A stretch of DNA of 64,000 nucleotides from Pseudooceanicola marinus (GTDB lineage Bacteria > Pseudomonadota > Alphaproteobacteria > Rhodobacterales > Rhodobacteraceae): the NCBI RefSeq assembly GCF_020177265.1, contig NZ_JAIVMC010000009.1, positions 62,001-126,000 of the forward strand, read 5' to 3'. Position 1 is the stretch's first letter. The number at the start of each line of letters is the position of its first letter. Both the position numbers and the translations under genes were made by a program. Shown here in pieces: positions 1-64,000 of this stretch. Under the pieces are notes generated by a model. The model had not been told where the DNA came from and did not search any database. It worked only from the letters and a program-made list of their open reading frames with translations.

Positions 1-122
1 GCATCGGCCAGGAAGGTCTCGATCACGTCGAAATCCTGCGGCTCGGGTCCGCGCAGGACCAGCCGCTCGGTCTCGATCACGGGGATCGGCAGTTGGGTGG
101 CACAGGTGGCAAGCGCGGTCAT
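1..122 (-). CDS. GNAT N-acetyltransferase (RimJ/RimL type), 3' part outside window
   Basis: Only the first 40 or so residues are in the window, running off the left edge. The N-terminus carries the ETERLVLRGP segment typical of RimJ/RimL-type GNAT acetyltransferases, which use acetyl-CoA to acetylate amino groups. The ATG at 122 overlaps the TGA of the upstream GNAT gene (119-670) as ATGA, so translation is probably coupled. It is the last visible member of a run of three GNAT genes downstream of ffh. The substrate cannot be inferred. Confidence 0.8.
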   Translation of the reverse strand, partial: MTALATCATQLPIPVIETERLVLRGPEPQDFDVIETFLAD

Positions 123-670
123 GCGTAAGCCTCCGCCCCGCCTTCCGACAGCGCGTCGGGGCCGGGATGGCGGTAGATCACCACCTCGTGGTCGCCCATG
201 GTGAAGGTGCCATCGGGGGCGGCGCCCAGGCGGCGGGCCACGGCGGCAGAGCCGTGGTTTTCCGGGTCCACCAGCGAGATCGCGGTGGTCCAGCCCAGCA
301 CGTCATAGGCATGCGCGCGGGCCGCCTCGGCGGCCTCGGTGGCATAGCCGCGGCCCTCGGCCCCCTCGAACAGGTCCCAGCCGATTTCCGGCTCGGGCCA
401 GCCTTCGGGGTTCCAAAGGCCGACCATGCCGACGGTTTCACCGGTTTCGGTCACGTCGACCATCCAGCGGCCGTAGCCGTGCATGACCCAATGGCCGATT
501 TCGGTGCCCAGCTGGCGCCAGGCCTGGGCGCGATCCTTCGGCCCACCGACGAAACGCGCGCGGTCGGAGGCGTAGAAAGCCATCAGCGCCTCGGCGTCCC
601 GGGCACCGGGGGCGCGCAAGGTCAGCCGGGGGGTGTGAAGCGTGGGGATCGGGGCCAGGTGCGTCGTCAT
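119..670 (-). CDS. GNAT family N-acetyltransferase
   Basis: A 183-residue protein of RimJ/RimL-type GNAT length. TPRLTLRAP near the N-terminus and the acetyl-CoA-binding segment EGRGYATEAA (the Q/RxxGxG/A-like loop) mark the fold, and SLVDPENHGSAAVARRLG is the usual C-terminal helix region. Start ATG at 670; a longer open frame extends upstream, but only through the preceding gene. One base separates it from the upstream GNAT, and its stop overlaps the next start. It is similar to its upstream neighbour in the WPEPE-W-L-GAEG-GYATEA stretch, so the genes look like tandem duplicates. Substrate unknown. Confidence 0.88.
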   Translation of the reverse strand: MTTHLAPIPTLHTPRLTLRAPGARDAEALMAFYASDRARFVGGPKDRAQAWRQLGTEIGHWVMHGYGRWMVDVTETGETVGMVGLWNPEGWPEPEIGWDLFEGAEGRGYATEAAEAARAHAYDVLGWTTAISLVDPENHGSAAVARRLGAAPDGTFTMGDHEVVIYRHPGPDALSEGGAEAYA

Positions 671-671
671 G

Positions 672-1226
672 TCAGATCCCCTCCAGCAGCTTGCGGCCCG
701 CGACGGTGCGCGGCAGGTGGCGCCAGATGCGCATCTCGCCGGCCATGCGGTGATGGAACATGCCCTCGGCGCGGGCGCCCAGCCGTTCGACCATGGCGAC
801 CGAGCGGTCGTTTTCCGGGTCCACCAGGCTGATGCAGGATGCCCAGCCCTTATCCTGGAACAGCCAGTTGAGCACGGCGCGCGCCGCCTCGGTGGCATAG
901 CCCTTGCCCTCGGCGCCATCCAGCAGCTGCCAGGACAGTTCCGGCTCCGGCCAGCCGCGCGGATACCAGGGGCCGACCAGGCCGACCTGCAGGCCGGTGT
1001 CGCGTTCGCAGACGGCGAAATGGCCGTAGCCGCGCAGGTGCCAGTGGCCGATGATCGTGGCGATCGACCACCAGGCGGCTTCCTCGTCGGGATGCTGATC
1101 GACGAAGCGCCGGGCGCCGGGCATCAGGTAGGCGGCGGTGGCATCGAATTCGGGCGAGGCCGGGCAGACCAGGCGCAGGCGCTCGGTCTGCAGTTCGGGC
1201 CAGCGGGCGGGGGCGACGGCGATCAT
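672..1226 (-). CDS. GNAT family N-acetyltransferase
   Basis: A 184-residue RimJ/RimL-like acetyltransferase. TERLRLVCP at residues 14-22 starts the fold, and GAEGKGYATEAAR is the acetyl-CoA loop. GWPEPELSW matches the equivalent stretch of the following GNAT gene, which supports local duplication. The ATG at 1226 overlaps the TGA of a possible small upstream reading frame (1223-1441), giving a continuous string of stop-start overlaps from ffh to the window edge. One transcript is therefore likely. Substrate unknown. Confidence 0.88.
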   Translation of the reverse strand: MIAVAPARWPELQTERLRLVCPASPEFDATAAYLMPGARRFVDQHPDEEAAWWSIATIIGHWHLRGYGHFAVCERDTGLQVGLVGPWYPRGWPEPELSWQLLDGAEGKGYATEAARAVLNWLFQDKGWASCISLVDPENDRSVAMVERLGARAEGMFHHRMAGEMRIWRHLPRTVAGRKLLEGI

Positions 1227-1441
1227 GCGGCGTCCTCCCGGTCGTGGTCCGGGGTCCGGGGGGTCTTGTCGTAGGCGGCCGCCTGATCCGCTGGTATTGC
1301 GTCCAGTTGCGGATGCTTGCGGGTGGCGGTGGCGCGCGGGTCATGGGTGGCGGGGCGCAGACGCGCCTGCCGGGCCGCCCGGTGCGGGGCGACGAAAAGC
1401 GACGCGAAGATGTCGCCGGATATGAGGAGCGCGCCGCTCAC
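1223..1441 (-). CDS. possible 72-residue translationally coupled protein between ffh and GNAT genes
   Basis: A GTG at 1441 lies one base after the TGA of ffh (1443-1445). It opens a 72-codon frame whose TGA (1223-1225) overlaps the ATG of the next GNAT gene. The purine-rich end of ffh (AAGAAGAAG) could serve as ribosome binding site. The C-terminal half is rich in charged and polar residues (ATRKHPQLDAIPADQ), which reads more like protein than a frame shadow. I recognise no family and no membrane segment. The alternative is that it is simply a 216-base leader kept open by chance. Confidence 0.35.
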   Translation of the reverse strand: MSGALLISGDIFASLFVAPHRAARQARLRPATHDPRATATRKHPQLDAIPADQAAAYDKTPRTPDHDREDAA

Positions 1442-1442
1442 C

Positions 1443-2972
1443 TCACTTCTTCTTGCCGAAGCCGGAGAGGCCGCCGGGCATACCGCCGCCCATGCCGCCC
1501 ATGCCACCGAGACCGCCCATGCCGCCGAGGCCCTTGCCGCCGCCCATGGCCTTTGCGGCCTCTTCCAGCTGCTTGGGGTCCATCTGCGAGGGATCCATGC
1601 CCTCGGGCATGCCGCCGCCCTTGCCCATCATCTGCTTCATGGCCTGTTTCATCATGCCGCCTTTGCCCATCTTGCCCATCTTCTTCATCATGTCCGCCAT
1701 CTGGCGGTGCATCTTCAGAAGCTTGTTCAGGTCGGACACTTCCATGCCCGCACCGGCGGCGATGCGTTTCTTGCGGCTGGCCTGAAGGATCTGCGGGTTG
1801 GCGCGTTCCTTCTTGGTCATCGACTGGATCAGGGCGATCTGCCGGGTCAGGACCTTGTCGTCCATGCCCGAGGCCTCGACCTGCTTGGCCATCTTCTTCA
1901 TGCCCGGCATCATGCCCATCAGGCCGTCCATGCCGCCCATCTTGATCATCTGCTCAAGCTGCATCTTCAGGTCGTTCATGTTGAACTGACCCTTGGAGAA
2001 ACGCTTCATCATGCGTTCGGCCTGCTCGGCCTCCAGCGTTTCCTGCGCCTTCTCCACCAGGGCGACGATGTCGCCCATGCCCAGGATGCGGCCCGCGATA
2101 CGCTCGGGCTCGAAGGTTTCCAGCGCCTCCATCTTCTCGCCGAGGCCGACGAACTTGATGGGCTTGCCGGTGATGGCGCGCATCGAAAGGGCGGCACCGC
2201 CGCGGCCGTCGCCGTCCATCCGGGTCAGCACGACGCCGGTGATACCGATGCGTTCGTCGAAGTTCTCGGCGGTGTGCACGGCGTCCTGGCCGGTCAGGCC
2301 GTCGACCACCAGCAGCGTCTCGCGCGGGTTGGCCACGTCACGGACGGCCTCGACCTGGGCCATCAGTTCTTCGTCGATGGACAGGCGGCCGGCGGTGTCC
2401 AGCATGTAGACGTCATAGCCACCCAGGCCCGCCTGGGTCTTGGCGCGCTTGGCGATCGCCACCGGGTCCTCGCCCTTGACGATGGGCAGGGTGTCGACAC
2501 CGATCTGGGTGCCGAGGATCGCCAGCTGTTCCATGGCCGCCGGGCGGTTCACGTCGAGCGAGGCCATCAGCACCTTCTTGTGCTCACGCTCCTTCAGGCG
2601 CTTCGCGAGCTTGGCGGTGGTGGTGGTCTTGCCGCCGCCCTGCAGGCCGACCATCAGGATCGGCGCGGGCGGGTTGTCGATCTTCAGCTTGCCGGGCTCG
2701 CCGTTCTCGCCCGCCAGCACGGCGATCAGTTCGTCATGGACGATCTTCACGACCTGCTGGCCGGGGGTCACCGACTTGGTGACCGCGGCGCCGGTGGCCT
2801 TCTTCTCCACCGCCTTGATGAACTGCCGCGCGACAGGCAGCGACACGTCCGCCTCCAGCAGGGCGACGCGCACTTCCCGCAGGGCGGTCTTGACGTCGTC
2901 CTCCGACAGGCTGCCGGCCTTGGTCAGACGATCGAAGACGCCGGAGAGGCGTTCGGATAGATTTTCAAACAT
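1443..2972 (-). CDS. ffh: signal recognition particle protein Ffh
   Basis: The SRP54 GTPase that binds signal sequences of nascent membrane proteins with 4.5S RNA and docks on FtsY. The 509 residues show an N domain (1-90), G domain with P-loop GLQGGGKTT (109-117), DTAGR and the TRMDG guanine motif, then a methionine-rich M domain. The C-terminus is a long Gly/Met-rich tail ending in KKK. Start ATG 2972 has GGAGGG ten bases upstream; a slightly longer in-frame start adds only MEGRG. It heads a probable operon with the GNAT genes. The usual rpsP-rimM neighbours are not seen here. Confidence 0.98.
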   Translation of the reverse strand: MFENLSERLSGVFDRLTKAGSLSEDDVKTALREVRVALLEADVSLPVARQFIKAVEKKATGAAVTKSVTPGQQVVKIVHDELIAVLAGENGEPGKLKIDNPPAPILMVGLQGGGKTTTTAKLAKRLKEREHKKVLMASLDVNRPAAMEQLAILGTQIGVDTLPIVKGEDPVAIAKRAKTQAGLGGYDVYMLDTAGRLSIDEELMAQVEAVRDVANPRETLLVVDGLTGQDAVHTAENFDERIGITGVVLTRMDGDGRGGAALSMRAITGKPIKFVGLGEKMEALETFEPERIAGRILGMGDIVALVEKAQETLEAEQAERMMKRFSKGQFNMNDLKMQLEQMIKMGGMDGLMGMMPGMKKMAKQVEASGMDDKVLTRQIALIQSMTKKERANPQILQASRKKRIAAGAGMEVSDLNKLLKMHRQMADMMKKMGKMGKGGMMKQAMKQMMGKGGGMPEGMDPSQMDPKQLEEAAKAMGGGKGLGGMGGLGGMGGMGGGMPGGLSGFGKKK

Positions 2973-3165
2973 GCCCCGGCCCTCCAATGGCCTCTGACTG
3001 AATTACCCCCCAGATGGGTGGGGGAGGTGACAAGCTCAACCATGCGGCCCGGCGAGGTCGGCACAAAGTCCGAGCGCACCAGTGGGCGCAACGCGCTGAC
3101 TGGTGGCGATCCCCGCATAAGGCGATGGGACCGGAATCAACTTAGACTCCGGGATATTGTCGCGC

Positions 3166-3194
3166 GGTTTACGCCGCAGGGTGGGGGGAGTCAA
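3166..3194 (-). promoter_or_regulatory. candidate sigma-70 promoter for ffh
   Basis: On the minus strand TTGACT (3189-3194) is followed after 17 bases by TAAACC (3166-3171). The -35 is good and the -10 weak. It would give an untranslated leader of nearly 190 bases before ffh. The rest of the 290-base gap shows nothing else I can name. Confidence 0.3.
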
Positions 3195-3233
3195 CAGGAG
3201 CGGCCTGTGACGGCCCCGCAGGGCAAGACGCGG

Positions 3234-3257
3234 GCCGGGCGGCGGGGGCCGCCCGGC
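3234..3257. terminator. 10-bp GC hairpin after the small gene
   Basis: GCCGGGCGGC (3234-3243) pairs perfectly with GCCGCCCGGC (3248-3257) around a GGGG loop, five bases after the stop of the 57-residue gene. No T tract follows on the minus strand, so it may stabilise the 3' end rather than terminate alone. Confidence 0.5.
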
Positions 3258-3262
3258 GAAGG

Positions 3263-3436
3263 TCACACCGGCGTGCTGTGATAGGGGTGCTTGCCGGGCT
3301 TGCCCAGGTCGGAGGCATGGATCCCCTTCAGCAGCGCCGCGTTCATTTCCATCGCGGTCATCCAGAAGGTGACACCTGCCATCCAGCTGTAGGCGGCAGC
3401 CTGGGCGGGGGTGAAGGCCGGGTAAAAGGCAAACAT
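3263..3436 (-). CDS. small conserved-looking protein of 57 residues, unknown function
   Basis: Reads MFAFYPAFTPAQ, then a hydrophobic stretch with several Met/Trp residues (SWMAGVTFWMTAMEMN), and ends in KPGKHPYHSTPV. The ATG at 3436 has a near-perfect GGGAGG ribosome site eight bases upstream, a strong TATAGT -10 element about 60 bases upstream and a hairpin right after its stop, so it has all the parts of an expressed gene. The middle could be one short membrane segment or an amphipathic helix. I do not recognise a family. It is divergent from a LysR regulator, which may control it. Confidence 0.6.
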   Translation of the reverse strand: MFAFYPAFTPAQAAAYSWMAGVTFWMTAMEMNAALLKGIHASDLGKPGKHPYHSTPV

Positions 3437-3494
3437 GGTTCATTCCTCCCTTCGTTCCCGCAGAGACAGGGAAGGCGCCTGCGGGGAAGACTGC

Positions 3495-3529
3495 ACTATA
3501 ACAGAGTCGCGGCGATTTACCTTGCGGTA
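3495..3529 (-). promoter_or_regulatory. promoter and inverted repeat before the 57-residue gene
   Basis: TATAGT on the minus strand (3495-3500) is a strong -10 element for the small gene. At 3518-3529 the dyad TACC-N4-GGTA lies where the -35 would be. It sits between the small gene and the divergent lysR gene, as LysR operators do. That the neighbouring regulator binds here is inference. Confidence 0.4.
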
Positions 3530-3634
3530 GGTCAAACCGCGGCGGCATGACGTTTTGCCATTGCATTTCCGCACGGAAACCGATCTGTCTGGCGGCATAG
3601 TTTTCTTGCGCACATGAGTTTTCGAGGTGGCCGC

Positions 3635-4522
3635 ATGGACAATTGGGATGAAATCCGCACCGCGTACCAGGTTGCCCGCCTGGGCACCGTGTCCGGCGCC
3701 GCCGAGGTTCTGGGGGTGCACCACGCCACGGTGATCCGCCATATCGACGCGCTGGAGAAGCGCCTGGGGGTGAAGCTGTTCCAGCGCCACACCCGGGGCT
3801 ACACCGCGACCGAGGCGGGGCAGGATCTGTTGCGCGTGGCCCAGGCCACCGACGATCAGTTCAGCCAGCTGTCGGCCCGGATCAAGGGGCGCGGCAACGA
3901 GGTCTCGGGCGAGCTGGTGGTAACCACCATCGGCGGGCTCAGCCAGTTGCTGGTGCCGATCCTGGCGGGCTTCCAGGCGGAATACCCCGACGTGCAGCTG
4001 CGCTACCTGACCTCGATGCGTCTGTTCCGGCTGGAATACGGCGAGGCCCATGTGGCGATCCGCGCGGGCAGTCCGCCGCAGCAGCCCGACAACGTCGTGC
4101 AGCCCTTCCTGACACTGAAATCCGCGATCTACGGCAGCCGCGAGTATATCGACCGCTACGGCATGCCGGACATCCCCAACCGGATGGCGGGGCATCGCTT
4201 CGTCGGTCTCGACGATCAGGCCAGCCGCGCGCCCTTCGCGCAGTGGATGCGCGAAACCGTGCCCGCGCACCAGGTGGTCTTCCGCTCCGGCGACACCCGC
4301 GCGGTGCGCCAGGCGGTCCTGTCGGGCGTTGGCCTGGGCTTCCTCGGCACCTATGAAAGCACCGACGGCGGCGACCTTGTGGAGGTGCACCCGCCGCTGG
4401 AGGAATGGGAAAGCCGGCTGTGGCTGGTCACCCACATGGACCTGCACCGCACGACCAAGGTCCAGGCCTTCCTGAAATACCTCAAGGACCATACGGAGCA
4501 CCTGCGGGACGAGGTCGAATGA
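3635..4522 (+). CDS. LysR family transcriptional regulator
   Basis: A 295-residue LysR regulator. The helix-turn-helix is at residues 8-60 (TAYQVARLGTVSGAAEVLGV, then HHATVIRHIDALEKRLGVKLF), followed by a periplasmic-binding-like effector domain (about 90-290). Start ATG 3635 is preceded by GAGGTGG; an earlier ATG at 3614 lacks a site. Its TGA overlaps the ATG of the EamA exporter gene as ATGA, so the two are co-translated and the regulator probably controls the exporter, the divergent small gene, or both. The effector is unknown. Confidence 0.93.
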   Translation: MDNWDEIRTAYQVARLGTVSGAAEVLGVHHATVIRHIDALEKRLGVKLFQRHTRGYTATEAGQDLLRVAQATDDQFSQLSARIKGRGNEVSGELVVTTIGGLSQLLVPILAGFQAEYPDVQLRYLTSMRLFRLEYGEAHVAIRAGSPPQQPDNVVQPFLTLKSAIYGSREYIDRYGMPDIPNRMAGHRFVGLDDQASRAPFAQWMRETVPAHQVVFRSGDTRAVRQAVLSGVGLGFLGTYESTDGGDLVEVHPPLEEWESRLWLVTHMDLHRTTKVQAFLKYLKDHTEHLRDEVE

Positions 4523-5421
4523 CCCACGCAGATTTGCGGGGCTCGGCCGCCGAACGGCGGAAGGGGCACCTGGCGATGCTGGCCTTCTCGGCCATTGTCG
4601 CGGGCAGCTTTCCCCTGGCCGGCATGGCCGCCCCCCATGTGAATCCCGCCGCGCTGACCGCGGTGCGGCTGCTGCTGGCGGCCGGGGTCGTGGGTGGCGT
4701 GGCCCTGGCGGGGCCGGGCCTGCATCTGGCGCAGTTCCGGGCGCCCTGGCGCTACCTCCTGCTCGGCGGCCTCTTCGGCGCTTACTTTGCTCTGATGTTC
4801 GAGGGGCTGAAGACGGCCGAGCCGGTCTCCACCTCGGCGGTCTTTACCCTGGTGCCGCTGCTGTCGGCGGGCTTCGGCTGGCTGCTGCTGCGGCAGGTGA
4901 TGACCGGGCGCATGGCGCTGGCGCTGACCATCGGCGCCCTGGGGGCGGTCTGGGTGATCTTCCGCGGCGATCCCGGGGCCCTGCTGGGCTTCCACCTAGG
5001 ACGGGGCGAACAGATCTATTTCCTGGGCTGCGTGGCCCATGGGCTCTACACGCCGCTGGTGGCCAGGCTGAACCGGGGCGAGCCGGCGGTGGCCTTCACC
5101 TTCGGCACGCTGCTGGCAGGGGCGGGGCTTCTGGCGATCTGGGCCTACCCGTCGATCCTGGCGACCGACTGGCTGTCACTGCCGCCGATCGTCTGGATCA
5201 CGCTGCTCTACGTGGGCGTCTTCGCCTCCGCCGTGACCGGGGTGCTGCTGCAATTCGCCTCCTTCCGCCTGCCCTCGGCAAAGGTCATGGCCTATACCTA
5301 CCTGACGCCCAGCTGGGTGATCCTGTGGGAGGCGATGCTGGGCCGCGGCCTGCCGCCGGTGATGATCCTGGGCGGCGTCGGCCTGACGGTGGTGGCGCTG
5401 CTGATCCTGCTGAAGGACTAG
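4519..5421 (+). CDS. EamA/DMT family transporter
   Basis: A 300-residue inner-membrane protein with about ten hydrophobic segments in two EamA repeats (roughly 15-145 and 165-300). This is the drug/metabolite transporter fold, whose members export amino acids, nucleobases or drugs. Repeat features such as LKTAEPVSTSAVFTLVPLLSA and ASFRLPSAKVMAYTYLTPSW are typical. The start ATG 4519 overlaps the stop of the LysR gene. The stop TAG overlaps the stop of the convergent ArsR gene in a CTAG palindrome, leaving no intergenic terminator. Substrate unknown. Confidence 0.92.
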   Translation: MTHADLRGSAAERRKGHLAMLAFSAIVAGSFPLAGMAAPHVNPAALTAVRLLLAAGVVGGVALAGPGLHLAQFRAPWRYLLLGGLFGAYFALMFEGLKTAEPVSTSAVFTLVPLLSAGFGWLLLRQVMTGRMALALTIGALGAVWVIFRGDPGALLGFHLGRGEQIYFLGCVAHGLYTPLVARLNRGEPAVAFTFGTLLAGAGLLAIWAYPSILATDWLSLPPIVWITLLYVGVFASAVTGVLLQFASFRLPSAKVMAYTYLTPSWVILWEAMLGRGLPPVMILGGVGLTVVALLILLKD

Positions 5422-5792
5422 CGGCCCGGGGCCTCCTCGCCCGCATCCTCATCGGGGCCTGGCAGGGCGGCGGGCGCCAGTTCCGTTTCCAGGAAGCGCT
5501 CGAAGGCATCGAGGTTGATCGCCTCGAACTGGCCGAAGCCCTGCATCCAGACCGAGGCCTCGCGCAGGGCATCGGGTTGCAGCTTGCACCACTTCACCCG
5601 CCCGCGTTTCTCCTGGGCGATCAGCCCGGCATTGGCCAGGATCACCAGGTGCTTCGAAATCGCCGCCAGGGACATCTCGAAAGGCTCGGCCACGTCGGTG
5701 ACGGCCATGTCGTCTTCCAGCAACATGGTCAGGATCGCCCGACGGGTCGGATCCGAAAGCGCCGCAAAGATGGTGTCGAGGGAAGGGGCCAT
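5418..5792 (-). CDS. ArsR family winged-helix regulator
   Basis: A 124-residue regulator with LSDPTRRAILTMLLEDDMAVTDVAEPFEMSLAAISKHL near the N-terminus, the winged helix-turn-helix of the ArsR/GntR-like subgroup. The metal-binding CxC of true ArsR sensors is absent, so it is probably not a metal sensor. Similar proteins are often paired with an SRPBCC gene, but none is adjacent. Start ATG 5792; an upstream TTG frame would run through the inverted repeat described below, so it is less likely. Two matching operator-like repeats lie upstream and suggest autoregulation. Confidence 0.9.
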   Translation of the reverse strand: MAPSLDTIFAALSDPTRRAILTMLLEDDMAVTDVAEPFEMSLAAISKHLVILANAGLIAQEKRGRVKWCKLQPDALREASVWMQGFGQFEAINLDAFERFLETELAPAALPGPDEDAGEEAPGR

Positions 5793-5834
5793 GGCCTCGG
5801 GGTACGCCGCGCCCGGGCGCCGGTCAACGCCAAA

Positions 5835-5854
5835 GCTCAACCTGCAAGTTGAGC
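5835..5854. promoter_or_regulatory. inverted repeat, operator candidate 1 (TCAAC-N6-GTTGA)
   Basis: GCTCAAC (5835-5841) and GTTGAGC (5848-5854) form a perfect 7-bp dyad about 43 bases upstream of the arsR-type gene. Its TCAAC-N6-GTTGA core recurs at 5920-5935. Confidence 0.5.
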
Positions 5855-5919
5855 GTCAGGCGCCCGCCTGACCCGGCAAAACACCCGCAAAAGCCTCCAA
5901 AATCCATGTTCAACCGAAG

Positions 5920-5935
5920 GGTTGAGAATGCCCTT
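5920..5935. promoter_or_regulatory. inverted repeat, operator candidate 2 (TCAAC-N6-GTTGA)
   Basis: TCAACC (5920-5925) and GGTTGA (5930-5935) share half-sites and spacing with the repeat at 5837-5852. The centres are 83 bp apart, close to eight helical turns, which would allow cooperative binding or a loop. Confidence 0.45.
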
Positions 5936-6051
5936 TCAGCCCCTTTTGGCCGCCAATGCCGGCCAGTTCCTTGAATCTTCCTCTATTCATCTCGTCAAAA
6001 ATACTAGAATTCAACGGCTTAACGCTTGGTGCGCCGCCTGATCACGAGGCG

Positions 6052-6080
6052 TTGACTCGGACCCCTCCGCCGCTTAGCAA
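6052..6080 (+). promoter_or_regulatory. candidate promoter of the atp (F0) operon
   Basis: TTGACT (6052-6057), 17-base spacer, TAGCAA (6075-6080), placing the start about 25 bases before atpI. The -35 is good and the -10 partial. Confidence 0.35.
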
Positions 6081-6110
6081 ACCAGCAACCAAAGCGGGGA
6101 TTTCTCTGCC

Positions 6111-6440
6111 ATGTCTGACCCGGATCACCGGACGCGCCTTTCGGATCTCGAAGCCCGGATCGCTGCGGCCAAGGGCGGCAAGCAAAAGGCCTCGCACGGA
6201 CAGGATCATTACTCCGCAGCCCAGGTGGGCTGGAGGATGGTGACGGAACTCGTGGCCGGGCTCTTGCTTGGCTTCGGCATCGGATACGGGCTCGACTGGC
6301 TGATCGGCACGGCGCCCCTTTTGATGATCACCTTCACTCTCCTGGGCTTCATAGCCGGGGTCAAGACAATGCTCCGCTCCGCGCAGGAGCTGCAGGAACA
6401 ACCGACCGGCAAGACGTCCGGTGACGATGACGAGGGATAA
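6111..6440 (+). CDS. atpI: AtpI, F0 assembly/accessory protein
   Basis: A 109-residue membrane protein with two hydrophobic hairpin segments (residues 40-65 and 70-87) containing [18 protein letters not shown], the AtpI/Zn-Mg transport-type signature of alphaproteobacteria. It is thought to help assemble the c-ring and is the first gene of the F0 operon. A polar N-terminus and an acidic tail (TSGDDDEG) flank the hairpin. It ends two bases before atpB, so the two are cotranscribed. Confidence 0.92.
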
Positions 6441-6442
6441 GC

Positions 6443-7207
6443 ATGGCGACTGAAGCAGCGCACGGTGCAGAAGAAGGTTCCAGCCTGGTCTTCCACCCGA
6501 TGGACCAGTTCATCGTGAAGCCGCTGTTCGGCGGCTCTGAGGTGCATTGGTACACGATCACCAACGTGACCCTGTGGATGGGCATCTCCGTCCTGGCGAT
6601 CCTGGCGCTGATGGTCCTCGCGACCTCGGGCGCCAAGCGTATCCCGTCGCGCGGCCAGTCGATCGCGGAAATGGCCTACGGCTTCGTCTACAAGATGATC
6701 GAGGACGTGACCGGCAAGGACGCGGTGAAGTTCTTCCCCTATGTCTTCACGCTGTTCATGTTCATCGTCTTCTCGAACCTGCTGGGTCTGCTGCCGATGT
6801 CCTTCACGCCGACGTCGCACTTTGCGGTGACGATCGTGCTGGCGCTGGCCGTCTTCCTGACCGTGACCATCGTGGGCTTCGTCCTGCACGGCGCGCAGTT
6901 CCTGGGCCTCTTCTGGGTCTCCTCGGCGCCCGCCGCCGTCCGCCCGCTGCTGGCCCTGATCGAGGTGATTTCCTACTTCGTCCGCCCGGTCAGCCACTCC
7001 ATTCGTCTGGCGGGCAACATGATGGCCGGCCACGCCGTCATCAAGGTCTTCGCCGGCTTCGCAGCCATCGCCGCGGTCTCGCCCGTTGCCATCATTGCCA
7101 TCGTCGGCATGTACGGGCTGGAGATCCTGGTGGGCTTCATCCAGGCCTATGTCTTCACGATCCTGACCTGCGTGTACCTCAAGGACGCGCTGCATCCGGC
7201 TCACTGA
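6443..7207 (+). CDS. atpB: ATP synthase F0 subunit a
   Basis: A 254-residue polytopic membrane protein forming the two proton half-channels next to the c-ring. The key arginine is R188 in [12 protein letters not shown], and the [20 protein letters not shown] helix closes the C-terminus. GAGGGA lies upstream of the ATG at 6443. Second gene of the F0 operon, separated from atpE by a 76-base gap. Confidence 0.98.
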
Positions 7208-7283
7208 GTTTAGAACATCCGCAGGGCAGGTCCGCCTGCCGTGCGATCCAATCCAGCCAATTCCAACGTAAGGAGAAAACGAG

Positions 7284-7520
7284 ATGGAAGGCGATATCGC
7301 AGAACTGGGCAAGTACATCGGTGTTGGTCTGACCGCCATCGGCATGGGCGGCGCAGCCATGGGTGTGGGCAACGTGGCAGGCAACTTCCTGTCCGGCGCG
7401 CTCCGCAACCCCTCCGCCGCTGCCTCGCAGACCGCCACGCTGTTCATCGGCATGGCCTTCGCAGAAGCCCTGGGGATCTTCTCGTTCCTCGTCGCTCTGC
7501 TGCTGATGTTCGCCGTCTAA
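7284..7520 (+). CDS. atpE: ATP synthase F0 subunit c
   Basis: A 78-residue hairpin of two membrane helices that forms the proton-driven rotor. E61 in [11 protein letters not shown] is the proton carrier, and GALRNPSA (38-45) is the conserved polar loop that contacts the F1 stalk. A strong AAGGAG ribosome site precedes the ATG. A hairpin follows the gene (7547-7570), as expected for a subunit needed in many copies. Confidence 0.98.
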
Positions 7521-7546
7521 GACTGCCGGAACAGATCCTTACGCGC

Positions 7547-7570
7547 GGGTGGGCCCCTCGGGCTCACCCG
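7547..7570 (+). other. intercistronic hairpin after atpE
   Basis: CGGGTGGGC (7547-7555) pairs with GCTCACCCG (7562-7570) with one G-U pair. It has no T tract and lies inside the operon, so it probably protects the upstream atpE message from 3' decay, raising c-subunit yield. That role is inferred. Confidence 0.45.
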
Positions 7571-7612
7571 TGGTAACTTGACTACAGATCCAGTTCCCGG
7601 GAGTTCGCAGAG

Positions 7613-8155
7613 ATGGCGACCGAAACGCACGACGCCGTGGAAGGCGCTGCCCACGCAGCCGAATCCGCAGGCATGCCGCAGCTCGATTTCTCGACCTGGG
7701 GCAACCAGATTTTCTGGCTGATCGTCACGCTCGTCGTGATCTACCTGATCCTCACCAAGATCGCGCTGCCGCGCGTCGGGGCGGTTCTGGCGGACCGGGC
7801 GGGAACGATCGCCAATGACATCGCCGCCGCGGAAGAGCTGAAGCAGAAGGCCAAGGAGGCGGAAGCCGCCTACGACAAGGCCCTCGCCGATGCCCGCGCC
7901 GAAGCCTCTCGTATCGTCGAGGCCACCAAGGCCGAGATCAACGAGGAGCTGAAGGCCGCTACCGCTAAGGCCGATGAAGAGATCGCCGCCAAGGCCGCCG
8001 AAAGCGCCAAGGCCATCGACGAGATCCGCGCCGGCGCTGCCGAGGCCGCGGAGACCGTCGCCAAGGATACCGCCGCCGAGCTGGTCGCCGCCTTGGGCTT
8101 CACGCCCAAGGACGACGAGATCGAGGGCGCCGTTTCCGAGCGTCTGAAAGGATGA
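7613..8155 (+). CDS. ATP synthase F0 subunit b'
   Basis: A 180-residue peripheral-stalk subunit. A polar Ala-rich N-terminus is followed by one membrane helix (about residues 33-50, [20 protein letters not shown]) and a long charged coiled coil of Ala/Glu/Lys. Photosynthetic and alphaproteobacterial F0 carry two different b subunits; this one precedes the canonical b gene and overlaps it by ATGA (8152-8155). It dimerises with AtpF to hold F1 still. Often named atpF2 or atpG. Confidence 0.94.
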
Positions 8156-8721
8156 GCCCGATGAAGAAACTCGCCCTTCCCGCCGCTCTGAGTTTTGCGG
8201 CCACCCCGGCCTTCGCGGCCACCGGCCCGTTCTTCTCGCTCGGCAACACCGATTTCATCGTGTTGATCGCCTTCATCGTCTTCGTTGCGGTGCTGGTCTA
8301 CTTCAAGGTTCCCGGCCTGATCGTCGGTCTGCTGGACAAGCGGGCCGATGGCATCAAGTCGGAGCTGGAAGAGGCCAAGGCCCTGCGCGAAGACGCCCAG
8401 GCGCTGCTGGCTTCCTACGAGCGCAAGCAGAAGGAAGTGCAGGCCCAGGCGGATCGCATCGTCGAAAGCGCCAAGTCCGAAGCCGCCGCCGCCGCCGAAC
8501 AGGCGAAGGTGGACCTGCAGGCCTCGATCACCCGCCGCTTGGCCGCCGCCGAAGAGCAGATCGCCTCGGCAGAGGCCTCGGCCGTGAAGGATGTCCGCGA
8601 CACGGCGATCGCCGCAGCGGTTTCCGCCGCGCGGGAGGTCATCGCCAAGCAGATGACCGACGCCAAGGCCGCCGAGCTGACCGAAAAGTCCATCGAAGAG
8701 GCCAAGGCGCGCCTCAACTGA
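8152..8721 (+). CDS. atpF: ATP synthase F0 subunit b
   Basis: A 189-residue stalk subunit. The first 22 residues resemble a cleavable signal peptide ([19 protein letters not shown] then ATG), a feature I associate with Rhodobacteraceae AtpF. A membrane helix follows ([17 protein letters not shown]), the FKVPGLI turn, and then a long coiled coil. Translation is coupled to b' by an ATGA overlap. It is the last gene of the F0 operon, ahead of a strong terminator. Confidence 0.96.
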
Positions 8722-8750
8722 GCCGCCTCTCTTCGCTGACAGTTTGCAGA

Positions 8751-8776
8751 CCCCCGGCAACGTGCCGGGGGTTTTG
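8751..8776 (+). terminator. rho-independent terminator of the atp operon
   Basis: CCCCCGGCA (8751-8759) pairs with TGCCGGGGG (8763-8771) around a three-base loop, followed by TTTTGCTTT. It is 30 bases after the atpF stop. Confidence 0.9.
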
Positions 8777-8840
8777 CTTTGTACAGCAATCGGTTGCGCA
8801 AAGGCCGGCCACCTCGCGGTGACACCGTCCTCATACACTG

Positions 8841-8896
8841 GCTGGAAATACTCCGGGGGAGGCGCGCGCCCGGCGCGCGGCGGGGGCAGAGCCCCC
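8841..8896 (+). repeat. intergenic AAATACTCC double-hairpin repeat, copy A
   Basis: AAATACTCC (8846-8854), then GGGGG, a first stem GCGCGC (8862-8867) with GCGCGC (8873-8878), and a second stem GGGGGC-AGA-GCCCCC (8882-8896). Same layout as the copies near 15.3, 26.6 and 57.2 kb. It lies between the atp terminator and the end of the GntR gene. Confidence 0.75.
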
Positions 8897-8920
8897 TTGG
8901 CGGCCCGGCCCACAGACCGG

Positions 8921-9691
8921 TCAGCTGCGGGAGGTTTCCCGGTCCAGCCGCATCTGCGCGATCTCCTCGCGCCGGGCGGCATCCAGTCGCGCCTGGTAGG
9001 CGGCCCGGACGAAATCCAGGTGCGCCTCGACAGCGGCGCGGGCCGCGGCCGGATCCCGCGCCTGGATCGCGTCGTTGATCGCCCGGTGCTGGTCAAGCAG
9101 CCGCTCCGCCGCCGCCATGCCGTCGAACATGATGTCCCGGTTGTAGAAGACGCCCGAGCGCAGCAGGTCCAGCATCGACCGCATCATGTGCAGCAGAACG
9201 ATGTTGTGCGAGGCCTCCAGGATCGCCATGTGAAAGGCCGCATCCAGCCGTGCCTCCTCTGCGGCGTCCACCTTGCCATGCGCCGCCTCCATCTTGGCAA
9301 AGGTCGCCTCGACCAGGGCCAGTTCGGCGGGCAGACCCGCGCGGGCGGCGCGTTCGGCGGCCTGGCCTTCGAGGTCACGGCGGAAGGAGATGTAGTCCAG
9401 CACGGCTTCGCCATGGCGCTGGAACAGAGCCACGAGAGCGGGGGAGAAGGCCGCGCCGAGGACGTCGGCCACGTAGACGCCGGAGCCGGCGCGGGCTTCC
9501 AGCAGACCGCGCGCTTGCAGGTCTGCCAGCGCCTCGCGCAGCGAGGGGCGCGACACCTCCAGCCGTTCGGCCAGCTCGCGCTCCGCCGGCAGGCGTTCGC
9601 CCGGGCGCAGGATGCCGCGCAGGATCAGCAGTTCGATCTGCCGGGTCACCGCGTCGGCGCGTTTCTCGGGCGGGATGGGCTGGAAGGGCAT
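8921..9691 (-). CDS. GntR family regulator, FadR/PdhR (FCD) subfamily
   Basis: A 256-residue regulator. The N-terminal winged helix (about 10-75: RGILRPGERLPAERELAERLEVSRPSLREAL) is followed by an all-helical FCD effector domain with the metal/ligand residues D and H of the FHMAILEASHN type. PdhR, LldR and GlcC belong to this group and sense small carboxylates. A perfect palindrome of the FadR-family type (9711-9729) lies 20 bases upstream of its ATG, so autorepression is likely. No obvious metabolic target is next to it. Confidence 0.92.
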   Translation of the reverse strand: MPFQPIPPEKRADAVTRQIELLILRGILRPGERLPAERELAERLEVSRPSLREALADLQARGLLEARAGSGVYVADVLGAAFSPALVALFQRHGEAVLDYISFRRDLEGQAAERAARAGLPAELALVEATFAKMEAAHGKVDAAEEARLDAAFHMAILEASHNIVLLHMMRSMLDLLRSGVFYNRDIMFDGMAAAERLLDQHRAINDAIQARDPAAARAAVEAHLDFVRAAYQARLDAARREEIAQMRLDRETSRS

Positions 9692-9710
9692 GGGGCGGCC
9701 TCGCTTGGAT

Positions 9711-9729
9711 TGGTCAGAAATTATGACCA
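9711..9729. promoter_or_regulatory. FadR-family palindromic operator of the GntR gene
   Basis: TGGTCA (9711-9716) and TGACCA (9724-9729) separated by seven bases form a 19-bp perfect dyad. FadR-type GntR regulators bind TGGT...ACCA sites. The distance to the start codon (20 bases) fits repression of its own gene. Confidence 0.65.
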
Positions 9730-9769
9730 GCGGCGCGGCCGCGCAACCCTCACGCGGTGTTCGCGGACC

Positions 9770-9785
9770 TTAAGTAGGCGTTAAC
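9770..9785. promoter_or_regulatory. CtrA-type box TTAA-N7-TTAAC
   Basis: TTAA (9770-9773), seven bases, TTAAC (9781-9785) is an exact match to the full CtrA recognition sequence of alphaproteobacteria. It lies 25 bases before the lipoprotein start codon. CtrA control of the lipoprotein is inferred. Confidence 0.6.
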
Positions 9786-9809
9786 CAGGGCCGAGGGAGG
9801 CTGCGCCCC

Positions 9810-10229
9810 ATGCGTGTGGTTCTGCTGTCCCTTTCCTGTCTGCTGCTGCTGTCGGGCTGCGGCATGCCCGATCCGCATTTTCGCCACAGCCCAAGGGTGC
9901 GCGTGCTGATCGGCCCGGATACCTTCGACGTGCGCCGGCGCGGGCGCCTGGCTGAGGCCGTGCGCCGCAACCCGCGCTATGCGCCCCGCCTCGGACCGGT
10001 CGGGCCCCGCGCGGCGCAGGCCATGGCGCTGGTCACCGGCTGTCGCGTGACCGAGATCCGCGGCGACGCGGTGATCATCCTCGGGATCCTCGACTGCGGC
10101 GGGGAGGCGGGCCAGGCAGCCGCCGTCGACCGCAACAAGCTGCCGCCCGAAGACTGCGAGATCGTGGAAAGCTGGCGCCAGTTGGGGGGGCAGGAGCTTG
10201 CCCTGGTGCTCGACTGTACGCGGATCTAG
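9810..10229 (+). CDS. putative lipoprotein, unknown function
   Basis: A 139-residue protein with a lipoprotein signal peptide: MRVVLLSLSCLLLLSGCGM, with the lipobox LLSGC putting the acylated cysteine at residue 17. The mature part has two further cysteine pairs (GCRV, LDCGG, EDCEI, VLDCTRI), so disulfides are plausible in the periplasm. GAGGGAGG precedes the ATG. A CtrA-type box sits just upstream. The stop overlaps the convergent GNAT gene in CTAG. I do not recognise the family. Confidence 0.82.
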   Translation: MRVVLLSLSCLLLLSGCGMPDPHFRHSPRVRVLIGPDTFDVRRRGRLAEAVRRNPRYAPRLGPVGPRAAQAMALVTGCRVTEIRGDAVIILGILDCGGEAGQAAAVDRNKLPPEDCEIVESWRQLGGQELALVLDCTRI

Positions 10230-10690
10230 AGGCGCCGGGCGAAAGTCACGCTGGTCGGGCGGTCAAAGCCCGGGTGGGCGGTGCGACCAACCTCGACGAA
10301 GCCCAGCCGGGTGAAGGTCGCGTGGTTCTCTACCAGCTCCACCCGGGTCTGCAGGCGGATCTCACGCAACCCATGGGCCAGCGCCCGGGTTTCCGCCTGG
10401 CCGATCATCTGCCGGGCCAGCCCTTCACCGCGCCGCGCGGGCGCCACGGCCAGCTTGCCGAGGTAGAGATGATCGCCCCGTGGCGTCACCAGCATGCAGG
10501 CGGCGGGGGCGCTGTCGGGCGGCAGGATCCACAGTTCGGCCCGGGTGGCCTCCGCCGTCAGCTCTGCCACCCCCATGCGGGTCAGCGACGACGGCGGGTC
10601 GATCCGCCCGTCCATGGTGGCAAAGCTGTCGCGCAACAGCGCCAGCACCGGCGCCAGGTTGTCCGAGGGGCTGAGGCGCAGCGGGGTCAT
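10226..10690 (-). CDS. GNAT family N-acetyltransferase
   Basis: A 154-residue single-domain GNAT protein. LGKLAVAPARRGEGLARQMIGQAE is the beta4-loop-alpha3 acetyl-CoA site with the R-R-x-G-x-G/A signature, and ENHATFTRLGFVEVG is the usual C-terminal motif. It lies three bases after the upstream GNAT gene, forming a two-gene operon. Its stop shares CTAG with the convergent lipoprotein. Substrate unknown. Confidence 0.87.
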   Translation of the reverse strand: MTPLRLSPSDNLAPVLALLRDSFATMDGRIDPPSSLTRMGVAELTAEATRAELWILPPDSAPAACMLVTPRGDHLYLGKLAVAPARRGEGLARQMIGQAETRALAHGLREIRLQTRVELVENHATFTRLGFVEVGRTAHPGFDRPTSVTFARRL

Positions 10691-10693
10691 GGT

Positions 10694-11164
10694 TCAGGCC
10701 ACGACCGGGACAAGGGTCTTGGTCATGAAGACCGAGACGCCGTTGTCCTCATAGTCGCCGAAGACCCCGCAGCGGGTGAAGCCATTGGCCTCGTAGAGGC
10801 GACAGGCGGCGGCCAGGGCGTCGCCGGTCTCCAACTTCAGTTCGGTCAGCCCCTCCGCCAGCGCCGTCTCCTCGATCCGGCGCAGAAGGGCCGTGCCCAC
10901 GCCCCGCCCCCGGGCCGCCTCGGTGACGTAGAAGCTTTTGACCTCCCCATAGCCTTCCTTGATCTGAAGGGCCGCGCAGCCCAGCGTTTCCGCGCCGTCG
11001 GCGGCGGTGAAAAAGCGCACCGATGGATCGCAAAGCGCCTCATGGCTGAGGAAGTTGTTTTCCTCCGGCGTGTAGAGCTGCTGCATCAGCGCCTGGGAGG
11101 CGTCGAGCAGGGCCGAGGCCTCGGGCGCCAGGGGCGAGGCGGGGGCGATATGAAGGGTCGTCAT
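10694..11164 (-). CDS. GNAT family N-acetyltransferase
   Basis: A 156-residue GNAT acetyltransferase. VKSFYVTEAARGRGVGTALLRRIEETA is the acetyl-CoA binding motif, and LYEANGFTRCGVFGDYEDN the C-terminal motif. Start ATG 11164 has GGAG ten bases upstream; a longer open frame upstream has no such site and an unnatural composition. First gene of a pair with the GNAT at 10226-10690. Substrate unknown. Confidence 0.87.
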   Translation of the reverse strand: MTTLHIAPASPLAPEASALLDASQALMQQLYTPEENNFLSHEALCDPSVRFFTAADGAETLGCAALQIKEGYGEVKSFYVTEAARGRGVGTALLRRIEETALAEGLTELKLETGDALAAACRLYEANGFTRCGVFGDYEDNGVSVFMTKTLVPVVA

Positions 11165-11622
11165 CTGGTCACTCCGTCGAAACTTGCGCCGCCGCGGCGT
11201 GGGGTGGACATGGTCGTGGGCGCCATGCCCCGTCCGAACGTCAGCACGCGCCCTCCGGTTGCCTGCCGAAGCCCGTCCGGGCAAAAGGCCGAAGGCCCGG
11301 GGGAACGGGCCGGTCGCCTGCGCCCTCTGTGGCGGGCGGCAGGGGCATTCTGGCGTCGCCGGAGCCGAGGTCAAGCGTCACCCGCGCGGCCCGGGCCGTC
11401 GCCGGGCCGCGCTGCGGGGGGCAGACGGCGCTGATTGGGCGGATTTGCGCAATATCTTGTGGAAAACCGCCCATCCCCTCCCAGATGCTGCGGCCCTCCC
11501 GTTGACTCGTGTGCCGTGGCTCCGCACCATTCCCTTTCAGGTCGGAATCACCCCGGTATGGCCCGGCAGGGTCCGACAGCCACCAGAGCAGACACCCCAG
11601 GCCCAAGCGCGGGAGCGCCGCA
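11165..11622. other. intergenic region upstream of smc with candidate promoter
   Basis: No gene is supported in these 458 bases. TTGACT (11502-11507), 17 bases, CACCAT (11525-11530) is a possible smc promoter with a poor -10. GGGCGG near 11437 and CCGCCC near 11468 could pair around an AT-richer loop. Otherwise GC-rich sequence without a recognisable signal. Confidence 0.4.
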
Positions 11623-14600
11623 TTGCATTTCTCCAGACTGAGACTGACCGGCTTCAAGAGCTTCGTGGACCCGACGGACCTGATCATCAATCAGGGCCTG
11701 ACCGGCGTCGTGGGGCCCAATGGCTGCGGCAAGTCGAACCTGCTGGAGGCGCTTCGCTGGGTCATGGGCGAGAACCGCCCGACCGCCATGCGCGGCGGGG
11801 GGATGGAAGACGTGATCTTCGCCGGGGCCGCCACGCGCCCGGCGCGGAACTACGCCGAGGTCAGCCTGCATATCGACAACTCCGACCGTCTGGCGCCCGC
11901 GGGCTTCAACGAGGAGGATCAGATCGAGATCATCCGCCGGATCACCCGCGACGTGGGGTCGGCCTACAAGGCGAATTCCAAGGATGTGCGGGCGCGGGAC
12001 GTGCAGATGCTGTTTGCCGATGCCTCGACGGGCGCGCATTCGCCCGCGCTGGTTCGGCAGGGGCAGATTTCCGAGCTGATCAACGCCAAGCCCAAGGCGC
12101 GGCGGCGGATCCTGGAAGAGGCGGCGGGCATCTCCGGCCTCTACCAGCGCCGGCATGAGGCCGAGCTGAAGCTGAAGGGCGCCGAACAGAATCTGACCCG
12201 CGTCGATGACGTGATCGAACAGCTGGCCACGCAGCTTGGCTCGCTCGAACGCCAGGCCCGCCAGGCGGCCCGCTATCGCGCCATCGGCGCGGAACTGCGC
12301 CAGGCCGAAGGCATGCTGCTCTACCGCCGCTGGCTGGAGGCCGAGGAGGCGCGCAACGCCGCGCTGGCGGAGCTGCGCGAACGCTCCACCGGGGCGTCGC
12401 AGGCGGAACGCATCGCGCGCGACCTGGCGGCGAAGCGGCAGGAGCTGGAAGACGCGCTGCCCCCCAAACGCGAGGAAGAGGCGATCGCGGCGGCGGTGCT
12501 GCAACGGCTGACCGTGCAGCGCGACAGCCTGGGGGCCGAGAAGGAACGCGCGATGCAGGCGATCCTGACCCTGCAGAACCGGATCGAACAGCTGTCCCGG
12601 GACCGCGAGCGCGAGGCTGGGCTGAACAAGGACGCCGGCGAGACGATCGAGCGGCTGGACTGGGAGGCGCGCGAGATCGCCCGCGCGCATGAGGGCCATG
12701 AGGAGCGCCTGGCAGAGGCCGCGGAACTGGCGACCGAGGCCGCCAGCGTGCTGTCCGACCGCGAGGCGGACCTGTCGACCCTGACCGAGGACGTGGCCCG
12801 CCTGGCCGCGCGTCACCAGTCCGCGCAGCGCATGCTAGCCGACAGCCGCAAGGGCGCCGAGCGTAGCGAAACCGAGGCGGCTCGCGCCCGCGAGGCCGTG
12901 GCCGAGGCGCGCGGCAAGACCGAGGCAGCCGAAGAGGCCTTCGAGGCCGCCGAGGAGCGCGAGGAGATGGCCCGCGCCCAGGTCGAGACCGCCGAGGAGA
13001 CCCTGGCCGAGGCCGAGGCCGCCCGCGCCGAGGCGCAGTCAGGCGAGTCCGACGCCCGCGCGGCCCTGTCCTCGGCCGAGGGCGAGGCCAAGGCCCTTCA
13101 GGCCGAGGTCGGCGCCTTGGCGCGGCTGGTCGAACGCGAGTCCGGTGAAGGCAAGCAGTTGCTGGACGCCGTGCGCGTCGATCCGGGCTATGAGAAGGCG
13201 CTCGGCGCGGCCCTGGCCGATGACCTGCGGGCGCCGGTGGTGGGCGCGGGGGACCTGTCGGGCTGGGTCGAGCTGCCGGGGTATGACGCGCCACAGCCGC
13301 TGCCCGAAGGCGCCGCGCCGCTGGCCGCCCACGCGCTGATGCCCGGCGTTCTGGATCGGCGCATGGCGCAGATCGGCGTGGTAGACGCCGGGCAGGGCGC
13401 CGCCCTGCAGGCTCAGCTGAAACCAGGCCAGCGCCTGGTCAGCCCCGAAGGCGACCTGTGGCGGTGGGACGGCTACCGGGCGGGCGCCGAGGATGCGCCC
13501 TCGGCCGCCGCCCTGCGCCTCGAACAGATGAACCGCCTGGAAGAGCTGCGCGGTGACCTGGCCGAGGCCGAAGAGCGCGCCGAGGCCGCGCGGGAGGCCC
13601 ACGCCGACCTGGCCGAGCAGCTGTCGCAGCTGACGGCCGCCGACAAGGCCGCGCGCCAAGCCCGCGCCGAGGCCGACCGCCAGCTGGCCGAGGCCAGCCG
13701 GGCCCTGTCGCGCGCCGAAAGCGACCGCAGCCTGGCTGCCAGCCGGGTGGAAAACCTGCGCATGGCCGTAACCCGCCACGAGGAAGAGGCGCTGGAGGCC
13801 CGCGCCCAGGTGAAGGAAGCCGAGGCGGCGGTGGCCGACCTCGACGATATCGACGAGGCCCGCGCCGGGATCGAGCAGATCCGCATGGCGGTGGAGGCGG
13901 CACGCATGGCGATGATGTCGCGCCGCGCCGCCCATGACGAGATCCGCCGCGAGGGCGAGGCGCGCACGAAACGCCGGCAGGAGGTGCAGAAGGAGGTCTC
14001 GGGCTGGCGTCACCGCCTGGAAAGCGCCGACCGCCGCATCGCCGAACTGGATGAGCGCCGCGCCGAGGCCGAGGAGCAGCTGGAAGAGGCGCGCGCCGAA
14101 CCCGAGGAACTGGAAGCGCAGCGCGAGGAGCTGACCGAGGCCATCGAGGAGGCAGAGGCTCGCCGGGCCACCGCCGCCGATGTCCTGGCCGAGGCCGAAA
14201 GCGCCCTGCGCGAGGCCGTGGCCGGCGAACGTGACGCCGAACGCACCGCGTCGGAGGCGCGCGAGGCCCGCGCCCGCGCCGAGGGCCACGCCGAAAGCGC
14301 CGCCCAGGCGGTGACCCAGGCGGCCGAACGTATCGCCGAGGCGATGGAGGTGACGCCGAAGCAGCTCCTGGAAAGCCTCGACATGGCCGTCGAGGACATG
14401 CCGCCCTCCGACCGGATCGAGGCGGATGTGAACCGCCTGAAGCGCCAGCGCGACGGGCTGGGTGCGGTAAACCTGCGTGCCGAGGAGGACGCCAAGGAGG
14501 TGCGCGAGGAACACGACACGCTGGTGGGCGAGAAGGCCGACCTCGAAGAGGCCATCCGCCAGCTCAGGAACGGCATCGCGGGCCTGAACCGCGAGGGGCG

Positions 14601-15078
14601 CGAACGCCTGCTGACCGCCTTTGAGCAGGTGAACGCCAACTTCTCCAACCTCTTCCGTCACCTGTTCAACGGCGGCGAAGCCAACCTGGAACTGGTGGAA
14701 AGCGACGACCCGCTGGATGCCGGGCTGGAGATCATGTGCCAGCCGCCGGGCAAGAAGCTGTCGACCCTGTCGCTGTTGTCCGGGGGCGAACAGACCCTGA
14801 CTGCCATGGCGCTGATCTTCGCCGTCTTCATCGCCAACCCGGCACCGATCTGCGTGCTGGATGAGGTCGACGCACCGCTGGACGATGCCAACGTCACCCG
14901 CTTCTGCGACCTGCTGGACGAGATGTGCCGCCGGACCGAGACGCGCTTCCTGATCATCACCCACCACGCGGTGACCATGGCGCGCATGGATCGCCTGTTT
15001 GGTGTAACCATGCAAGAACAGGGCGTCAGCCAGCTGGTGTCGGTGGACCTGAAGAAAGCCGAACAACTGGTCGCCTGA
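11623..15078 (+). CDS. smc: chromosome segregation protein SMC
   Basis: The condensin ATPase that compacts and resolves chromosomes as a dimer with ScpA/ScpB. The Walker A GPNGCGKSN is at residues 31-39, two long coiled coils flank a short hinge (about 505-640), and the C-terminal head carries LSLLSGGEQTLTAMAL (ABC signature) and PICVLDEVDAPLDDANV (Walker B). The start is a TTG at 11623, preceded by GGGAG at normal spacing. It gives HFSRLRLTGFKSF, the family's N-terminus, and 1151 residues, a normal length. Longer in-frame starts would add an unrelated extension. Confidence 0.97.
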   Translation: MHFSRLRLTGFKSFVDPTDLIINQGLTGVVGPNGCGKSNLLEALRWVMGENRPTAMRGGGMEDVIFAGAATRPARNYAEVSLHIDNSDRLAPAGFNEEDQIEIIRRITRDVGSAYKANSKDVRARDVQMLFADASTGAHSPALVRQGQISELINAKPKARRRILEEAAGISGLYQRRHEAELKLKGAEQNLTRVDDVIEQLATQLGSLERQARQAARYRAIGAELRQAEGMLLYRRWLEAEEARNAALAELRERSTGASQAERIARDLAAKRQELEDALPPKREEEAIAAAVLQRLTVQRDSLGAEKERAMQAILTLQNRIEQLSRDREREAGLNKDAGETIERLDWEAREIARAHEGHEERLAEAAELATEAASVLSDREADLSTLTEDVARLAARHQSAQRMLADSRKGAERSETEAARAREAVAEARGKTEAAEEAFEAAEEREEMARAQVETAEETLAEAEAARAEAQSGESDARAALSSAEGEAKALQAEVGALARLVERESGEGKQLLDAVRVDPGYEKALGAALADDLRAPVVGAGDLSGWVELPGYDAPQPLPEGAAPLAAHALMPGVLDRRMAQIGVVDAGQGAALQAQLKPGQRLVSPEGDLWRWDGYRAGAEDAPSAAALRLEQMNRLEELRGDLAEAEERAEAAREAHADLAEQLSQLTAADKAARQARAEADRQLAEASRALSRAESDRSLAASRVENLRMAVTRHEEEALEARAQVKEAEAAVADLDDIDEARAGIEQIRMAVEAARMAMMSRRAAHDEIRREGEARTKRRQEVQKEVSGWRHRLESADRRIAELDERRAEAEEQLEEARAEPEELEAQREELTEAIEEAEARRATAADVLAEAESALREAVAGERDAERTASEAREARARAEGHAESAAQAVTQAAERIAEAMEVTPKQLLESLDMAVEDMPPSDRIEADVNRLKRQRDGLGAVNLRAEEDAKEVREEHDTLVGEKADLEEAIRQLRNGIAGLNREGRERLLTAFEQVNANFSNLFRHLFNGGEANLELVESDDPLDAGLEIMCQPPGKKLSTLSLLSGGEQTLTAMALIFAVFIANPAPICVLDEVDAPLDDANVTRFCDLLDEMCRRTETRFLIITHHAVTMARMDRLFGVTMQEQGVSQLVSVDLKKAEQLVA

Positions 15079-15101
15079 TCTCTGGAGTTGGGGGATCCCC
15101 T

Positions 15102-15130
15102 GTCGGGCGATGCCTCCGGCGGGAGTATTT
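15102..15130 (-). repeat. AAATACTCC repeat family, partial copy B1
   Basis: A 29-base stretch ending in GGAGTATTT (15122-15130), nearly identical to 57134-57162. It faces copy B2 (15258-15304) in inverted orientation; the flanks TGAAGAAG and CTTCTTCA also match. Confidence 0.65.
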
Positions 15131-15257
15131 GCAACAAGGTGAAGAAGCGGGACAGCGCCCTGCCGGGTGCCGGACGTCAGCCTGCCTGCAGGCGCGACCG
15201 TCCGTTTGCAGGGGCCGGCTGCCACGGGGGCGCCGTCCTTCTTCTTCACTTCGTCAG

Positions 15258-15304
15258 AAATACTCCGGGGGAGTCTCCGGTACGGAGACGGGGGCAGAGC
15301 CCCC
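15258..15304 (+). repeat. AAATACTCC double-hairpin repeat, copy B2
   Basis: AAATACTCC (15258-15266), stem GTCTCCG (15273-15279) with CGGAGAC (15283-15289), then GGGGGC-AGA-GCCCCC (15290-15304). Lies between the ends of smc and the transglycosylase gene. Confidence 0.75.
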
Positions 15305-15344
15305 TTCCCCTTTCAGATGCCGCCAAGGCGAGGCGCCGGGCCCC

Positions 15345-16529
15345 TTACAGCCGGTTCAGCAGATCCGCCGTCGGCCAGCCGTCCACCGGCAGGCCCATCT
15401 CCGCCTGTACGGCCCGCACGGCGGCACGGGTGCCGGCGCCCAGAATCCCGTCGATCTCGCCCACGTCATGGCCTCGCGCGGCCAGCTTCTCCTGCAGGCG
15501 GACCATTTGCGGCCCTTCCAGCCCCGGCGCCGGGTTGCCCGCGTCGAAGACCGGCGCGCCTTCCAGCCGGGTGGCGAAATAGGCCGCCGTCAGGACGTAG
15601 GTGAAGCTCTGGTTCCACTCGAAGAGAACCGAGAAGTTCGGATAGGCGAGGAAGGCGGGCCCGTCCTTGCCCTGCGGCAGGATCAGCGAGGCGGGCAGGT
15701 CGGCCTGCCAGCGGCCCCCGCGCGGCGCCACGCCCATGGCCTGCCAGTCCGACGGAGCCAGCGTCGTGTCGAGCCCCGCACGGCTCCAGTCCATCCGGTC
15801 GGGCACCGTCACCTCCTGCAGCCAGGGCTGGTTCGGCGCCCAGCCGAGCGACCGCAGCATCTGCGCGCCCGACATCAGGGCATCGGGGGCGGAGGTCTTC
15901 AGCCGGACATGGCCGTCGCCGTCGCCATCGACGCCGTTCTCGATAATGTCGCGGGGCAGCATCTGCACCTGGCCGATCTCGCCGGCCCAGGCGCCTGTCG
16001 TGGTGGCCGGGTCGAAGTCGCCGTGCGCGTAGAGCTCCAGCGCGGCAAAGACCTGGGGCCGGAACAGCTCGGGCCGGCGGCAATCATGGGCCAGGGTGAC
16101 CAGCGCGTTGGCGGTGTTGAAATCCCCCTGGAAGCCGCCGAAGTCGGTCTCGAAGGCCCAGAAGGCCAGCAGGATGCCGCGCGGCACGCCCATCTCGCGC
16201 TCAATCCGGTCGAAGACGCTGGCCCATTGCGCCTCCTTCGCCTGGCCGGTCTGGATCCGGTTCTGCGAGATCAGGCGGCGGGCGAAGCTGGTGAAGTCGA
16301 GCTGGAACACCCCCTGACGGCGGTCGGCGGCGATGACGTTGGGGTCGTGCCGGACGGGGGCGAAGAACCGTTGCACCAGTGCCGGGTCATGGCCGCGGGC
16401 CACGGCCTCCTCGCGCAACCCGTCGACGAAGCCGGCGAAACTGCCGCCGCAGCTTTGCGCCAGGGCGGGCAGGGGGGCGGTGGCAACGGCCAGGGCGAGG
16501 GCCAGGGCGCGGGGGGCGGCGCGGAACAT
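15345..16529 (-). CDS. lytic murein transglycosylase (MltB type) with peptidoglycan-binding domain
   Basis: A 394-residue exported enzyme that cleaves the glycan strand to 1,6-anhydromuropeptides. Signal peptide residues 1-24 (cut after ALA). The SLT_2/MltB domain spans about 28-320 with catalytic Glu E127 in AFWAFETDFGGFQG. The C-terminal PG_binding_1 domain is at about 330-394 (LQEKLAARGHDVGEIDGILGAGT). Start ATG 16529 has AAAGGA upstream; the longer open frame overlaps cobD antisense to nothing meaningful. It follows cobD on the same strand with an 88-base gap. Confidence 0.95.
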   Translation of the reverse strand: MFRAAPRALALALAVATAPLPALAQSCGGSFAGFVDGLREEAVARGHDPALVQRFFAPVRHDPNVIAADRRQGVFQLDFTSFARRLISQNRIQTGQAKEAQWASVFDRIEREMGVPRGILLAFWAFETDFGGFQGDFNTANALVTLAHDCRRPELFRPQVFAALELYAHGDFDPATTTGAWAGEIGQVQMLPRDIIENGVDGDGDGHVRLKTSAPDALMSGAQMLRSLGWAPNQPWLQEVTVPDRMDWSRAGLDTTLAPSDWQAMGVAPRGGRWQADLPASLILPQGKDGPAFLAYPNFSVLFEWNQSFTYVLTAAYFATRLEGAPVFDAGNPAPGLEGPQMVRLQEKLAARGHDVGEIDGILGAGTRAAVRAVQAEMGLPVDGWPTADLLNRL

Positions 16530-16617
16530 GGGCGGTCCTTTCGTGATCGGTGTCCGGGAAGGTAGCAGGGCAGCGCCCCCGGGCAATGGGCAGAAGGACC
16601 TATGTCGCCGCGTCGCG

Positions 16618-17532
16618 TCAGCCGGCGAGCAGCGCCAGCAGGGCTGTTGTGGCCAGCAGCGCGGCCCAGAGACGCCAGAGCCAGGCGCAGGTGGCCTTGA
16701 TCTCTGCCGGGCCGGGATGGCGGCGCCCCTCAGGGTGGACGAAGGGATAGTCCCGCAGCATGCCGTCGTAGCGACGCGGGCCGGACAGGGCGACGTCCAG
16801 GGCGCGGGCCATGGTCGCTTCGGGCCAGCCGGCATTGGGCGAGCGGTGGCGCCGTGCCTCGGCGCGGATCGCGGGCCAGGCGCGCAGCTGGCCCGACAGC
16901 GCGGCCAGGGCCAGGGCCGTCAGCCGGGCCGGGATCAGGTTCAGCAGGTCGTCGGCCCGTGCCGCGGCCCAGCCGAAGGCCGCGTGACGCGGGGTGCGGT
17001 AGCCGATCATCGAATCGGCGGTGTTGATCAGCTTGTAGATCAGCAGGCCGGGCAGGCCGGCGACAATGAACCAGAAGGCCGGCGCCACCACCCCGTCCGA
17101 GGCGTTTTCGGCGCCGCTTTCGATGGCCGAGCGGGCCACGGCGTCGGGTGCCATCTCTGCCGTGTCGCGGCTGACGATCATTGCCACGGCGCGCCGCCCC
17201 TCCGGCAGGCCCTGCCGCAGCCCGGTGGCGACGGCGCGGACGTGGTCCACCAGCGAGCGTTGCGCCAGCAGGACTGCCGCCACCAGCACCTCGGGCAACC
17301 AGCCGAAGGCGGCGATCGAGGCGCCGAGGGCCCAGCCCAGCAGGACAAGCCCAAGTACCAGGGTTGTCCCTTTGACCCGTCGACCCTCACCTTGGTTGAA
17401 CCGCGCGTCGGCCCAGCCGATCAGCCGCCCGGCCAGCACCGCCGGGTGGGGCAGGCGCGACCAGATCCAGCGTGGTTCACCCAGCAGGGCGTCCAGCAGC
17501 AGGGCGAGGGTCAGCATCAGCGCGGTGCTCAT
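16618..17532 (-). CDS. cobD: adenosylcobinamide-phosphate synthase CobD/CbiB
   Basis: A 304-residue membrane enzyme that attaches aminopropanol (or its phosphate) to adenosylcobyric acid in cobalamin synthesis. Motifs are [19 protein letters not shown] at the N-terminus, [17 protein letters not shown] and [11 protein letters not shown]. Four or five hydrophobic segments. The ATG at 17532 overlaps the cobC stop by four bases, so CobC makes the aminopropanol-phosphate that CobD uses. No other cob gene is in the window. Confidence 0.95.
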
Positions 17533-18467
17533 GCCAGGGCGGCCTCCAACTGGCCCCAGCGGTCCCGCGGCGGCAGGCCGAGGCGGATCCAGCGCGTCGA
17601 ATAGGGGAAGATCCGGGACCAGATGCGATGCCGGGCCAGGTGGCTTTGCATCGCGGTGGCGTTCTCCACCTCGTAGAGCCGGAACAGGGCGGTGCCTCCG
17701 GCGGGCTCTGCCCCTGCCGCCTGCATCAGGCTGTCCAGCCTTGCCGCATCGCCGGCCAGGCGCAGGCGGGTCGCCTCGGCCCAGGTGGCATCGGACAGGG
17801 CCACGGTGCCTGCGCGCAGCGCCGGGCCGGAGACCGGCCAGGGCCCCAACATTTCCGCCAGCCGCCCGACGGGGCCGGTCGCGCCGATGACGAAGCCCAG
17901 GCGCAGGCCTGCCAGCCCCCAGAACTTGCCGAAGCTTTTGAGCACCAGCAGGTCGGTGCGGGGGCAGAGGGAGACGTGGCTGTCCTCCGGTGTGACATCG
18001 CAGAAGCTCTCATCGATCACCGTCAGCCCGTGCGGGGTCGGGGCCGGATGCAGCCGCCCCGTCGGGTTGTTGGGATGGACCAGAACCAGCCCCCGCGCGG
18101 GCCCGCCCGGCGTCACCTGCCAGCGATGGCGGGCGAAGGCGGCGGCATGTTCGTTGTAGGTCGGTCCCGGGATCTCCACCCGGCCCGGGGGCGCCAGCCG
18201 GGGGATCTGCGCGATGGCGGCAGAGGCGCCGGGCACCGCCAGAACGGCGGCCTCGTCGGGCACGGACCAGAACTGTCGGGCCGCGGCGATGAGCGCAGCC
18301 TGCGCCTCTGCGTCGGGCAGCGCGGCCCAGTCCGCGGCGGTAAAGGCGGGCAGAGGGTAGGGCTCGGGGTTGATCCCGGTCGACAGGTCAAGCCAGTCGT
18401 CGCGGTTGCCGCCGAACTCCGCGCGCGCGGCGTCCAGATCACCGCCGTGGTCACGAGCGGCGCTCAT
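17529..18467 (-). CDS. cobC: threonine-phosphate decarboxylase CobC
   Basis: A 312-residue class I PLP enzyme giving (R)-1-amino-2-propanol phosphate for the cobalamin nucleotide loop. Motifs: [13 protein letters not shown] (28-40), [10 protein letters not shown] (131-140), DESFCD (152-157) and the PLP lysine K177 in [14 protein letters not shown]. Start ATG 18467; a longer frame upstream is low-complexity. It is coupled to cobD. I looked for a B12 riboswitch in the leader and could not find one. Confidence 0.94.
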
Positions 18468-18776
18468 CGGTCGGTGTCCGCGGGGCGGGCGTGGTGGGGC
18501 AGGATGGGACGGGGCATGGTGCACCTGTGGTTGGGCGGATTGAACCCCTTTCATCACAGTGTCCGGGAAATGCAAATGCTCTCCGCCTCCGCCGGGTCGG
18601 CGGAGCCATGCGCAGGGGGCAGAGGCTGCTGCGCGGGTCCTCGCGCAGATGAGGCGGTGCGCTTTAGTCGTTAGGGTTTTGTTAAAGATTGAGGCGGATA
18701 TCTCGTTTGTAGATCAACAAACTGCCGCACCCCAGCCGCCGCCCGGGATCGGCCTGACATCGAGGAAGGGGCCTGC
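18468..18776. promoter_or_regulatory. divergent control region between cobC and the receiver gene
   Basis: No gene is seen in these 309 bases. GTTTGT (18705-18710) and ACAAAC (18717-18722) form an inverted repeat in an AT-rich patch (18664-18725) that probably holds the promoter of the receiver gene. The cobC-proximal half is GC-rich with no cobalamin-riboswitch core. Confidence 0.4.
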
Positions 18777-19217
18777 GTGGGCAGCGTGACCGACATCATG
18801 GGCAAATGCCCGCATCCCCGGGAGGAACTGGAACATTGGCCGGAGGGCAAGGTGCACGCACTCATCGTCGAGAGCGAGCCGAACCTGGGCTGGATGTGGA
18901 AACGCCATCTCGATCGCCTGGGGGTGGCTACCTGCCTTGCCCATGGGCAGGATGCGGCCGCTGCTTTCCTGCAACGGGTGCCTTTCGATGTGATCGTGCT
19001 GGACCTGGTGCTGGAGCGCGGCTCCGCCCTGGCGATTGCCGATCTGGCCAACTACCGCCAGCCTGACGCCAAGGTGATCTTCGTCACCAACACCAGCTTC
19101 TTCTCGGATGGGTCGATCTTCCAGCATGCGACTAATGCCTGCGCGCTGGTCAACTCGGCTGCGCCGCCTTCGGACCTGGCGGCCCTGGTCGAACACTACG
19201 GCAGCGCCCCCCGGTAA
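18777..19217 (+). CDS. CheY-like receiver domain protein, degenerate
   Basis: A 146-residue protein whose residues 26-140 follow the receiver fold: HALIVESEPNLGWMWKRHL with acidic E32/E34, VIVLDL with D76 as candidate phosphoacceptor, and IFVTN with T104. The usual lysine after beta5 is replaced (LVNSAAPPSDL instead of a KP motif). Phosphorylation-driven switching may therefore be altered or lost. No output domain. Start is a GTG at 18777 with GAGGAAGGGG just before it; GTG 18786 and ATG 18798 are alternatives. Partner kinase unknown. Confidence 0.75.
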   Translation: MGSVTDIMGKCPHPREELEHWPEGKVHALIVESEPNLGWMWKRHLDRLGVATCLAHGQDAAAAFLQRVPFDVIVLDLVLERGSALAIADLANYRQPDAKVIFVTNTSFFSDGSIFQHATNACALVNSAAPPSDLAALVEHYGSAPR

Positions 19218-19226
19218 CGAAAGGGA

Positions 19227-19248
19227 CGCGGCGCGGGCAGGCGCCGCG
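19227..19248. terminator. bidirectional hairpin between convergent genes
   Basis: CGCGGCGC (19227-19234) pairs with GCGCCGCG (19241-19248) around a six-base loop, ten bases after the receiver stop and 36 bases from the end of the reductase gene. No T tract. Confidence 0.5.
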
Positions 19249-19284
19249 CCCTCCGCGACGCTCAGCGAATGCTGCCTTGGGAGA

Positions 19285-20274
19285 TCAGGCGGCGGGCAGT
19301 GCTTCGCGGCCGTGGGGCGACATCAGATCCAGGTCCGGCGTGATCGGCACGATCCGGTTCGGATTGATGTTGTCGTGGCTGTAGTAGTAGTGCCGCGTGA
19401 TGTGGTCGAAATGCACCGTCTCCGCCACACCGGGCATCTGATACAGTTCCTTCACGTAGCCCCAGGTCGCGGGGTAGTCGACGATGCGCTTGAGGTTGCA
19501 CTTGAAATGCGTGTGGTAGACCTTGTCGAAGCGGATCAGCGTGGTGAACAGGCGCCAGTCGGCCTCGGTCACGCGATCTCCCAACAGGTAACGGTTCTCG
19601 GTCAGGATGCTTTCGATCCACTCCAGACTGTCGAACAGCGGGCGCACGGCCTCGTCGTAGGCTTCCTGCGAGGTGGCGAAACCGGCCTTGTAGACGCCGT
19701 TGTTCACCGTGTCGTAGATCCGGGCGTTGATGTCCTCGATCGGCTCGCGCAGTTCTTCGGGCCAGAAGTCCTGGGTGTCGCCGGTGATGCCGTCGAAGGC
19801 GGAGTTCAGCATGCGGATGATCTCGGCACTTTCGTTCGACACGATGGTGCCTGTTTTCTTGTCCCACAGGACCGGCACGGTGACCCGCGTGGTCAGGCCG
19901 GGCTGCGCCTTCAGGTAGACTTCGCGCAGGTAGTCGAACCCGAACAGGTCGTCGCCGGTCGCGCCGTCGAAATCGCTACGGAATTCCCAGCCTTCGGACA
20001 GCATCTCTGGATGGACGACCGAAACGCCGATATGATCCTCCAGACCCTTCAGGGCACGGAAGATCAGAGTGCGGTGCGCCCAGGGGCAGGCATAGGAGAC
20101 GTAGAGGTGGTAGCGCCCGCTTTCAGCCTCGAAGCCGCCCTCGCCGGAGGGGCCGGCGCTGCCGTCGGAGGTGACCCAGCTGCGGAACTGCGCCTCGGAC
20201 CGGACGAACTTGCCGCCGGTGCTTTCGGTGTCATACCACTTGTCTTGCCACTCGCCGTCGATGAGCAAACCCAT
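19285..20274 (-). CDS. yqjG: glutathionyl-hydroquinone reductase (omega-type GST)
   Basis: A 329-residue enzyme of the YqjG/PcpF/ECM4 family that reduces glutathionyl-hydroquinones, releasing glutathione and hydroquinone. The catalytic cysteine is C63 in YVSYACPWAHRTL. A thioredoxin-like N domain is followed by an all-helical GST C domain with NNGVYKAGFATSQEAYDEA and LTEADWRLFTTLIRFD-like motifs. Start ATG 20274. Monocistronic by context. Role: clearing of quinone adducts in the cytoplasm. Confidence 0.95.
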   Translation of the reverse strand: MGLLIDGEWQDKWYDTESTGGKFVRSEAQFRSWVTSDGSAGPSGEGGFEAESGRYHLYVSYACPWAHRTLIFRALKGLEDHIGVSVVHPEMLSEGWEFRSDFDGATGDDLFGFDYLREVYLKAQPGLTTRVTVPVLWDKKTGTIVSNESAEIIRMLNSAFDGITGDTQDFWPEELREPIEDINARIYDTVNNGVYKAGFATSQEAYDEAVRPLFDSLEWIESILTENRYLLGDRVTEADWRLFTTLIRFDKVYHTHFKCNLKRIVDYPATWGYVKELYQMPGVAETVHFDHITRHYYYSHDNINPNRIVPITPDLDLMSPHGREALPAA

Positions 20275-20540
20275 GGCCGCGCTCCTTTCCGTTTCGCCGG
20301 ACGAGGGACGCCCGGTTCCTTTGTTCAAGAGCTAGGATGGTGCGCGGGTTCCGTATAGCCCGATGGTCGCGCAGAAATCGTGCAGACCTGCACAACGCGG
20401 GTCGAAGATGGCCGGCTCGGCGCGCTCGGGCGAGGGGCGGGGATTGCCTCCCCGGGGACCGTTTGGCTAGAGAGAAGGCAGCCCCGCCCGGGCGTGGGGT
20501 GCCGAGCCCGCCCGTTGCGGGCGTCGAGAAGGAGCCGATC

Positions 20541-20795
20541 ATGTCCCGTTTCCCCCCTGTGCGTCCCGGCGCGGTCAAGGCCGCCCTGCTGATGATCCTG
20601 CCCCTGCCGGCGGCGGCCCACCCGGGCCACCTGGCCGAGGTGGCGGGCCACGGGCACTGGTTGGGCGCTGCCGCCCTGGGGGCTGCCTTGGCCATCGGGC
20701 TGTGGAAAGGCCTGCGCGGGCGCGCCGAGGCGTCGAAGGACGCAGAGGACGAGGCGGCAGAGGCGGACGGCACCGAAGAGCTTCAGGACGCCTGA
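20541..20795 (+). CDS. small secreted or membrane-anchored protein, HPGH motif (DUF6732-like)
   Basis: An 84-residue protein with a signal peptide (to about residue 26, PAAA), then HPGHLAEVAGHGHWLGAAALGAALAIGLW, a histidine cluster followed by one membrane helix, and an acidic tail. AAGGAG precedes the ATG at 20541. The layout reminds me of the small DUF6732 family of Rhodobacteraceae, but I am not certain. The clustered histidines suggest metal contact at the periplasmic face; this is inference. Confidence 0.7.
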   Translation: MSRFPPVRPGAVKAALLMILPLPAAAHPGHLAEVAGHGHWLGAAALGAALAIGLWKGLRGRAEASKDAEDEAAEADGTEELQDA

Positions 20796-20967
20796 CACGC
20801 GGTCGGCGCCTTGCGCGGCACACTGCGACCTTGCGGCCTCGGTCGCCGGACCAGTTTCGGGCGGCGCGACTTTTTTCTGTCACCCAATCTTCATCGTGGT
20901 TAACTTGATCTCAATGCCCGCCGTGCCAAGTCATGGCGCGTAGGGCACAGGAACGCCGGGGCTGACC

Positions 20968-21321
20968 ATGACGACATTTCTTCCCAAGGATCTGGCCGAT
21001 GGGCTGGAAGAGGCGCGCAAGCTGAAGGCGCGCAAGGCGTCTCGGCTGCGGATCGAGGCCGACGGCCAGAGCTATCCCGTGCTGCGGCGCTGGGAGGATG
21101 GATTCTCCGTCGAAAGGGAACTTGTGCCGCAACTGCGCGGCCACGTGGACCTGTTCGAGGGCAGCCGTTTCCTGGCGACCTGCCTGATCGTGGCCTCTGC
21201 CGAGGCGGCGGGTGAAATGCGCTACGAGTTCAAGCGCGCGACCCCGGCCCGCGACACCGCGCCGGTCGATTTCCAGCAGGACGAAGAGGCGCCGGTGGCT
21301 CTTCTGGGCCGGCCCGACTGA
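20968..21321 (+). CDS. conserved hypothetical protein, 117 residues
   Basis: Starts MTTFLPKDLADGLEEARKLKARKASRLRIEADGQ and continues with alternating hydrophobic stretches (YPVLRRWEDGFSVERELVPQLRGHVDLFEG) that look like a small beta-barrel. No signal peptide, no membrane segment and no motif I can name; the PilZ RxxxR/DxSxxG pair is not present. It has its own AT-rich upstream region (20870-20915), so it is probably monocistronic. Real by codon use and length, function unknown. Confidence 0.7.
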   Translation: MTTFLPKDLADGLEEARKLKARKASRLRIEADGQSYPVLRRWEDGFSVERELVPQLRGHVDLFEGSRFLATCLIVASAEAAGEMRYEFKRATPARDTAPVDFQQDEEAPVALLGRPD

Positions 21322-21467
21322 TCTGACACAAAGCGCGTAGCTGCGGGCCTGGGCCGTGGGAGGCCAGGGGTGCCGCATGGTCGGTGGAGCGTCCCGTTGG
21401 GGCGCCCCTCACATTCGATTTGCCGAAAGTGCCCCGGGGGCGTGGCGACATCGCCGTGACAGGGGCC

Positions 21468-21486
21468 AGCCCTGTCCGACGGTGCC
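21468..21486 (-). terminator. hairpin after the BKACE gene
   Basis: GACAGGG (21468-21474) pairs with CCCTGTC (21480-21486) with a five-base loop, seven bases beyond the stop at 21493. No T run. Confidence 0.4.
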
Positions 21487-21492
21487 CGAGGC

Positions 21493-22329
21493 TCAGGCCC
21501 GCAGGGGCAGGTCCAGCATCTCGCGTGCCTGCTGCCAGGTCGCCACGGGGCGCTCGTATTTCTCGCAGAGCGCCGTCACCCGCTGCACCAGGGCCGCGTT
21601 CGAAGGGGCCAGGGTGGTCTTGTCGAGGCGGATATTGTCCTCCAGCCCGCAGCGGGCATGGCCGCCGGTTTCCACCACCCATTCGTTCAGCGTGATCTGG
21701 CCGGCGCCGATCCCGGCGGCGCACCATTCGCTGTCGGGCAGAAGGCGCTTCATCGTCGCGCGGTAGTAGTCGAAGACATCGCGGTCGATCGGCATGGCGT
21801 TCTTCACCCCCATGACGAACTGCACGTAGGGCGATTTCTCCAGTCGACCGTCGGCATACATCTTCGCTGCCTGGTGGATGTGCGAGAGGTCGAAGGCCTC
21901 GATCTCCGGGCGGATGCCGTAGGTCTTCATCTCCGCGGCCAGCCAGTCGACCAGATCCGGTGGGTTCTCGTAGACGCGGGTGGGGAAGTTGTTGGATCCC
22001 ACGGACAGCGAGGCCATGTCGGGTTTCAGCGGCAGCATCCCGCCCCGCGTCTGGCCCGCGCCGGACCGTCCGCCGGTGGAGAACTGCACGATCATGCCGG
22101 GGCAGTGCTTTTCCACCCCTTCCTTCAGCGCCGCGAATTTCTCCGGGTCAGAGGAGGGCGTTTCATCATCGTTGCGCACATGGGCGTGGACGATGGTGGC
22201 GCCTGCCTCGAAGGCCTCATGGGTGGATTCGATCTGTTCCGCGACGGTGACGGGCACCGCGGGGTTGTCGCTCTTGCGGGGCAGCGAGCCGGTGATGGCC
22301 ACGCAGATGATGCAGGGTTTGGGATCCAT
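21493..22329 (-). CDS. BKACE family beta-keto acid cleavage enzyme (DUF849)
   Basis: A 278-residue TIM-barrel enzyme of the family of 3-keto-5-aminohexanoate cleavage enzyme, which condenses a beta-keto acid with acetyl-CoA to give acetoacetate and a CoA ester. ATIVHAHVRND gives the zinc HxH pair; EIEAFDLSHI and AGIGAGQITLNEWVVETGGHARCGLEDNIR are characteristic. Substrate specificity varies widely in the family, so none is assigned. A perfect TTGACA promoter lies so close that the mRNA is probably leaderless. Confidence 0.93.
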   Translation of the reverse strand: MDPKPCIICVAITGSLPRKSDNPAVPVTVAEQIESTHEAFEAGATIVHAHVRNDDETPSSDPEKFAALKEGVEKHCPGMIVQFSTGGRSGAGQTRGGMLPLKPDMASLSVGSNNFPTRVYENPPDLVDWLAAEMKTYGIRPEIEAFDLSHIHQAAKMYADGRLEKSPYVQFVMGVKNAMPIDRDVFDYYRATMKRLLPDSEWCAAGIGAGQITLNEWVVETGGHARCGLEDNIRLDKTTLAPSNAALVQRVTALCEKYERPVATWQQAREMLDLPLRA

Positions 22330-22334
22330 GCGGG

Positions 22335-22364
22335 CAGTTAGGCGCCTCGCCGCGAAGCTGTCAA
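22335..22364 (-). promoter_or_regulatory. promoter of the BKACE gene, probably leaderless
   Basis: TTGACA (22359-22364) on the minus strand, 18-base spacer, TAACTG (22335-22340). Transcription should start at or within a base or two of the ATG (22327-22329), and no ribosome binding site precedes that codon. Confidence 0.55.
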
Positions 22365-22516
22365 CGGCGCCGGCGGGGCCGCGCTCACGCCCAGGTCACG
22401 CACAGGTGATGGATCCGGGGGATCGGAAAAAGAACCACCCTGCGATCCGCCCCGTAACTCCTGTGACGCTGCCCCGGAGGAGAGGGGCGGCGCGCCACTC
22501 AAACGGAGGAAATTCC

Positions 22517-23092
22517 ATGAAACGCATTCTGACCCTCAGCACCGCCCTGATCTGTGCCGCGACCCTTCCGGCCTTCGCCGATGACCACATGGCGGGCGAA
22601 AACCCGATGGTCGGCGGCGCCGAGATGTTCGCCGACAAGACCATCGCCGAGAACGCCTCGGCCGCGCCGAACCTGACCACGCTGGTCGCCGCCGTGCAGG
22701 CCGCGGGCCTTGTCGACACGCTGATGAGCGAGGGCCCCTTCACCGTCTTCGCGCCCACTGATGATGCCTTCGGCATGATCAAGGAAGACAGCCTGAACGC
22801 GTTGCTGCAGCCCGAGGCGAAGGACCAGCTGACGCAGATCCTGACCTGCCACGTGGTCGCCGCCGAGGCCTTCTCCACCGACATCGTCGGCATGATCGAG
22901 GATGACGGCGGCATGCACAGCGTGACCACCGTCGGCGGCTGCACCCTGGAGGCCTACATCGAAGACGGCATGGTGAAGCTGAAGGACGAGAACGGTCGCG
23001 TCGCCACCGTGACCACCGCCGACGTCGACCAGTCGAACGGCGTCGTCCACGTCATCGACCGGGTGATCCTGCCGGCCGGCCAGGCGGGCTGA
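22517..23092 (+). CDS. secreted fasciclin-domain protein
   Basis: A 191-residue exported protein: signal peptide MKRILTLSTALICAATLPAFA (1-21), a short Met-rich linker, and one FAS1 domain (about 45-188) with the H1 (GPFTVFAPTDDAF) and H2 (SNGVVHVIDRVILP) motifs. Such domains mediate adhesion. ACGGAGGA gives a strong ribosome site. A possible ECF-type promoter, GAACC-N16-CGTAA, lies at 22432-22457. A good terminator follows the gene. Confidence 0.94.
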   Translation: MKRILTLSTALICAATLPAFADDHMAGENPMVGGAEMFADKTIAENASAAPNLTTLVAAVQAAGLVDTLMSEGPFTVFAPTDDAFGMIKEDSLNALLQPEAKDQLTQILTCHVVAAEAFSTDIVGMIEDDGGMHSVTTVGGCTLEAYIEDGMVKLKDENGRVATVTTADVDQSNGVVHVIDRVILPAGQAG

Positions 23093-23132
23093 TCTCCTCC
23101 GTCTCGCCGGGCCGTCTGGCCCGGGCCGGCGC

Positions 23133-23165
23133 GGGCCGCTCCGTTCGGGGCGGCCCGTTCTGTTT
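23133..23165 (+). terminator. rho-independent terminator of the fasciclin gene
   Basis: An 11-bp stem with one G-U pair (23133-23143 with 23146-23156) is followed by GTTCTGTTT. Confidence 0.75.
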
Positions 23166-23191
23166 GCCGCACCGTCAGGCGTTCGCTCGCG

Positions 23192-23641
23192 TCAGTCGGG
23201 CAGGCCGGGAAGAAAGCTGATTCCGCTCACGTGGACCCAGCCGCGGTGGGTCGCGCGCACCTCACGCTTTTCCAGGGCGCCACAGACCTCGCGGTTGTGG
23301 CCATAGGCAATGCCGGCCCAGTCGCCGCGATACTCGAAGACCAGGAAGGTGTCGCCATGGGTCAGGGCGTTGCGGGTGCGATAGTCCGGCCCCGGGCCGC
23401 TGCGCACGGTCAGCACCTCCGTCGCCGGGTCGCGACTGGCGATGAAAACGGCCGGGTCGCAGTTGCGCGCGCTGTCCCGGGGATACTCATAGATCGCCGC
23501 ATCCGCCGGATTGGCCTGCCCCAGCGACAGAGGCGGCAGGACGCCCCGCGCCAGCAGCAGCAAGGCCCCCCCGGCCGCGAGGCAGAGAAGGGAGCCGGCC
23601 AGCAGGAGACGCGGCAGCAAGTTGGGCGGTTCGACGGGCAT
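23192..23641 (-). CDS. membrane-anchored SH3-like domain protein
   Basis: A 149-residue protein with one membrane helix near the N-terminus (about 10-32, LLLAGSLLCLAAGGALLLLA) and a periplasmic bacterial SH3-like domain: LTVRSGPGPDYRTRNALTHGDTFLVFEYRGDWAGIAY, ending RGWVHVSGISFLPG. Such domains bind peptidoglycan peptides or proteins. Start ATG 23641 has GGAGAAGG upstream. The preceding gene mcd is separated by a strong terminator, so it has its own promoter. Confidence 0.85.
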   Translation of the reverse strand: MPVEPPNLLPRLLLAGSLLCLAAGGALLLLARGVLPPLSLGQANPADAAIYEYPRDSARNCDPAVFIASRDPATEVLTVRSGPGPDYRTRNALTHGDTFLVFEYRGDWAGIAYGHNREVCGALEKREVRATHRGWVHVSGISFLPGLPD

Positions 23642-23737
23642 GGCCTTCTCCGGGCGGCGGATCCGCCCGACGGCCATAGCGGGCCAGCCCCCACCCGGTC
23701 ACGGGAATTGCCTGCGGGATTCGAGGTAAATACCCCC

Positions 23738-23780
23738 GAAAAAGAACCGCCTGGGGCGACTGGGCGGACGCCCCAGGCGG
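23738..23780 (-). terminator. rho-independent terminator of mcd
   Basis: On the minus strand a 12-bp perfect stem (23747-23758 with 23769-23780) runs into TTCTTTTTC. A second 8-bp hairpin (23786-23793 with 23802-23809) precedes it, 14 bases after the mcd stop. Confidence 0.85.
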
Positions 23781-23822
23781 GTCCCGCCCGACCCCGAGGG
23801 AGGTCGGGCCGGAGGAAAACCG

Positions 23823-25511
23823 TCAGGCCAGCAGGCGCCGCGCGATGACCTGGGCCTGGATCTCCGCCGCGCCTTCGAAGATCGACAGGATCCGCGCGTC
23901 ACACAGAAGCCGCGAGGCGGTGTATTCCAGAGCGAACCCGTTGCCGCCGTGGATCTGCAGCGCGTTGTCGGCACAGCCCCAGGCAATCCGCGCGCCCAGA
24001 AGCTTGGCCATGCCCGCCTCCAGATCGCAGCGGCGGTCGTTGTCCTTCTCGAAGGCGGCGAAATAGGTCAGCTGACGCGCCACCATGATCTCCACCGCCA
24101 TCATGGCCAGCTTGCCCGAGACGCGGGGGAACTGGATCAGCGGTCCGCCGAAGGCCTTGCGGTCGAGGGCATATTGCAGGCCCTCGTCCAGCGCCGCCTG
24201 CGCCACGCCGATGGCCCGCGCCGCGGTCTGGATGCGCGCGGATTCGAAGGTCTGCATCAGCTGCTTGAAGCCCTTGCCTTCTTCGCCGCCCAGCAGGTTC
24301 TCGCCCTTCACCGGGAAGCCGTCGAAGCCCAGCTCGTATTCCTTCATGCCGCGATATCCCAGGACCTCGATTTCGCCGCCGGTGATGCCGGCATCGGGGA
24401 AGGGGGCGTCGTCGGTGCCCGGGGTCTTCTCCGCCAGGAACATCGACAGCCCGCGGTGGTCGGTGCTGTCGGGATCGGTGCGCGCCAGCACGGTCATGAC
24501 ATGGGTGCGCGCGGCATGGGTGATCCAGGTCTTGTTGCCGGTGATCGTGTAGTCGCCATCCGCGCCCTTCACCGCGCGGGTGCGCAGGGCGGCCAGGTCG
24601 GATCCGGTGTTGGGTTCGGTGAAGACCGCCGTCGGCAGGATCTCCCCCGAGGCGAGCTTCGGCAGCCAGTGGCTCTTCTGCTCATCCGTGCCGCCACACA
24701 GGATCAGCTCCGCCGCGATCTCGGACCGGGTGCCGAGAGAGCCGACACCGATATAGCCGCGCGACAGCTCTTCCGAGACGACCACCATGGAGGCCTTGCT
24801 GAGCCCGAAGCCACCAAGGTTTTCCGGGATGGTCAGGCCGAAGACGCCCATCTCGGCCAGTTCCTCGATCACCGACATCGGGATCAGCTCATCCTTCAGG
24901 TGCCATTCATGGGCGAAGGGGGCGACCTTTTCGGCGGCATAGCGGCGGAACTGGTCGCGGATCATCTCCAGCTCTTCGTCGAGGCCGGTGGCGCCGAAGA
25001 TCCCGGCGCCCTGGCGCTCGACGATCAGCTCCGCCAGGCGCGTGCGGGCGGCCTGGGTGTTGCCGGTGGCGATAAGCGTGGCGACCTCGCCGGCGGTGAA
25101 CTCGGTCGCGGCATTGGCCGGCAGACCCATGTCATGCAGGCGCAGGATCTCCTGCTGGGACATCTGGATGCCGCCGGCGATCTGGCCGAGGTATTCGCCG
25201 AAGGCGATCTGGTGGATCAGCGCCTCCAGCTCTCCGAACTCGCCCCTGGCGTCCAGCTTTTCCGCCCAGGTCTGCATCTGGCGCAGCGCCTCGACATAGG
25301 TGGCCAGCCAGGCCAGCCCGTGCGTGGCGGTCTGTTCGGCCTCCACCGCGCGCGCGGACACACGGTCGCCCTCGACCACCCGGGCGCGCACCGCGTCGCG
25401 GGCGGCGGCCAGCAGGGAGTCGGCCGGGGGGATGGCGGCGCCGGTCAGGCGCAGCAGGTCGGGCAGAAGGGCGGTCTTGGTCATCTTCGGGTCCTGTCCG
25501 TCATGGGGCAT
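23823..25511 (-). CDS. mcd: (2S)-methylsuccinyl-CoA dehydrogenase of the ethylmalonyl-CoA pathway
   Basis: A 562-residue flavin acyl-CoA dehydrogenase. An extra N-terminal domain of about 150 residues (LTGAAIPPADSLLAAAR through QMSQQEILR) distinguishes Mcd from ordinary 380-residue family members. It is followed by the dehydrogenase fold with TAVFTEPNTGSDLAALRTRA, ARIQTAARAIGVAQAAL and QIHGGNGFALEYTASRLLCDARIL. It oxidises methylsuccinyl-CoA to mesaconyl-CoA during acetate assimilation. ATG 25511 has GGAGGAGGAG eight bases upstream; ATG 25484 (MTKTALL) is an alternative. No other pathway gene is adjacent. Confidence 0.9.
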   Translation of the reverse strand: MPHDGQDPKMTKTALLPDLLRLTGAAIPPADSLLAAARDAVRARVVEGDRVSARAVEAEQTATHGLAWLATYVEALRQMQTWAEKLDARGEFGELEALIHQIAFGEYLGQIAGGIQMSQQEILRLHDMGLPANAATEFTAGEVATLIATGNTQAARTRLAELIVERQGAGIFGATGLDEELEMIRDQFRRYAAEKVAPFAHEWHLKDELIPMSVIEELAEMGVFGLTIPENLGGFGLSKASMVVVSEELSRGYIGVGSLGTRSEIAAELILCGGTDEQKSHWLPKLASGEILPTAVFTEPNTGSDLAALRTRAVKGADGDYTITGNKTWITHAARTHVMTVLARTDPDSTDHRGLSMFLAEKTPGTDDAPFPDAGITGGEIEVLGYRGMKEYELGFDGFPVKGENLLGGEEGKGFKQLMQTFESARIQTAARAIGVAQAALDEGLQYALDRKAFGGPLIQFPRVSGKLAMMAVEIMVARQLTYFAAFEKDNDRRCDLEAGMAKLLGARIAWGCADNALQIHGGNGFALEYTASRLLCDARILSIFEGAAEIQAQVIARRLLA

Positions 25512-25562
25512 GGGGGCAGCTCCTCCTCCAGGTCACTGGTCTCGCTGCCCGTCCTAATCCCT

Positions 25563-25589
25563 TTGCAGGTGCAGCGCAATATGTTTGCG
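25563..25589. promoter_or_regulatory. TTGC/GCAA repeat cluster upstream of mcd
   Basis: TTGC (25563-25566) N9 GCAA (25576-25579), and overlapping it CGCAA-N5-TTGCG (25575-25589), a perfect dyad. ScfR-type regulators of acyl-CoA metabolism (PccR, RamB) recognise TTTGCAAA-like sequence, so this is a candidate operator. Confidence 0.4.
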
Positions 25590-25669
25590 TACAGCATCTT
25601 CTTTTGGATCTATAATTACGTCACGGATTTTGCATCGCGCCGGGTTCCCGGCGGGTGTAGGCAATCGGC

Positions 25670-26452
25670 ATGATGGATTTGAGCATGATGGGGCCCGGCG
25701 CCCTCGGCCCCTGGGCCTGGGGGGCGATCGTGGCGGTGGCGCTGTTGGCGGGGCTGGTGAAGGGCATGGTGGGGTTCGCCATGCCGATGATCATGGTCTC
25801 GGGCCTGGGCAGCATCGTCGGCCCCGACTGGGCGCTGGCCGGGTTGATCCTGCCGACGCTGGCCACCAACGGCTGGCAGGCCCTGCGCCTGGGGCCGGCG
25901 GCGGCCTGGGCGGTGGTGAAACGGTTCCGCGTCTTTCTGGGCGTGGCGCTGGTGGCGCTGCTGATCTCGGCGCAGTTGGTCTCGGTCCTGCCGGAGCGGG
26001 TGATGCTGCTGATGATAGGCGGGCCCATCGTCCTCTTTGCCCTGACCCAGCTGATGGGTCGCCAGCTGCGCCTGGCGCATCCGCCGAAACGGGCGGTGGA
26101 ACTGGCGGTGGCGCTGGTGGCGGGGTTCATCGGCGGGTTCTCGGGCGTCTGGGGGCCGCCGACGGTGGCCTACCTGACGGCGTTGGAGACGCCCAAGCGC
26201 GAACAGATCCAGGTGCAGGGGGTGATCTACGGGCTGGGCGCGGTCTCGCTGCTCTTTGCCCACCTTGGCTCCGGCGTGCTGCGCGCCGAGACGCTGCCGT
26301 TTTCGTTGATGATAGTGCCGCTGGCCCTGGCAGGCATGTGGGTCGGGCTGCGCCTGCATGATCGGATTGACCAGGCCACCTTCCGCCGTGCGACCCTGGT
26401 GGTGTTGCTGGTGGCGGGGCTGAACCTGTTGCGGCGCGCGCTGATGGTCTGA
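25670..26452 (+). CDS. TSUP family (TauE/SafE) membrane permease
   Basis: A 260-residue permease with about eight hydrophobic segments. LLAGLVKGMVGFAMPMI (residues 25-41) and GFIGGFSGVWGPPTVAYL (149-166) are the two internal repeats of the sulfite exporter/TauE family, which move small organosulfur or carboxylate anions. ATG 25670 is directly followed by a second ATG; the ribosome site is weak. Divergent from mcd and convergent with the RimK fusion. Substrate unknown; a carboxylate would fit the neighbourhood but this is a guess. Confidence 0.88.
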   Translation: MMDLSMMGPGALGPWAWGAIVAVALLAGLVKGMVGFAMPMIMVSGLGSIVGPDWALAGLILPTLATNGWQALRLGPAAAWAVVKRFRVFLGVALVALLISAQLVSVLPERVMLLMIGGPIVLFALTQLMGRQLRLAHPPKRAVELAVALVAGFIGGFSGVWGPPTVAYLTALETPKREQIQVQGVIYGLGAVSLLFAHLGSGVLRAETLPFSLMIVPLALAGMWVGLRLHDRIDQATFRRATLVVLLVAGLNLLRRALMV

Positions 26453-26541
26453 CGCCGGGGGCGTTGCCCCGCCGCCGTCGCGGCAAATGGACGGCGGAGG
26501 GGGCTTTTCCCCCGCCGCGGCTGCGGCAAGTGACGGGGAGA

Positions 26542-26593
26542 GGGGGCCTTGCCCCCGTCTCCGTGCCGGAGACTCCCCCAGAGTATTTCCAGC
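26542..26593 (-). repeat. AAATACTCC double-hairpin repeat, copy C1
   Basis: Read on the minus strand as the core AAATACTC followed by stem GTCTCCG/CGGAGAC (26557-26563 with 26567-26573) and stem GGGGGC/GCCCCC (26542-26547 with 26551-26556). Further GGGGGC-like hairpins lie at 26459-26530. Its end pairs with copy C2. Confidence 0.72.
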
Positions 26594-26605
26594 CATCGTA
26601 TAGGT

Positions 26606-26638
26606 GAAAGGGGGCGCCGCGCGTGACGCCGCCCTTTC
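26606..26638. terminator. hairpin between the facing repeat copies
   Basis: GAAAGGG (26606-26612) pairs with CCCTTTC (26632-26638), continued by GGCG with CGCC. Lies in the convergent gap between the TSUP and RimK-fusion genes, so it may terminate both. Confidence 0.5.
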
Positions 26639-26649
26639 TCTGTCCGGAA

Positions 26650-26664
26650 GCTGGAAATACTCCG
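26650..26664 (+). repeat. AAATACTCC repeat family, short copy C2
   Basis: GCTGGAAATACTC (26650-26662) is an exact reverse complement of GAGTATTTCCAGC at 26581-26593. The hairpin tail seen in full copies is missing. Confidence 0.65.
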
Positions 26665-26716
26665 GCCTGAGGTGTCCGACCCGGCGGAGGTCGACAGGCC
26701 GGGGCGGCGCGCGGCC

Positions 26717-28099
26717 TCAGGTCTTGCGTTTGCTGCGCGGGCTGCGGGGCGCGACCTTGGCCTCGATGTGCTGCAGGACCAGCGAGGCGATGTCCTTGTG
26801 CGAAACCTTCTCGATCCCTTCGAGGCCCGGGGAGGAGTTCACCTCCAACACCTTCGGGCCGTCCTCGCCGCGCAACAGGTCCACGCCCGCCAGGTCCAGC
26901 TTCATCGCGCGGGCGGCGCGCACGGCGGTGTCGCGTTCGGTGCGGGTGATGCGCACCGGCTCGGCCGTGCCGCCCTGATGCAGGTTCGAGCGGAAATCAT
27001 CAGGCGCCCCCCGGCGGCGCATCGCGGCCACCACCTTGCCGCCGACCACCAGGCAACGGATGTCCTCTCCGGCGGCTTCCTTGACGAAGCTCTGCACCAG
27101 GAAGTCGGCTTTCAGGCCGCGGAAGGCCGAGATCACCGACTCGGCGGCCTTCTTGGTCTCAGCCAGAACCACGCCCTTGCCTTGCGTCGATTCCAGCAGC
27201 TTCAGCACCAGAGGCGCGCCGCCCACGAGCTGGATCAGGTTGCCCGAGTCCTTGGGGCTGCGGGCGAAGGCCGTGGTGGGCATGCCGATGCGGTGCCGGG
27301 CCAGGACCTGGTGGGCATAGAGCTTGTCCCGGGACATGGCGATGCCTTCGGAGCCCGCCAGGGAATAGGTGCCCATGCTTTCAAACTGGCGCACGACGGC
27401 GGTGCCGTAGTTGGTGATCGAGGCGCCGATGCGGGGGATCACCGCGTCGTAGTGAGGCAGGCGGCGGCCATCGTAGTGCACTTCGCCCCCCACGGCGCGG
27501 ATGTTCATGTAGCAGCGCGAGGTGTCGATCACCTCCAGCGTATGGCCGCGGGCTTCTGCCGCCTCGATGAAGCGGCCCGTGGAATAGTTGCCCGGTTCCC
27601 GCGTCAGGATCGCCAGGCGCAGGGCGCGACGGTGCTTCTTCAGCCGGGGCGTGTCACGGTAGCTGTCGAAGGACAGCTCCGGCTGGCAGAAGCTCTGTGC
27701 GGGCGAGACGATCATGTCCTCGGCGATGGCCGACCGTCCCAGCAGCATGCGGTAGGCCATGGAGCCGCGATCGGTCAGCGTCACCTCCAGCGGCCAGCTG
27801 CGATCGCCCATGGTCACCTCGGTCTCGATGACGAAGCGCAGCTCGGTCTCGCCGTTGGACGAGGTTACCTCGCGGCGGTCCTTCAGCGGCGCGGAGCAGA
27901 TGATCTCCAATGACTCGTCGGACGGGTCGGGGTGGATGGCGAAGCGCACCATGGGTTTCTCGGCCGGGCCGAAGGGTTCGATGGCGAAGGCGTGCAGGGC
28001 AGATGTCCGGGCGCCGGTGTCCACCTTGGCGCGGATCGCGGGCAGGCCGAGGCCGGGCAGAGAGAGCCATTCCTCCCAGCCGAGTGTGAATTGCGCCAT
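26717..28099 (-). CDS. RimB-like/RimK fusion: aspartyl protease-like domain plus ATP-grasp ligase
   Basis: A 460-residue two-domain protein. Residues 5-150 form the RimB/ATP-dependent zinc protease family fold ([16 protein letters not shown] with D27, MLLGRSAI). Residues 160-450 form a RimK ATP-grasp ligase ([71 protein letters not shown]). RimK adds glutamates to the C-terminus of ribosomal protein S6, and RimB is its protease partner in other bacteria. Start ATG 28099 has AAGGA. Target here is inferred. Confidence 0.88.
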
Positions 28100-28248
28100 G
28101 TCGGGTCCTTCTGGAATGCGGGCTGGATGCGGGCGGAATCGTCGGGTCTGGTTGCGACCCTAACAGGGCCACTAGCCAATCACACCCGCCGGGTGCAATG
28201 GCTGTATGACAGCGGTGCCGTGAGGGCGCGCGCGTCGTCGTCCTGCCT

Positions 28249-28278
28249 GAAATATCCCCGCAGGCGGCATCGCCGCCT
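28249..28278 (+). repeat. AAATACTCC repeat family, degenerate copy D
   Basis: AAATATCCC (28250-28258) followed by stem AGGCGGC (28262-28268) with GCCGCCT (28272-28278). The second stem is eroded. Lies just after the end of the DUF3859-like gene. Confidence 0.45.
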
Positions 28279-28287
28279 CTGCCTCCG

Positions 28288-28890
28288 TCAGGAGACGAAG
28301 CTGTTGCCGAAACAGATGTCGATGGCGGCAGGGGCCTGCATGGCGGGCACCACCTCGAAACTCTGGCGCAGCAGGGTGTCCTCGCCGCGGCTGACCTCGA
28401 AGGTCCAGGTGCCGGGCACCATTTCGCGATCGAACTCGAAGTTGAAACTGCGCACGCCCCAGTTGGCCGACAGCGCCGGGTCCCAGCTTTCGACGGTGAC
28501 CTGGCGGGGACCAATGGGCGGGTGGCGCACGGTGAAAAGGTAGGGGCCGGGCTCCGTTCCCGGCGCCAGCCGGATGCGGATGCCGAAGGAGATGCCGATG
28601 TAGGCCGGCACAACGCGGCTGGTCAGGGCCAGCTCGGGGTTGCCCTCGGTCAGCAGGATGTAGCCCGATTCCGTGTTGGGCGCCGGTTCCTTGCTGACAT
28701 GGTCGGCGGGGCAGTAGATCCCGGCCTCGTCCATCTCCAGCGGGTCCGCGATCATGTCGGGATCGGTCTGCGCGGCGGCGGGGCCGGCCAGCAGCAGGGC
28801 CGCCAGCAGCGCGGCCCATCCCCGACGTGCAGACGCCCCGCCGGACAACCGGGCGGGGCGCTGCGAAGATATGTGCGAGAGGATCTGCAT
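28288..28890 (-). CDS. secreted DUF3859-like protein
   Basis: A 200-residue protein with a signal peptide whose hydrophobic core starts after RR (WAALLAALLLAGPAAAQT, cut near residue 41), then a beta-rich domain with YLFTVRHPPIGPRQVTVESWDPAL and GTWTFEVSRGEDTLLRQSFEVV, resembling DUF3859. Its ATG is five bases after the pckA stop, so it is probably cotranscribed with pckA; GAGG sits unusually close (three bases) to the ATG. The two cysteines could form a disulfide. Function unknown. Confidence 0.78.
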   Translation of the reverse strand: MQILSHISSQRPARLSGGASARRGWAALLAALLLAGPAAAQTDPDMIADPLEMDEAGIYCPADHVSKEPAPNTESGYILLTEGNPELALTSRVVPAYIGISFGIRIRLAPGTEPGPYLFTVRHPPIGPRQVTVESWDPALSANWGVRSFNFEFDREMVPGTWTFEVSRGEDTLLRQSFEVVPAMQAPAAIDICFGNSFVS

Positions 28891-28895
28891 CCGCC

Positions 28896-30494
28896 TCAGC
28901 CGATCGCGGCGGCTTTCACGTCGTCGTCGATATAGGGCAGGTATTGCTCGAAGTTTTCCGAGAACATGCCGACCAGCTTGGCGGCCTGGGCGTCATAGGC
29001 GGCCTTGTCGTCCCAGGTCTGGCGCGGGTCCAGCAGGGCGTCGGCCACACCGGAGACCGAGACCGGCACCTCGAAGCCGAAGTTGGCGTCCTTGCGGAAC
29101 TCCGCCTCGTTCAGCGAGCCGTCCAGGGCGGCGGTCAGCAGGGCACGGGTGGCGCGGATCGGCATGCGCGAGCCGGTGCCGAAGCCGCCGCCGGTCCAGC
29201 CGGTGTTGACCAGCCAGCAGGTGGCGCCGTGCTTGGCGATCTTCTCGCGCAGCAGGTTGCCGTATTCCTCAGGGCGACGGGGCATGAAGGGCGCGCCGAA
29301 GCAGGTGGAGAAGGTCGGGATCGGTTCCACGACGCCGCGCTCGGTGCCCGGGGTCTTGGAGGTGAAGCCCGACAGGAAGTGATACATTGCCTGCGCCGGC
29401 GTCAGCCGGGCGATCGGCGGCAGCACGCCGTAGGCGTCGCAGGTCAGCAGGATGATGTTCTTCGGATGGCCGCCCAGGGCCGTATCCGACGCGTTGGAGA
29501 TCGCCTCCAGCGGGTAGGCGCAGCGCATGTTCTCGGTGAGGCTGGAATCCTCGAAGTCGAGCTCGAAGGTCTCCTCATCGAAGACCATGTTCTCGATCAC
29601 CGTGCCGAACATCGAGCAGGTGGCGTAAATCTCTGGCTCCGCCTCTTTCGACAGGTTGATCGTCTTGGCGTAGCAGCCACCCTCGAAGTTGAAGGTGCCA
29701 CGGTCGGACCAGCCGTGTTCGTCATCCCCGATCAGGGTGCGCGCCGGGTCGGCGGACAGGGTGGTCTTGCCGGTGCCCGACAGGCCGAAGAAGATGGCGG
29801 TGTCGACGGGGTTGCCCTTTGCGTGGTTGGCCGAGCAGTGCATCGGCATGACGCCCTTCTCGGGTAGCAGGTAGTTCAGCAGGGTGAAGACCGACTTCTT
29901 GTTCTCGCCGGCATATTCGGTGCCGCCGATCAGGATGACCTTCTTGGCGAAGTTCAGCGCGATGACGGTTTCGCTGCGGCAGCCGTGCTTTTCGGGATCG
30001 GCCGAGAAGCTGGGGCAGTTGATGATGGTGAAATCGGACACGTAGTCGTTCAGCGCCTCGCGGTCGGGACGACGCAGCAGGTGGCGGATGAACAGGTTGT
30101 GCCAGGCCAGTTCCGAAACGACGCGGACGTTGATCGCATAGGCCGGGTCGGCGCCGCCGACGAGGTCCTGCACGTAGTAATCCTTGCCCTTCATGTGCTC
30201 GACCATGTCGGCGTAGAGGACATCAAAGGCCTCCGGCGACATCTCGGCGTTGTTGTCCCACCAGATCTTGTCGGCCACGTCGGGGGTCTTCACGACGTGC
30301 TTGTCCTTGGGGGACCGGCCGGTGAACTTGCCGGTGGTGACGAGGAAGGTGCCGCCCTTGCCAAGGGTGCCTTCACCCTTCTTCAGGGCGGCTTCGATCA
30401 GCGCGGGCTCCATAAGGTTGTAATAGACATTGCCGAGCCCTTCGATCCCCTGATCTTCGAGCCGGAAGTGCGGGTTCACCCGTCCAAATGCCAT
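28896..30494 (-). CDS. pckA: phosphoenolpyruvate carboxykinase (ATP)
   Basis: A 532-residue gluconeogenic enzyme that converts oxaloacetate and ATP to PEP, CO2 and ADP. P-loop GLSGTGKTT at 237-245; LIGDDEHGW metal site at about 255-263; the substrate arginine in FTGRSPKDK (R60). AGGAG precedes the ATG. Upstream lie tandem 12-base repeats that look like LacI-family sites. The gene is divergent from chvI; in other alphaproteobacteria ChvI and the LacI regulator CceR affect pckA. Confidence 0.98.
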
Positions 30495-30657
30495 ATCTTA
30501 ACACTCCTGTAGCCGCGTCGGTGCGGCGGTCCTCTCATCCGTCGCCGTCCGTTCGCGCGCCCGATGGGGCGGCTGGCGGCGGAACCGGGGCGGGACGCCT
30601 CGATAACCGGCCTCTTAGCATGTCGTCTTCGGATGTGAACAGGGCGCTTCCGGGAGG

Positions 30658-30689
30658 TTAGCGCAACCATACCGCGTTTAGCGCAACCA
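30658..30689. promoter_or_regulatory. tandem TTAGCGCAACCA repeats, LacI/CceR-like sites
   Basis: TTAGCGCAACCA occurs at 30658-30669 and again at 30678-30689. Extended by GG, the first matches the LacI-family pattern TGNNARCGNTNNCA at all but two defined positions. The repeats lie about 165 bases before pckA. Confidence 0.5.
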
Positions 30690-30773
30690 AGCGCGGGAAC
30701 CGGCCACCGGGGTGGCAGGTCTCTGTCGTGCAACGGAAAATTCCGACGTGCATAAGACATTTTCGCCACAATC

Positions 30774-30811
30774 CAATCCTGGTGCGAAGCACGATTCGCG
30801 TTTCAGGATTG
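30774..30811. promoter_or_regulatory. nested inverted repeat upstream of chvI
   Basis: CAATCCTG (30774-30781) mirrors CAGGATTG (30804-30811), and inside it GCGAA (30784-30788) mirrors TTCGC (30795-30799). This is a two-level dyad about 160 bases before chvI. Confidence 0.45.
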
Positions 30812-30967
30812 CCTGATCGGTCCGGAGGGGCGAGTATTGCGGCAAAATCATGTCAATGAGACTCCCAGACTGGTCCGAAGGGTGCGGGCCCCGGTTGCCC
30901 CGATCACGGGACGGCATAGGGCGACAGACAGCCGGGACCGGAGCGAGCAGTTTAGAAGGGAAGCAGA

Positions 30968-31669
30968 ATGTCCAAGATCGCACTCGTGGACGACGACCGG
31001 AACATCCTGACCTCCGTGGCGATCACGCTGGAGGCCGAGGGGTTCGAGGTAGAGACCTATTCCGACGGCCAGGCCGCGCTGGAGGCCTTCAACAAGGCGC
31101 TGCCGGACATGGCGGTGCTGGACATCAAGATGCCCCGCATGGACGGCATGGACCTGCTGCAGCGGCTGCGTCAGAAGACCACCATGCCGGTGATCTTCCT
31201 GACCTCGAAGGATGACGAGATCGACGAGGTGCTGGGCCTGCGCATGGGTGCCGACGACTACGTCAAGAAACCCTTCAGCCAGCGCCTGCTGGTGGCCCGG
31301 ATCCGCGCCCTGCTGCGCCGGCAGGAGGCCCAGTCGGGCGACGTCGTGGCCGAAACCGACGACACCAAGGTGATGGAACGCGGCCACCTGCGCATGGACC
31401 CGCTGCGCCATTCGGTGACCTGGAAGGGCCATGACGTGACCCTGACCGTGACCGAGTTCCTGCTGCTGCAGGCCCTTGCACAGCGTCCCGGCTTCGTCAA
31501 AAGCCGCGATCAGCTGATGGATGTCGCCTACGACGACCAGGTCTATGTCGACGACCGCACCATCGACAGCCACATCAAGCGCCTGCGCAAGAAGCTGCGC
31601 TCGGCCGATGACGAGTTCTCGGCGATCGAGACGCTCTACGGCATCGGCTATCGCTACAACGAAGAGTAA
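30968..31669 (+). CDS. chvI: response regulator ChvI
   Basis: A 233-residue OmpR-type regulator. The receiver has acidic D8-D10, phosphoacceptor D52 in VLDIKMP, T79 and K101; the winged-helix DNA-binding domain spans about 135-230 and ends [10 protein letters not shown]. Adjacent to its kinase gene chvG 12 bases downstream. In rhizobia and Agrobacterium the pair responds to acid and envelope stress and controls exopolysaccharide and central carbon genes. AAGGGAAG precedes the ATG. Confidence 0.96.
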
Positions 31670-31681
31670 CGGGCCAGGCCC

Positions 31682-33427
31682 ATGGCGCTTGCCGAAGGGA
31701 TCAGCGTGCAGGACGACACGGCCAGGGCACGGCGGGGCAGCGGCGGCGCGAAGAAGCGCCGCGGCGACGTTGTGCTGGGTGAGGAGTTCGAGGCCCCGGG
31801 AACGGTCGTGGACGAGGAGTTCCGCGCCCGCCGCGAGAAGCGTGGGGTGCTGGCGCTGAAGGCGTCGCCGCTGACGCGCAAGATCATCATCTTCAACCTG
31901 ATCGCGCTGAACGTGCTGGTGGCGGGGGTTCTCTACCTCAACTCGTCGCGCGACAGCCTGCTGGCACAGCGCCAGGCCGCGCTGGTCAGCGAGGCGGATC
32001 TGGTGGCCAGTGTCTTCGAGGCGCAGATCGCCCCGGGGGCGGAGGTCGACCTGATGACCCGGCGCGGCGTCGACGTGCCGGGCACGCTGACCGCCCTGGA
32101 TCTGCGCAGCGGCCTGACCCTGCTGGTCTTCGACGACGACGGCGAGCTGGTTGCGCGCCGGGCCGGCACCGCACCGGGCGCCGCCCCCCGGTCGCAGTCC
32201 GAACGGCCCACCTATGTCACCGATGCGCTGACCGCGATCTGGAACGGCATCACCGCCGTCTTCTCCTCCGGTCGGGTGCCCCAGCCCACCGTCGCCATCG
32301 AGCAGGAGGCGCAGCGCCTGCTGGCCGATCACGGGATCGGCGCCGCCGAAACCTCCACCGCGCGCGGATCGGAGGGGCGGTTCCACACCGCGCTGTCGCC
32401 GATCGAGGCGGGGGGGCAGGTGGTGGGCGCCGTGGCGCTGGCCGGATCGGTGGGCGAGATCGACGACATGGTCCGCCAGGAACGCGAGCGCGTGCTGCAG
32501 ATGTTCATCATCGCCACGCTGGTTTCCGTGGGCCTCAGCCTCGTGCTGGCCTCGACCATTGCCAATCCGCTGTCGGATCTGGCCGCCGCCGCCGAGCTGG
32601 GGGGCGACCGGGGCAATACCCGGCCGAAACCCAGCCGCGTGCGCATCCCCGACCTGACCGCACGTCCCGACGAGATCGGGCGGCTGTCCGGCGCCCTGCG
32701 CGGCATGGTCAGCGCCCTTTACGACCGGATCGACGCCAACGAACAATTCGCCGCCGATGTGGCGCATGAGATCAAGAACCCGCTGGCCAGCTTGCGCAGC
32801 GCCGTGGGCACCCTGCGTGTGGCCAAGCGCGACGATCAGCGCGAACAGCTGATGGACGTGATCGAACATGACGTGCGCCGCCTCGACCGGCTGGTCAGCG
32901 ACATCTCCAACGCCTCGCGGCTGGATTCGGAGCTGGTGAAGGAAGAGGAAGAGGAGTTCGACCTGCTGCGCATGCTGGGCAGCCTGACCGACTACCTGGG
33001 CGAACAGGCCGCTGGCAAGGGGATCGACTTCATCACCGACCTGCCGGACGAGACCCTGATCCTCAGCGGGCTGGAGGCGCGTCTGGCGCAAGTCTTCGTC
33101 AACCTCATCACCAATGCGATCAGTTTCTGCGAAGAGGGGGACGCGATCCGGGTCTGGGCCCGGCGCCGGGAAAACCGCGTGCTGGTGGTGGTCGAGGACA
33201 CCGGGCCGGGCATTCCCGACCAGTCGCTGCAGAAGATCTTCAAGCGCTTCTACTCGCACCGCCCGGCGTCGGATTTCGGCAACAACTCCGGCCTTGGTCT
33301 GGCGATCTCCAAGCAGATCGTCGAGGCCCATGGCGGGGTGATCTGGGCCGAGAACATCCGCCCCACCGATGCTGACATTACCTCCGACCCGCTGGGCGCG
33401 CGTTTCGTCGTCGGCCTGCCGATCTGA
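31682..33427 (+). CDS. chvG: sensor histidine kinase ChvG
   Basis: A 581-residue membrane kinase. A cytoplasmic N-tail of about 65 residues is followed by TM1 (IIIFNLIALNVLVAGVLYL), a large periplasmic sensor domain (to about 275), TM2 (FIIATLVSVGLSLVLAST), HAMP, then the H-box with H362 in FAADVAHEIKNPLASLRSA and the ATPase domain (NLITNAI, DTGPGIP, GLGLAISKQI). It phosphorylates ChvI. In relatives ExoR restrains it; exoR is not in the window. The stop is one base before hprK's ATG. Confidence 0.95.
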   Translation: MALAEGISVQDDTARARRGSGGAKKRRGDVVLGEEFEAPGTVVDEEFRARREKRGVLALKASPLTRKIIIFNLIALNVLVAGVLYLNSSRDSLLAQRQAALVSEADLVASVFEAQIAPGAEVDLMTRRGVDVPGTLTALDLRSGLTLLVFDDDGELVARRAGTAPGAAPRSQSERPTYVTDALTAIWNGITAVFSSGRVPQPTVAIEQEAQRLLADHGIGAAETSTARGSEGRFHTALSPIEAGGQVVGAVALAGSVGEIDDMVRQERERVLQMFIIATLVSVGLSLVLASTIANPLSDLAAAAELGGDRGNTRPKPSRVRIPDLTARPDEIGRLSGALRGMVSALYDRIDANEQFAADVAHEIKNPLASLRSAVGTLRVAKRDDQREQLMDVIEHDVRRLDRLVSDISNASRLDSELVKEEEEEFDLLRMLGSLTDYLGEQAAGKGIDFITDLPDETLILSGLEARLAQVFVNLITNAISFCEEGDAIRVWARRRENRVLVVVEDTGPGIPDQSLQKIFKRFYSHRPASDFGNNSGLGLAISKQIVEAHGGVIWAENIRPTDADITSDPLGARFVVGLPI

Positions 33428-33428
33428 G

Positions 33429-33878
33429 ATGGCGTCCGCGACCGACAGCGTGGGCGGGCAGGGGGCGCAGGTCGTCCATGCCAGCTGCGTCGTGGTTGGC
33501 GGGCGCGCGGCGCTGATCCGGGGCGCGTCGGGGTCCGGAAAATCCTCCCTGGCGCTGGAGTTGATGGCCCGCGGCGCGCGGCTGGTGGCCGATGACCGGG
33601 TAATCCTGACCTGCGACGGCCCCCGCGTGATTGCCCGTGCGCCGGAGGCTTTGTCGGGCATGATCGAGGCACGCGGCGTCGGCCTGTTGAACGCCAGCCC
33701 CGCCGGGCCCAGCCCGCTGGCGCTGGTCATCGACCTGGACCGCCCGGAAACAGAGCGGTTGCCGCCGCAGCGCAGCACGAATTTGCTGGGGGTTTCCTTA
33801 ACCTTGCTTCACAATACTGGGACCGCGGCATTCGCCGCGGCGATTCTGCAATATTTGCGGGAGGGACGTCGCGCGTAG
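33429..33878 (+). CDS. hprK: HPr kinase/phosphorylase, short alphaproteobacterial form
   Basis: A 149-residue kinase consisting only of the C-terminal catalytic domain of HprK; Gram-positive enzymes are about 310 residues. Walker A GASGSGKSS (about 33-41), the VADDRV acidic site, and GMIEARGVGLL as the family signature. It phosphorylates HPr on serine. Start ATG 33429, one base after the chvG stop. The location between a two-component system and HPr genes is conserved in alphaproteobacteria. Confidence 0.94.
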   Translation: MASATDSVGGQGAQVVHASCVVVGGRAALIRGASGSGKSSLALELMARGARLVADDRVILTCDGPRVIARAPEALSGMIEARGVGLLNASPAGPSPLALVIDLDRPETERLPPQRSTNLLGVSLTLLHNTGTAAFAAAILQYLREGRRA

Positions 33879-33923
33879 ACACGCGAGGCGGGTTCTCCCG
33901 TCCACCCGAGACCGACGGCAGCC

Positions 33924-34826
33924 ATGGCCACCGCCGAAGAACAGCCCCGACAATCCCCGCGCCTCGTCCTCGTGACGGGCCCCGCCGGCGCGGGCCGGTC
34001 GACGGCGATCCGCGCGCTGGAGGACCTGGTGTTCGAGGCGATCGACAACCTGCCCCTGTCCCTTCTGCCGCGCCTGCTGGACGGGCCGCCGCTGTCGCGC
34101 CCGCTGGCGCTTGGCGTGGACACCCGCAACCGCGACTTCTCCACCGAGGCGCTGATCGAGGCGCTGGACCGGCTGCGCCAGCTGCGCGGCCTGCCGCTGG
34201 AACTGCTCTACGTGGATTGCCGGGCCGATGTGCTGTCGCGGCGCTTCAGCGAGACCCGGCGGCGTCATCCGATGGCGCCCGAGGGCACGCCGGAGGAAGG
34301 CATCGCGCGGGAACTGGACCTGCTGGGGCCGATCCGCGCCCTGGCCGACATCCTGATCGACACCTCGGAAATGACGGTGCATGACCTGCGCGGCGAGGTC
34401 GACGGCCATTTCGCCCCCCAGGGCGGACAAGGCCTGGCGGTGTCGCTGCATTCCTTCAGCTACAAGCGCGGGCTGCCGCGCGGGCTGGACATGGTCTTCG
34501 ACGTGCGTTTCCTGGCCAACCCGCACTGGGAACCGGCGCTGCGGGCGCTGGACGGCACCAGCGAGCCGGTGCAGACCTACGTCGCCTCCGACCCGCGCTT
34601 CGCGCCTTTTCTCGAAAAGGTGACCGATCTTACGCTGATGCTGCTGCCCGCCTATATAGAGGAGGGCAAGGCCCACCTGGCCATCGGCTTCGGCTGTACC
34701 GGCGGTCAGCACCGTTCCGTCACTTTGGCGGAAAGGCTGGGCCGGGCTCTTGCGGAGGCCGGTTGGCAAGTGTCAATTAGGCATCGCGAACAGGAACGGC
34801 GCCGGACTGCGGAGGGGGGAGGATGA
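33924..34826 (+). CDS. rapZ: RapZ family nucleotide-binding protein
   Basis: A 300-residue protein. N-terminal P-loop GPAGAGRS (19-26), [14 protein letters not shown], and a C-terminal domain with [25 protein letters not shown] and [19 protein letters not shown]. Family members bind small RNAs (GlmZ in E. coli) or nucleotides and connect the PTS to other controls. The Walker lysine seen in E. coli (GKS) is arginine here. Coupled to the EIIA gene by ATGA. RNA partner unknown. Confidence 0.94.
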
Positions 34827-35269
34827 CCCCCGGCGCGGTCCCCGCGCGCATACCCGAGGGAAGACCGGCCTTGATCGGAATCGTCATCGTCGCCCATGGC
34901 GGGCTGGCACGGGAATACAAGGCTGCGGTCGAGCATGTGGTCGGCCCGCAACCGGGAATCTCTGCCATCTCCATAGACGCCAATTGCGACCGCGGCACGA
35001 AGGAGCGGGAGATCTGTTCCGCCGCCGAGTCCGTGGACCAGGGGCAGGGCGTCGTGGTGGTGACCGACATGTTCGGCGGATCGCCCAGCAACCTGTCGCT
35101 GATGGCCTGCCGTCCCGATGATCGGCGGATCCTCTACGGCGTCAATCTTCCGGCCTTGATCAAGCTGGCCAAGTCGCGGCATAAAACGCTGCCGGAGGCG
35201 GTGCGCGTGGCCACGGAAGCCGGGCGCAAGTATATCGACAGCCGCAATCTGAGCGCCGGGTCCGCCTGA
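34823..35269 (+). CDS. PTS EIIA component, mannose family
   Basis: A phosphocarrier of the EIIA(Man) fold: [18 protein letters not shown] with active-site His25 (His9 from the later start), [18 protein letters not shown]. No EIIB, C or D genes are adjacent, so it is probably regulatory rather than for sugar uptake. ATG 34823 overlaps the rapZ stop and has GGAGGGGGGAGG upstream (148 residues). A TTG at 34871 preceded by GAGGGAAG would give the usual [10 protein letters not shown] start and 132 residues; I consider this equally likely. Confidence 0.93.
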
Positions 35270-35305
35270 GGGTCGATCGGGTTTTGGGACGAATGAGGGG
35301 CCGGG

Positions 35306-35584
35306 ATGAGCGATAGCGTCACACGACATTTTGAGATCGTGAACGAGAAGGGTCTGCATGCCCGGGCCTCGGCCAAGTTCGTCGAGGTTGTGGAGGCTTT
35401 CGACGCCTCCGCCGAGGTCAGCCGCGACGGGATGTCCACTGGCGGCGACAGCATCATGGGCCTTTTGATGTTGGCAGCAGGCAAGGGAAGCTCTATTGAG
35501 GTTGAAACCTCCGGGCCCGATGCCGTGGCACTGGCCGATGCGCTGGAAAAGCTGGTGGCGGACCGTTTCGGGGAAGACATGTAG
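35306..35584 (+). CDS. ptsH: PTS phosphocarrier protein HPr
   Basis: A 92-residue HPr. H18 in KGLHARASAKF is the PEP-dependent phosphorylation site, and S49 in GGDSIMGLLML is the HprK target. It lies 37 bases after EIIA. With hprK nearby it can be serine-phosphorylated. Enzyme I is not in this window. Confidence 0.96.
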   Translation: MSDSVTRHFEIVNEKGLHARASAKFVEVVEAFDASAEVSRDGMSTGGDSIMGLLMLAAGKGSSIEVETSGPDAVALADALEKLVADRFGEDM

Positions 35585-35655
35585 AGACGGACATTCCGTT
35601 CCGCCGCGTATAACCCACACGACAGAACGCGGACGACGAAGACAGGTGACTTGCC

Positions 35656-36549
35656 TTGGTAGACTCGACTGAAAATCACGTCGCTCGCGGGCACCAGAGC
35701 GCGCCCGATCAGGTCAACTATACCAAGTATGACCGACGGTCCCTGACCTATTCCAACACCTTCGACAATGCCTTCCAGCGCAATGCGATCCGCACCCTGG
35801 AATGGTTCACCGGCAAGCTGACGATCCTGCGGCTGATCCGCAAGTTCGAGCGTCAGGGCGCGCCGCAGGGCCAGGCCTTCTGGAAGGCCTGCCTGGACGT
35901 GATGGGCATCCCCGTCACCACCCCCGAAGAGCAACTGGCGAAGATCCCGGCCGACGGCCCCGTCGTGGTGGTCGCGAACCACCCGCACGGCATGGTCGAC
36001 GGCATGATCCTGGCCGAGATGGTCGGCCGTCGCCGCCTCGACTACAAGATCCTGACCCGCTCCGTGCTGACCGGCATCGACGAGGTCGCCTCGTCCTACA
36101 TGATCCCGGTGCCCTTTCCGCATGACCCGGAAGCGCAGAAGAAGATGATCGAGATGCGCGCAAAGGCCATGGCGCACCTGAAGGAAGGCGGGCTGGTCGC
36201 GCTGTTCCCTTCCGGTGTGGTCGCAGCCTCGGAAAGCATGTTTGGCCCGGCCATCGAGGCCGAATGGAACGTCTTCACTGCGCAGATGATCCGCCGCTCC
36301 GGCGCCAAGGTCGTGCCGATCCATTTCACCGGCGGCAATTCGCGCTGGTATCACGTCGCCAACCGCATCTCGGCCACCCTGCGCCAGGGTCTGCTGCTGC
36401 ATGAGATCGTGCATTCGCTGAACAAGCCCCAGGCGCCGATCGTCGGTGACGTGATCGACGACGCGCAGATGGAAGAGCTGAAGAAGAACCCCCGCGGGTT
36501 CATGGCCTGGCTGCGCGAGCACACGCTGAAGCTGGGCAACAAGGGCTGA
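35656..36549 (+). CDS. LPLAT-family acyltransferase
   Basis: A 297-residue protein with the lysophospholipid-acyltransferase block VVVVANHPHGMVDGMILAEMV, the NHPxGxxDG variant of the NHxxxxD motif, and LFPSGVVAASESMFGPAIEAEWNVF as the later PlsC-like block. The start is a TTG at 35656, preceded by AGGTGA; no ATG occurs before residue 83. It is the last gene of the HPr cluster, 71 bases after ptsH, and probably uses acyl-ACP or acyl-CoA in membrane lipid synthesis. Exact acceptor unknown. Confidence 0.85.
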   Translation: MVDSTENHVARGHQSAPDQVNYTKYDRRSLTYSNTFDNAFQRNAIRTLEWFTGKLTILRLIRKFERQGAPQGQAFWKACLDVMGIPVTTPEEQLAKIPADGPVVVVANHPHGMVDGMILAEMVGRRRLDYKILTRSVLTGIDEVASSYMIPVPFPHDPEAQKKMIEMRAKAMAHLKEGGLVALFPSGVVAASESMFGPAIEAEWNVFTAQMIRRSGAKVVPIHFTGGNSRWYHVANRISATLRQGLLLHEIVHSLNKPQAPIVGDVIDDAQMEELKKNPRGFMAWLREHTLKLGNKG

Positions 36550-36575
36550 TCGCCTCGCCCCGGTTGGACGGCAGA

Positions 36576-36627
36576 GGGGGCTTTGCCCCCCGGCGTGGCA
36601 GGCCACGCCTCCCCCCAGAGATTTTCG
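36576..36627 (-). repeat. AAATACTCC double-hairpin repeat, variant copy E
   Basis: Second stem GGGGGC-TTT-GCCCCC (36576-36590), first stem GGCGTGGC (36592-36599) with GCCACGCC (36602-36609), then CCCCCC-AGAGATTTT in place of GGAGTATTT. Lies between the acyltransferase end and the TIGR02186 gene end. Confidence 0.6.
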
Positions 36628-36673
36628 GCTGTCGGATGACCCGTATGCCGACTAACGGCCCTGGGCGATCCGG

Positions 36674-37492
36674 TTACTGGTTGCGCAGAAGGCGGAAGAT
36701 TTCCGAGGCGCCCCAGCCCGCGAAGATGGCGATGAAGATCGCCAGCAGCGCGTAGAGCACACCCTGTTCGCGCGACAGCGCGTAGAGCCATTGTTCCAGC
36801 CCCACCTTGCCCACACGGATCGCCGTTTCATGGGTCGAGGCGACCGACCCATCGCGCACCAGGTAGACGTCGACGCTGTAGACGCCCGTGGGCAGCGACG
36901 AGGGCAGCGGCACCGAGGTCCGGAACAGCGTCTGCCGGTCGAAGCCCACGGTTTCCTCGCGCATCTGGTAGAGCCCGGCGCGCTGGCGGATCCGCACCAG
37001 TGCCTCGACGAAGGCGTCCTCGTCCGTCACCTCGTCGCCCGAGGTGATCGAGCGGATGGCGCGGGGGATCGAGATGCGGTGACGCAGATCCTCGGTGGCT
37101 GACAGGATGTCGTCCAGGGGCGCGGAGGTGGCCACGGCGTAGAAGCTGGGCGCCTGGCGGATCGTCACCTGGTCGGCGTTCACCCAGATACCGGCACGGC
37201 GTTCCTTGCGCTGCACCGCGATCGGCTCGTTCGGCCCGGCGACGGTGATGATGACATCGGCCGGCTCCGCCAGCGGCGCGGTGTCGCGTTTGACGGCGCC
37301 GAAGATCAGGATCTCGGAGCCGTCGAAATTGGCGGTGATCGCCACGCGGTTCTGCGACAGGCCCAGGACCAGTTCCTCGGGTGCAGGCAGGGCGGGGACC
37401 TCCTCCGCCTGCTGCGCGGGCAGGGCGACGGGGGCGGCCAGCAGGGCGGCGGCCAGGAGAGCCCGAAGGGCAGAGAGGCGAGGCAGGCGCAT
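36674..37492 (-). CDS. TIGR02186 family transmembrane protein
   Basis: A 272-residue protein: signal peptide (to about residue 27), a beta-rich periplasmic domain (EELVLGLSQNRVAITANFDGSEILIFGAVKR, GIWVNADQVTIRQAPSFYAVATSAPL), and one C-terminal membrane helix (GVLYALLAIFIAIFAGWGASEIFRLL). This family is regularly found beside TauE-type exporters and is thought to assist them. Start ATG 37492, two bases after the exporter stop, so cotranscribed. A longer upstream frame is only the shadow of the exporter gene. Confidence 0.9.
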   Translation of the reverse strand: MRLPRLSALRALLAAALLAAPVALPAQQAEEVPALPAPEELVLGLSQNRVAITANFDGSEILIFGAVKRDTAPLAEPADVIITVAGPNEPIAVQRKERRAGIWVNADQVTIRQAPSFYAVATSAPLDDILSATEDLRHRISIPRAIRSITSGDEVTDEDAFVEALVRIRQRAGLYQMREETVGFDRQTLFRTSVPLPSSLPTGVYSVDVYLVRDGSVASTHETAIRVGKVGLEQWLYALSREQGVLYALLAIFIAIFAGWGASEIFRLLRNQ

Positions 37493-37494
37493 GG

Positions 37495-38412
37495 TCACTG
37501 CACCTCCGTCAGCGTGTAGACTTCGGCCGGGGGCAGCACCAGGTCGAGGCCCAGCTTGAAGCAGACCGACAGCACCAGCAAGGCCAGCAGGATACGCAGC
37601 TGTTCGGCCTTCATCTTCGCCCCGATGCGGGTGCCGAACTGGGCGCCCACCACGCCACCGATCAGCAGGAACAGGGCCAGGGCGATATCGACCGAATGGT
37701 TGGTGACCGCGTGCAGGAAGGTGGTAACACCGGCCACCAGGATGATCTGGAACAGCGAGGTGCCGATCACGACCTTCGTTGGCATGTGCAGCAGGTAGAT
37801 CATCGCCGGCACCATGATGAAGCCGCCGCCGACGCCCATCACTGCCGACAGCACGCCCACGGCCGCCCCCACCAGGAAGGGCGGGATGACCGAGATGTAG
37901 AGGCCCGAGGTGCGGAAACGCATCTTCATCGGCAGGGTGTGCACCAGCCCGCGCTGCTTGCGCTTCTTCACCGGACCGCCGCCACCGCCGCGCGCCCGGC
38001 GCAGCGCCGACAGGCTTTCCACGAACATCAGAGAGCCGATGGCGCCGAGGAAGACCACATAACAGAGGTTCACCAGCAGATCGACATGGCCCAGCTGTTT
38101 CAGCCAGTTGAACAGCAGCATGCCCAGCCCGGCCCCGACGACACCGCCGCCCTGCAACAGCATCCCCATGCGCAGGTCCACGTTGCGCCTTTTCAGATGC
38201 GCAAAGAGGCCGGAGACGGAGGAGGCGATGATCTGGTTGGCGGAGGTGGCCACGGCGACTGTGGGCGGGATCCCGATGAAGAACAGCAGCGGCGTGATCA
38301 GGAAGCCGCCACCGACCCCGAACATGCCCGACAGGACCCCCACCATGCCCCCAAGCCCCAGAAGCAGGAACATGTTCACGGAAACCTCGGCAATGGGGAG
38401 GTAGATCTGCAT
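37495..38412 (-). CDS. TSUP family sulfite/sulfonate exporter (TauE-like)
   Basis: A 305-residue permease with about eight membrane segments. The duplicated LLGLGGMVGVLSGMFGVGGGFLITPLL and VGVLSAVMGVGGGFIMVPAMIYLL motifs are TauE/SafE repeats. A basic loop (residues about 138-155, rich in Arg, Gly and Lys) separates the halves. Paired with TIGR02186. In taurine-degrading bacteria such proteins export sulfite or sulfoacetate; no sulfonate catabolic gene is nearby. Confidence 0.9.
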   Translation of the reverse strand: MQIYLPIAEVSVNMFLLLGLGGMVGVLSGMFGVGGGFLITPLLFFIGIPPTVAVATSANQIIASSVSGLFAHLKRRNVDLRMGMLLQGGGVVGAGLGMLLFNWLKQLGHVDLLVNLCYVVFLGAIGSLMFVESLSALRRARGGGGGPVKKRKQRGLVHTLPMKMRFRTSGLYISVIPPFLVGAAVGVLSAVMGVGGGFIMVPAMIYLLHMPTKVVIGTSLFQIILVAGVTTFLHAVTNHSVDIALALFLLIGGVVGAQFGTRIGAKMKAEQLRILLALLVLSVCFKLGLDLVLPPAEVYTLTEVQ

Positions 38413-38618
38413 GCTGTCTCCTAGCGCGATTGCCGCAGTGCCGCAATGGAGGGCCGCGGCGGGCGAGGGCCCGGCGCGGGGTCATCTTCGACTTTGCCGC
38501 GAAGCGCGGGCGAGGGCAATCACCCGGCTCGTGTCAGCGGCCGGGTGTTGCCGGGGTGCCGGGGGGCGGATCTGATTTGTGGGATAGGGATGCGGCGCGT
38601 CGCGGCGCTGCGAGAGCC

Positions 38619-38656
38619 GGGGCGCACCCTGGGTCAGGTGCGCCCCGCTCGGGGCG
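38619..38656. terminator. two alternative hairpins after the nucleoside ABC operon
   Basis: GGGGCGCACC (38619-38628) pairs with GGTGCGCCCC (38637-38646); alternatively CGCCCC (38641-38646) pairs with GGGGCG (38651-38656). They lie just beyond the stop of the second permease gene. No T run. Confidence 0.55.
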
Positions 38657-38658
38657 TG

Positions 38659-39621
38659 CTATCGTTCCTTGACGTAGGGATCGCCCGAGGCACGCGGTGG
38701 GATGGCCGCGCCGACGAAGCCCGCCAGGATCACGATGGTCAGGATGTAGGGCAGCGCGTTCATGAACTGCACCGGGATCACGAAGGCGCCCAGGTCGATG
38801 TTCTGATATCGCAGCGCCACCGCCTGCAGCAGGCCGAACAGCATTGTCGCCGACAGGCAGTACCAGGGGCGCCACTTGGCGAAGATCAGCGCCGCCAGCG
38901 CGATATAGCCCCGTCCGGCGGTCATCTCGCGGGTGAAGCCCGCCTGCAGACCGGTCGCCAGGTAGCTGCCGGCCAGCCCGCACAGGACCCCCGCGATCAG
39001 GATCGCGGCAAAGCGCAGGCGCACCACCGAGATACCGGCGGTGTCCACGGCGGCCGGGTTTTCCCCCACGGCGCGCAGGCGCAGGCCGAAGCGAGTTCGG
39101 TAGAGGACCCACCAGGACAGCGGCACCAGCAGGAAGGCCACGTAGACCAGGATCGAGTGGCCCGAGATCAGCTCGGCATAGATCGGACCCAGCACCGGCA
39201 CGTCGCGCAGCGCCTCGGCGCCGGGCAGGGGAATGCCGCTGAACCTCGCGTTCTCCAGCGTCGGCGTGCGGCCGCCTTGGGCGAACCATGTCTGCGCTAC
39301 CAGCACCGTCAGGCCGGAGGCGAGGAAGTTCAGCGCCACGCCGGAGATCAGCTGGTTGCCGCGGAAGGTGATCGAGGCGACGCCGTGGATCAGCGAGAAG
39401 CAGATCGCGGCGACGATGCCGACGAGCATGCCCACCCAGACGGAGCCGGAGTAGTAGGCGAAGGCGGCCGAGAAGAAGGCGGCGGCCAGCGCCTTGCCTT
39501 CGAGGCCGATGTCGACCACGCCCGCGCGTTCGGAAAAGAGCCCGGCCAAGCACATCAGCAACAGCGGCGTGCCCAGTCGGACGGTGGAATCGAGGATCTG
39601 GAGGATCGTCATCAGGTCCAT
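38659..39621 (-). CDS. nucleoside ABC transporter permease 2 (NupQ/YufQ type)
   Basis: A 320-residue inner-membrane permease of the BPD_transp_2 family, with about eight membrane helices. LFSERAGVVDIGLEGKALAAAFFSA, NFLASGL and GENPAAVDTAGISV (the EAA-like contact with the ATPase) are typical of BMP-dependent purine nucleoside importers. It works with the permease at 39687-40778, the ATPase at 40771-42405 and the binding protein at 42494-43501. Last gene of the operon. Confidence 0.94.
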   Translation of the reverse strand: MDLMTILQILDSTVRLGTPLLLMCLAGLFSERAGVVDIGLEGKALAAAFFSAAFAYYSGSVWVGMLVGIVAAICFSLIHGVASITFRGNQLISGVALNFLASGLTVLVAQTWFAQGGRTPTLENARFSGIPLPGAEALRDVPVLGPIYAELISGHSILVYVAFLLVPLSWWVLYRTRFGLRLRAVGENPAAVDTAGISVVRLRFAAILIAGVLCGLAGSYLATGLQAGFTREMTAGRGYIALAALIFAKWRPWYCLSATMLFGLLQAVALRYQNIDLGAFVIPVQFMNALPYILTIVILAGFVGAAIPPRASGDPYVKER

Positions 39622-39686
39622 GGGTCAGCTCTCCGCGTCGGTGTGGGGCCTGGCCAGGCCGTGAAATGCAGGATGGAAAGTCACGC

Positions 39687-40778
39687 TCAGCCCTCCTGCC
39701 GCATCGCCATGAAGACCCGCTCCAACGGCCAGCGCACCATGTTGTCCAGCGCGCCGGTGAACAGGATCACCAGGGCCTGGATCACCACGATCAGCTCGCG
39801 CGGGATCGAGGTCCACATCGCCAGTTCGGCGCCCCCCTGGTAGAGGAAGCCGAAGAGGATCGAGGCCAGCAGCACGCCGAAGGGGTGGTTGCGGCCCATC
39901 AGGGCCACGGCGATGCCGATGAAGCCCGCGCCCTCGGCGGAGTTGAGGATCAGCCGTTCGGCCTCACCCTGGGTCACGTTGATACCCATCAGGCCTGCCA
40001 GCCCGCCGGAGATCAGCATCGCCACGATGATGATGCGGAACGGCGAGATGCCGGCATACTTGGCGCCCGACTCAGAATAGCCCTGGCTGCGGATCTCGTA
40101 GCCCAGCTTGGTGCGCCAGATCAGCAGCCAGACCAGCAGGCAGGCCGCCAGGGCGACGAAGAAGGTCACGTTGGCGGGCGAGCCGCGGAACAGCACGCCC
40201 TCGCCACCCGCGAAGATGTCGCGGAAGTTGGGCAGATGCGTGGCCTCCGGGAAGGTGGCCGAGGCCGGTTCCATCGCGCCCACGGGGCGCAGGTGGTTGA
40301 CCAGGACGTAGTTCAGGAGGGCGGCGGCGATGAAATTGAACATGATCGTGGTGATCACGATGTGGCTGCCGCGCGCCGCCTGAAGGTAGGCCGGGATCAG
40401 CGCCCAGAGCGCGCCGAAGAGCGCGGCGAAGACCGTCGAGCCCAGCAGGGCGATCGTCCAGTGCGGCCAGGGAATGTAGAGACAGCACAGCGCCACGCCC
40501 AACGACCCGATCACCGCCTGGCCTTCGCCACCGATGTTGAACAGCTTGGCGTGGAAGGCCACCGACACGGCCAGGCCGCAGAAGATGAAGTTGGTGGCGT
40601 AATACAGCGTGTAGCCCCAGCCGGAGGAGCGCATCAGCGCCCCGTCCACCATCAGCGCGAAGGCGTCCCAGGGGTTTTCGCCGATGGCCCAGATGGCCAC
40701 GGCCGACAGGGCCGCGGCCAGCAGCAGCGAGATCAGCGGGATCAGGACCACGTCGGCCCAGACAGGCATCCTATCCAT
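39687..40778 (-). CDS. nucleoside ABC transporter permease 1 (NupP/YufP type)
   Basis: A 363-residue permease. LFNIGGEGQAVIGSLGVAL, RGSHIVITTIMFNFIAAALLNYVLVN and GYSESGAKYAGISPFR are hallmarks of YufP/NupB-type permeases. A larger periplasmic loop (about 165-200) separates helices. Start ATG 40778 overlaps the end of the ATPase gene by eight bases; another ATG at 40769 is possible. Coupled translation with the ATPase. Confidence 0.94.
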   Translation of the reverse strand: MDRMPVWADVVLIPLISLLLAAALSAVAIWAIGENPWDAFALMVDGALMRSSGWGYTLYYATNFIFCGLAVSVAFHAKLFNIGGEGQAVIGSLGVALCCLYIPWPHWTIALLGSTVFAALFGALWALIPAYLQAARGSHIVITTIMFNFIAAALLNYVLVNHLRPVGAMEPASATFPEATHLPNFRDIFAGGEGVLFRGSPANVTFFVALAACLLVWLLIWRTKLGYEIRSQGYSESGAKYAGISPFRIIIVAMLISGGLAGLMGINVTQGEAERLILNSAEGAGFIGIAVALMGRNHPFGVLLASILFGFLYQGGAELAMWTSIPRELIVVIQALVILFTGALDNMVRWPLERVFMAMRQEG

Positions 40779-42405
40779 TTTGCGGCGCCTCTCCTTGTTC
40801 GACGGCGGTGATGTTCTCCTCGACCGCCTTGAAATCATCCTTGTCGGGCTCGCCCGAGATACCGGCCATCAGGAGGCCCAGCTCGCGTTCGTCGGTCTCC
40901 GACGGGTCGCGGAAGCCCATGACCTGGCCGTCGAACATGACGGCGATCCGGTCGGACAGCGACATGATCTCGTCCAGTTCGACCGAGACCAGCAGGATCG
41001 CCTTGCCCTGGTCGCGCAGGCGCACGATTTCCTGGTGGATGAACTCGATTGCCCCGATGTCGACGCCGCGCGTCGGCTGGCCGACCAGCAGCAGGTCCGG
41101 GTATTTCTCGATCTCGCGGGCCAGCACGATCTTCTGCTGGTTGCCCCCGGAGAAGCTCTTGGCCTTCAGGTTGGGATCCGGCGGGCGGACGTCGAACCGT
41201 TCCATCTTGCCCGCGGCCTCCCTCTGGATCGCCGCGTTGTTCATCAGCGCGCCCGACTGCCACTGCGGATCGCGGTGATAGCCGAAGACGGTGTTCTCCC
41301 AGGCGGTGAATTCCATGATCAGGCCTTCACGCTGGCGATCCTCGGGCACGTTGCCGATCGAGGCCTTGCGCCGCGCCGCGCCGTCGGATCCCTTGCCCGA
41401 CAGGGGAAGGGGCTGGCCCAGCATGGTGATCTCGCCGGTGCCGTCCATGATACCGCCCAGGACGTGCATCAGTTCCGACTGGCCATTGCCCGCGACGCCT
41501 GCCAGGCCGAGGATCTCGCCCGCGCGGATGTCGAAGGAAATGCCCTTCACACGCTCGACGCCCTTTGCATCGGTCACGCGCAGGTCCTTCACCGACAGCA
41601 CCACGTCGCCAGGCGTTGCCGGTTTCTTGTCGACGCGCAGCAGGACCTTGCGGCCCACCATCAGCTCGGCCAGCTCCTCGGGGTTGGTTTCCGAGGTCTT
41701 CACCGTGGCCGTCATCTCGCCCCGGCGCATGACCGAAACGGTGTCGGTGATCTCCATGATCTCGCGCAGCTTGTGGGTGATCAGGATGATCGTCTTCCCC
41801 TCGCGCCGCAGGTTGTCGAGGATCCGGAACAGGTGATCGGCCTCGGCCGGAGTCAGCACGCCGGTCGGTTCGTCCAGGATCAGGATGTTGGCTTCGCGGT
41901 AGAGCGCCTTCAGGATCTCCACCCGTTGCTGGTGCCCGACCGAGAGGTGTTCGATCAGGGCGTCGGGGTCGACGTGCATCTCGTACTCGTCCGCCAGGCT
42001 TTGCAGCGACTTGCGCGCCTTGCGGATCGAGGGTTGCAGCGAGGCCCCCTCTTCGGCGCCGAGGATGATGTTCTCGACCACCGAGAAATTCTCGACCAGC
42101 TTGAAATGCTGGAAGACCATGCCGATGCCGGCCGCGATGGCGTCCTGGCTGTCGTTGATGGTCGTCTTCGTGCCATTGATGAAGATCTCGCCCGCGTCGG
42201 CCTTGTAGAAGCCGTAGAGGATCGACATCAGCGTCGACTTGCCTGCGCCGTTCTCGCCGATGATGCCGTGGATCGTGCCCGGCATGACGCGGATGGAGAT
42301 GTCCTTGTTGGCCTGGACCGGGCCGAAGGCCTTGGAAATGCCCTTCAGCTCGATCGCCGGGTGGGCGCCCGGGTCCGGAGCGGGCCGGTTGGCTGGTTCT
42401 GTCAT
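40771..42405 (-). CDS. nucleoside ABC transporter ATP-binding protein (double NBD)
   Basis: A 544-residue protein with two ABC domains, as in simple-sugar and nucleoside importers. NBD1 carries GENGAGKSTLM (Walker A), LSVGHQQRVEILKAL and ILILDEPTGVLTP. NBD2 has a degenerate Walker A (AGVAGNGQSELMHVL), SFSGGNQQKIVLAREI and LLLVGQPTRGVDIGA. One good and one degenerate site is normal for the family. Start ATG 42405; the longer frame upstream is non-coding in character. It is separated from the binding-protein gene by a hairpin. Confidence 0.95.
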   Translation of the reverse strand: MTEPANRPAPDPGAHPAIELKGISKAFGPVQANKDISIRVMPGTIHGIIGENGAGKSTLMSILYGFYKADAGEIFINGTKTTINDSQDAIAAGIGMVFQHFKLVENFSVVENIILGAEEGASLQPSIRKARKSLQSLADEYEMHVDPDALIEHLSVGHQQRVEILKALYREANILILDEPTGVLTPAEADHLFRILDNLRREGKTIILITHKLREIMEITDTVSVMRRGEMTATVKTSETNPEELAELMVGRKVLLRVDKKPATPGDVVLSVKDLRVTDAKGVERVKGISFDIRAGEILGLAGVAGNGQSELMHVLGGIMDGTGEITMLGQPLPLSGKGSDGAARRKASIGNVPEDRQREGLIMEFTAWENTVFGYHRDPQWQSGALMNNAAIQREAAGKMERFDVRPPDPNLKAKSFSGGNQQKIVLAREIEKYPDLLLVGQPTRGVDIGAIEFIHQEIVRLRDQGKAILLVSVELDEIMSLSDRIAVMFDGQVMGFRDPSETDERELGLLMAGISGEPDKDDFKAVEENITAVEQGEAPQNG

Positions 42406-42464
42406 GTGCAGCGTCCCGTGAAAGGAAACAGGGACCGCGCGGGGGCGGCCCCTGTCAAAGTGGA

Positions 42465-42484
42465 GCGGGGCCGCAAAGCCCCGC
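42465..42484 (-). other. intercistronic hairpin after the binding-protein gene
   Basis: GCGGGGC (42465-42471) pairs with GCCCCGC (42478-42484). Hairpins here usually stabilise the abundant binding-protein message and limit readthrough to the membrane genes. Confidence 0.5.
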
Positions 42485-42493
42485 CGGACCCGA

Positions 42494-43501
42494 TCAGAAT
42501 TCCACTGCCGGGCAGGTGTTGTCGGTGGAGTAGTCGTGGACCGAGATCTCGCCCGCGACGATGTCGGCGGCGGCGGCATAGACTTCGGACAGGGTGTCGA
42601 AGTCGATCAGCATCTCGTTGTAGCCGTCCAGCGCGAAGCCCACGCCGCGGTTCGACAGGTCCTTGGTCTGGACGCCGGTTTCCAGGTCGTCCCCTGCGGT
42701 CATCGCGTCATAGACGGCGTTGTCCACGCGTTTCAGCATCGAGGTCAGGATCGAGCCGGGGTAGAGGTAGTTCTGGTTGCTGTCCACGCCGATGCCGTAG
42801 ATGCCCTGGTCGGCCGCGGTCTGCAGCACACCCAGGCCGGAGGCGCCAGCGGCGGCGAAGACCACGTCGGAGCCCTGCGAGATCTGGGCCTGTGCCAGCT
42901 CGGAGCCCTTCACCGGGTCGGCCCAGGCGGAGGGATCGGTGCCGACCATGTTCGGGATGATCGTGGCGCCTTCGTTGACGGCCTTCACGCCCTGGGCGTA
43001 GCCGCAGGCGAACTTGCGGATCAGCGGGATGTCCATGCCGCCGACGAAGGACACGGTGTCCGTCTCGGTGGTCAGGCCGGCGATCATGCCGACCAGGTAG
43101 GAGCCTTCATGCTCGGAGAAGCCGATGGACAGGACGTTGGGGTTCGCTTCCGGATCGACATAGCCGTCGATGGTGACGAACTTGGTGTCGGGGTAGTCGG
43201 CTGCGACATTGGCGATCGGGGTCGAGAAGGCGAAGCCGGTGGTGATGACCGGGGAGAAGCCCTGTTCGGCGAAGCGGCGCAGGGCCTGCTCGCGCTGTGC
43301 TTCCGAGGTCAGCTCGATGTCGCGGAACTCGCCGCCGGTTTCGGCCGCCCAGCGGGAGGCGCCGACGAAGGCGGCTTCGTTGAAGGATTTGTCGAACTTG
43401 CCGCCCAGGTCGTAGATCAGCGCGGGATCTGCGACGGCAGCGGTTGCGGTCAGGGCCAGGCCGGTCGCGGCAGCGCCGAACATCTTGGTCATCAGGGTCA
43501 T
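42494..43501 (-). CDS. BMP family substrate-binding protein of a nucleoside ABC importer
   Basis: A 335-residue periplasmic protein. Signal peptide residues 1-24 (AAVA, then DPALIYDLGGKFDKSFNEAAF, the conserved BMP/Med start). NVLSIGFSEHEGSYLVGMIAGL, FVGGMDIPLIRKFACGYAQGV and VVFAAAGASGLGVLQTA are BMP-family motifs, which bind purine nucleosides. No lipobox, so soluble rather than lipid-anchored. Two cysteines could pair. GGGAG precedes ATG 43501. First gene of the importer operon. Confidence 0.94.
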   Translation of the reverse strand: MTLMTKMFGAAATGLALTATAAVADPALIYDLGGKFDKSFNEAAFVGASRWAAETGGEFRDIELTSEAQREQALRRFAEQGFSPVITTGFAFSTPIANVAADYPDTKFVTIDGYVDPEANPNVLSIGFSEHEGSYLVGMIAGLTTETDTVSFVGGMDIPLIRKFACGYAQGVKAVNEGATIIPNMVGTDPSAWADPVKGSELAQAQISQGSDVVFAAAGASGLGVLQTAADQGIYGIGVDSNQNYLYPGSILTSMLKRVDNAVYDAMTAGDDLETGVQTKDLSNRGVGFALDGYNEMLIDFDTLSEVYAAAADIVAGEISVHDYSTDNTCPAVEF

Positions 43502-43596
43502 TGGGGTCTCCCGGTTTATGGCCGTCCAGCCGGTCTTCGGCATCGCGGCCCTGCTTTGTGCAGATTGTTTCGGTCTGGCCGATTTAGGACAGAGCG

Positions 43597-43626
43597 GGTC
43601 AGACTGGTCAATACCATTCTCTGACC
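43597..43626 (-). promoter_or_regulatory. candidate promoter and dyads of the nucleoside importer operon
   Basis: On the minus strand TTGACC (43606-43611) is a -35 candidate about 110 bases before the binding-protein gene. It overlaps TGGT-N4-ACCA (43605-43616), and GGTCA repeats at 43597 and 43606 face TGACC at 43622. These fit a GntR-family operator. Confidence 0.35.
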
Positions 43627-43659
43627 GTTTGGTAGGAGAAACCTGCTATACCCCCGAGT

Positions 43660-44076
43660 TTACCCTAGGTCCTTGCGCAAGATTTCAGCGTCTTTCATCT
43701 CTCCGTCCGGGGCGCGGTAATAGCGTGGCCGGCGTCCGGCGCGGACGAAGCCCGCGCCGAGGTACAGGGCGATGGCGGGGGCGTTGTCGGCGGCCACCTC
43801 GAGAAAGGCGATGGTGGCGCCGCGGGCGCGGGCGGTCTCCTCGAAGGCGGCAACGAGCGTGCGGCCCAGGCCCTGACGCCGATGCGCGGGATCGACGGCC
43901 AGCGTCAGGATCTCCGCCTCGTCCAGCGTGGTGCGGCCCAGCAGGAAGCCGCCCGGTTCCGCGACCAGGAAGCAGGCCGGATCGGCGATCAGCCGGTCCA
44001 GTTCCTGCGCGGTCCAGGGACGGGGGGTGGTGAAACAGGCGGCATGGATGCGGGCCAGCGTGGCGGTGTCGGTCAC
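43660..44076 (-). CDS. rimI: ribosomal-protein-alanine N-acetyltransferase RimI
   Basis: A 138-residue GNAT enzyme. ARIHAACFTTPRPWTAQEL is the RimI N-terminus; EILTLAVDPAHRRQGLGRTLVAAFEE is the acetyl-CoA site; FLEVAADNAPAIALYLGAGFVRAGRRPRYY is the RimI-type C-terminus. It acetylates the N-terminus of ribosomal protein S18. The GTG start at 44076 overlaps the tsaB stop as GTGA. The tsaB-rimI pair is conserved in many bacteria. Confidence 0.94.
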   Translation of the reverse strand: MTDTATLARIHAACFTTPRPWTAQELDRLIADPACFLVAEPGGFLLGRTTLDEAEILTLAVDPAHRRQGLGRTLVAAFEETARARGATIAFLEVAADNAPAIALYLGAGFVRAGRRPRYYRAPDGEMKDAEILRKDLG

Positions 44077-44717
44077 GGCACGATCCGGGGCGGCGCATCG
44101 CGGGGCGGCGCCGCATCGGCAGGGCGCAGGTAGAAGGGCGCCGGGGCAGGCAGGGCACGGGAGGCCGCATCGGCCAGCCGGGCGGCTGCGATCCGGGCAA
44201 TCGCCGGGGCAGGGTTGTCCGGCCCGGAGGTCGCACCGGGGGCGGCCCCCAGCAGGCCGGTGCCGGGCGGCATCAGCTCATCGGGCAGGGCGTCGGCGGG
44301 GCAGAGCTGCGGTGCGCCGGTCTCGCTGTCGGTGATCAGCTGGGCATAGACCTGTCCGCGAGGCGCGGGCAGGGTGGCCAGCACCGGGCGCGACGCGCCC
44401 TCGCTCAGCACCTCGAAGCCGGTGACGCCGATCACCGGCACGTCCAGCCCCAGGGCCAACCCGCGCGCCAGGGCGACAGAGATGCGGATGCCGGTGAAAT
44501 TGCCGGGGCCGACGCCCACGGCCAGCGCCGACAGATCGGCCCAGCCGTGCCGGGCTTCGGCCAGCAGCTCTTCCAGCAGCGGCACCAGCCGTTCGGCCTG
44601 GCCGCGGGTCATCTCCTCGCGCCGCTCCACCAGGATCCGGTCACCGCACAGCAAAGCGGCCGCGCAATGCGCGGCCGATGTGTCGAAGGACAGGATCAGC
44701 GGGCCGTCAGACGGCAA
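44073..44717 (-). CDS. tsaB: tRNA threonylcarbamoyladenosine synthesis protein TsaB
   Basis: A 214-residue ASKHA-fold protein that scaffolds TsaD and TsaE for t6A37 modification of ANN-decoding tRNAs. LILSFDTSAAHCAAALL at the start and VGVGPGNFTGIRISVALARGLAL (the TsaB signature) are clear. The start is a TTG at 44717, overlapping nfuA by 11 bases, with GAGG upstream; no ATG or GTG is available in the right region. The C-terminal region is Ala/Pro-rich. Confidence 0.95.
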   Translation of the reverse strand: MPSDGPLILSFDTSAAHCAAALLCGDRILVERREEMTRGQAERLVPLLEELLAEARHGWADLSALAVGVGPGNFTGIRISVALARGLALGLDVPVIGVTGFEVLSEGASRPVLATLPAPRGQVYAQLITDSETGAPQLCPADALPDELMPPGTGLLGAAPGATSGPDNPAPAIARIAAARLADAASRALPAPAPFYLRPADAAPPRDAPPRIVP

Positions 44718-45267
44718 CGGGCCGAACCTCGGTCACCTCGGGGATGTAATGCCGCAGCAGGTTCTCGATCCCCATCTTCAGGGTCAGGGTCGAGGAGGGG
44801 CAGCCGGCGCAGGCGCCCTGCATGTGCAGGTAGACGACGCCGCGTTCAAAGCCGTGGAAGGTGATGTCGCCACCATCCTGGGCCACGGCAGGACGCACGC
44901 GGGTGTCCAGCAGCTCCTTGATCTGGCCGACGATCTCGCCATCGGGGCCGTCATGCTCGGCATGGGCGGTGGCCTGGGCCGCGCCGCCCATCACGGGCTC
45001 GCCCGACTGGTAGTGTTCCATGATCGCGCCCAGCAGGGCGGGCTTCAGGTGGTCCCACTCCAGCCCGTCACGTTTGGTCACGGTGATGAAGTCGGTGCCG
45101 AAGAAGATGCCCGTCACGCCGTCGATCGAGAACAGGCGCCGCGCCAGCGGCGATTTCTCGGCCGTTTCGGCCGTGGGGAAGTCGGCGGTGCCGGCGTCCA
45201 GGACGGACTGGCCGGGCAGGAATTTCAGCGTCGCCGGGTTCGGCGTGGATTCGGTCTGGATGAACAT
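44707..45267 (-). CDS. NfuA/NifU-like iron-sulfur carrier
   Basis: A 186-residue protein with an Nfu_N domain (1-88: MFIQTESTPNPATLKFLPG) and a NifU C-terminal domain (about 110-182) bearing C153 and C156 in GACAGCPSSTLTLK, which ligate a bridging 4Fe-4S cluster. It delivers clusters to apo-proteins. First gene of nfuA-tsaB-rimI. A 17-base near-consensus Irr box lies 59 bases upstream, so iron-dependent control is likely. Confidence 0.95.
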   Translation of the reverse strand: MFIQTESTPNPATLKFLPGQSVLDAGTADFPTAETAEKSPLARRLFSIDGVTGIFFGTDFITVTKRDGLEWDHLKPALLGAIMEHYQSGEPVMGGAAQATAHAEHDGPDGEIVGQIKELLDTRVRPAVAQDGGDITFHGFERGVVYLHMQGACAGCPSSTLTLKMGIENLLRHYIPEVTEVRPVAV

Positions 45268-45325
45268 CGGCGGACCTTTCTCTGGTTGGCCCCCGATATG
45301 CGTCTTCGGGGCCGTTCTGTCAAGA

Positions 45326-45342
45326 ATTGGAACCGTTCTAAG
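45326..45342. promoter_or_regulatory. Irr box (iron control element) upstream of nfuA
   Basis: ATTGGAACCGTTCTAAG fits the alphaproteobacterial Irr consensus TTTRGAAYNRTTCYAAA at all but the first and last positions. The core GAAC-C-GTTC is a perfect dyad. Confidence 0.65.
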
Positions 45343-45414
45343 GTGGCGAGCCGCGATGTGCGGCTGTGCACGGGGTGCGGGCCCTTGGCCGGGCCCCGCG
45401 CGGCGCTGCCGGGT

Positions 45415-45870
45415 TCAGGTGATGGCCTCCAGCCGGTCCTTCGACAGGTCTTCGGGCACGATGGTGATGGGCACGGGCAGGGAACCGGCGTTGCGGCTCA
45501 TCTGGGTGACCAGGGGGCCGGGGCCGCCCTTGCCAGCGGAGGCGCCGAGCACCAGCACGCCGATCTCCTCGTCTTCGCGGATCTGGGCCAGGATCTGTTC
45601 ATAGGCCTCGCCCTCGCGCACGATCAGGTCTGGCTCGATCTTCTGGCGGTCGCGCATCCATTTGGCGAAGACGTTGAAATGCGCCTCGATCCGCTCGCGC
45701 GCCTCGGCCCGCATGATGTCGGCCACGCCCATCCAGTGATTGAATTCCTCCGGGGGGATGATCGACAGGATCGCGACACCGCCGCCCGAGTTGGCGGCAC
45801 GCATGGCGGCAAAGCGCATGGCGTTGAGGCATTCGCGGCTGTCGTCGAGGATGACCAGGAACTTGCGCAT
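45415..45870 (-). CDS. universal stress protein (UspA family)
   Basis: A 151-residue Usp-fold protein: MRKFLVILDDSRECLNAMRFAAMRA at the start, VAILSIIPPEEFNHW, and a C-terminal GVLVLGASAGKGGPGPLVTQMSRNAGSLPVPITIVP, the loosened G-2x-G-9x-G(S) nucleotide loop. AAGGGGAAACTC precedes the ATG at 45870. It is divergent from rnpB. Role in stress tolerance inferred from the family only. Confidence 0.92.
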   Translation of the reverse strand: MRKFLVILDDSRECLNAMRFAAMRAANSGGGVAILSIIPPEEFNHWMGVADIMRAEARERIEAHFNVFAKWMRDRQKIEPDLIVREGEAYEQILAQIREDEEIGVLVLGASAGKGGPGPLVTQMSRNAGSLPVPITIVPEDLSKDRLEAIT

Positions 45871-45943
45871 GAGTTTCCCCTTTTCCGACCGGATCATGAC
45901 GCATGGAGGGGGCGGGGGCAATGGCCGCCTGTTGCCGGGGTGA

Positions 45944-45972
45944 TTGACCGCGCCGGGGCCGCCCGCTAAGGG
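45944..45972 (+). promoter_or_regulatory. promoter of rnpB
   Basis: TTGACC (45944-45949), 17-base spacer, TAAGGG (45967-45972); the predicted start near 45979 coincides with the first base of the P1 stem. Confidence 0.6.
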
Positions 45973-45978
45973 CAGGGC

Positions 45979-46390
<412 letters not shown>

Positions 46391-46587
46391 TATCCGCCCA
46401 TAGCTCGCGCAGATCCGCCGATCGTCCCGTTCCGGGGCTATCGGAGGGAACCCGCCCGGCCGCTGCATTGCAGCGCGCTGAAACCCGCCAGTGGGCGGGA
46501 GGCACCGCGGGAACGCCGGGGCCAGCGCCACGTTGGACTGGCAGAGATCCCCGCACCCTGCGTGGATGAGCTTGAGGAGGAGAACTC

Positions 46588-47277
46588 ATGACCTCTCTGA
46601 TGCGTAGTACCAGCCGTGCAACCCTTGTCGCCCTCGCCCTGGCCGCCCCCGTCGTGGCGCCGGTGACGGCCATCGCCCAGACCAGCGACCAGAGCGTCGA
46701 GCAACCCGCCGAAGACCCGGCAGTGCCCGAGCAAATGCCCGCGGCCGAAGAGGGCGAGCCGGCCCTGATGCCCGAAAGCGAGGCCGCCGAGGGTGGCGAC
46801 ATGGCCGCAGATCCGATGGCCGAAGACCCGATGGAAGGCGAGGCGATGGAGGGCGAGGCCAGCGACATGGCCGAGGCCGAGGAGCCCGCCAAGCCGGTCG
46901 AGGGCCAGATCACCATGCAGGACCAGGACACCATCCTGGCCGATGACCTGCTGGGCGCCGCCGTCTACAATGGCGCCGACGAGAAGGTCGGCGACATCAA
47001 CGACCTGATCATCTCCCTCGGCGGTGAGGTCGAGGGCGTCGTGATCGGCGTCGGCGGCTTCCTGGGGATGGGCGAAAAGGACGTGGCCGTGGAAATGGCC
47101 AGCCTGGACGTGGTGCGCGATGATGCCGGCGCCCCGCGCCTGGTGACCAGCGCCACCAAGGCCGACCTGGAATCGGCGCCCGAGTTCGTCACCGCCGATG
47201 AGCAGGCCCGCGAGGCCGAGGCCCTCCGGATGGAGGAGGAAACGACCACCGGCGGCAGCGAAGCGCCCCTCGAGTGA
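46588..47277 (+). CDS. exported PRC-barrel domain protein
   Basis: A 229-residue protein: signal peptide to about residue 30 (TAIAQ), an acidic low-complexity linker rich in Glu, Ala and Met (about 35-100, with repeated MAEDP/MEGEA-type units), a PRC-barrel domain (about 112-180: DDLLGAAVYNGADEKVGDINDLIISLGGEVEGVVIGVGGFLG), and an acidic tail. GAGGAGG precedes the ATG. The same domain occurs in RimM and photosynthetic reaction centre H subunits; here the role is unknown. A UUCG terminator follows. Confidence 0.88.
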   Translation: MTSLMRSTSRATLVALALAAPVVAPVTAIAQTSDQSVEQPAEDPAVPEQMPAAEEGEPALMPESEAAEGGDMAADPMAEDPMEGEAMEGEASDMAEAEEPAKPVEGQITMQDQDTILADDLLGAAVYNGADEKVGDINDLIISLGGEVEGVVIGVGGFLGMGEKDVAVEMASLDVVRDDAGAPRLVTSATKADLESAPEFVTADEQAREAEALRMEEETTTGGSEAPLE

Positions 47278-47312
47278 TCGGGTTTCGACCCATTCCGTCC
47301 CTGGTCGGGGCG

Positions 47313-47338
47313 AAAGGGGGCCTTCGGGCCCCCTTTTT
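47313..47338 (+). terminator. UUCG-loop rho-independent terminator
   Basis: AAAGGGGGCC (47313-47322), TTCG loop, GGCCCCCTTT (47327-47336), then TT. Ends the PRC-barrel transcript. Confidence 0.92.
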
Positions 47339-47393
47339 CGTGCCATGCCGGTCCACAAAATCGACGATTTCCGCTTTTTCCCCAGATCCCCGG

Positions 47394-47421
47394 TTGACTC
47401 GTGACCGAGTCCCGGTAAAAG
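47394..47421 (+). promoter_or_regulatory. promoter of rpmG
   Basis: TTGACT (47394-47399), 16-base spacer, TAAAAG (47416-47421), about 55 bases before the rpmG start codon. Confidence 0.5.
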
Positions 47422-47479
47422 GCGGGCTTCAAGAGATTTCGCGGGCGGCCCGGAGTGCGCCTGCTGTAGGAGAAGCACA

Positions 47480-47647
47480 ATGGCGAAGCCGACGACCATC
47501 AAGATCCGTCTGAACTCGACCGCGGGCACGGGCCATTTCTACGTGACCAAGAAAAACGCGCGTACCATGACCGAAAAGATGACCGTACGAAAGTACGATC
47601 CGGTGGTGCGGAAGCATGTCGAGTACAAGGAAGGCAAGATCAAGTAA
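47480..47647 (+). CDS. rpmG: 50S ribosomal protein bL33
   Basis: A 55-residue ribosomal protein of the large subunit near the E site: [34 protein letters not shown], then a basic C-terminus ending EGKIK. The zinc CxxC pairs are absent, so this is the zinc-independent form usual in proteobacteria. TAGGAG lies upstream of ATG 47480. It has its own promoter and a strong terminator. Confidence 0.97.
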
Positions 47648-47670
47648 GATCTGAACACCTTGAAGACCAT

Positions 47671-47705
47671 GCAAAGCCGCGCCGCAGAGCGCGGCTTTTT
47701 GCTTT
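47671..47705 (+). terminator. rho-independent terminator of rpmG
   Basis: AAAGCCGCGC (47673-47682) pairs with GCGCGGCTTT (47689-47698), then TT, G, C and TTTT. Confidence 0.92.
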
Positions 47706-47779
47706 TGGGCCGCGCCCTGTCTCCCCCCCTCCCCGACAGACCCCGGTGACCGCCGGGGTGAGAGACAAGGACCGCCCCG

Positions 47780-48490
47780 ATGCCCCTTTCTTCCGGCGAA
47801 GATACGCCCCCCGACCATTCCGACGATCCCTTGCATGAGGGCGAACTGGCCGAACTGCTGACCGCACGCGCCGCCCCTGCGGCCGCCGCACGGCCCGCCC
47901 TGCGCCCGAGCCTCGACACCGATCCGGGCGCCCTGGGGGCGGTCATGCCTGCCGCCCCGCGCAAGCTGGCGCCGGTGATCCTGCCGGACGACCTGATGAT
48001 GCGTCCCGGACTGCCCGCAGACACCGAGGCGCTGAACCGGATGCTGGCGCGGTCCTACCGGGCGCTGCTGGCCCCCGATTACCCGGCCGAGCTGCTGCGC
48101 GAGGCGCTGCCCTTCGTGAAGCGGCCGCGCCCCGGCCTGCTGACCTGCGGCACCTATTTCCTGGCGCTGGATCCGGCGGATGACCGGGTGCTGGCGGCGG
48201 GTGGCTGGACTGATACCTCGCCCTGGGGCGCGGCGGGTCGGCCCGGTGAGGGGCATGTGCGCCATGTCGCCACCGATCCCGATGTCGCCCGCCAGGGGCT
48301 GGGACGGCAGATCATGGGGCAGGTCATCCGCTCTGCGACCGCCGCGGGGGTGGAACTGCTGCATTGCCAGGCCACGCTGACCGCCGTGCCCTTCTACGAA
48401 AGCTTGGGCTTCGAGGCGCGCGGCCAGATCGACCTGCGGCTGCCCAACGGGCTGTTGTTCCCGGCGGTGCAGATGCGCTGGCAGGCCTGA
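47780..48490 (+). CDS. GNAT family N-acetyltransferase with N-terminal extension
   Basis: A 236-residue protein. The GNAT fold occupies about 72-236 (MMRPGLPADTEALNRMLARSY, VRHVATDPDVARQGLGRQIMGQVIRSA, HCQATLTAVPFYESLGF). The first 70 residues are a polar Ala/Pro/Asp-rich extension of unknown purpose. AAGG precedes ATG 47780. An internal start at the MMRPG methionines (near 47994) would give a normal-length GNAT and cannot be excluded. Substrate unknown. Confidence 0.82.
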   Translation: MPLSSGEDTPPDHSDDPLHEGELAELLTARAAPAAAARPALRPSLDTDPGALGAVMPAAPRKLAPVILPDDLMMRPGLPADTEALNRMLARSYRALLAPDYPAELLREALPFVKRPRPGLLTCGTYFLALDPADDRVLAAGGWTDTSPWGAAGRPGEGHVRHVATDPDVARQGLGRQIMGQVIRSATAAGVELLHCQATLTAVPFYESLGFEARGQIDLRLPNGLLFPAVQMRWQA

Positions 48491-48530
48491 GCCGCGTCGC
48501 GGGGCACTCGTGCCGAGATGCGGGCAAAGA

Positions 48531-48560
48531 AAAAGGCCGGTCCCTGGGGACCGGCCTTCG
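48531..48560. terminator. bidirectional terminator between GNAT and BI-1 genes
   Basis: AAGGCCGGTCC (48533-48543) pairs with GGACCGGCCTT (48548-48558) around CTGG. On the minus strand it runs into TTTCTTT; on the plus strand into CGTCGTTTTC. Confidence 0.88.
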
Positions 48561-48583
48561 TCGTTTTCAGAACCTTGTGCAGA

Positions 48584-49321
48584 TCACTCGCGGTTGCCGA
48601 GGAACTGCAGCAGGAACATGAACAGGTTGATGAAGTCCAGGTAGAGCTGCAGGGCGCCCATGATCGCGGACTTGCCCAGCCATTCTTGGTCCATCGAATG
48701 GGCGTGCTGCAGGTAGGTGGTCTTGATGTTCTGCGTGTCGTAGGCGGTCAGGCCCGCGAAGATCAGGACACCGATCGCGGAAATCGCGAAGTGCAGAGCG
48801 GGGGAGCCCAGGAAGATGTTGATGATCGAGGCCACGACCAGGCCGATCACACCCATCATCAGGAAGGCGCCCCAGCCGGAGATGTCACGCTTCGTCGTGT
48901 AGCCGTAGAGGGACAGGCCGGCGAAGGCGATCGACGTCACCAGGAAGACCTGGGCGATCGAGATGCCGGTGAAGGCGACGAAGATCCAGGACAGGGACAG
49001 GCCCATCACGGCGGAGAAGACGTAGAAGAACGTCTGCGCGCCGGCAGCCGACAGGCGGTTGATCATGGCGCCGAAGCCGAAGACCATCAGCAGCGGAGCG
49101 AACATGATGATCCAGCCCAGGATGTTGGGCTGCAGCGTCTGCGGGTCGCGGAAGATGCTGAGCAACTCGGGCGAGGAGCCGACGGCCCAGGCCACGAGGA
49201 AGGTCAGCAGGGTGCCCACGGACATGGTGCCGTAGACTTTGTTCATGTGGGCGCGCAGCCCTTCGTCGATGGCGGCGGACCGGCTACCTGCCGTTGCCTG
49301 CATCGTTCTGTAGTCAGCCAT
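48584..49321 (-). CDS. Bax inhibitor-1/YccA family membrane protein
   Basis: A 245-residue protein with seven hydrophobic segments. FAGLTAYDTQNIKTTYLQ and GALQLYLDFINLFMFLLQFLGNRE are the BI-1 C-terminal signatures, with the aspartates that gate a calcium leak in homologues. GGAGG precedes ATG 49321. Usual roles are protease modulation (YccA with FtsH) or ion leak; the role here is not known. Followed by a strong terminator. Confidence 0.94.
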   Translation of the reverse strand: MADYRTMQATAGSRSAAIDEGLRAHMNKVYGTMSVGTLLTFLVAWAVGSSPELLSIFRDPQTLQPNILGWIIMFAPLLMVFGFGAMINRLSAAGAQTFFYVFSAVMGLSLSWIFVAFTGISIAQVFLVTSIAFAGLSLYGYTTKRDISGWGAFLMMGVIGLVVASIINIFLGSPALHFAISAIGVLIFAGLTAYDTQNIKTTYLQHAHSMDQEWLGKSAIMGALQLYLDFINLFMFLLQFLGNRE

Positions 49322-49703
49322 TCTTGCCTCCGATCAAACAGCAAAGCCCATGGGGGCGGATGTTGTGACCAATATCGGGAAGGTTGCCCCTGTTTTCAAG
49401 ATTTTCAGCTCGCAAATCGCGCCGGTGAGGCCCTGTTTTGCCGGGGTTTGAGCGCCCTCGTGCCCTGCCGGGGTGCCGGGGGCCTTGAACATAAGGCTGT
49501 GCGGCCTAAGAGGGGTTTGAAAAATCAGAAGAAAAAACCCGCAGGCCGAGGTCTCCCATCGGGGAAACCGGGCGCTGCGGGTCAGTCACGGACCGTCGGG
49601 AACGGTCACGGGGAGATAGGGGCCGCGCCGCCCGCAGGGGCAGGACGGGCGCGGCAGGGCGGTGCGGGCACTGGGGGCTGTGCCCGACACCGCCGGGATG
49701 GGA
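49322..49703. other. gap between BI-1 start and DUF1127 stop; possible 3' UTR RNA
   Basis: No gene is supported in these 382 bases. The half near DUF1127 holds a hairpin (49591-49607) and a T-tailed stem (49532-49582, minus strand), described separately. The half near BI-1 (49322-49450) is AT-richer and probably holds its promoter. Confidence 0.45.
49532..49607 (-). terminator. structured 3' end downstream of DUF1127
   Basis: On the minus strand a hairpin GACCGT/ACGGTC (49591-49596 with 49602-49607) is followed by ACCCGCAG (from 49582) pairing with CTGCGGGT (to 49537) and then six T. The inner loop of about 30 bases could fold further. Confidence 0.55.
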
Positions 49704-49919
49704 TCAGAACGGGCGCACCGGGGTGTCCCAGATCGGGCGCGTGGATTCGAGGCGCGCCTGGTCGGGGGTGACGCCGATGTCCTTCAGCAGGGCCGCGTCG
49801 AGATTGCGCAGGGCTCGGCGTTCGCGGTGAACGCCCAGCATGGTCATCAGGCGGGTGAAAGGCGCGCGGGACGCGCGCGGGGTGCAGGCGACGTCGGACG
49901 TCAGGCTTTGGGTGCTCAT
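49704..49919 (-). CDS. DUF1127 domain small protein
   Basis: A 71-residue basic protein. The DUF1127 motif is near the C-terminus: RRALRNLDAALLKDIGVTPDQARLESTRPIW (about 34-64), with the LxDIG core. In Rhodobacter and Agrobacterium such small Arg-rich proteins affect RNA turnover and stress responses, and one is cotranscribed with small RNAs. Start ATG 49919. Divergent from a LysR gene. The 3' region contains a structured, T-terminated segment. Confidence 0.9.
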   Translation of the reverse strand: MSTQSLTSDVACTPRASRAPFTRLMTMLGVHRERRALRNLDAALLKDIGVTPDQARLESTRPIWDTPVRPF

Positions 49920-49993
49920 CGGTCTTACCTTTCCAAAATTGATGAGTGAACGAGGACTTCATGATTTCTGTTGATGTATATGCGCCTTTATGA

Positions 49994-50003
49994 TCAATAT
50001 TGA
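49994..50003. promoter_or_regulatory. palindrome in the DUF1127/LysR divergent promoter
   Basis: TCAATATTGA is a perfect 10-bp palindrome in an AT-rich divergent region (49930-50015), a plausible site for the LysR regulator. Confidence 0.35.
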
Positions 50004-50045
50004 AAATGAATGTTTCTGACGGATCACATCACGAGGGGTGATGAA

Positions 50046-51008
50046 ATGCGAAATCTCGACATGACCTCGCTGCGCAGCTTTGTCGCGGTGGCGGACCACG
50101 GTGGCGTGACCAAGGCGGCCGGCATCCTGAACTTCACCCAGAGCGCGGTGTCGATGCAGTTGAAACGGCTGGAGGAAATGCTGGGCATTGCCCTTCTGGA
50201 CCGGTCCAACCGGCGCATCGCGCTGACGCCGGCGGGCGAACAGCTGCTGGGCTATGCGCGGCGCATCATCGACATGAATGATGAGGCGCTGACCCGCCTG
50301 ACCTGCAAGAGCTACGAGGGCGAGATGGTGCTGGGCGTGCCCCATGACATCGTCTACCCGGTGGTGCCGACGGTGCTGCAGCAGTTCGCGCAGGAGTTCC
50401 CGCGCATGAAGGTGCAGCTCGTCTCGGCCTATACCCGCAGCCTGAAGGAAAGCTTCGACCGGGGCGAGACGGATATCATCCTGACGACGGAGGCGGAGCC
50501 CGACAATCGCGGCGAGATCCTGGATGAACGGCCCCTGGCCTGGATCGGCGCCCCGGGCGGCCAGGCCTGGCGGCAGCGGCCGCTGCGCTTTGCCTCGGGG
50601 CGAAATTGCCTGTTCCGGCCGCTGGTGATCCGCACCATGGAAGAGAACAGCGTCGACTGGGAAAACGCCGTTGATACCTCCAGTGACCGCACGGTCGAGG
50701 CGACGGTCAGCGCCGACCTGGCCGTTTCGGCGATGATCGCCGGGACCGAGCCGCCGCAGCTGGCCGTGGTGGATCATGGCGGGGACCTGCCCGAACTGGG
50801 CACGCAGAAGATCTGCATGTACCGCCAGGATCGTGGCGCAGGCGAGGTGATGGAGCGCATGGCGGAGATGCTGCGCCTGGGCTTCAGCTGCAGTTCGGGC
50901 GGCTACAAGTCCGCCGCGCAGCGTGAGGCGGAACATGGCGGCGGCAGCGGCCTGGGCCGCTACGTCTGGCAGCAGGAGCTGAGCCGGGCCCGTCGCGCCT
51001 CGGTCTGA
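50046..51008 (+). CDS. LysR family transcriptional regulator
   Basis: A 320-residue regulator. HTH in residues 1-65 (LDMTSLRSFVAVADHGGVTKAAGILNFTQSAVSMQLKRLEEMLGIALLDRSNRRIALT), effector domain about 90-295. GAGGGG precedes ATG 50046; an earlier in-frame ATG at 50010 lacks a site. The C-terminus is extended by a Gly/Arg-rich stretch. Divergent from DUF1127, which may be a target. Effector unknown. Confidence 0.93.
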   Translation: MRNLDMTSLRSFVAVADHGGVTKAAGILNFTQSAVSMQLKRLEEMLGIALLDRSNRRIALTPAGEQLLGYARRIIDMNDEALTRLTCKSYEGEMVLGVPHDIVYPVVPTVLQQFAQEFPRMKVQLVSAYTRSLKESFDRGETDIILTTEAEPDNRGEILDERPLAWIGAPGGQAWRQRPLRFASGRNCLFRPLVIRTMEENSVDWENAVDTSSDRTVEATVSADLAVSAMIAGTEPPQLAVVDHGGDLPELGTQKICMYRQDRGAGEVMERMAEMLRLGFSCSSGGYKSAAQREAEHGGGSGLGRYVWQQELSRARRASV

Positions 51009-51019
51009 TGGCGCTTTCG

Positions 51020-51052
51020 CGGCAGGGAGGCCCGTGAAGGGCACCCCTGCCG
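51020..51052. terminator. bidirectional hairpin between convergent lysR and oxidoreductase genes
   Basis: CGGCAGGG (51020-51027) pairs with CCCTGCCG (51045-51052), then an internal loop, then GCCC/GGGC around GTGAA. Confidence 0.65.
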
Positions 51053-51063
51053 CCCGTCCTGGC

Positions 51064-52020
51064 TCAGGGCTGGATAATGACCTTGCCCGAGGCGGCGCGG
51101 TCGCGCAGCAGGTACAGCCCCTCCATCGCCTGTTCTAGCGGTAGGCGGTGGCTGATGTGGGGGTGGATGCGGCCCTGGGCATGCCAGTCCAGCAGCGTGG
51201 CCAGCGACCGGGTCAGCACCTCGGGGCGGAATTTGAAATAGGCGCCCCAGTAGAACCCGATCAGGTCGATGTTCTTCACCAGCATGTGGTTGGGCTTGAT
51301 CGCGGGCGTGCTGCCCGAAGCGAAGCCGATCAGCAGATAGCGCGCCTCCGGGTTGCAGGCGCGGAACGCCGCCTCGCCCAGGGCGCCGCCCACTGGGTCA
51401 TAGACCACGTCAGCCCCGCCAAGCGCCTTCACCTCGGCGCGCAGGTCGGCCGTTTCGCTGTCCAGGTAGATGTCGGCGCCGGCATTGCGCGCGATATCCT
51501 CCTTCTCGGCGCCGCGCGCCACGGCGATGACCCGGGCACCCATCAACTTGCCGAGTTCCACCGCCGTCAGGCCGACCCCGCCGGTGGCGCCCAGCACCAG
51601 AAGCGTCTCGCCGGGACGTAGACGCGCGCGGTGGTCGAGGGCCAGGTGGGAGGTGCCGTAGGCGATTTGCAGGGCGGCCGCCGAATCGTACCCCATCCCC
51701 TCGGGCAGGGTTACGGCGCGATCTGCCGATACGATGGCGTAATCGGCGAGACCTCCCTGCCCGGGGAAGGCCGCGACTCGCGTGCCGGTTGCAACCTCAA
51801 CACCGTCGCCAACGGCGTGGACGAGGCCCGAAATTTCCATGCCGAGCGTAAATGGGTGAGTCGGCGTTTCCTGGTATTGGCCCCGGATCATGAGTAAATC
51901 GGCGAAGTTCAAACCGCAGGCGCGGACCTCCACCAGCATTTCCCCCGGGCCAGGTCGGTCTGCGTCCAAATGTTCCAACTGGGGTTGACTGTCTGCCCCC
52001 CGACACCGCCACGCGCGCAT
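51064..52020 (-). CDS. NADPH:quinone oxidoreductase family protein (zinc-free MDR)
   Basis: A 318-residue medium-chain dehydrogenase/reductase. CGLNFADLLMIRGQYQ and PFTLGMEISGLVHAVG form the N-terminal catalytic domain; LVLGATGGVGLTAVELGKLMGARVIAVARG is the NADPH Rossmann motif (about 140-170). Zinc ligands of alcohol dehydrogenases are absent, as in QOR. AGGAGAGG precedes the ATG at 52020. Reduces quinones or conjugated enones; native substrate unknown. Convergent with the LysR gene. Confidence 0.93.
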   Translation of the reverse strand: MRAWRCRGADSQPQLEHLDADRPGPGEMLVEVRACGLNFADLLMIRGQYQETPTHPFTLGMEISGLVHAVGDGVEVATGTRVAAFPGQGGLADYAIVSADRAVTLPEGMGYDSAAALQIAYGTSHLALDHRARLRPGETLLVLGATGGVGLTAVELGKLMGARVIAVARGAEKEDIARNAGADIYLDSETADLRAEVKALGGADVVYDPVGGALGEAAFRACNPEARYLLIGFASGSTPAIKPNHMLVKNIDLIGFYWGAYFKFRPEVLTRSLATLLDWHAQGRIHPHISHRLPLEQAMEGLYLLRDRAASGKVIIQP

Positions 52021-52346
52021 GTGCCTCTCCTATTGTCGTTTGATTTCGGGAGGATAGTTTGCTTAGAAACGATCACCTCCCCGTTCCTCCAGGTTCCAAT
52101 TCTTGCTGCAATGCGGCAGATCCTGCAAGTTTAGGAAAGCAGGGCGCTTGATGCACATCCGGAAATTGCGTTAACTATTGCGTCAGTCTGCTCTTTCGGG
52201 TGGAGACAAGTTGCGTAAAAGTTGAAAACTGTTACGATCCTCTCACGCTGTAGGGATGTGCGGCGTGTCAAAAACGAAAACCAAAGCTCGGCTTGGCGGC
52301 TCTCGTACTTCGCGAGGGGCGGGGCCGGGTATGACAGGAGCCGCGA
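52021..52346. promoter_or_regulatory. divergent control region with three TTGCGT repeats
   Basis: No gene is supported in these 326 bases. TTGCGT occurs at 52166-52171, 52178-52183 and 52211-52216, all in the same orientation, in an AT-rich block (52120-52250). It probably holds the XRE gene's promoter. Confidence 0.4.
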
Positions 52347-52727
52347 ATGACTCATCCGGTCGATGTGCACGTGGGAAAACGGATCCGGCATCGCCGCTGG
52401 CTGGTCGGGATGACCCAGCAGCAGCTTGCCGAACGCGTTGGCATCAAGTTTCAGCAGATCCAGAAATACGAAACCGGCGCGAACCGCGTCAGCGCCTCCC
52501 GGCTTTGGGATATCGCCGACGCGCTGGATGTTCCCGTCAGCTTCTTCTTCGAAGGCATCGAAGGTGAGGTCGCAGAGGGCGAAGCCGCAGTCGCACCGAC
52601 CGCCGTGCCGGCCGATGTGATGGGCGACAAGGAAGCGCTGGACCTGATCCGGTCCTACTACGCGATTCCCGAGAACCAGCGCCGCCGCCTGTTCGAACTG
52701 GCCCGCGTGCTGAGTGACGTCGCCTGA
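52347..52727 (+). CDS. XRE family transcriptional regulator
   Basis: A 126-residue regulator. The HTH_3 domain is at 9-64 (VGKRIRHRRWLVGMTQQQLAERVGIKFQQIQKYETGANRVSASRLWDIADALDVPVSFFF), the Cro/CI type with the conserved KYE. An Ala/Glu linker and a C-terminal helical segment (DKEALDLIRSYYAIPENQRRRLFELARVLSDVA) complete it. This small type is common in alphaproteobacteria. A repeat cluster upstream suggests autoregulation. Targets unknown. Confidence 0.92.
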   Translation: MTHPVDVHVGKRIRHRRWLVGMTQQQLAERVGIKFQQIQKYETGANRVSASRLWDIADALDVPVSFFFEGIEGEVAEGEAAVAPTAVPADVMGDKEALDLIRSYYAIPENQRRRLFELARVLSDVA

Positions 52728-52922
52728 AAGGGTGACCAGGCGTGATCTGACCTGGGGACGCAGGTTAGATTCGCAGCGTAAAAATGACCTTGGCCCGTTG
52801 CGGGCCGACAGGGGCGATCAGGATCCGGGGTGGCGGATCCGACGATCGACATGGGGACAGTGATCGGCCGGGCGGGACCCCGGCAGGACACAAGACTTCA
52901 GAAAATGCGGTTCGTGCAGTGG

Positions 52923-52942
52923 CCCGTGACTCTTGTCACGGG
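52923..52942. terminator. 8-bp hairpin in the XRE-hisN gap
   Basis: CCCGTGAC (52923-52930) pairs perfectly with GTCACGGG (52935-52942) around TCTT, about 50 bases before hisN. A weaker GGCCCG/CGGGCC hairpin is at 52792-52806. The rest of the gap shows nothing else. Confidence 0.4.
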
Positions 52943-52993
52943 AGCCGTCTCGGGCTAGCTCTCGCGTCCACGTGACGTAGGGGAGGCGAGACG

Positions 52994-53797
52994 ATGCAGC
53001 CGGATGGAACCGAGATCCTGGCGACGGCGCACGAGATGGCGGAGGCCGCCCGTGCGGCGATCCTGCCGCATTTCCGCAGCCAGACCCTTTCCGAGGACAA
53101 CAAGCTGGCCGGGGGCTACGACCCGGTGACCGAGGCCGACCGTGCCGCGGAACGTGCCATGCGCGCGGTGCTGGCGGACCGGCGTCCGCAGGATGCGGTC
53201 CTGGGCGAGGAGTATGGCGCCCAGGCGGGCGAGAGCGGCCTGACCTGGGTGCTGGATCCGATCGACGGCACCCGCGGCTTCGTCAGCGGCACGCCGACCT
53301 GGGGCGTGCTGATCGGCCTCACCGACGGCGACCGGGTCCTGATGGGCATGGTCGACCAGCCCTACACCGGCGAACGCTTCTGGGGGGGCTTCGGAGAGGC
53401 CCGGATGACCGGCCCGCAGGGAGACCGCCCTCTCGCGGCCCGCGAAGAGACGCCGGGCGGTCTTGCAGGCGCGATCCTCTTCACCACCTTCCCCGAGGTT
53501 GGCAGCCCGACCGAGGCCGAGGCCTTCCGCTCCGTGGCCGAACAGGTGAAGCTGACCCGCTATGGCATGGATTGCTATGCCTACGCCCTGCTGGCGGCCG
53601 GCCAGGTCGATCTGGTGATCGAGGCCGGGCTGAATTCCTACGATATCCAGGGGCCTTTGGGCGTGATCGAGGCGGCGGGCGGCATAGTTACCGACTGGCG
53701 CGGCGGTCCGGCCCTTCAGGGCGGGCGCGTTCTGGCGGCGGCGAACCCGGCCATCCACCGCGCGGCGCTGGACATTCTCGCGGCTTTCCCGGAATAA
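52994..53797 (+). CDS. hisN: histidinol-phosphatase, IMPase-type
   Basis: A 267-residue Mg-dependent phosphatase of the inositol monophosphatase fold. Metal residues: E72/E73 in GEEYG, D88 and D91 in WVLDPIDGTRGFVSG, and the later aspartate in NSYDIQGPLGVIEAAGG. The TRGF instead of TNNF after DPIDG favours the HisN group that removes phosphate from histidinol phosphate, though activity on other sugar phosphates is possible. GGGAGG precedes the ATG. Seven bases from the next gene. Confidence 0.9.
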   Translation: MQPDGTEILATAHEMAEAARAAILPHFRSQTLSEDNKLAGGYDPVTEADRAAERAMRAVLADRRPQDAVLGEEYGAQAGESGLTWVLDPIDGTRGFVSGTPTWGVLIGLTDGDRVLMGMVDQPYTGERFWGGFGEARMTGPQGDRPLAAREETPGGLAGAILFTTFPEVGSPTEAEAFRSVAEQVKLTRYGMDCYAYALLAAGQVDLVIEAGLNSYDIQGPLGVIEAAGGIVTDWRGGPALQGGRVLAAANPAIHRAALDILAAFPE

Positions 53798-53803
53798 AGC
53801 CGC

Positions 53804-55144
53804 ATGGAGCGCAGCTACCTGATCCGCAACGCGGAACATATCCTGACGATGGATGATCACCGGACCGAGCTTTTCGGCGCCGACATTCTCGTCTCCGGCG
53901 GCAAGATCCGCGCCATCGGCCCCAAGCTCAGCCAACCCGAGGCGGAGGTGATCGACGCCACCGGCTGCGTGGTGACGCCCGGTCTGGTGAACACCCATCA
54001 TCACCTGTTTCAGACGCTGACGCGGGCGGTGCCGGCGGCACAGGATGCGCTGCTCTTCGGCTGGCTCCAGACGCTCTACCCGATCTGGGAACGCTTCGGC
54101 CCTGCCGAAATGCGCTCCTCCGCGATGATCGGACTGGCGGAACTGGCCCTGTCGGGCTGTTCGCTGACCTCGGATCACCTGTACCTCTTTCCCAACGGGT
54201 CGCGGCTGGATGACACCATCGAGGCGGCGGCGGAGGTCGGCCTGCGCTTTCACCCCACGCGCGGTGCCATGTCCATCGGCGTCAGCCAGGGCGGCCTGCC
54301 GCCGGACAGCCTGGTGGAGGACGAGGCGGCGATCCTCGACGATTGCATTCGCGTCATCGACACCTTCCACGACCCGCGCGAAGGCTCCATGCTGCGCGTG
54401 GGCATCGCCCCCTGTTCGCCCTTCTCCGTCTCGCGCGAGCTGATGCGCGATGCGGCCCTGCTGGCGCGGGACAAGCGGGTGATGCTGCACACCCACCTGG
54501 CCGAAAATGCCGAGGACATCGCCTATTCCGAGGCCAACTTCGGCTGCCGCCCCGGGCAGTACGCCGAGGATCTGGGCTGGACCGGGGACGATGTCTGGCA
54601 TGCCCATTGCGTGAAACTGGACGACAGCGAGGTGGCGCTTTTTGCCCGCACGGGCACGGGCGTCGCCCATTGCCCCTGTTCCAACTGCCGGCTGGGGTCG
54701 GGCATCGCGCCGGTGCGCGGCATGCGCGATGCGGGCGTGAAGGTCGGGCTGGGCGTCGACGGATCGGCCAGCAACGACGGGTCGAACCTGGTGGCCGAGG
54801 CGCGGCAGGCGATGTTGTTGCAGCGGGTCAGCCAAGGGGCTGACGCCATGAGCGCCCGTGAGGCGCTGGAGATTGCCACCCGCGGTGGTGCCGATGTGCT
54901 GGGCCGGCCCGATTGCGGGCGCCTGGCCCATGGCAAGCGCGCCGATATCGCCATCTGGGATGTCTCGGGTATCGACAGTGCCGGAAGCTGGGATCCCGCC
55001 GCCTTGCTGCTGGCTGGGCCGATGCGGGTGAAACACCTGCTGGTCGAGGGTCGGCAGGTGGTGCGCGACCGGCAGATGCCGCATCTGGATCTGCCGGCGC
55101 TGGTCGCGCGGCAGCGTCAGCTGGCCGAAGGGCTGATGGCATGA
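53804..55144 (+). CDS. 8-oxoguanine deaminase (amidohydrolase)
   Basis: A 446-residue amidohydrolase. Metal sites: HxH in LVNTHHHLFQTLTRAVP (H65, H67), MLHTHLAENAEDI, WHAHCVKLDD and LGVDGSASNDGSN (metal aspartate). The family includes hydroxyatrazine ethylaminohydrolase-like enzymes now known mostly as 8-oxoguanine deaminases that make urate. It is cotranscribed with hisN and overlaps the CAP gene by ATGA. It fits purine salvage together with guaD and the nucleoside importer. Confidence 0.88.
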   Translation: MERSYLIRNAEHILTMDDHRTELFGADILVSGGKIRAIGPKLSQPEAEVIDATGCVVTPGLVNTHHHLFQTLTRAVPAAQDALLFGWLQTLYPIWERFGPAEMRSSAMIGLAELALSGCSLTSDHLYLFPNGSRLDDTIEAAAEVGLRFHPTRGAMSIGVSQGGLPPDSLVEDEAAILDDCIRVIDTFHDPREGSMLRVGIAPCSPFSVSRELMRDAALLARDKRVMLHTHLAENAEDIAYSEANFGCRPGQYAEDLGWTGDDVWHAHCVKLDDSEVALFARTGTGVAHCPCSNCRLGSGIAPVRGMRDAGVKVGLGVDGSASNDGSNLVAEARQAMLLQRVSQGADAMSAREALEIATRGGADVLGRPDCGRLAHGKRADIAIWDVSGIDSAGSWDPAALLLAGPMRVKHLLVEGRQVVRDRQMPHLDLPALVARQRQLAEGLMA

Positions 55145-55677
55145 GTGGTGTCCGGTCTCTGCCCCTGCGCCCGCGCGCGCGCCTGGCCCTGCTGGCCTGT
55201 CTGGCGCTGATGGCCTGCCAGGGCGGAACGGCCCGGCAGGCGGCTCAGCAGAGCGCGCCTGTAGGTGCGGCGGTCGCCGTGCCCGCCAGCCTGCCCGCCC
55301 CGGTGGTGACCCGCGAACAGGGCGATCTTCTGGCAGCGATCAACGCCTTTCGCAGCGCCCGTGGCCGCGCGCCCCTGGAGCCCGATCCGCAGGCGCGCCT
55401 GGCGGCGGAACGCCATGCCCGCGACCTGCGCGGCCTGGGGGAACTGAGCCACGTCGGATCCGATGGCAGCACTGTGGGGGAACGGGTCAGCCGCGAGGGC
55501 ATGGCCTGGTGCCGCGTGGCCGAGAACCTGGCCCGCGGCCAGTCCAGCGCCGATATGGCCGTGACCGGCTGGTCTGTCAGCCCGGGCCACCGCCGCAACC
55601 TGCTGGGGGACTACACCCTGGTCGGCACGGCGCGAAACGGCGAGATCTGGGTGGCGGTCTTCGTCAAACCCTGCTGA
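55141..55677 (+). CDS. CAP/SCP-domain lipoprotein
   Basis: A 178-residue lipoprotein: signal with LALMAC lipobox (cysteine 26), then a CAP domain (about 60-175) with LLAAINAFRSARGRAPLEPD, AAERHARDL, LSHVGSDGSTVGERV, AENLARG and SPGHRRNLLGDYTLVG, the SCP signature with its histidines. The start overlaps the deaminase stop. Such proteins sit on the periplasmic side of the envelope; biochemical role unknown. Confidence 0.9.
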   Translation: MSGVRSLPLRPRARLALLACLALMACQGGTARQAAQQSAPVGAAVAVPASLPAPVVTREQGDLLAAINAFRSARGRAPLEPDPQARLAAERHARDLRGLGELSHVGSDGSTVGERVSREGMAWCRVAENLARGQSSADMAVTGWSVSPGHRRNLLGDYTLVGTARNGEIWVAVFVKPC

Positions 55678-55707
55678 GCTGCCGCAGGCTCAGGTGAGGG
55701 GTGGGGC

Positions 55708-55722
55708 CGCGCCACTGGCGCG
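55708..55722. terminator. small hairpin between convergent CAP and gltX genes
   Basis: CGCGCC (55708-55713) pairs with GGCGCG (55717-55722) around ACT. No T run. Confidence 0.35.
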
Positions 55723-55734
55723 ACCCGGCGGGCC

Positions 55735-57063
55735 TCAGCCCTTCTTGGCGCGGATCACCTGCATCAGCGGCAAAACCTTGGACATGTCCGGCCCGTGTGA
55801 CATGCCGGTCACGGCCTTGCGCAGCGGCATGAAGAGGCCACGGCCCTTGCGGCCCGTCGCCTCCTTCACGGCCTTGGTCCACTCGCCCCAGGTGGTTTCG
55901 TCATGCGGGCCCTCGGGCAGCAGGGTCATGGCCTCGGCGATGAAATCCTCGTCCTCGGGGTCGATCAGCGGGTCGGCGCCGTCGCGGAACATCGTCCACC
56001 AGGCCGGCAGGTCGTGCAGCGTGGTGATATTGTCGCGCACCACGGTCCAGAACAGTTCGGCCCGGTCGGCGGGCACGCCAAGGGCCGCGACCTCGTCAGC
56101 CACGTCCGCCAGCGGACGCTGCTGCAGGATGTGGGCGGTCAGCGGGAAGAGGTCCTTCTCGTCGAATTTCGTCGGCGCCGAGCCGAAGGTGTCCAGGTCG
56201 AAGCCCTCCGCCAGCTCCTCGACCGAGCCCGCGACCTCGACCGGCTGGGAGGAGCCCAGGCGGGCCATCAGTGACAGCAGGGCCATCGGTTCGACCCCTT
56301 GGGCGCGCAGGTCGCGGATGGACAGCACGCCCAGACGCTTCGATAGAGCCTCGCCCTGCGGGCCGGTCAGCAGCGAGTGGTGGGCGAAGGTCGGCACGCT
56401 GCCGCCAAGCGCCTCGATGATCTGGATCTGGGTGGCGGTGTTGGTCACGTGGTCGCTGCCGCGCACGACGTGGGTCACGCCCATCTCGGTGTCATCGACG
56501 ACCGAGGCGAGGGTATAGAGCATCTGCCCGTCGGCCCGGATCAGCACCGGGTCCGAGACGGAAGCCGCGTCGATGGAAATCTCGCCCAGGATGCCGTCCT
56601 CCCAGGTGATCCGCTCCTGGTCCAGCTTGAACCGCCAGACGCCGGGGCCGCGCTCCTCGCGCAGCTTGGCCTTCTCGTCGTCCGACAGGTCCAGCGCGGC
56701 GCGGTCGTAGACCGGCGGCTTGCCCATGTTCAGCTGCTTCTTGCGCTTCAGGTCCAGCTCGGTCGGCGTTTCGAAGGCCTCGTAGAAGCGGCCCATGTCG
56801 CGCAGCCGGTCGGCGGCGTCCAGGTAACGATCCATCCGCTTGGACTGGTATTCCACGCGATCCCAGGTCAGGCCGAGCCATTCCAGGTCTTCCATGATCC
56901 CGTCGATATATTCCTGCTTCGAGCGTTCCTGGTCGGTGTCGTCGATGCGCAGGATGAACGTCCCGCCGGCCTTGCGGGCGATCAGGAAGTTGAACAGCGC
57001 GGTGCGCAGGTTGCCGACGTGGATATAGCCGGTCGGCGAGGGGGCAAAACGGGTGGTGGTCAT
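55735..57063 (-). CDS. gltX: glutamate--tRNA ligase (short GluRS)
   Basis: A 442-residue class I synthetase. FAPSPTGYIHVGNLRTALFN contains the HIGH-type motif as HVGN (residues 15-18), and GEALSKRLGVLSIRDL the KMSKS-type motif as LSKR. The C-terminal anticodon-binding domain is helical. Many alphaproteobacteria carry two GluRS; the LSKR variant and 440-residue length point to the second type, but which tRNA it charges cannot be told here. Start ATG 57063 has CAGGAG. Confidence 0.95.
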   Translation of the reverse strand: MTTTRFAPSPTGYIHVGNLRTALFNFLIARKAGGTFILRIDDTDQERSKQEYIDGIMEDLEWLGLTWDRVEYQSKRMDRYLDAADRLRDMGRFYEAFETPTELDLKRKKQLNMGKPPVYDRAALDLSDDEKAKLREERGPGVWRFKLDQERITWEDGILGEISIDAASVSDPVLIRADGQMLYTLASVVDDTEMGVTHVVRGSDHVTNTATQIQIIEALGGSVPTFAHHSLLTGPQGEALSKRLGVLSIRDLRAQGVEPMALLSLMARLGSSQPVEVAGSVEELAEGFDLDTFGSAPTKFDEKDLFPLTAHILQQRPLADVADEVAALGVPADRAELFWTVVRDNITTLHDLPAWWTMFRDGADPLIDPEDEDFIAEAMTLLPEGPHDETTWGEWTKAVKEATGRKGRGLFMPLRKAVTGMSHGPDMSKVLPLMQVIRAKKG

Positions 57064-57133
57064 GGCGAACTCCTGTTGGCCGCCTCTAAGCATGCGCCGC
57101 GCCGATTGTCCAGAAAACGAAGGGATCGCCCGT

Positions 57134-57162
57134 GCCGGGCGAGGCCTCCGGCGGGAGTATTT
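57134..57162 (-). repeat. AAATACTCC repeat family, partial copy F
   Basis: Ends in GGAGTATTT (57154-57162) and matches 15102-15130 at all but a few positions. The flank GGGTATGGG faces CCCATACGA at 57217, forming an inverted pair with copy G. Confidence 0.65.
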
Positions 57163-57232
57163 CCGGCCAGGGTATGGGCAGGGGCGTCGCGCCCGGATCG
57201 GGGGGACCCGCCTTTTCCCATACGATGGCTGA

Positions 57233-57281
57233 AAATACTCCGGGGGGCGCCTCCGGACCGGAGGCGGGGGGCAGCGCCCCC
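57233..57281 (+). repeat. AAATACTCC double-hairpin repeat, copy G
   Basis: AAATACTCC (57233-57241), first stem CGCCTCCG (57248-57255) with CGGAGGCG (57259-57266), second stem GGGGGC-AGC-GCCCCC (57267-57281). It lies 20 bases after the end of the cyclo-ligase gene. Confidence 0.75.
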
Positions 57282-57300
57282 TCCCTCGGTCGGGCCGGGG

Positions 57301-57885
57301 TCAGCGGATGAAGCTGAGGACTTCCTTCTCGGTCACGATCATGTCCAGCGGCTGGTCGGTGTCCTCGCGCGGCAGGCTCTCGGCCTCCTGCGCGGCATAG
57401 GCAAAGCCGATGGCCAGCGTGGGGCGGTGCGCACGCAGCCCTTCCAGCGTCCGGTCGTAGAAACCGCCGCCGTAGCCCAGGCGCGTGCCTGCGCGGTCGA
57501 AGGCCACCAGCGGCATGATCAGGATTTCGGGCGTGATCCAGTCGTCCACCGCTGGCACCGCGGCGCCGAAGAGGCCATCGCGCATGGCACAGCCCGGTTC
57601 CCAGCGGGAAAAGCGCAGGGGCAGGCCGTGATCCTCGATCACCGGCAGGCCGACGGGGCCGTGGGCGGCGGCCTCTTCCATGGCCGGGATCGGGGAAATC
57701 TCGGTGCGGATCGGCCAGTAACCCGCCAGCGGCACCCCGCGGTAGCCCGCCAGCACCGAGGACAGCAGCCCCGCGCGTCCCGGCCCGGCGGTGTCATGCG
57801 CCTGCTTGCGGCGGGCGAAGGCCGCCTTGCGGGCGGCGGTCTTGGCTTCGGTCAGCGCATCTGCAGTCATCTTGTCGTCTCTCAT
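57301..57885 (-). CDS. 5-formyltetrahydrofolate cyclo-ligase
   Basis: A 194-residue enzyme (MTHFS) that converts 5-formyl-THF to 5,10-methenyl-THF with ATP. AGYWPIRTEISP binds substrate, and LIMPLVAFDRAGTRLGYGGGFYDRTLEGL is the family signature. The ATG at 57885 overlaps the mgtE stop by ATGA; MTADA at 57870 is an alternative start. A one-carbon link with the downstream gcvT is thematic, not a shared operon. Confidence 0.94.
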   Translation of the reverse strand: MRDDKMTADALTEAKTAARKAAFARRKQAHDTAGPGRAGLLSSVLAGYRGVPLAGYWPIRTEISPIPAMEEAAAHGPVGLPVIEDHGLPLRFSRWEPGCAMRDGLFGAAVPAVDDWITPEILIMPLVAFDRAGTRLGYGGGFYDRTLEGLRAHRPTLAIGFAYAAQEAESLPREDTDQPLDMIVTEKEVLSFIR

Positions 57886-59288
57886 AGCAGGACCATCCCG
57901 GCGAGGCCGAGGAAGGCGAAGAAGCCCACGACGTCCGTCACCGTGGTCACGAAGGTGCCCGAGGCCAGGGCGGGGTCGATCCGGAACTTGTCGAGGATGA
58001 CCGGCACCGCGATGCCCGCCAGACCCGCGACCACCAGGTTGATCACCATCGCCGCCGCGATCACCCCGCCAAGGGCCAGACTGCCGAACCAGACGAGTCC
58101 GACGATGCCCATGATCACCGCGAAGGCCAGGCCGTTGAACAGGCCCACCATGATCTCCCGTCGCAGGACCCGCCAGACGTTGGAGCCGGTCAAGTCCTTG
58201 GTGGCGATGGCGCGCACCGCGACGGTCAGGGCCTGGGTGCCGGCGTTGCCGCCCATGGAGGCCACGATGGGCATCAGTACCGCCAGGGCGACAAACTGCG
58301 CGATCGTATCCTCGAAGAGCGAGATCACCAGCGAGGCGATCACCGCCGTGGCCAGGTTCACCGCCAGCCAGGGCAGGCGCTGTTTCACCGTTTCCGACAC
58401 ACGGTCGTTCAGGCTGCCTTCGCCGACACCGGCCAGGCGCATGATGTCTTCCTCGTGTTCCTCGTCCAGCACGATCATCGCGTCGTCGATGGTGATCACG
58501 CCCACCAGTCGCTCTTCCTCGTCCACCACCGGGGCGGAGATGATGTGGTACTGGTTGAAGGCATAGGCCACCTCGCCCTCGTCCTGCATCGCCGGGATGG
58601 TGCGGAACGCCGGTTCGGTGATTTCCTGCAGGCGGGTGCGGCGGGGTGAGGCCATCAGCTTGCCCAGGGTCACATGGCCCACGGGGCGGATCTTCGGGTC
58701 CAGCAGGATGACGTGGTAGAACTGTTCCGGCAGGTCCTCGCGTTCGCGCATCATGTCGATGGTCTGGCCGACAGTCCAGAACTCGGGCACCGCCACGACC
58801 TCGCGCTGCATCAGGCGGCCGGCGGATTCCTCGGGGTAGTTCAGCGCCTGTTCGACCGCGTGCCGGTCGCTGTCCTCCAGGGCGCCCAGGATCGCTTCCT
58901 GCTGCGGTTCCTCCAGGTATTCGACCAGGTCGACCACGTCATCGGAATCCAGATCGCGGACGGCTTCCTTCAGCACGTCCGGCGTCAGGAGCTGGATGAC
59001 CTCCTCGCGGATGCCCTCGTCCAGTTCCGACAGGATGTCGCCGTCGAAATCGCGATCATAAAGCAGCACCAGCCGGCGCCTGTCGTAGGCGTTGACCTGT
59101 TCCAGAAGGTCGGCGATGTCCGCCGCGTGCAGCGGCTCCATCAGCTCCAGCAACTGCGCGCGGTCGCCGGTGTCCACGGCATAGAGAATCGCCGCGACAT
59201 TGCGCCGGTCGAGCGTATAGCTCTCCTGCTCTTCCGTGCCGGCCTCGGGGGCGGTTTCGGGGTCGATTTCCTGCTCGATCTCGGTCAT
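57882..59288 (-). CDS. mgtE: magnesium transporter MgtE
   Basis: A 468-residue Mg2+ channel. The N-terminal superhelical domain (about 35-145) is followed by two CBS domains (about 150-275: VGQTIDMMRERED, VGVITIDDAM) and five C-terminal membrane helices (PWLAVNLATAVIASLVISLFE onward) with AVLMPIVASMGGNAGTQALTV and VGFFAFLGLAGMVLL. Cytosolic Mg2+ bound by the N and CBS domains closes the pore. Start ATG 59288 has GAGGG; the longer start adds a short, atypical tail. Confidence 0.97.
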   Translation of the reverse strand: MTEIEQEIDPETAPEAGTEEQESYTLDRRNVAAILYAVDTGDRAQLLELMEPLHAADIADLLEQVNAYDRRRLVLLYDRDFDGDILSELDEGIREEVIQLLTPDVLKEAVRDLDSDDVVDLVEYLEEPQQEAILGALEDSDRHAVEQALNYPEESAGRLMQREVVAVPEFWTVGQTIDMMREREDLPEQFYHVILLDPKIRPVGHVTLGKLMASPRRTRLQEITEPAFRTIPAMQDEGEVAYAFNQYHIISAPVVDEEERLVGVITIDDAMIVLDEEHEEDIMRLAGVGEGSLNDRVSETVKQRLPWLAVNLATAVIASLVISLFEDTIAQFVALAVLMPIVASMGGNAGTQALTVAVRAIATKDLTGSNVWRVLRREIMVGLFNGLAFAVIMGIVGLVWFGSLALGGVIAAAMVINLVVAGLAGIAVPVILDKFRIDPALASGTFVTTVTDVVGFFAFLGLAGMVLL

Positions 59289-59433
59289 GCGCCGCCCTCT
59301 TTGCTTTGCCTCGACCATATCGGACGCCGGGGCGCGGAAACAATGGGCGAGGCACGTTTACCCGCCCCTTAGCAGAGGATAATCTGGGCGGCGGTCGTCG
59401 CGTTGGCGGCCAATTGGCAGGGACGGGACCAGG

Positions 59434-60735
59434 ATGGGTGCGATGGGTGAAAAAGTTCTTATGACGGGGCGGGTGATGGATTTCACCGCGGATCCCTTCA
59501 AGGCACCCTGGGCCGACTGCGTGTCCTACGAAGAGCATGGCGGGCTGCTGATCGAGGGGGGCCAGATCCTCGCCCGCGGCACCGCCGACGCGCTGAAGGC
59601 CGATCACCCCGACGCGCGGGTGGTGGACTATGGCAAGGGCCTGATCCTGCCCGGTTTCGTCGACGCCCACGTGCACTTTCCGCAGACGGCGATGATTGCC
59701 AGCTGGGGCAAGCGGCTGATCGACTGGCTGAACACCTATACCTTCCCCGAGGAGATGAAGTTCGCCAGCCTCGACTATGCCGCCGAGATCGCGGCGCGCT
59801 ACCTCGACCTGACAACGGCCCATGGCACCACCTCGATGGTCAGTTTCTGCACCATCCATCCCGAAAGCGTGGAGGCCTTCTTTGCCGAGGCCGGCAAGCG
59901 CGGCCAGCGGGTCGTCGCGGGCAAGACCTGCATGGATCGCAACGCTCCCGAGGGGCTGCGCGACACGCCGCAGACGGCCTATGATCAGTCGAAGGCCCTG
60001 CTGGAGAAATGGCATGGCCAGGGGCGGATCGGCTATGCCATCACACCGCGTTTCTCGCCCACCTCGACGCCGGAGCAGCTGGAGGCCCTGGGCGCGCTCT
60101 GGGCCGAGCACCCCGAGGTGCTGATGCAGACCCACCTGAGCGAGCAGACCGACGAGATCGCCTGGGTGCAGGGCCTCTACCCCGAGGCCCGCGATTACCT
60201 CGATACCTACGAGGCGTTCGGCCTGCTGGGCAGCAACGGTCTCTACGGCCATTCGATCCACCTGGAACCGCGTGAGATCGCCCGGCTGGACGAGATGGGC
60301 GCGGCGGTGGTGCATTGCCCGACCTCCAACACCTTCATCGGCTCGGGCCTGTTCGACATGAAGGGGATCACCCAGACCAAAATCCGGGTGGGCCTGGCCA
60401 CGGATACCGGCGGCGGGTCCGACTTCTCGATGCTGCGCACCATGGCCGCGGCCTACGAGGTGGGCCAGCTGCGGCACAATCCGCTGCATCCGGCGCAACT
60501 GCTGTGGCTGGCGACCGCCGGGTCGGCCGGCGCCCTGGGCATGGCCGATCGCATCGGCACCCTGGCCCCGGGGTCGGAGGCCGACGTGGTCGTTCTGGAT
60601 CTCGCCTCGACACCGGCCATTGCACAGCGTGAAGCCCAGGCCGGGGACATCTGGGAGGCCGTCTTCCCCACCATCATGATGGGGGATGACCGGGCGGTGC
60701 AGGCGGTGTGGATCGGCGGGCGCGCGGCGTTCTGA
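59434..60735 (+). CDS. guaD: guanine deaminase
   Basis: A 433-residue amidohydrolase that turns guanine into xanthine. PGFVDAHVHFPQTAMIASWGKRLIDWLNTYTFPEE is characteristic of GuaD, with the zinc HxH pair; LMQTHLSEQTDEIAWV and TDTGGGSDFSML supply further ligands. A GATAAT -10 candidate is at 59378-59383. It fits purine catabolism with the nucleoside importer and the 8-oxoguanine deaminase. Confidence 0.95.
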   Translation: MGAMGEKVLMTGRVMDFTADPFKAPWADCVSYEEHGGLLIEGGQILARGTADALKADHPDARVVDYGKGLILPGFVDAHVHFPQTAMIASWGKRLIDWLNTYTFPEEMKFASLDYAAEIAARYLDLTTAHGTTSMVSFCTIHPESVEAFFAEAGKRGQRVVAGKTCMDRNAPEGLRDTPQTAYDQSKALLEKWHGQGRIGYAITPRFSPTSTPEQLEALGALWAEHPEVLMQTHLSEQTDEIAWVQGLYPEARDYLDTYEAFGLLGSNGLYGHSIHLEPREIARLDEMGAAVVHCPTSNTFIGSGLFDMKGITQTKIRVGLATDTGGGSDFSMLRTMAAAYEVGQLRHNPLHPAQLLWLATAGSAGALGMADRIGTLAPGSEADVVVLDLASTPAIAQREAQAGDIWEAVFPTIMMGDDRAVQAVWIGGRAAF

Positions 60736-60850
60736 CCGACCCGGCCCGGGCGCGCGGGATCGTCGCGCCGGCCTGTCTCGCGCTTGGCGCAGGCCATGGT
60801 TTCGTGGCAAGACCGTCCGACGACACCTGTGGAGGAGGGTCGCGACGCCC

Positions 60851-61294
60851 ATGGCCTCGCTGTTTCACCAGATCTGGATCGGTTCGGTCCTGGTCATCAT
60901 ATCGGTTCTCGTCTCGGCCGTGATCTTCGTCACGCTGGAGGCGCTGGTGGCACGTATGCACCGCTGGCTGATGCGCCCGCCGCACCGGCCAAAGCTGGCG
61001 CTGGTGCTGGTCGGCACGGTGATCGGCGCGCTGGCGATGATCACCATCAGCGTCTGGATCTGGGCGCTGGCCTTCCTCTGGCTGGGGGTCTTCGAAGGGT
61101 TGGAGGAATCGCTCTACTTCGCGCTGGAAAGCTTCACCACCCTGGGCTTCGGCGACCTGCTGGCGCCGAACGACTGGCGAATCCTGGGCGGCATGACGGC
61201 GGTGAACGGTTTCCTCAACATCGGCATGATCTCGGCCATCGTGCTGGAGGTGATCCGCTACGTGCGGCGCAACCAGATGGCCTCGCCGCTCTGA
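60851..61294 (+). CDS. small two-transmembrane ion channel (Ion_trans_2)
   Basis: A 147-residue membrane protein. Three hydrophobic stretches (about 8-31, 48-80, 110-135) surround a pore loop ALESFTTLGFGDLLAP, in which TTLGFGDL replaces the potassium filter TVGYGD. Ion selectivity is therefore uncertain. No cytosolic ligand domain. GGAGGAGGG precedes ATG 60851; an upstream in-frame extension has atypical, Arg-rich composition. Confidence 0.85.
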   Translation: MASLFHQIWIGSVLVIISVLVSAVIFVTLEALVARMHRWLMRPPHRPKLALVLVGTVIGALAMITISVWIWALAFLWLGVFEGLEESLYFALESFTTLGFGDLLAPNDWRILGGMTAVNGFLNIGMISAIVLEVIRYVRRNQMASPL

Positions 61295-61327
61295 CGCGGA
61301 GGACGGAGGGGGCCGTGCACGCCCCGC

Positions 61328-61906
61328 CTAGTCCGAAAGGCGCGCCACCTGCAGTCGCGCCAGGTGGTGATCGACCAGCTCCGTCTCCTCCGCCGTCAGC
61401 TGCTGCGCGCGGGGATAGCGCGGCGTGGCGCGGTCATCGAGGATGGGCGTCGCGTCCCAGCCGTCGGTGGTGTCGAAGAAGCGCGCCACGCCGGCCTCGC
61501 CAAACTCGGCCCTGTAGCCCTGCACCACGACGTCGAGGTAGGACAGCAGGATCGCGCGTGGCGCGGGGGCGGCGGGATGCTTGTCGGCGGGGATCGAGTA
61601 GATGGCGATCTCCGGCGCCGCCGCGGGCGCATCCGGCGGGGTGATGTCGGGCGTGGCGATCAGCCGGTCATAGGCCGCCTCGCGGGCGTCCAGCGCCGCC
61701 CAGTCGCCGCCGGGCACCGCCGCGATCAGCCCCTCGATCTCGCTGCCCGGGCTGGGGATGGCCGTCAGGATTGCCACCTCGTGATCCCCGGAATGGCGCC
61801 ACAGGCGCCGCCAGCCGCGCGCAGTGGCCGGACGGGCGCCGCCGTAGACATGCGTGGCGCGGTTCACGAGGCTGCCATAGCCGAAGAAATGCGGGTCCTG
61901 GGTCAA
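61328..61906 (-). CDS. gamma-glutamylcyclotransferase-like protein
   Basis: A 192-residue protein with FFGYGSLVNRATHVYGGARPATARGWRRLW at the N-terminus, the YGSL motif of the GGCT/ChaC fold, and an acidic catalytic candidate in GLIAAVPGGDWAALDAREAAYDR (the E residue). Such enzymes make 5-oxoproline from gamma-glutamyl peptides, including glutathione. The start is TTG 61906, preceded by AAAGGAGG at ideal spacing; the longer open frame lies over the nsrR gene. An NsrR-type operator lies just upstream. Confidence 0.86.
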   Translation of the reverse strand: MTQDPHFFGYGSLVNRATHVYGGARPATARGWRRLWRHSGDHEVAILTAIPSPGSEIEGLIAAVPGGDWAALDAREAAYDRLIATPDITPPDAPAAAPEIAIYSIPADKHPAAPAPRAILLSYLDVVVQGYRAEFGEAGVARFFDTTDGWDATPILDDRATPRYPRAQQLTAEETELVDHHLARLQVARLSD

Positions 61907-61920
61907 TTTCTGCCTCCTTT

Positions 61921-61939
61921 GATGCAGGTCAAATACATC
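61921..61939. promoter_or_regulatory. NsrR operator overlapping a FNR-like box
   Basis: GATGCAGGTCAAATACATC matches the NsrR consensus gATGyATTTNAAATrCATC except for two bases. TTGAT-N4-GTCAA (61919-61932), one base off a perfect FNR/FnrL box, overlaps it. It lies between the cyclotransferase and the NsrR-like gene. Confidence 0.65.
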
Positions 61940-62056
61940 TTGCGGCGGAGTGGTCAAAGGTGTCGCTGACGCATTGCGTGCCATGCTGGCCCGAATGTGT
62001 CGTGAAGACGCACGCGAGGGGAGCGCCCCCCGGGGAGCCAGGCGAGAGGGCATGAC

Positions 62057-62503
62057 ATGCGGCTGACGAAACGAACCAACATCTCCATGCGCGTACTGAT
62101 GTATTGCGCGGTGAACAAGGGGCGGCTGGTCACCAAGGCCGAGATCGCCGAAGCCTGCAACATCTCGGAAAACCACCTGGCGCAGGTCATCAACCGGCTG
62201 GGTCAGCTGGGCTTCCTGATGACGCAACGAGGGCGCAACGGCGGCATGACCCTGGGCCATCCGGCGGACAAGATCCGCGTGGGCGACGTGTTCCGCGCCG
62301 TGGAATCGGCCGTGCCGATCGCCGAGTGTTTCGCCGACCAGGCCAATACCTGCCCGCTGGTCGATGTCTGCCGCCTGCGCGAGGCGATCGACCAGGCCAC
62401 CCAGGCCTTCTACACCTCGCTGGACGGGGTTACTCTGGATGAGCTGGTCTGCGACAATCCCGGCCTTGCCGAACTTCTGAGCCCCGTCGCCTGCCCGGCC
62501 TGA
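62057..62503 (+). CDS. nsrR: Rrf2 family regulator, NsrR-like
   Basis: A 148-residue regulator with an N-terminal winged helix (about 3-70: TKRTNISMRVLMYCAVNKGRLVTKAEIAEACNISENHLAQVINRL) and three cysteines C91, C99 and C105 in ECFADQANTCPLVDVCRLREA. The spacing and the flanking residues match the [4Fe-4S] cluster ligands of NsrR, the nitric oxide sensor. The NsrR-type operator just upstream supports this. GAGAGGG precedes the ATG. No NO-detoxifying enzyme is in the window. Confidence 0.85.
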   Translation: MRLTKRTNISMRVLMYCAVNKGRLVTKAEIAEACNISENHLAQVINRLGQLGFLMTQRGRNGGMTLGHPADKIRVGDVFRAVESAVPIAECFADQANTCPLVDVCRLREAIDQATQAFYTSLDGVTLDELVCDNPGLAELLSPVACPA

Positions 62504-62593
62504 CTTTTTCGGCCCTTTTGGCGATCCGGCGGAATGCGACGCTTGAAGAGGCTTGCGCGACGCGCGGCTTTGACGGTATCCGGGACCTGTCGG

Positions 62594-62745
62594 AACGGGA
62601 GAACTGGCCGCAAGGCCGGTGCCGAAGGAGCAACCGCCCCGGAAACTCTCAGGCTTCAGGACCGCCCGACAGACAGACTCTGGAGAGAGGCCCGGGACGG
62701 GTCCGCCGAAGGGATAGCGATCTCAGGCAAAAGAACAGAGGGGGC
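62594..62745 (+). ncRNA. tandem glycine riboswitch
   Basis: Two glycine aptamers in series. The first contains GCCGAAGGAGCAACC and GGAAACTCTCAGGC; the second CCGCCGAAGGGATAGCG, ATCTCAGGCAAAAGAACAGAG. The linker between them is about 10 bases. This is the classical regulator of gcv operons that turns on glycine cleavage when glycine is abundant. gcvT starts about 67 bases after the second aptamer. Confidence 0.95.
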
Positions 62746-62795
62746 ATCAAGGCGTGGCGTGGCCGCGCGGATGATGCCCGGCGCATTGGCCCGGG
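62742..62795 (+). promoter_or_regulatory. expression platform with alternative hairpins
   Basis: GGGCATCA (62742-62749) pairs with TGATGCCC (62772-62779); the 3' arm can instead use CCCG (62777-62780) with CGGG (62792-62795). No T tract; a translational switch near the GAGGGAG ribosome site is possible. Confidence 0.45.
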
Positions 62796-62812
62796 AATTG
62801 AGGGAGTGACCA

Positions 62813-63943
62813 ATGGGCCAGGATGCACCTGCCGATGAAATGATCGACCTGCCGCTGGCCGGGCTGCACGCCGAGTTGGGCGGCAAGATGGTGCCCTTCG
62901 CGGGCTATGCCATGCCGGTGCAATATGCCGCCGGCGTGATGAAGGAGCATCAGCACACCCGCGCCGCCGCCGGCCTCTTCGATGTCAGCCACATGGGCCA
63001 GGTGATTCTGCGCGGCGCCGATGCCGAGACCCTTGCCCTGGCCTTCGAGAGCCTGACGCCCGCCGCCGTGCTGGGCCTGAAGGAAGGCCGCCAGCGCTAT
63101 GGCCTGCTGACCAATGATGCGGGCGGGATCCTCGATGACCTGATGTTCGCCAATCGCGGCGATCACCTGTTCGTCGTCGTCAACGCCGCCTGCAAGGCCA
63201 CCGACATTGCCCATATGCGCGCCAATCTGCCCGGCATCGAGGTCGAGGAGATCACCGACCGCTGCCTGCTGGCCCTGCAGGGCCCGGGTGCCGAGGCGGC
63301 GCTGGCGCGTCTGGCGCCTGAGGTGGCCGAGATGCGTTTCATGGACGTGGGCTACGTCACGCTGGAAGGGGCCGAGTGCTGGATCTCACGCTCTGGCTAC
63401 ACCGGCGAGGATGGGTTCGAAATCTCCATCCCCAACGAGGCCGCCGAATCCGTGGCGCGGGCGCTGCTGGCTGACGACAGCGTGCTGCCCATCGGGCTGG
63501 GCGCCCGCGACAGCCTGCGGCTGGAGGCAGGTCTGTGCCTTTACGGCCATGACATCGACGAGACCACCAGCCCCGTCGAGGCCGCACTGCAATGGTCGAT
63601 CCAGAAGGCGCGCCGCGCCGGGGGCGACCGCGCCGGCGGCTTCCCCGGGGCCGAGCGCATCCTGGCCGAGCTGGACCGCGGTCCGGCCCGCTTGCGGGTC
63701 GGACTGCGCCCCGAGGGCCGCGCGCCCATGCGCGAGGGCGTGACGCTGCACCATGAGGGGGCAGAGGTTGGCCGGATCACCTCCGGCGCCTTCGGCCCCT
63801 CGGTTGCCGGCCCCGTCGCCATGGGCTACCTGCCCGCCGCGCTGGCCACGCCCGGCACCGCGGTCGAGGGCGCCCTGCGGGGCAAGATGCTGCCCGTCAG
63901 TGTCGCCTCGCTGCCCTTCCTGCCCGCCAATTTCAAACGCTGA
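62813..63943 (+). CDS. gcvT: aminomethyltransferase, glycine cleavage T protein
   Basis: A 376-residue enzyme that moves the aminomethyl carbon from GcvH to tetrahydrofolate, giving methylene-THF and ammonia. GGKMVPFAGYAMPVQY, AGLFDVSHMGQV (with its conserved Asp), YTGEDGFEI and LGARDSLRLEAGLCLYGHDID are GcvT motifs. Preceded by a glycine riboswitch and GAGGGAG. The following 57 bases to the window end lead towards the probable gcvH. Confidence 0.97.
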   Translation: MGQDAPADEMIDLPLAGLHAELGGKMVPFAGYAMPVQYAAGVMKEHQHTRAAAGLFDVSHMGQVILRGADAETLALAFESLTPAAVLGLKEGRQRYGLLTNDAGGILDDLMFANRGDHLFVVVNAACKATDIAHMRANLPGIEVEEITDRCLLALQGPGAEAALARLAPEVAEMRFMDVGYVTLEGAECWISRSGYTGEDGFEISIPNEAAESVARALLADDSVLPIGLGARDSLRLEAGLCLYGHDIDETTSPVEAALQWSIQKARRAGGDRAGGFPGAERILAELDRGPARLRVGLRPEGRAPMREGVTLHHEGAEVGRITSGAFGPSVAGPVAMGYLPAALATPGTAVEGALRGKMLPVSVASLPFLPANFKR

Positions 63944-64000
63944 CCCACAACCCGACATACCGGAGCGCCAAAGCCGCCCGGCCCGAGACAAACCAGGGAG

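What the first reader, a model, noticed from the sequence alone, without database searches (positions are those of the whole stretch)
8841..57281. Dispersed intergenic repeat family with a covarying hairpin
About eight copies share AAATACTCC-GGGGG, then a first stem and a second stem GGGGGC-NNN-GCCCCC (8841, 15102, 15258, 26542, 26650, 36576, 57134, 57233; eroded copy 28249). The second stem is nearly constant. The first stem changes: GCGCGC, GTCTCCG/CGGAGAC (twice, with different loops), GGCGTGGC/GCCACGCC, CGCCTCCG/CGGAGGCG and AGGCGGC/GCCGCCT. In every case both arms change together, so pairing is under selection. All copies lie between genes, mostly at 3' ends. I know no named family with this structure; it behaves like a REP/BIME element.
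Basis: seen in the sequence. Interest (0 to 1): 0.72.

Follow-up and report, generated by a model that had tools for sequence, protein, structure and literature searches.

The report
Genome-tagged palindromic elements of Rhodobacteraceae
The repeats are copies of a small hairpin-forming DNA element scattered by the dozen or hundred through one bacterial family, with one fixed word shared by the family and one word that differs between genomes, which suggests that something unknown recognises, moves or rewrites them.

Summary
The repeat is real, but the finding mixed two parts. Five of nine listed sites are an 'A half' (hairpin II GGGGGCnnnGCCCCC, variable hairpin I, CCCCC-GGAGTATTT, arm). Four are a different 'B half' in inverted orientation. 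The genome (probably Pseudooceanicola) has at least 135 model matches. The exact core occurs in 118 of 295 family genomes, and once each in 2 of 285 genomes of other families of the class. Hairpin I covaries strongly.

New here: (1) after GGAGTATTT and 2-3 free bases comes a ~10-nt word, near-uniform in several genomes and different between genomes; (2) sister species differ at the same sites by gain or loss, arm replacement and an inverted centre; (3) other genera carry in-frame copies inside genes; (4) hairpin I mismatches are wobbles on one strand only (20:0; conservatively 8:0); (5) no RAYT/IS200-type transposase (PF01797) in this genome.

Best reading: a REP/BIME-like, non-autonomous, mobile or recently mobile palindrome family with an unidentified mover. 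Strict REP membership fails (no GTAG/CGTC tag, no RAYT). Function and mover are not shown. I found no earlier description in the open-access searches I made.

The parts
8832..8896 (-). A half: hairpin II, hairpin I (CGCGCGC/GCGCGCG), CCCCC-GGAGTATTT, arm
   Evidence: core eroded in the sister genome (site C)
15102..15144 (+). B half (hairpin, CCTCCGGCGGGAGTATTT, arm AACAAGGTGAAG); left side of a two-sided element
15145..15243 (.). Centre of the two-sided element 15102-15304
   Evidence: (site D, conserved in the sister)
15244..15304 (-). A half, hairpin I GTCTCCG/CGGAGAC, arm GACGAAGTGAAG
26542..26602 (+). A half with core CAGAGTATTT, hairpin I GTCTCCG/CGGAGAC, arm GCCATCGTATA
   Evidence: in G303 the same place has another arm (site E); place empty in G298, G308, G312
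26641..26700 (-). Deviant B half with AAATACTCC at 26655 and its own hairpin GGCCTG..CAGGCC
   Evidence: end coordinate set by eye
28249..28278 (-). Eroded B half, hairpin AGGCGGC/GCCGCCT
   Evidence: complete elements at the orthologous place in G298 and G312
36576..36639 (+). A half with eroded core CAGAGATTTT, hairpin I GGCGTGG/CCACGCC
   Evidence: present in G303
57134..57176 (+). B half, arm GCCAGGGTATG; left side of a two-sided element
   Evidence: conserved in the sister (site F)
57219..57281 (-). A half, hairpin I CGCCTCCG/CGGAGGCG, arm GCCATCGTATG
61294..61328 (.). Place between convergent genes that is empty here; the sister G303 has a complete A-B element
   Evidence: site G

Best explanation
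A family of small non-autonomous palindromic elements, REP/BIME-like in how they behave and found almost only in the Rhodobacteraceae. Read on strand S the unit is hairpin II, an optional hairpin I, CCCCC-GGAGTATTT, 2-3 free bases and a lineage-specific word. Two units in inverted orientation (typically an A end and a B end) round a variable centre make the complete element; one-sided copies are common. Shown: the anatomy, the distribution, the genome-specific words, gain or loss and replacement at orthologous sites, and in-frame copies inside genes of other genera. Inferred: copies spread, or recently spread, and are partly overwritten by other copies, through a factor that recognises the bipartite site GGAGTATTT-N2-3-word while strand F (AAATACTCC first, hairpins after it) is single-stranded, as RNA or as ssDNA. 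That factor is not identified and is not a Y1 (RAYT/IS200) transposase of this genome. The enrichment between convergent genes would then mostly reflect where insertion does least harm.
For: At least 135 copies in this genome and 16 to at least 150 in the 22 genus genomes. A whole element present in the 95% sister and absent here (site G); the place 26452-26717 empty in three relatives and filled in two genomes. Arms differ on both sides at sites A and H and on one side at E; 81 nt of the centre of A inverted at 95% identity with unchanged end hairpins. In-frame copies in xdhA, xdhB and nnrE of other genera. Words near-uniform inside several genomes and different between genomes. Hardly any preference for one orientation between tandem genes (22 to 17). 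Arms of two-sided elements agree in class in 15 of 15. Wobbles on strand F only (20 to 0).
Against: No mover found: PF01797 absent here, and neighbouring genes showed no candidate. No target-site duplication could be defined. In-gene copies are few and partly old. Strong pairing and the avoidance of divergent regions also fit a host function. The wobble bias is dominated by one stem class, could come from a strand-specific mutation bias, and is not seen in B ends (3 A.C, 2 G.T). Several genomes, this one included, use more than one word.
Confidence: 0.55

Rival explanations
1. Host-useful RNA element: a 3'-end or intercistronic structure that ends transcription, stops exonucleases or carries an RNase E site (GUAUU is AU-rich), kept by selection at each gene.
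For: Enrichment between convergent genes and avoidance of divergent ones; covarying hairpins; many copies lie within tens of bases of a stop codon; RNase E sites of R. sphaeroides are AU-enriched (PMC6238624, passages).
Against: The wobble strand F is not the sense strand of the upstream gene; tandem orientation nearly even; no T-run after hairpin II on F, T 49% at +1 then about half C (n=252); some copies lie beyond a complete terminator-like hairpin with T-run (L041, L066, read by eye); it does not explain words, copies inside genes or the inverted centre.
Confidence: 0.25
2. Binding site of a host DNA or RNA factor (nucleoid protein, regulator, or an uptake-sequence-like system) whose specificity drifts, so that each lineage has its own word.
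For: Constant half plus lineage word, the pattern seen in DUS dialects (PMC3630211, abstract); intergenic inverted pairs.
Against: About one copy per 30 kb, while the DUS abstract speaks of thousands per genome; changes of several bases in both arms at once between 95% sisters (A and H) do not look like drift; several words in one genome.
Confidence: 0.1
3. Relics of a Y1 (RAYT or IS200/IS605) transposase that was lost from this lineage.
For: BIME-like inverted pairs; a conserved tag 5' of the hairpins on strand F; 30 of 295 family genomes do hold PF01797.
Against: None in G000 or G192; PF01797 in 7 of 118 element genomes against 23 of 177 others; turnover between 95% sisters means recent activity; no GTAG/CGTC tag.
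Confidence: 0.06

Closest known systems
REP / BIME elements with RAYT transposases (PMC2817692, passages)
   Same: GC-rich short palindromes in high copy number, mostly extragenic, inverted pairs, sequence differing between genomes while the palindrome is kept
   Different: No GTAG or CGTC tag, no PF01797 gene in this genome, two successive hairpins plus a ~23-nt tail with a genome-specific word, exchange or inversion of centres, copies inside genes in other genera
Rickettsia palindromic elements (PMC10969869, passages)
   Same: Palindromic elements, in-frame copies inside conserved genes of an alphaproteobacterium
   Different: Mostly intergenic; other sequence and size; genome-specific word; I compared no sequences with RPEs
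MITEs such as ERIC or RUP (recalled; review PMC10969869, passages)
   Same: Intergenic imperfect palindromes of about 100-200 bp, presence/absence differences, occasional copies inside genes
   Different: Many one-sided copies, no target duplication or parent insertion sequence found, hairpins outside the inverted arms
DNA uptake sequence dialects of Neisseriaceae (PMC3630211, abstract)
   Same: Dispersed motif with species-specific variants round a shared core, often in inverted pairs (last point recalled)
   Different: Far fewer copies, long structured element, no uptake role shown

Membership tests
REP/BIME | Palindromic, mostly extragenic, in high copy number | tested here: met
   135 model matches; 0 of 73 sites in genes here; covarying stems
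REP/BIME | GTAG (or CGTC) tag at the foot of the palindrome | tested here: not met
   Alignment of 56 A halves: foot is CCCCC-GGAGTATTT, that is AAATACTCC-GGGGG on F
REP/BIME | RAYT (PF01797) gene in the genome, flanked by inverted copies | tested here: not met
   0 matches in G000 and G192; 30 of 295 family genomes
REP/BIME | Pairs in inverted orientation | tested here: met
   17 two-sided elements among 95 S-site readings
MITE | Terminal inverted repeats shared with a transposase-bearing parent | tested here: inconclusive
   Inverted arms present; no parent found among neighbouring genes, which is a partial test
MITE | Target-site duplication | tested here: inconclusive
   One presence/absence pair with close flanks (site G); boundaries not sharp
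Rickettsia palindromic element | In-frame insertion into protein genes | tested here: met
   xdhA, xdhB, nnrE and probably nrdJ in other genera; none of 73 sites in this genome
Rickettsia palindromic element | Sequence homology to RPE families | not tested
   No RPE sequence was compared
Intrinsic terminator | Hairpin directly followed by a T-run | tested here: not met
   n=252 A ends on F: T 49% at +1, then 0.15-0.23 per position; on S the hairpins are followed by CCCCC-GGAG
Known Rfam family | Match at gathering score | tested here: not met
   3 matches in the window, none at the repeats; at 57050-57350 only a weak mir-2041 match, 18.2 bits against 70
DNA uptake sequence | Promotes DNA uptake through a cognate receptor | not testable with these tools
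   Needs transformation or gene-transfer assays

The most novel reading that the evidence does not exclude
A bacterial palindromic mobile element spread and rewritten in place by an undescribed, non-Y1 machinery that reads a bipartite site, a family-wide half plus a genome-specific word: a new kind of dispersed element with species dialects, acting on one strand, possibly as RNA.
Probability: 0.25. Interest if true: 0.82.

Novelty: new variant of a known kind. Interest (0 to 1): 0.6.

Why it matters
The element is in at least 118 of 295 sampled genomes of a well-studied family, yet I found no description of it. If it moves, it needs a mobiliser other than the known REP transposase. If it does not, its words point to a host factor that evolves together with dozens of sites. 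Either way the genome-specific word gives a direct handle: find what binds or copies it. Element-derived loops may also explain variable proline-rich stretches in conserved enzymes such as xanthine dehydrogenase.

Tried and rejected
RAYT/IS200 transposase as the present mover: rejected for this genome. Intrinsic terminator on F: no T-run. Stabiliser in the mRNA-sense 3' UTR: the wobble strand is the other one and tandem orientation is nearly even. Lagging-strand ssDNA route: no two-arc orientation bias in 100 copies of G314 (62 of 100 agree, shuffled mean 62.7, 128 of 200 shuffles at least as high), but the sampled GC skew is too irregular to place the replication arms, so this is weak. Partner gene: clustering of 223 neighbouring proteins gave small clusters (largest 8, an ABC transporter ATPase by my reading), nothing that looks like a mover (crude gene calls). 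Change of the xdhB copies in step with the genome word: G039 matches, G119 is near, G110 does not, so not claimed. B-end wobble: inconclusive. Viral contigs: 81 sites in the 80 loci examined of 101 stretches, 4 with a hairpin II-like sequence, two of them the same sequence. Plasmids: 11 records with partial matches, Paracoccus 5, Pseudooceanicola 1, not followed. Earlier description: searches by sequence (877 papers hold one of the two 9-mers, 20 listed) and by subject (listings only) showed none; term searches inside PMC3733652, PMC12306157 and PMC2267715 found no mention of the Rhodobacter-type genera that I asked for.
Full report
WHAT IS THERE. Strand S reads GGAGTATTT; strand F is the other. 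The 14-mer AAATACTCCSGGGG occurs 61 times in the 4.55-Mb genome and 0 times read backwards. Three of the sites lie in the window; I fetched 58 stretches for the rest. Window and stretches hold 73 AAATACTCC sites. From 65 core matches I extracted 60 A halves; 5 were not parsed. 56 were aligned; 2 without hairpin I and 2 with a long one were left out. They read GGGGGC-nnn-GCCCCC (hairpin II), a variable hairpin I, CCCCC-GGAGTATTT and an arm. Copies were chosen by the core, so the invariance of the core is by construction. The model of these gives 135 matches at E up to 0.01 (150 of 8603 candidates were scored, so a floor).

TWO HALVES. Sites 15102, 57134 and 28249 are a second kind of end (B: AAATACTCC-CGCCGGAGGC or an eroded form, plus its own hairpin), and 26650 a deviant one. 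In 95 S-site readings of own-genome stretches (some stretches overlap) I found 17 two-sided elements. Gaps between core motifs are 49-51 nt in 7, 66-70 in 3, 126-131 in 5, and 80 and 142 once each. Arms agree in class in 15 of the 15 that could be classed (shuffled mean 5.0, highest 12 in 2000); mean arm identity is 0.82 against 0.56 shuffled (highest 0.735).

HAIRPIN I. Over 60 copies the mean longest Watson-Crick stem is 6.17, against 3.04 for shuffled interiors and 3.43 for swapped halves. In all loci (204 stems, relaxed core) there are 1244 Watson-Crick pairs, 20 A.C, 0 G.T and 4 other mismatches on S. A.C on S is G.T on F, so wobble is seen on F only. The 20 fall into 17 distinct interiors, 10 of one stem class (GCC..GACT); counted as 8 to 0 the two-sided P is 0.008 (my arithmetic). 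With a lower stem threshold it is 21 to 1. In 61 minimal elements the inner flanking pair gives 3 A.C and 0 G.T, the outer 0 A.C and 1 G.T. B ends give 3 A.C and 2 G.T and decide nothing. A strand-specific mutation bias could mimic the effect.

WHERE. By my own gene caller, not a standard program, 0 of 73 sites lie inside a gene; 30 lie between convergent genes, 39 between tandem genes (22 and 17 by orientation) and 4 between divergent genes. Expected by intergenic length in 206 kb of this contig: 12.3, 43.4 and 17.4. Both halves of two-sided elements count, so the P values there are optimistic. For 121 sites in loci of other genomes a cruder caller put 41 inside its gene calls, mostly through over-long starts as far as I looked; of the other 80, 30 were convergent, 41 tandem (24 and 17), 4 divergent and 5 had a missing neighbour.

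HOW FAR IT SPREADS. AAATACTCCSGGGG occurs in 118 of 295 family genomes, own genome included, up to 89 times. About 75 genomes have five or more by my count of that table; the reversed control gives one hit in about six genomes, so single hits can be chance. In a class-wide draw, 2 of 285 genomes outside the family have one hit each, both of one genus (4 of the 289 were family members; a few control hits occur too). The genus is probably Pseudooceanicola, because P. marinus loci carry the same words; this is an inference.

GENOME-SPECIFIC WORDS. After GGAGTATTT come 2-3 free bases, then a word. (64 of 295 genomes match, control 0) fixed part of the word in its pattern (AARDNGAA); (12 genomes) did not. 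G258: CCAAGAAGAA in 21 of 22. G124: ACAAGRTGAAG in 17 of 19. G119: GCAAGAGGAA in 11 of 21. From one search's capped list: G041 GCAAGATGAA 5 of 5, G214 CTAAGAAGAA 13 of 13. G128 has at least three words (GAATAATGAA, CGAAGGTGAA, CGATGGTGAA), G039 and G119 are mixed, and the window's genome has three main ones (ACGAAGTGAAG, GCCAACGTATG, GCTGTCGGATG, with variants). Entropies by position: G258 1.38 and 1.38 bits at the free bases, then 0 for 12 positions (n=7); G128 (n=19), G005 (n=22) and G000 (n=72) are mixed.

TURNOVER. The sister G303 aligns over about 167 kb at 92-96% identity. Of nine element places on this stretch, seven were aligned, one read by eye (own 56964, conserved) and one compared (S3). 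Two-sided D and F are conserved; both arms differ at A and H; the left arm and the right end differ at E; the core is eroded or altered in the sister at B and C. One complete element is in the sister only (G, window 61294-61328), and at place I the sister has about 100 extra bases with an eroded core. At A the end hairpins are alike but 81 nt of the centre are inverted at 95% identity (E 2.9e-34, minus strand; on the plus strand only 7-base matches). Control D aligns on the plus strand over 127 nt, with a weaker 35-nt minus match from its palindrome. More distant relatives: the place 26452-26717 is filled in G303 and empty in G298, G308 and G312. The eroded place at 28249 is eroded in G303 too but complete in G298 and G312, with hairpin I GTCGAGC/GCTCGAC and GTCTCCG/CGGAGAC. 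At 36549-36674 G303 has the element, G298, G308 and G312 keep at most a hairpin II-like remnant, G301 has a variant core (GAGGTACTT), and 12 other genus genomes read there show no core.

INSIDE GENES. Among 121 CCCCCGGAGTATTT sites a filter flagged 17 open-frame overlaps. Four convince me by translation: nnrE of Actibacterium ureilyticum (L080), xdhB and xdhA of Tritonibacter aquimaris (L170), and an ORF I read as ribonucleotide reductase nrdJ (L085, not searched). Against solved relatives the xdhA copy falls between two aligned blocks. The nnrE copy lies just before the main aligned block, while the N-terminal side is not significant. The xdhB copy falls in a poorly aligned loop longer than in R. 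capsulatus. In xdhB the junction could be read in 14 of 30 fetched relatives, and 6 of the 14 show GTATTT or AAATAC; in xdhA 1 of 6.

WHAT MOVES OR KEEPS IT. PF01797 is in 30 of 295 genomes, not in G000 or G192, and in 7 of 118 element genomes against 23 of 177 others (overlap counted by me). I favour a mobile non-autonomous element with an unknown mover, at 0.55. Host function is the main rival: it fits position and pairing, but not easily words, copies inside genes and the inverted centre.

KNOWN OR NEW. It works like a REP/BIME but fails two defining features (tag, RAYT; passages of PMC2817692). In-frame copies recall Rickettsia palindromic elements (PMC10969869, passages). The words recall DUS dialects (PMC3630211, abstract). 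I found no description of the family in the searches named under Tried and rejected; most subscription papers and all preprints were out of reach.

Noticed in passing
window 45981-46391 (+), 3069-3120 (-), 62586-62673 (+): Rfam matches above gathering score: RNase P class A, ffh sRNA and a glycine riboswitch aptamer.
   Followed up: no
L026, L054, L216 and others, centres of long elements: Long centres often share a motif like GAGCGTGCCACGC (read by eye), perhaps a further module.
   Followed up: no
L170:2969-4465 (+): Next to the in-gene copy the XdhA linker holds a short repeated peptide stretch (AEPPLNQTGAEPPLNKPAAEPP).
   Followed up: no
G301 (L190), window place 36549-36674: The same hairpins can carry another core, GAGGTACTT instead of GGAGTATTT, so copy counts by the exact core are floors.
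   Followed up: no
L496-L515 (G314, one contig): GC skew sampled in 20 places changes sign many times, suggesting rearrangements or assembly trouble.
   Followed up: no
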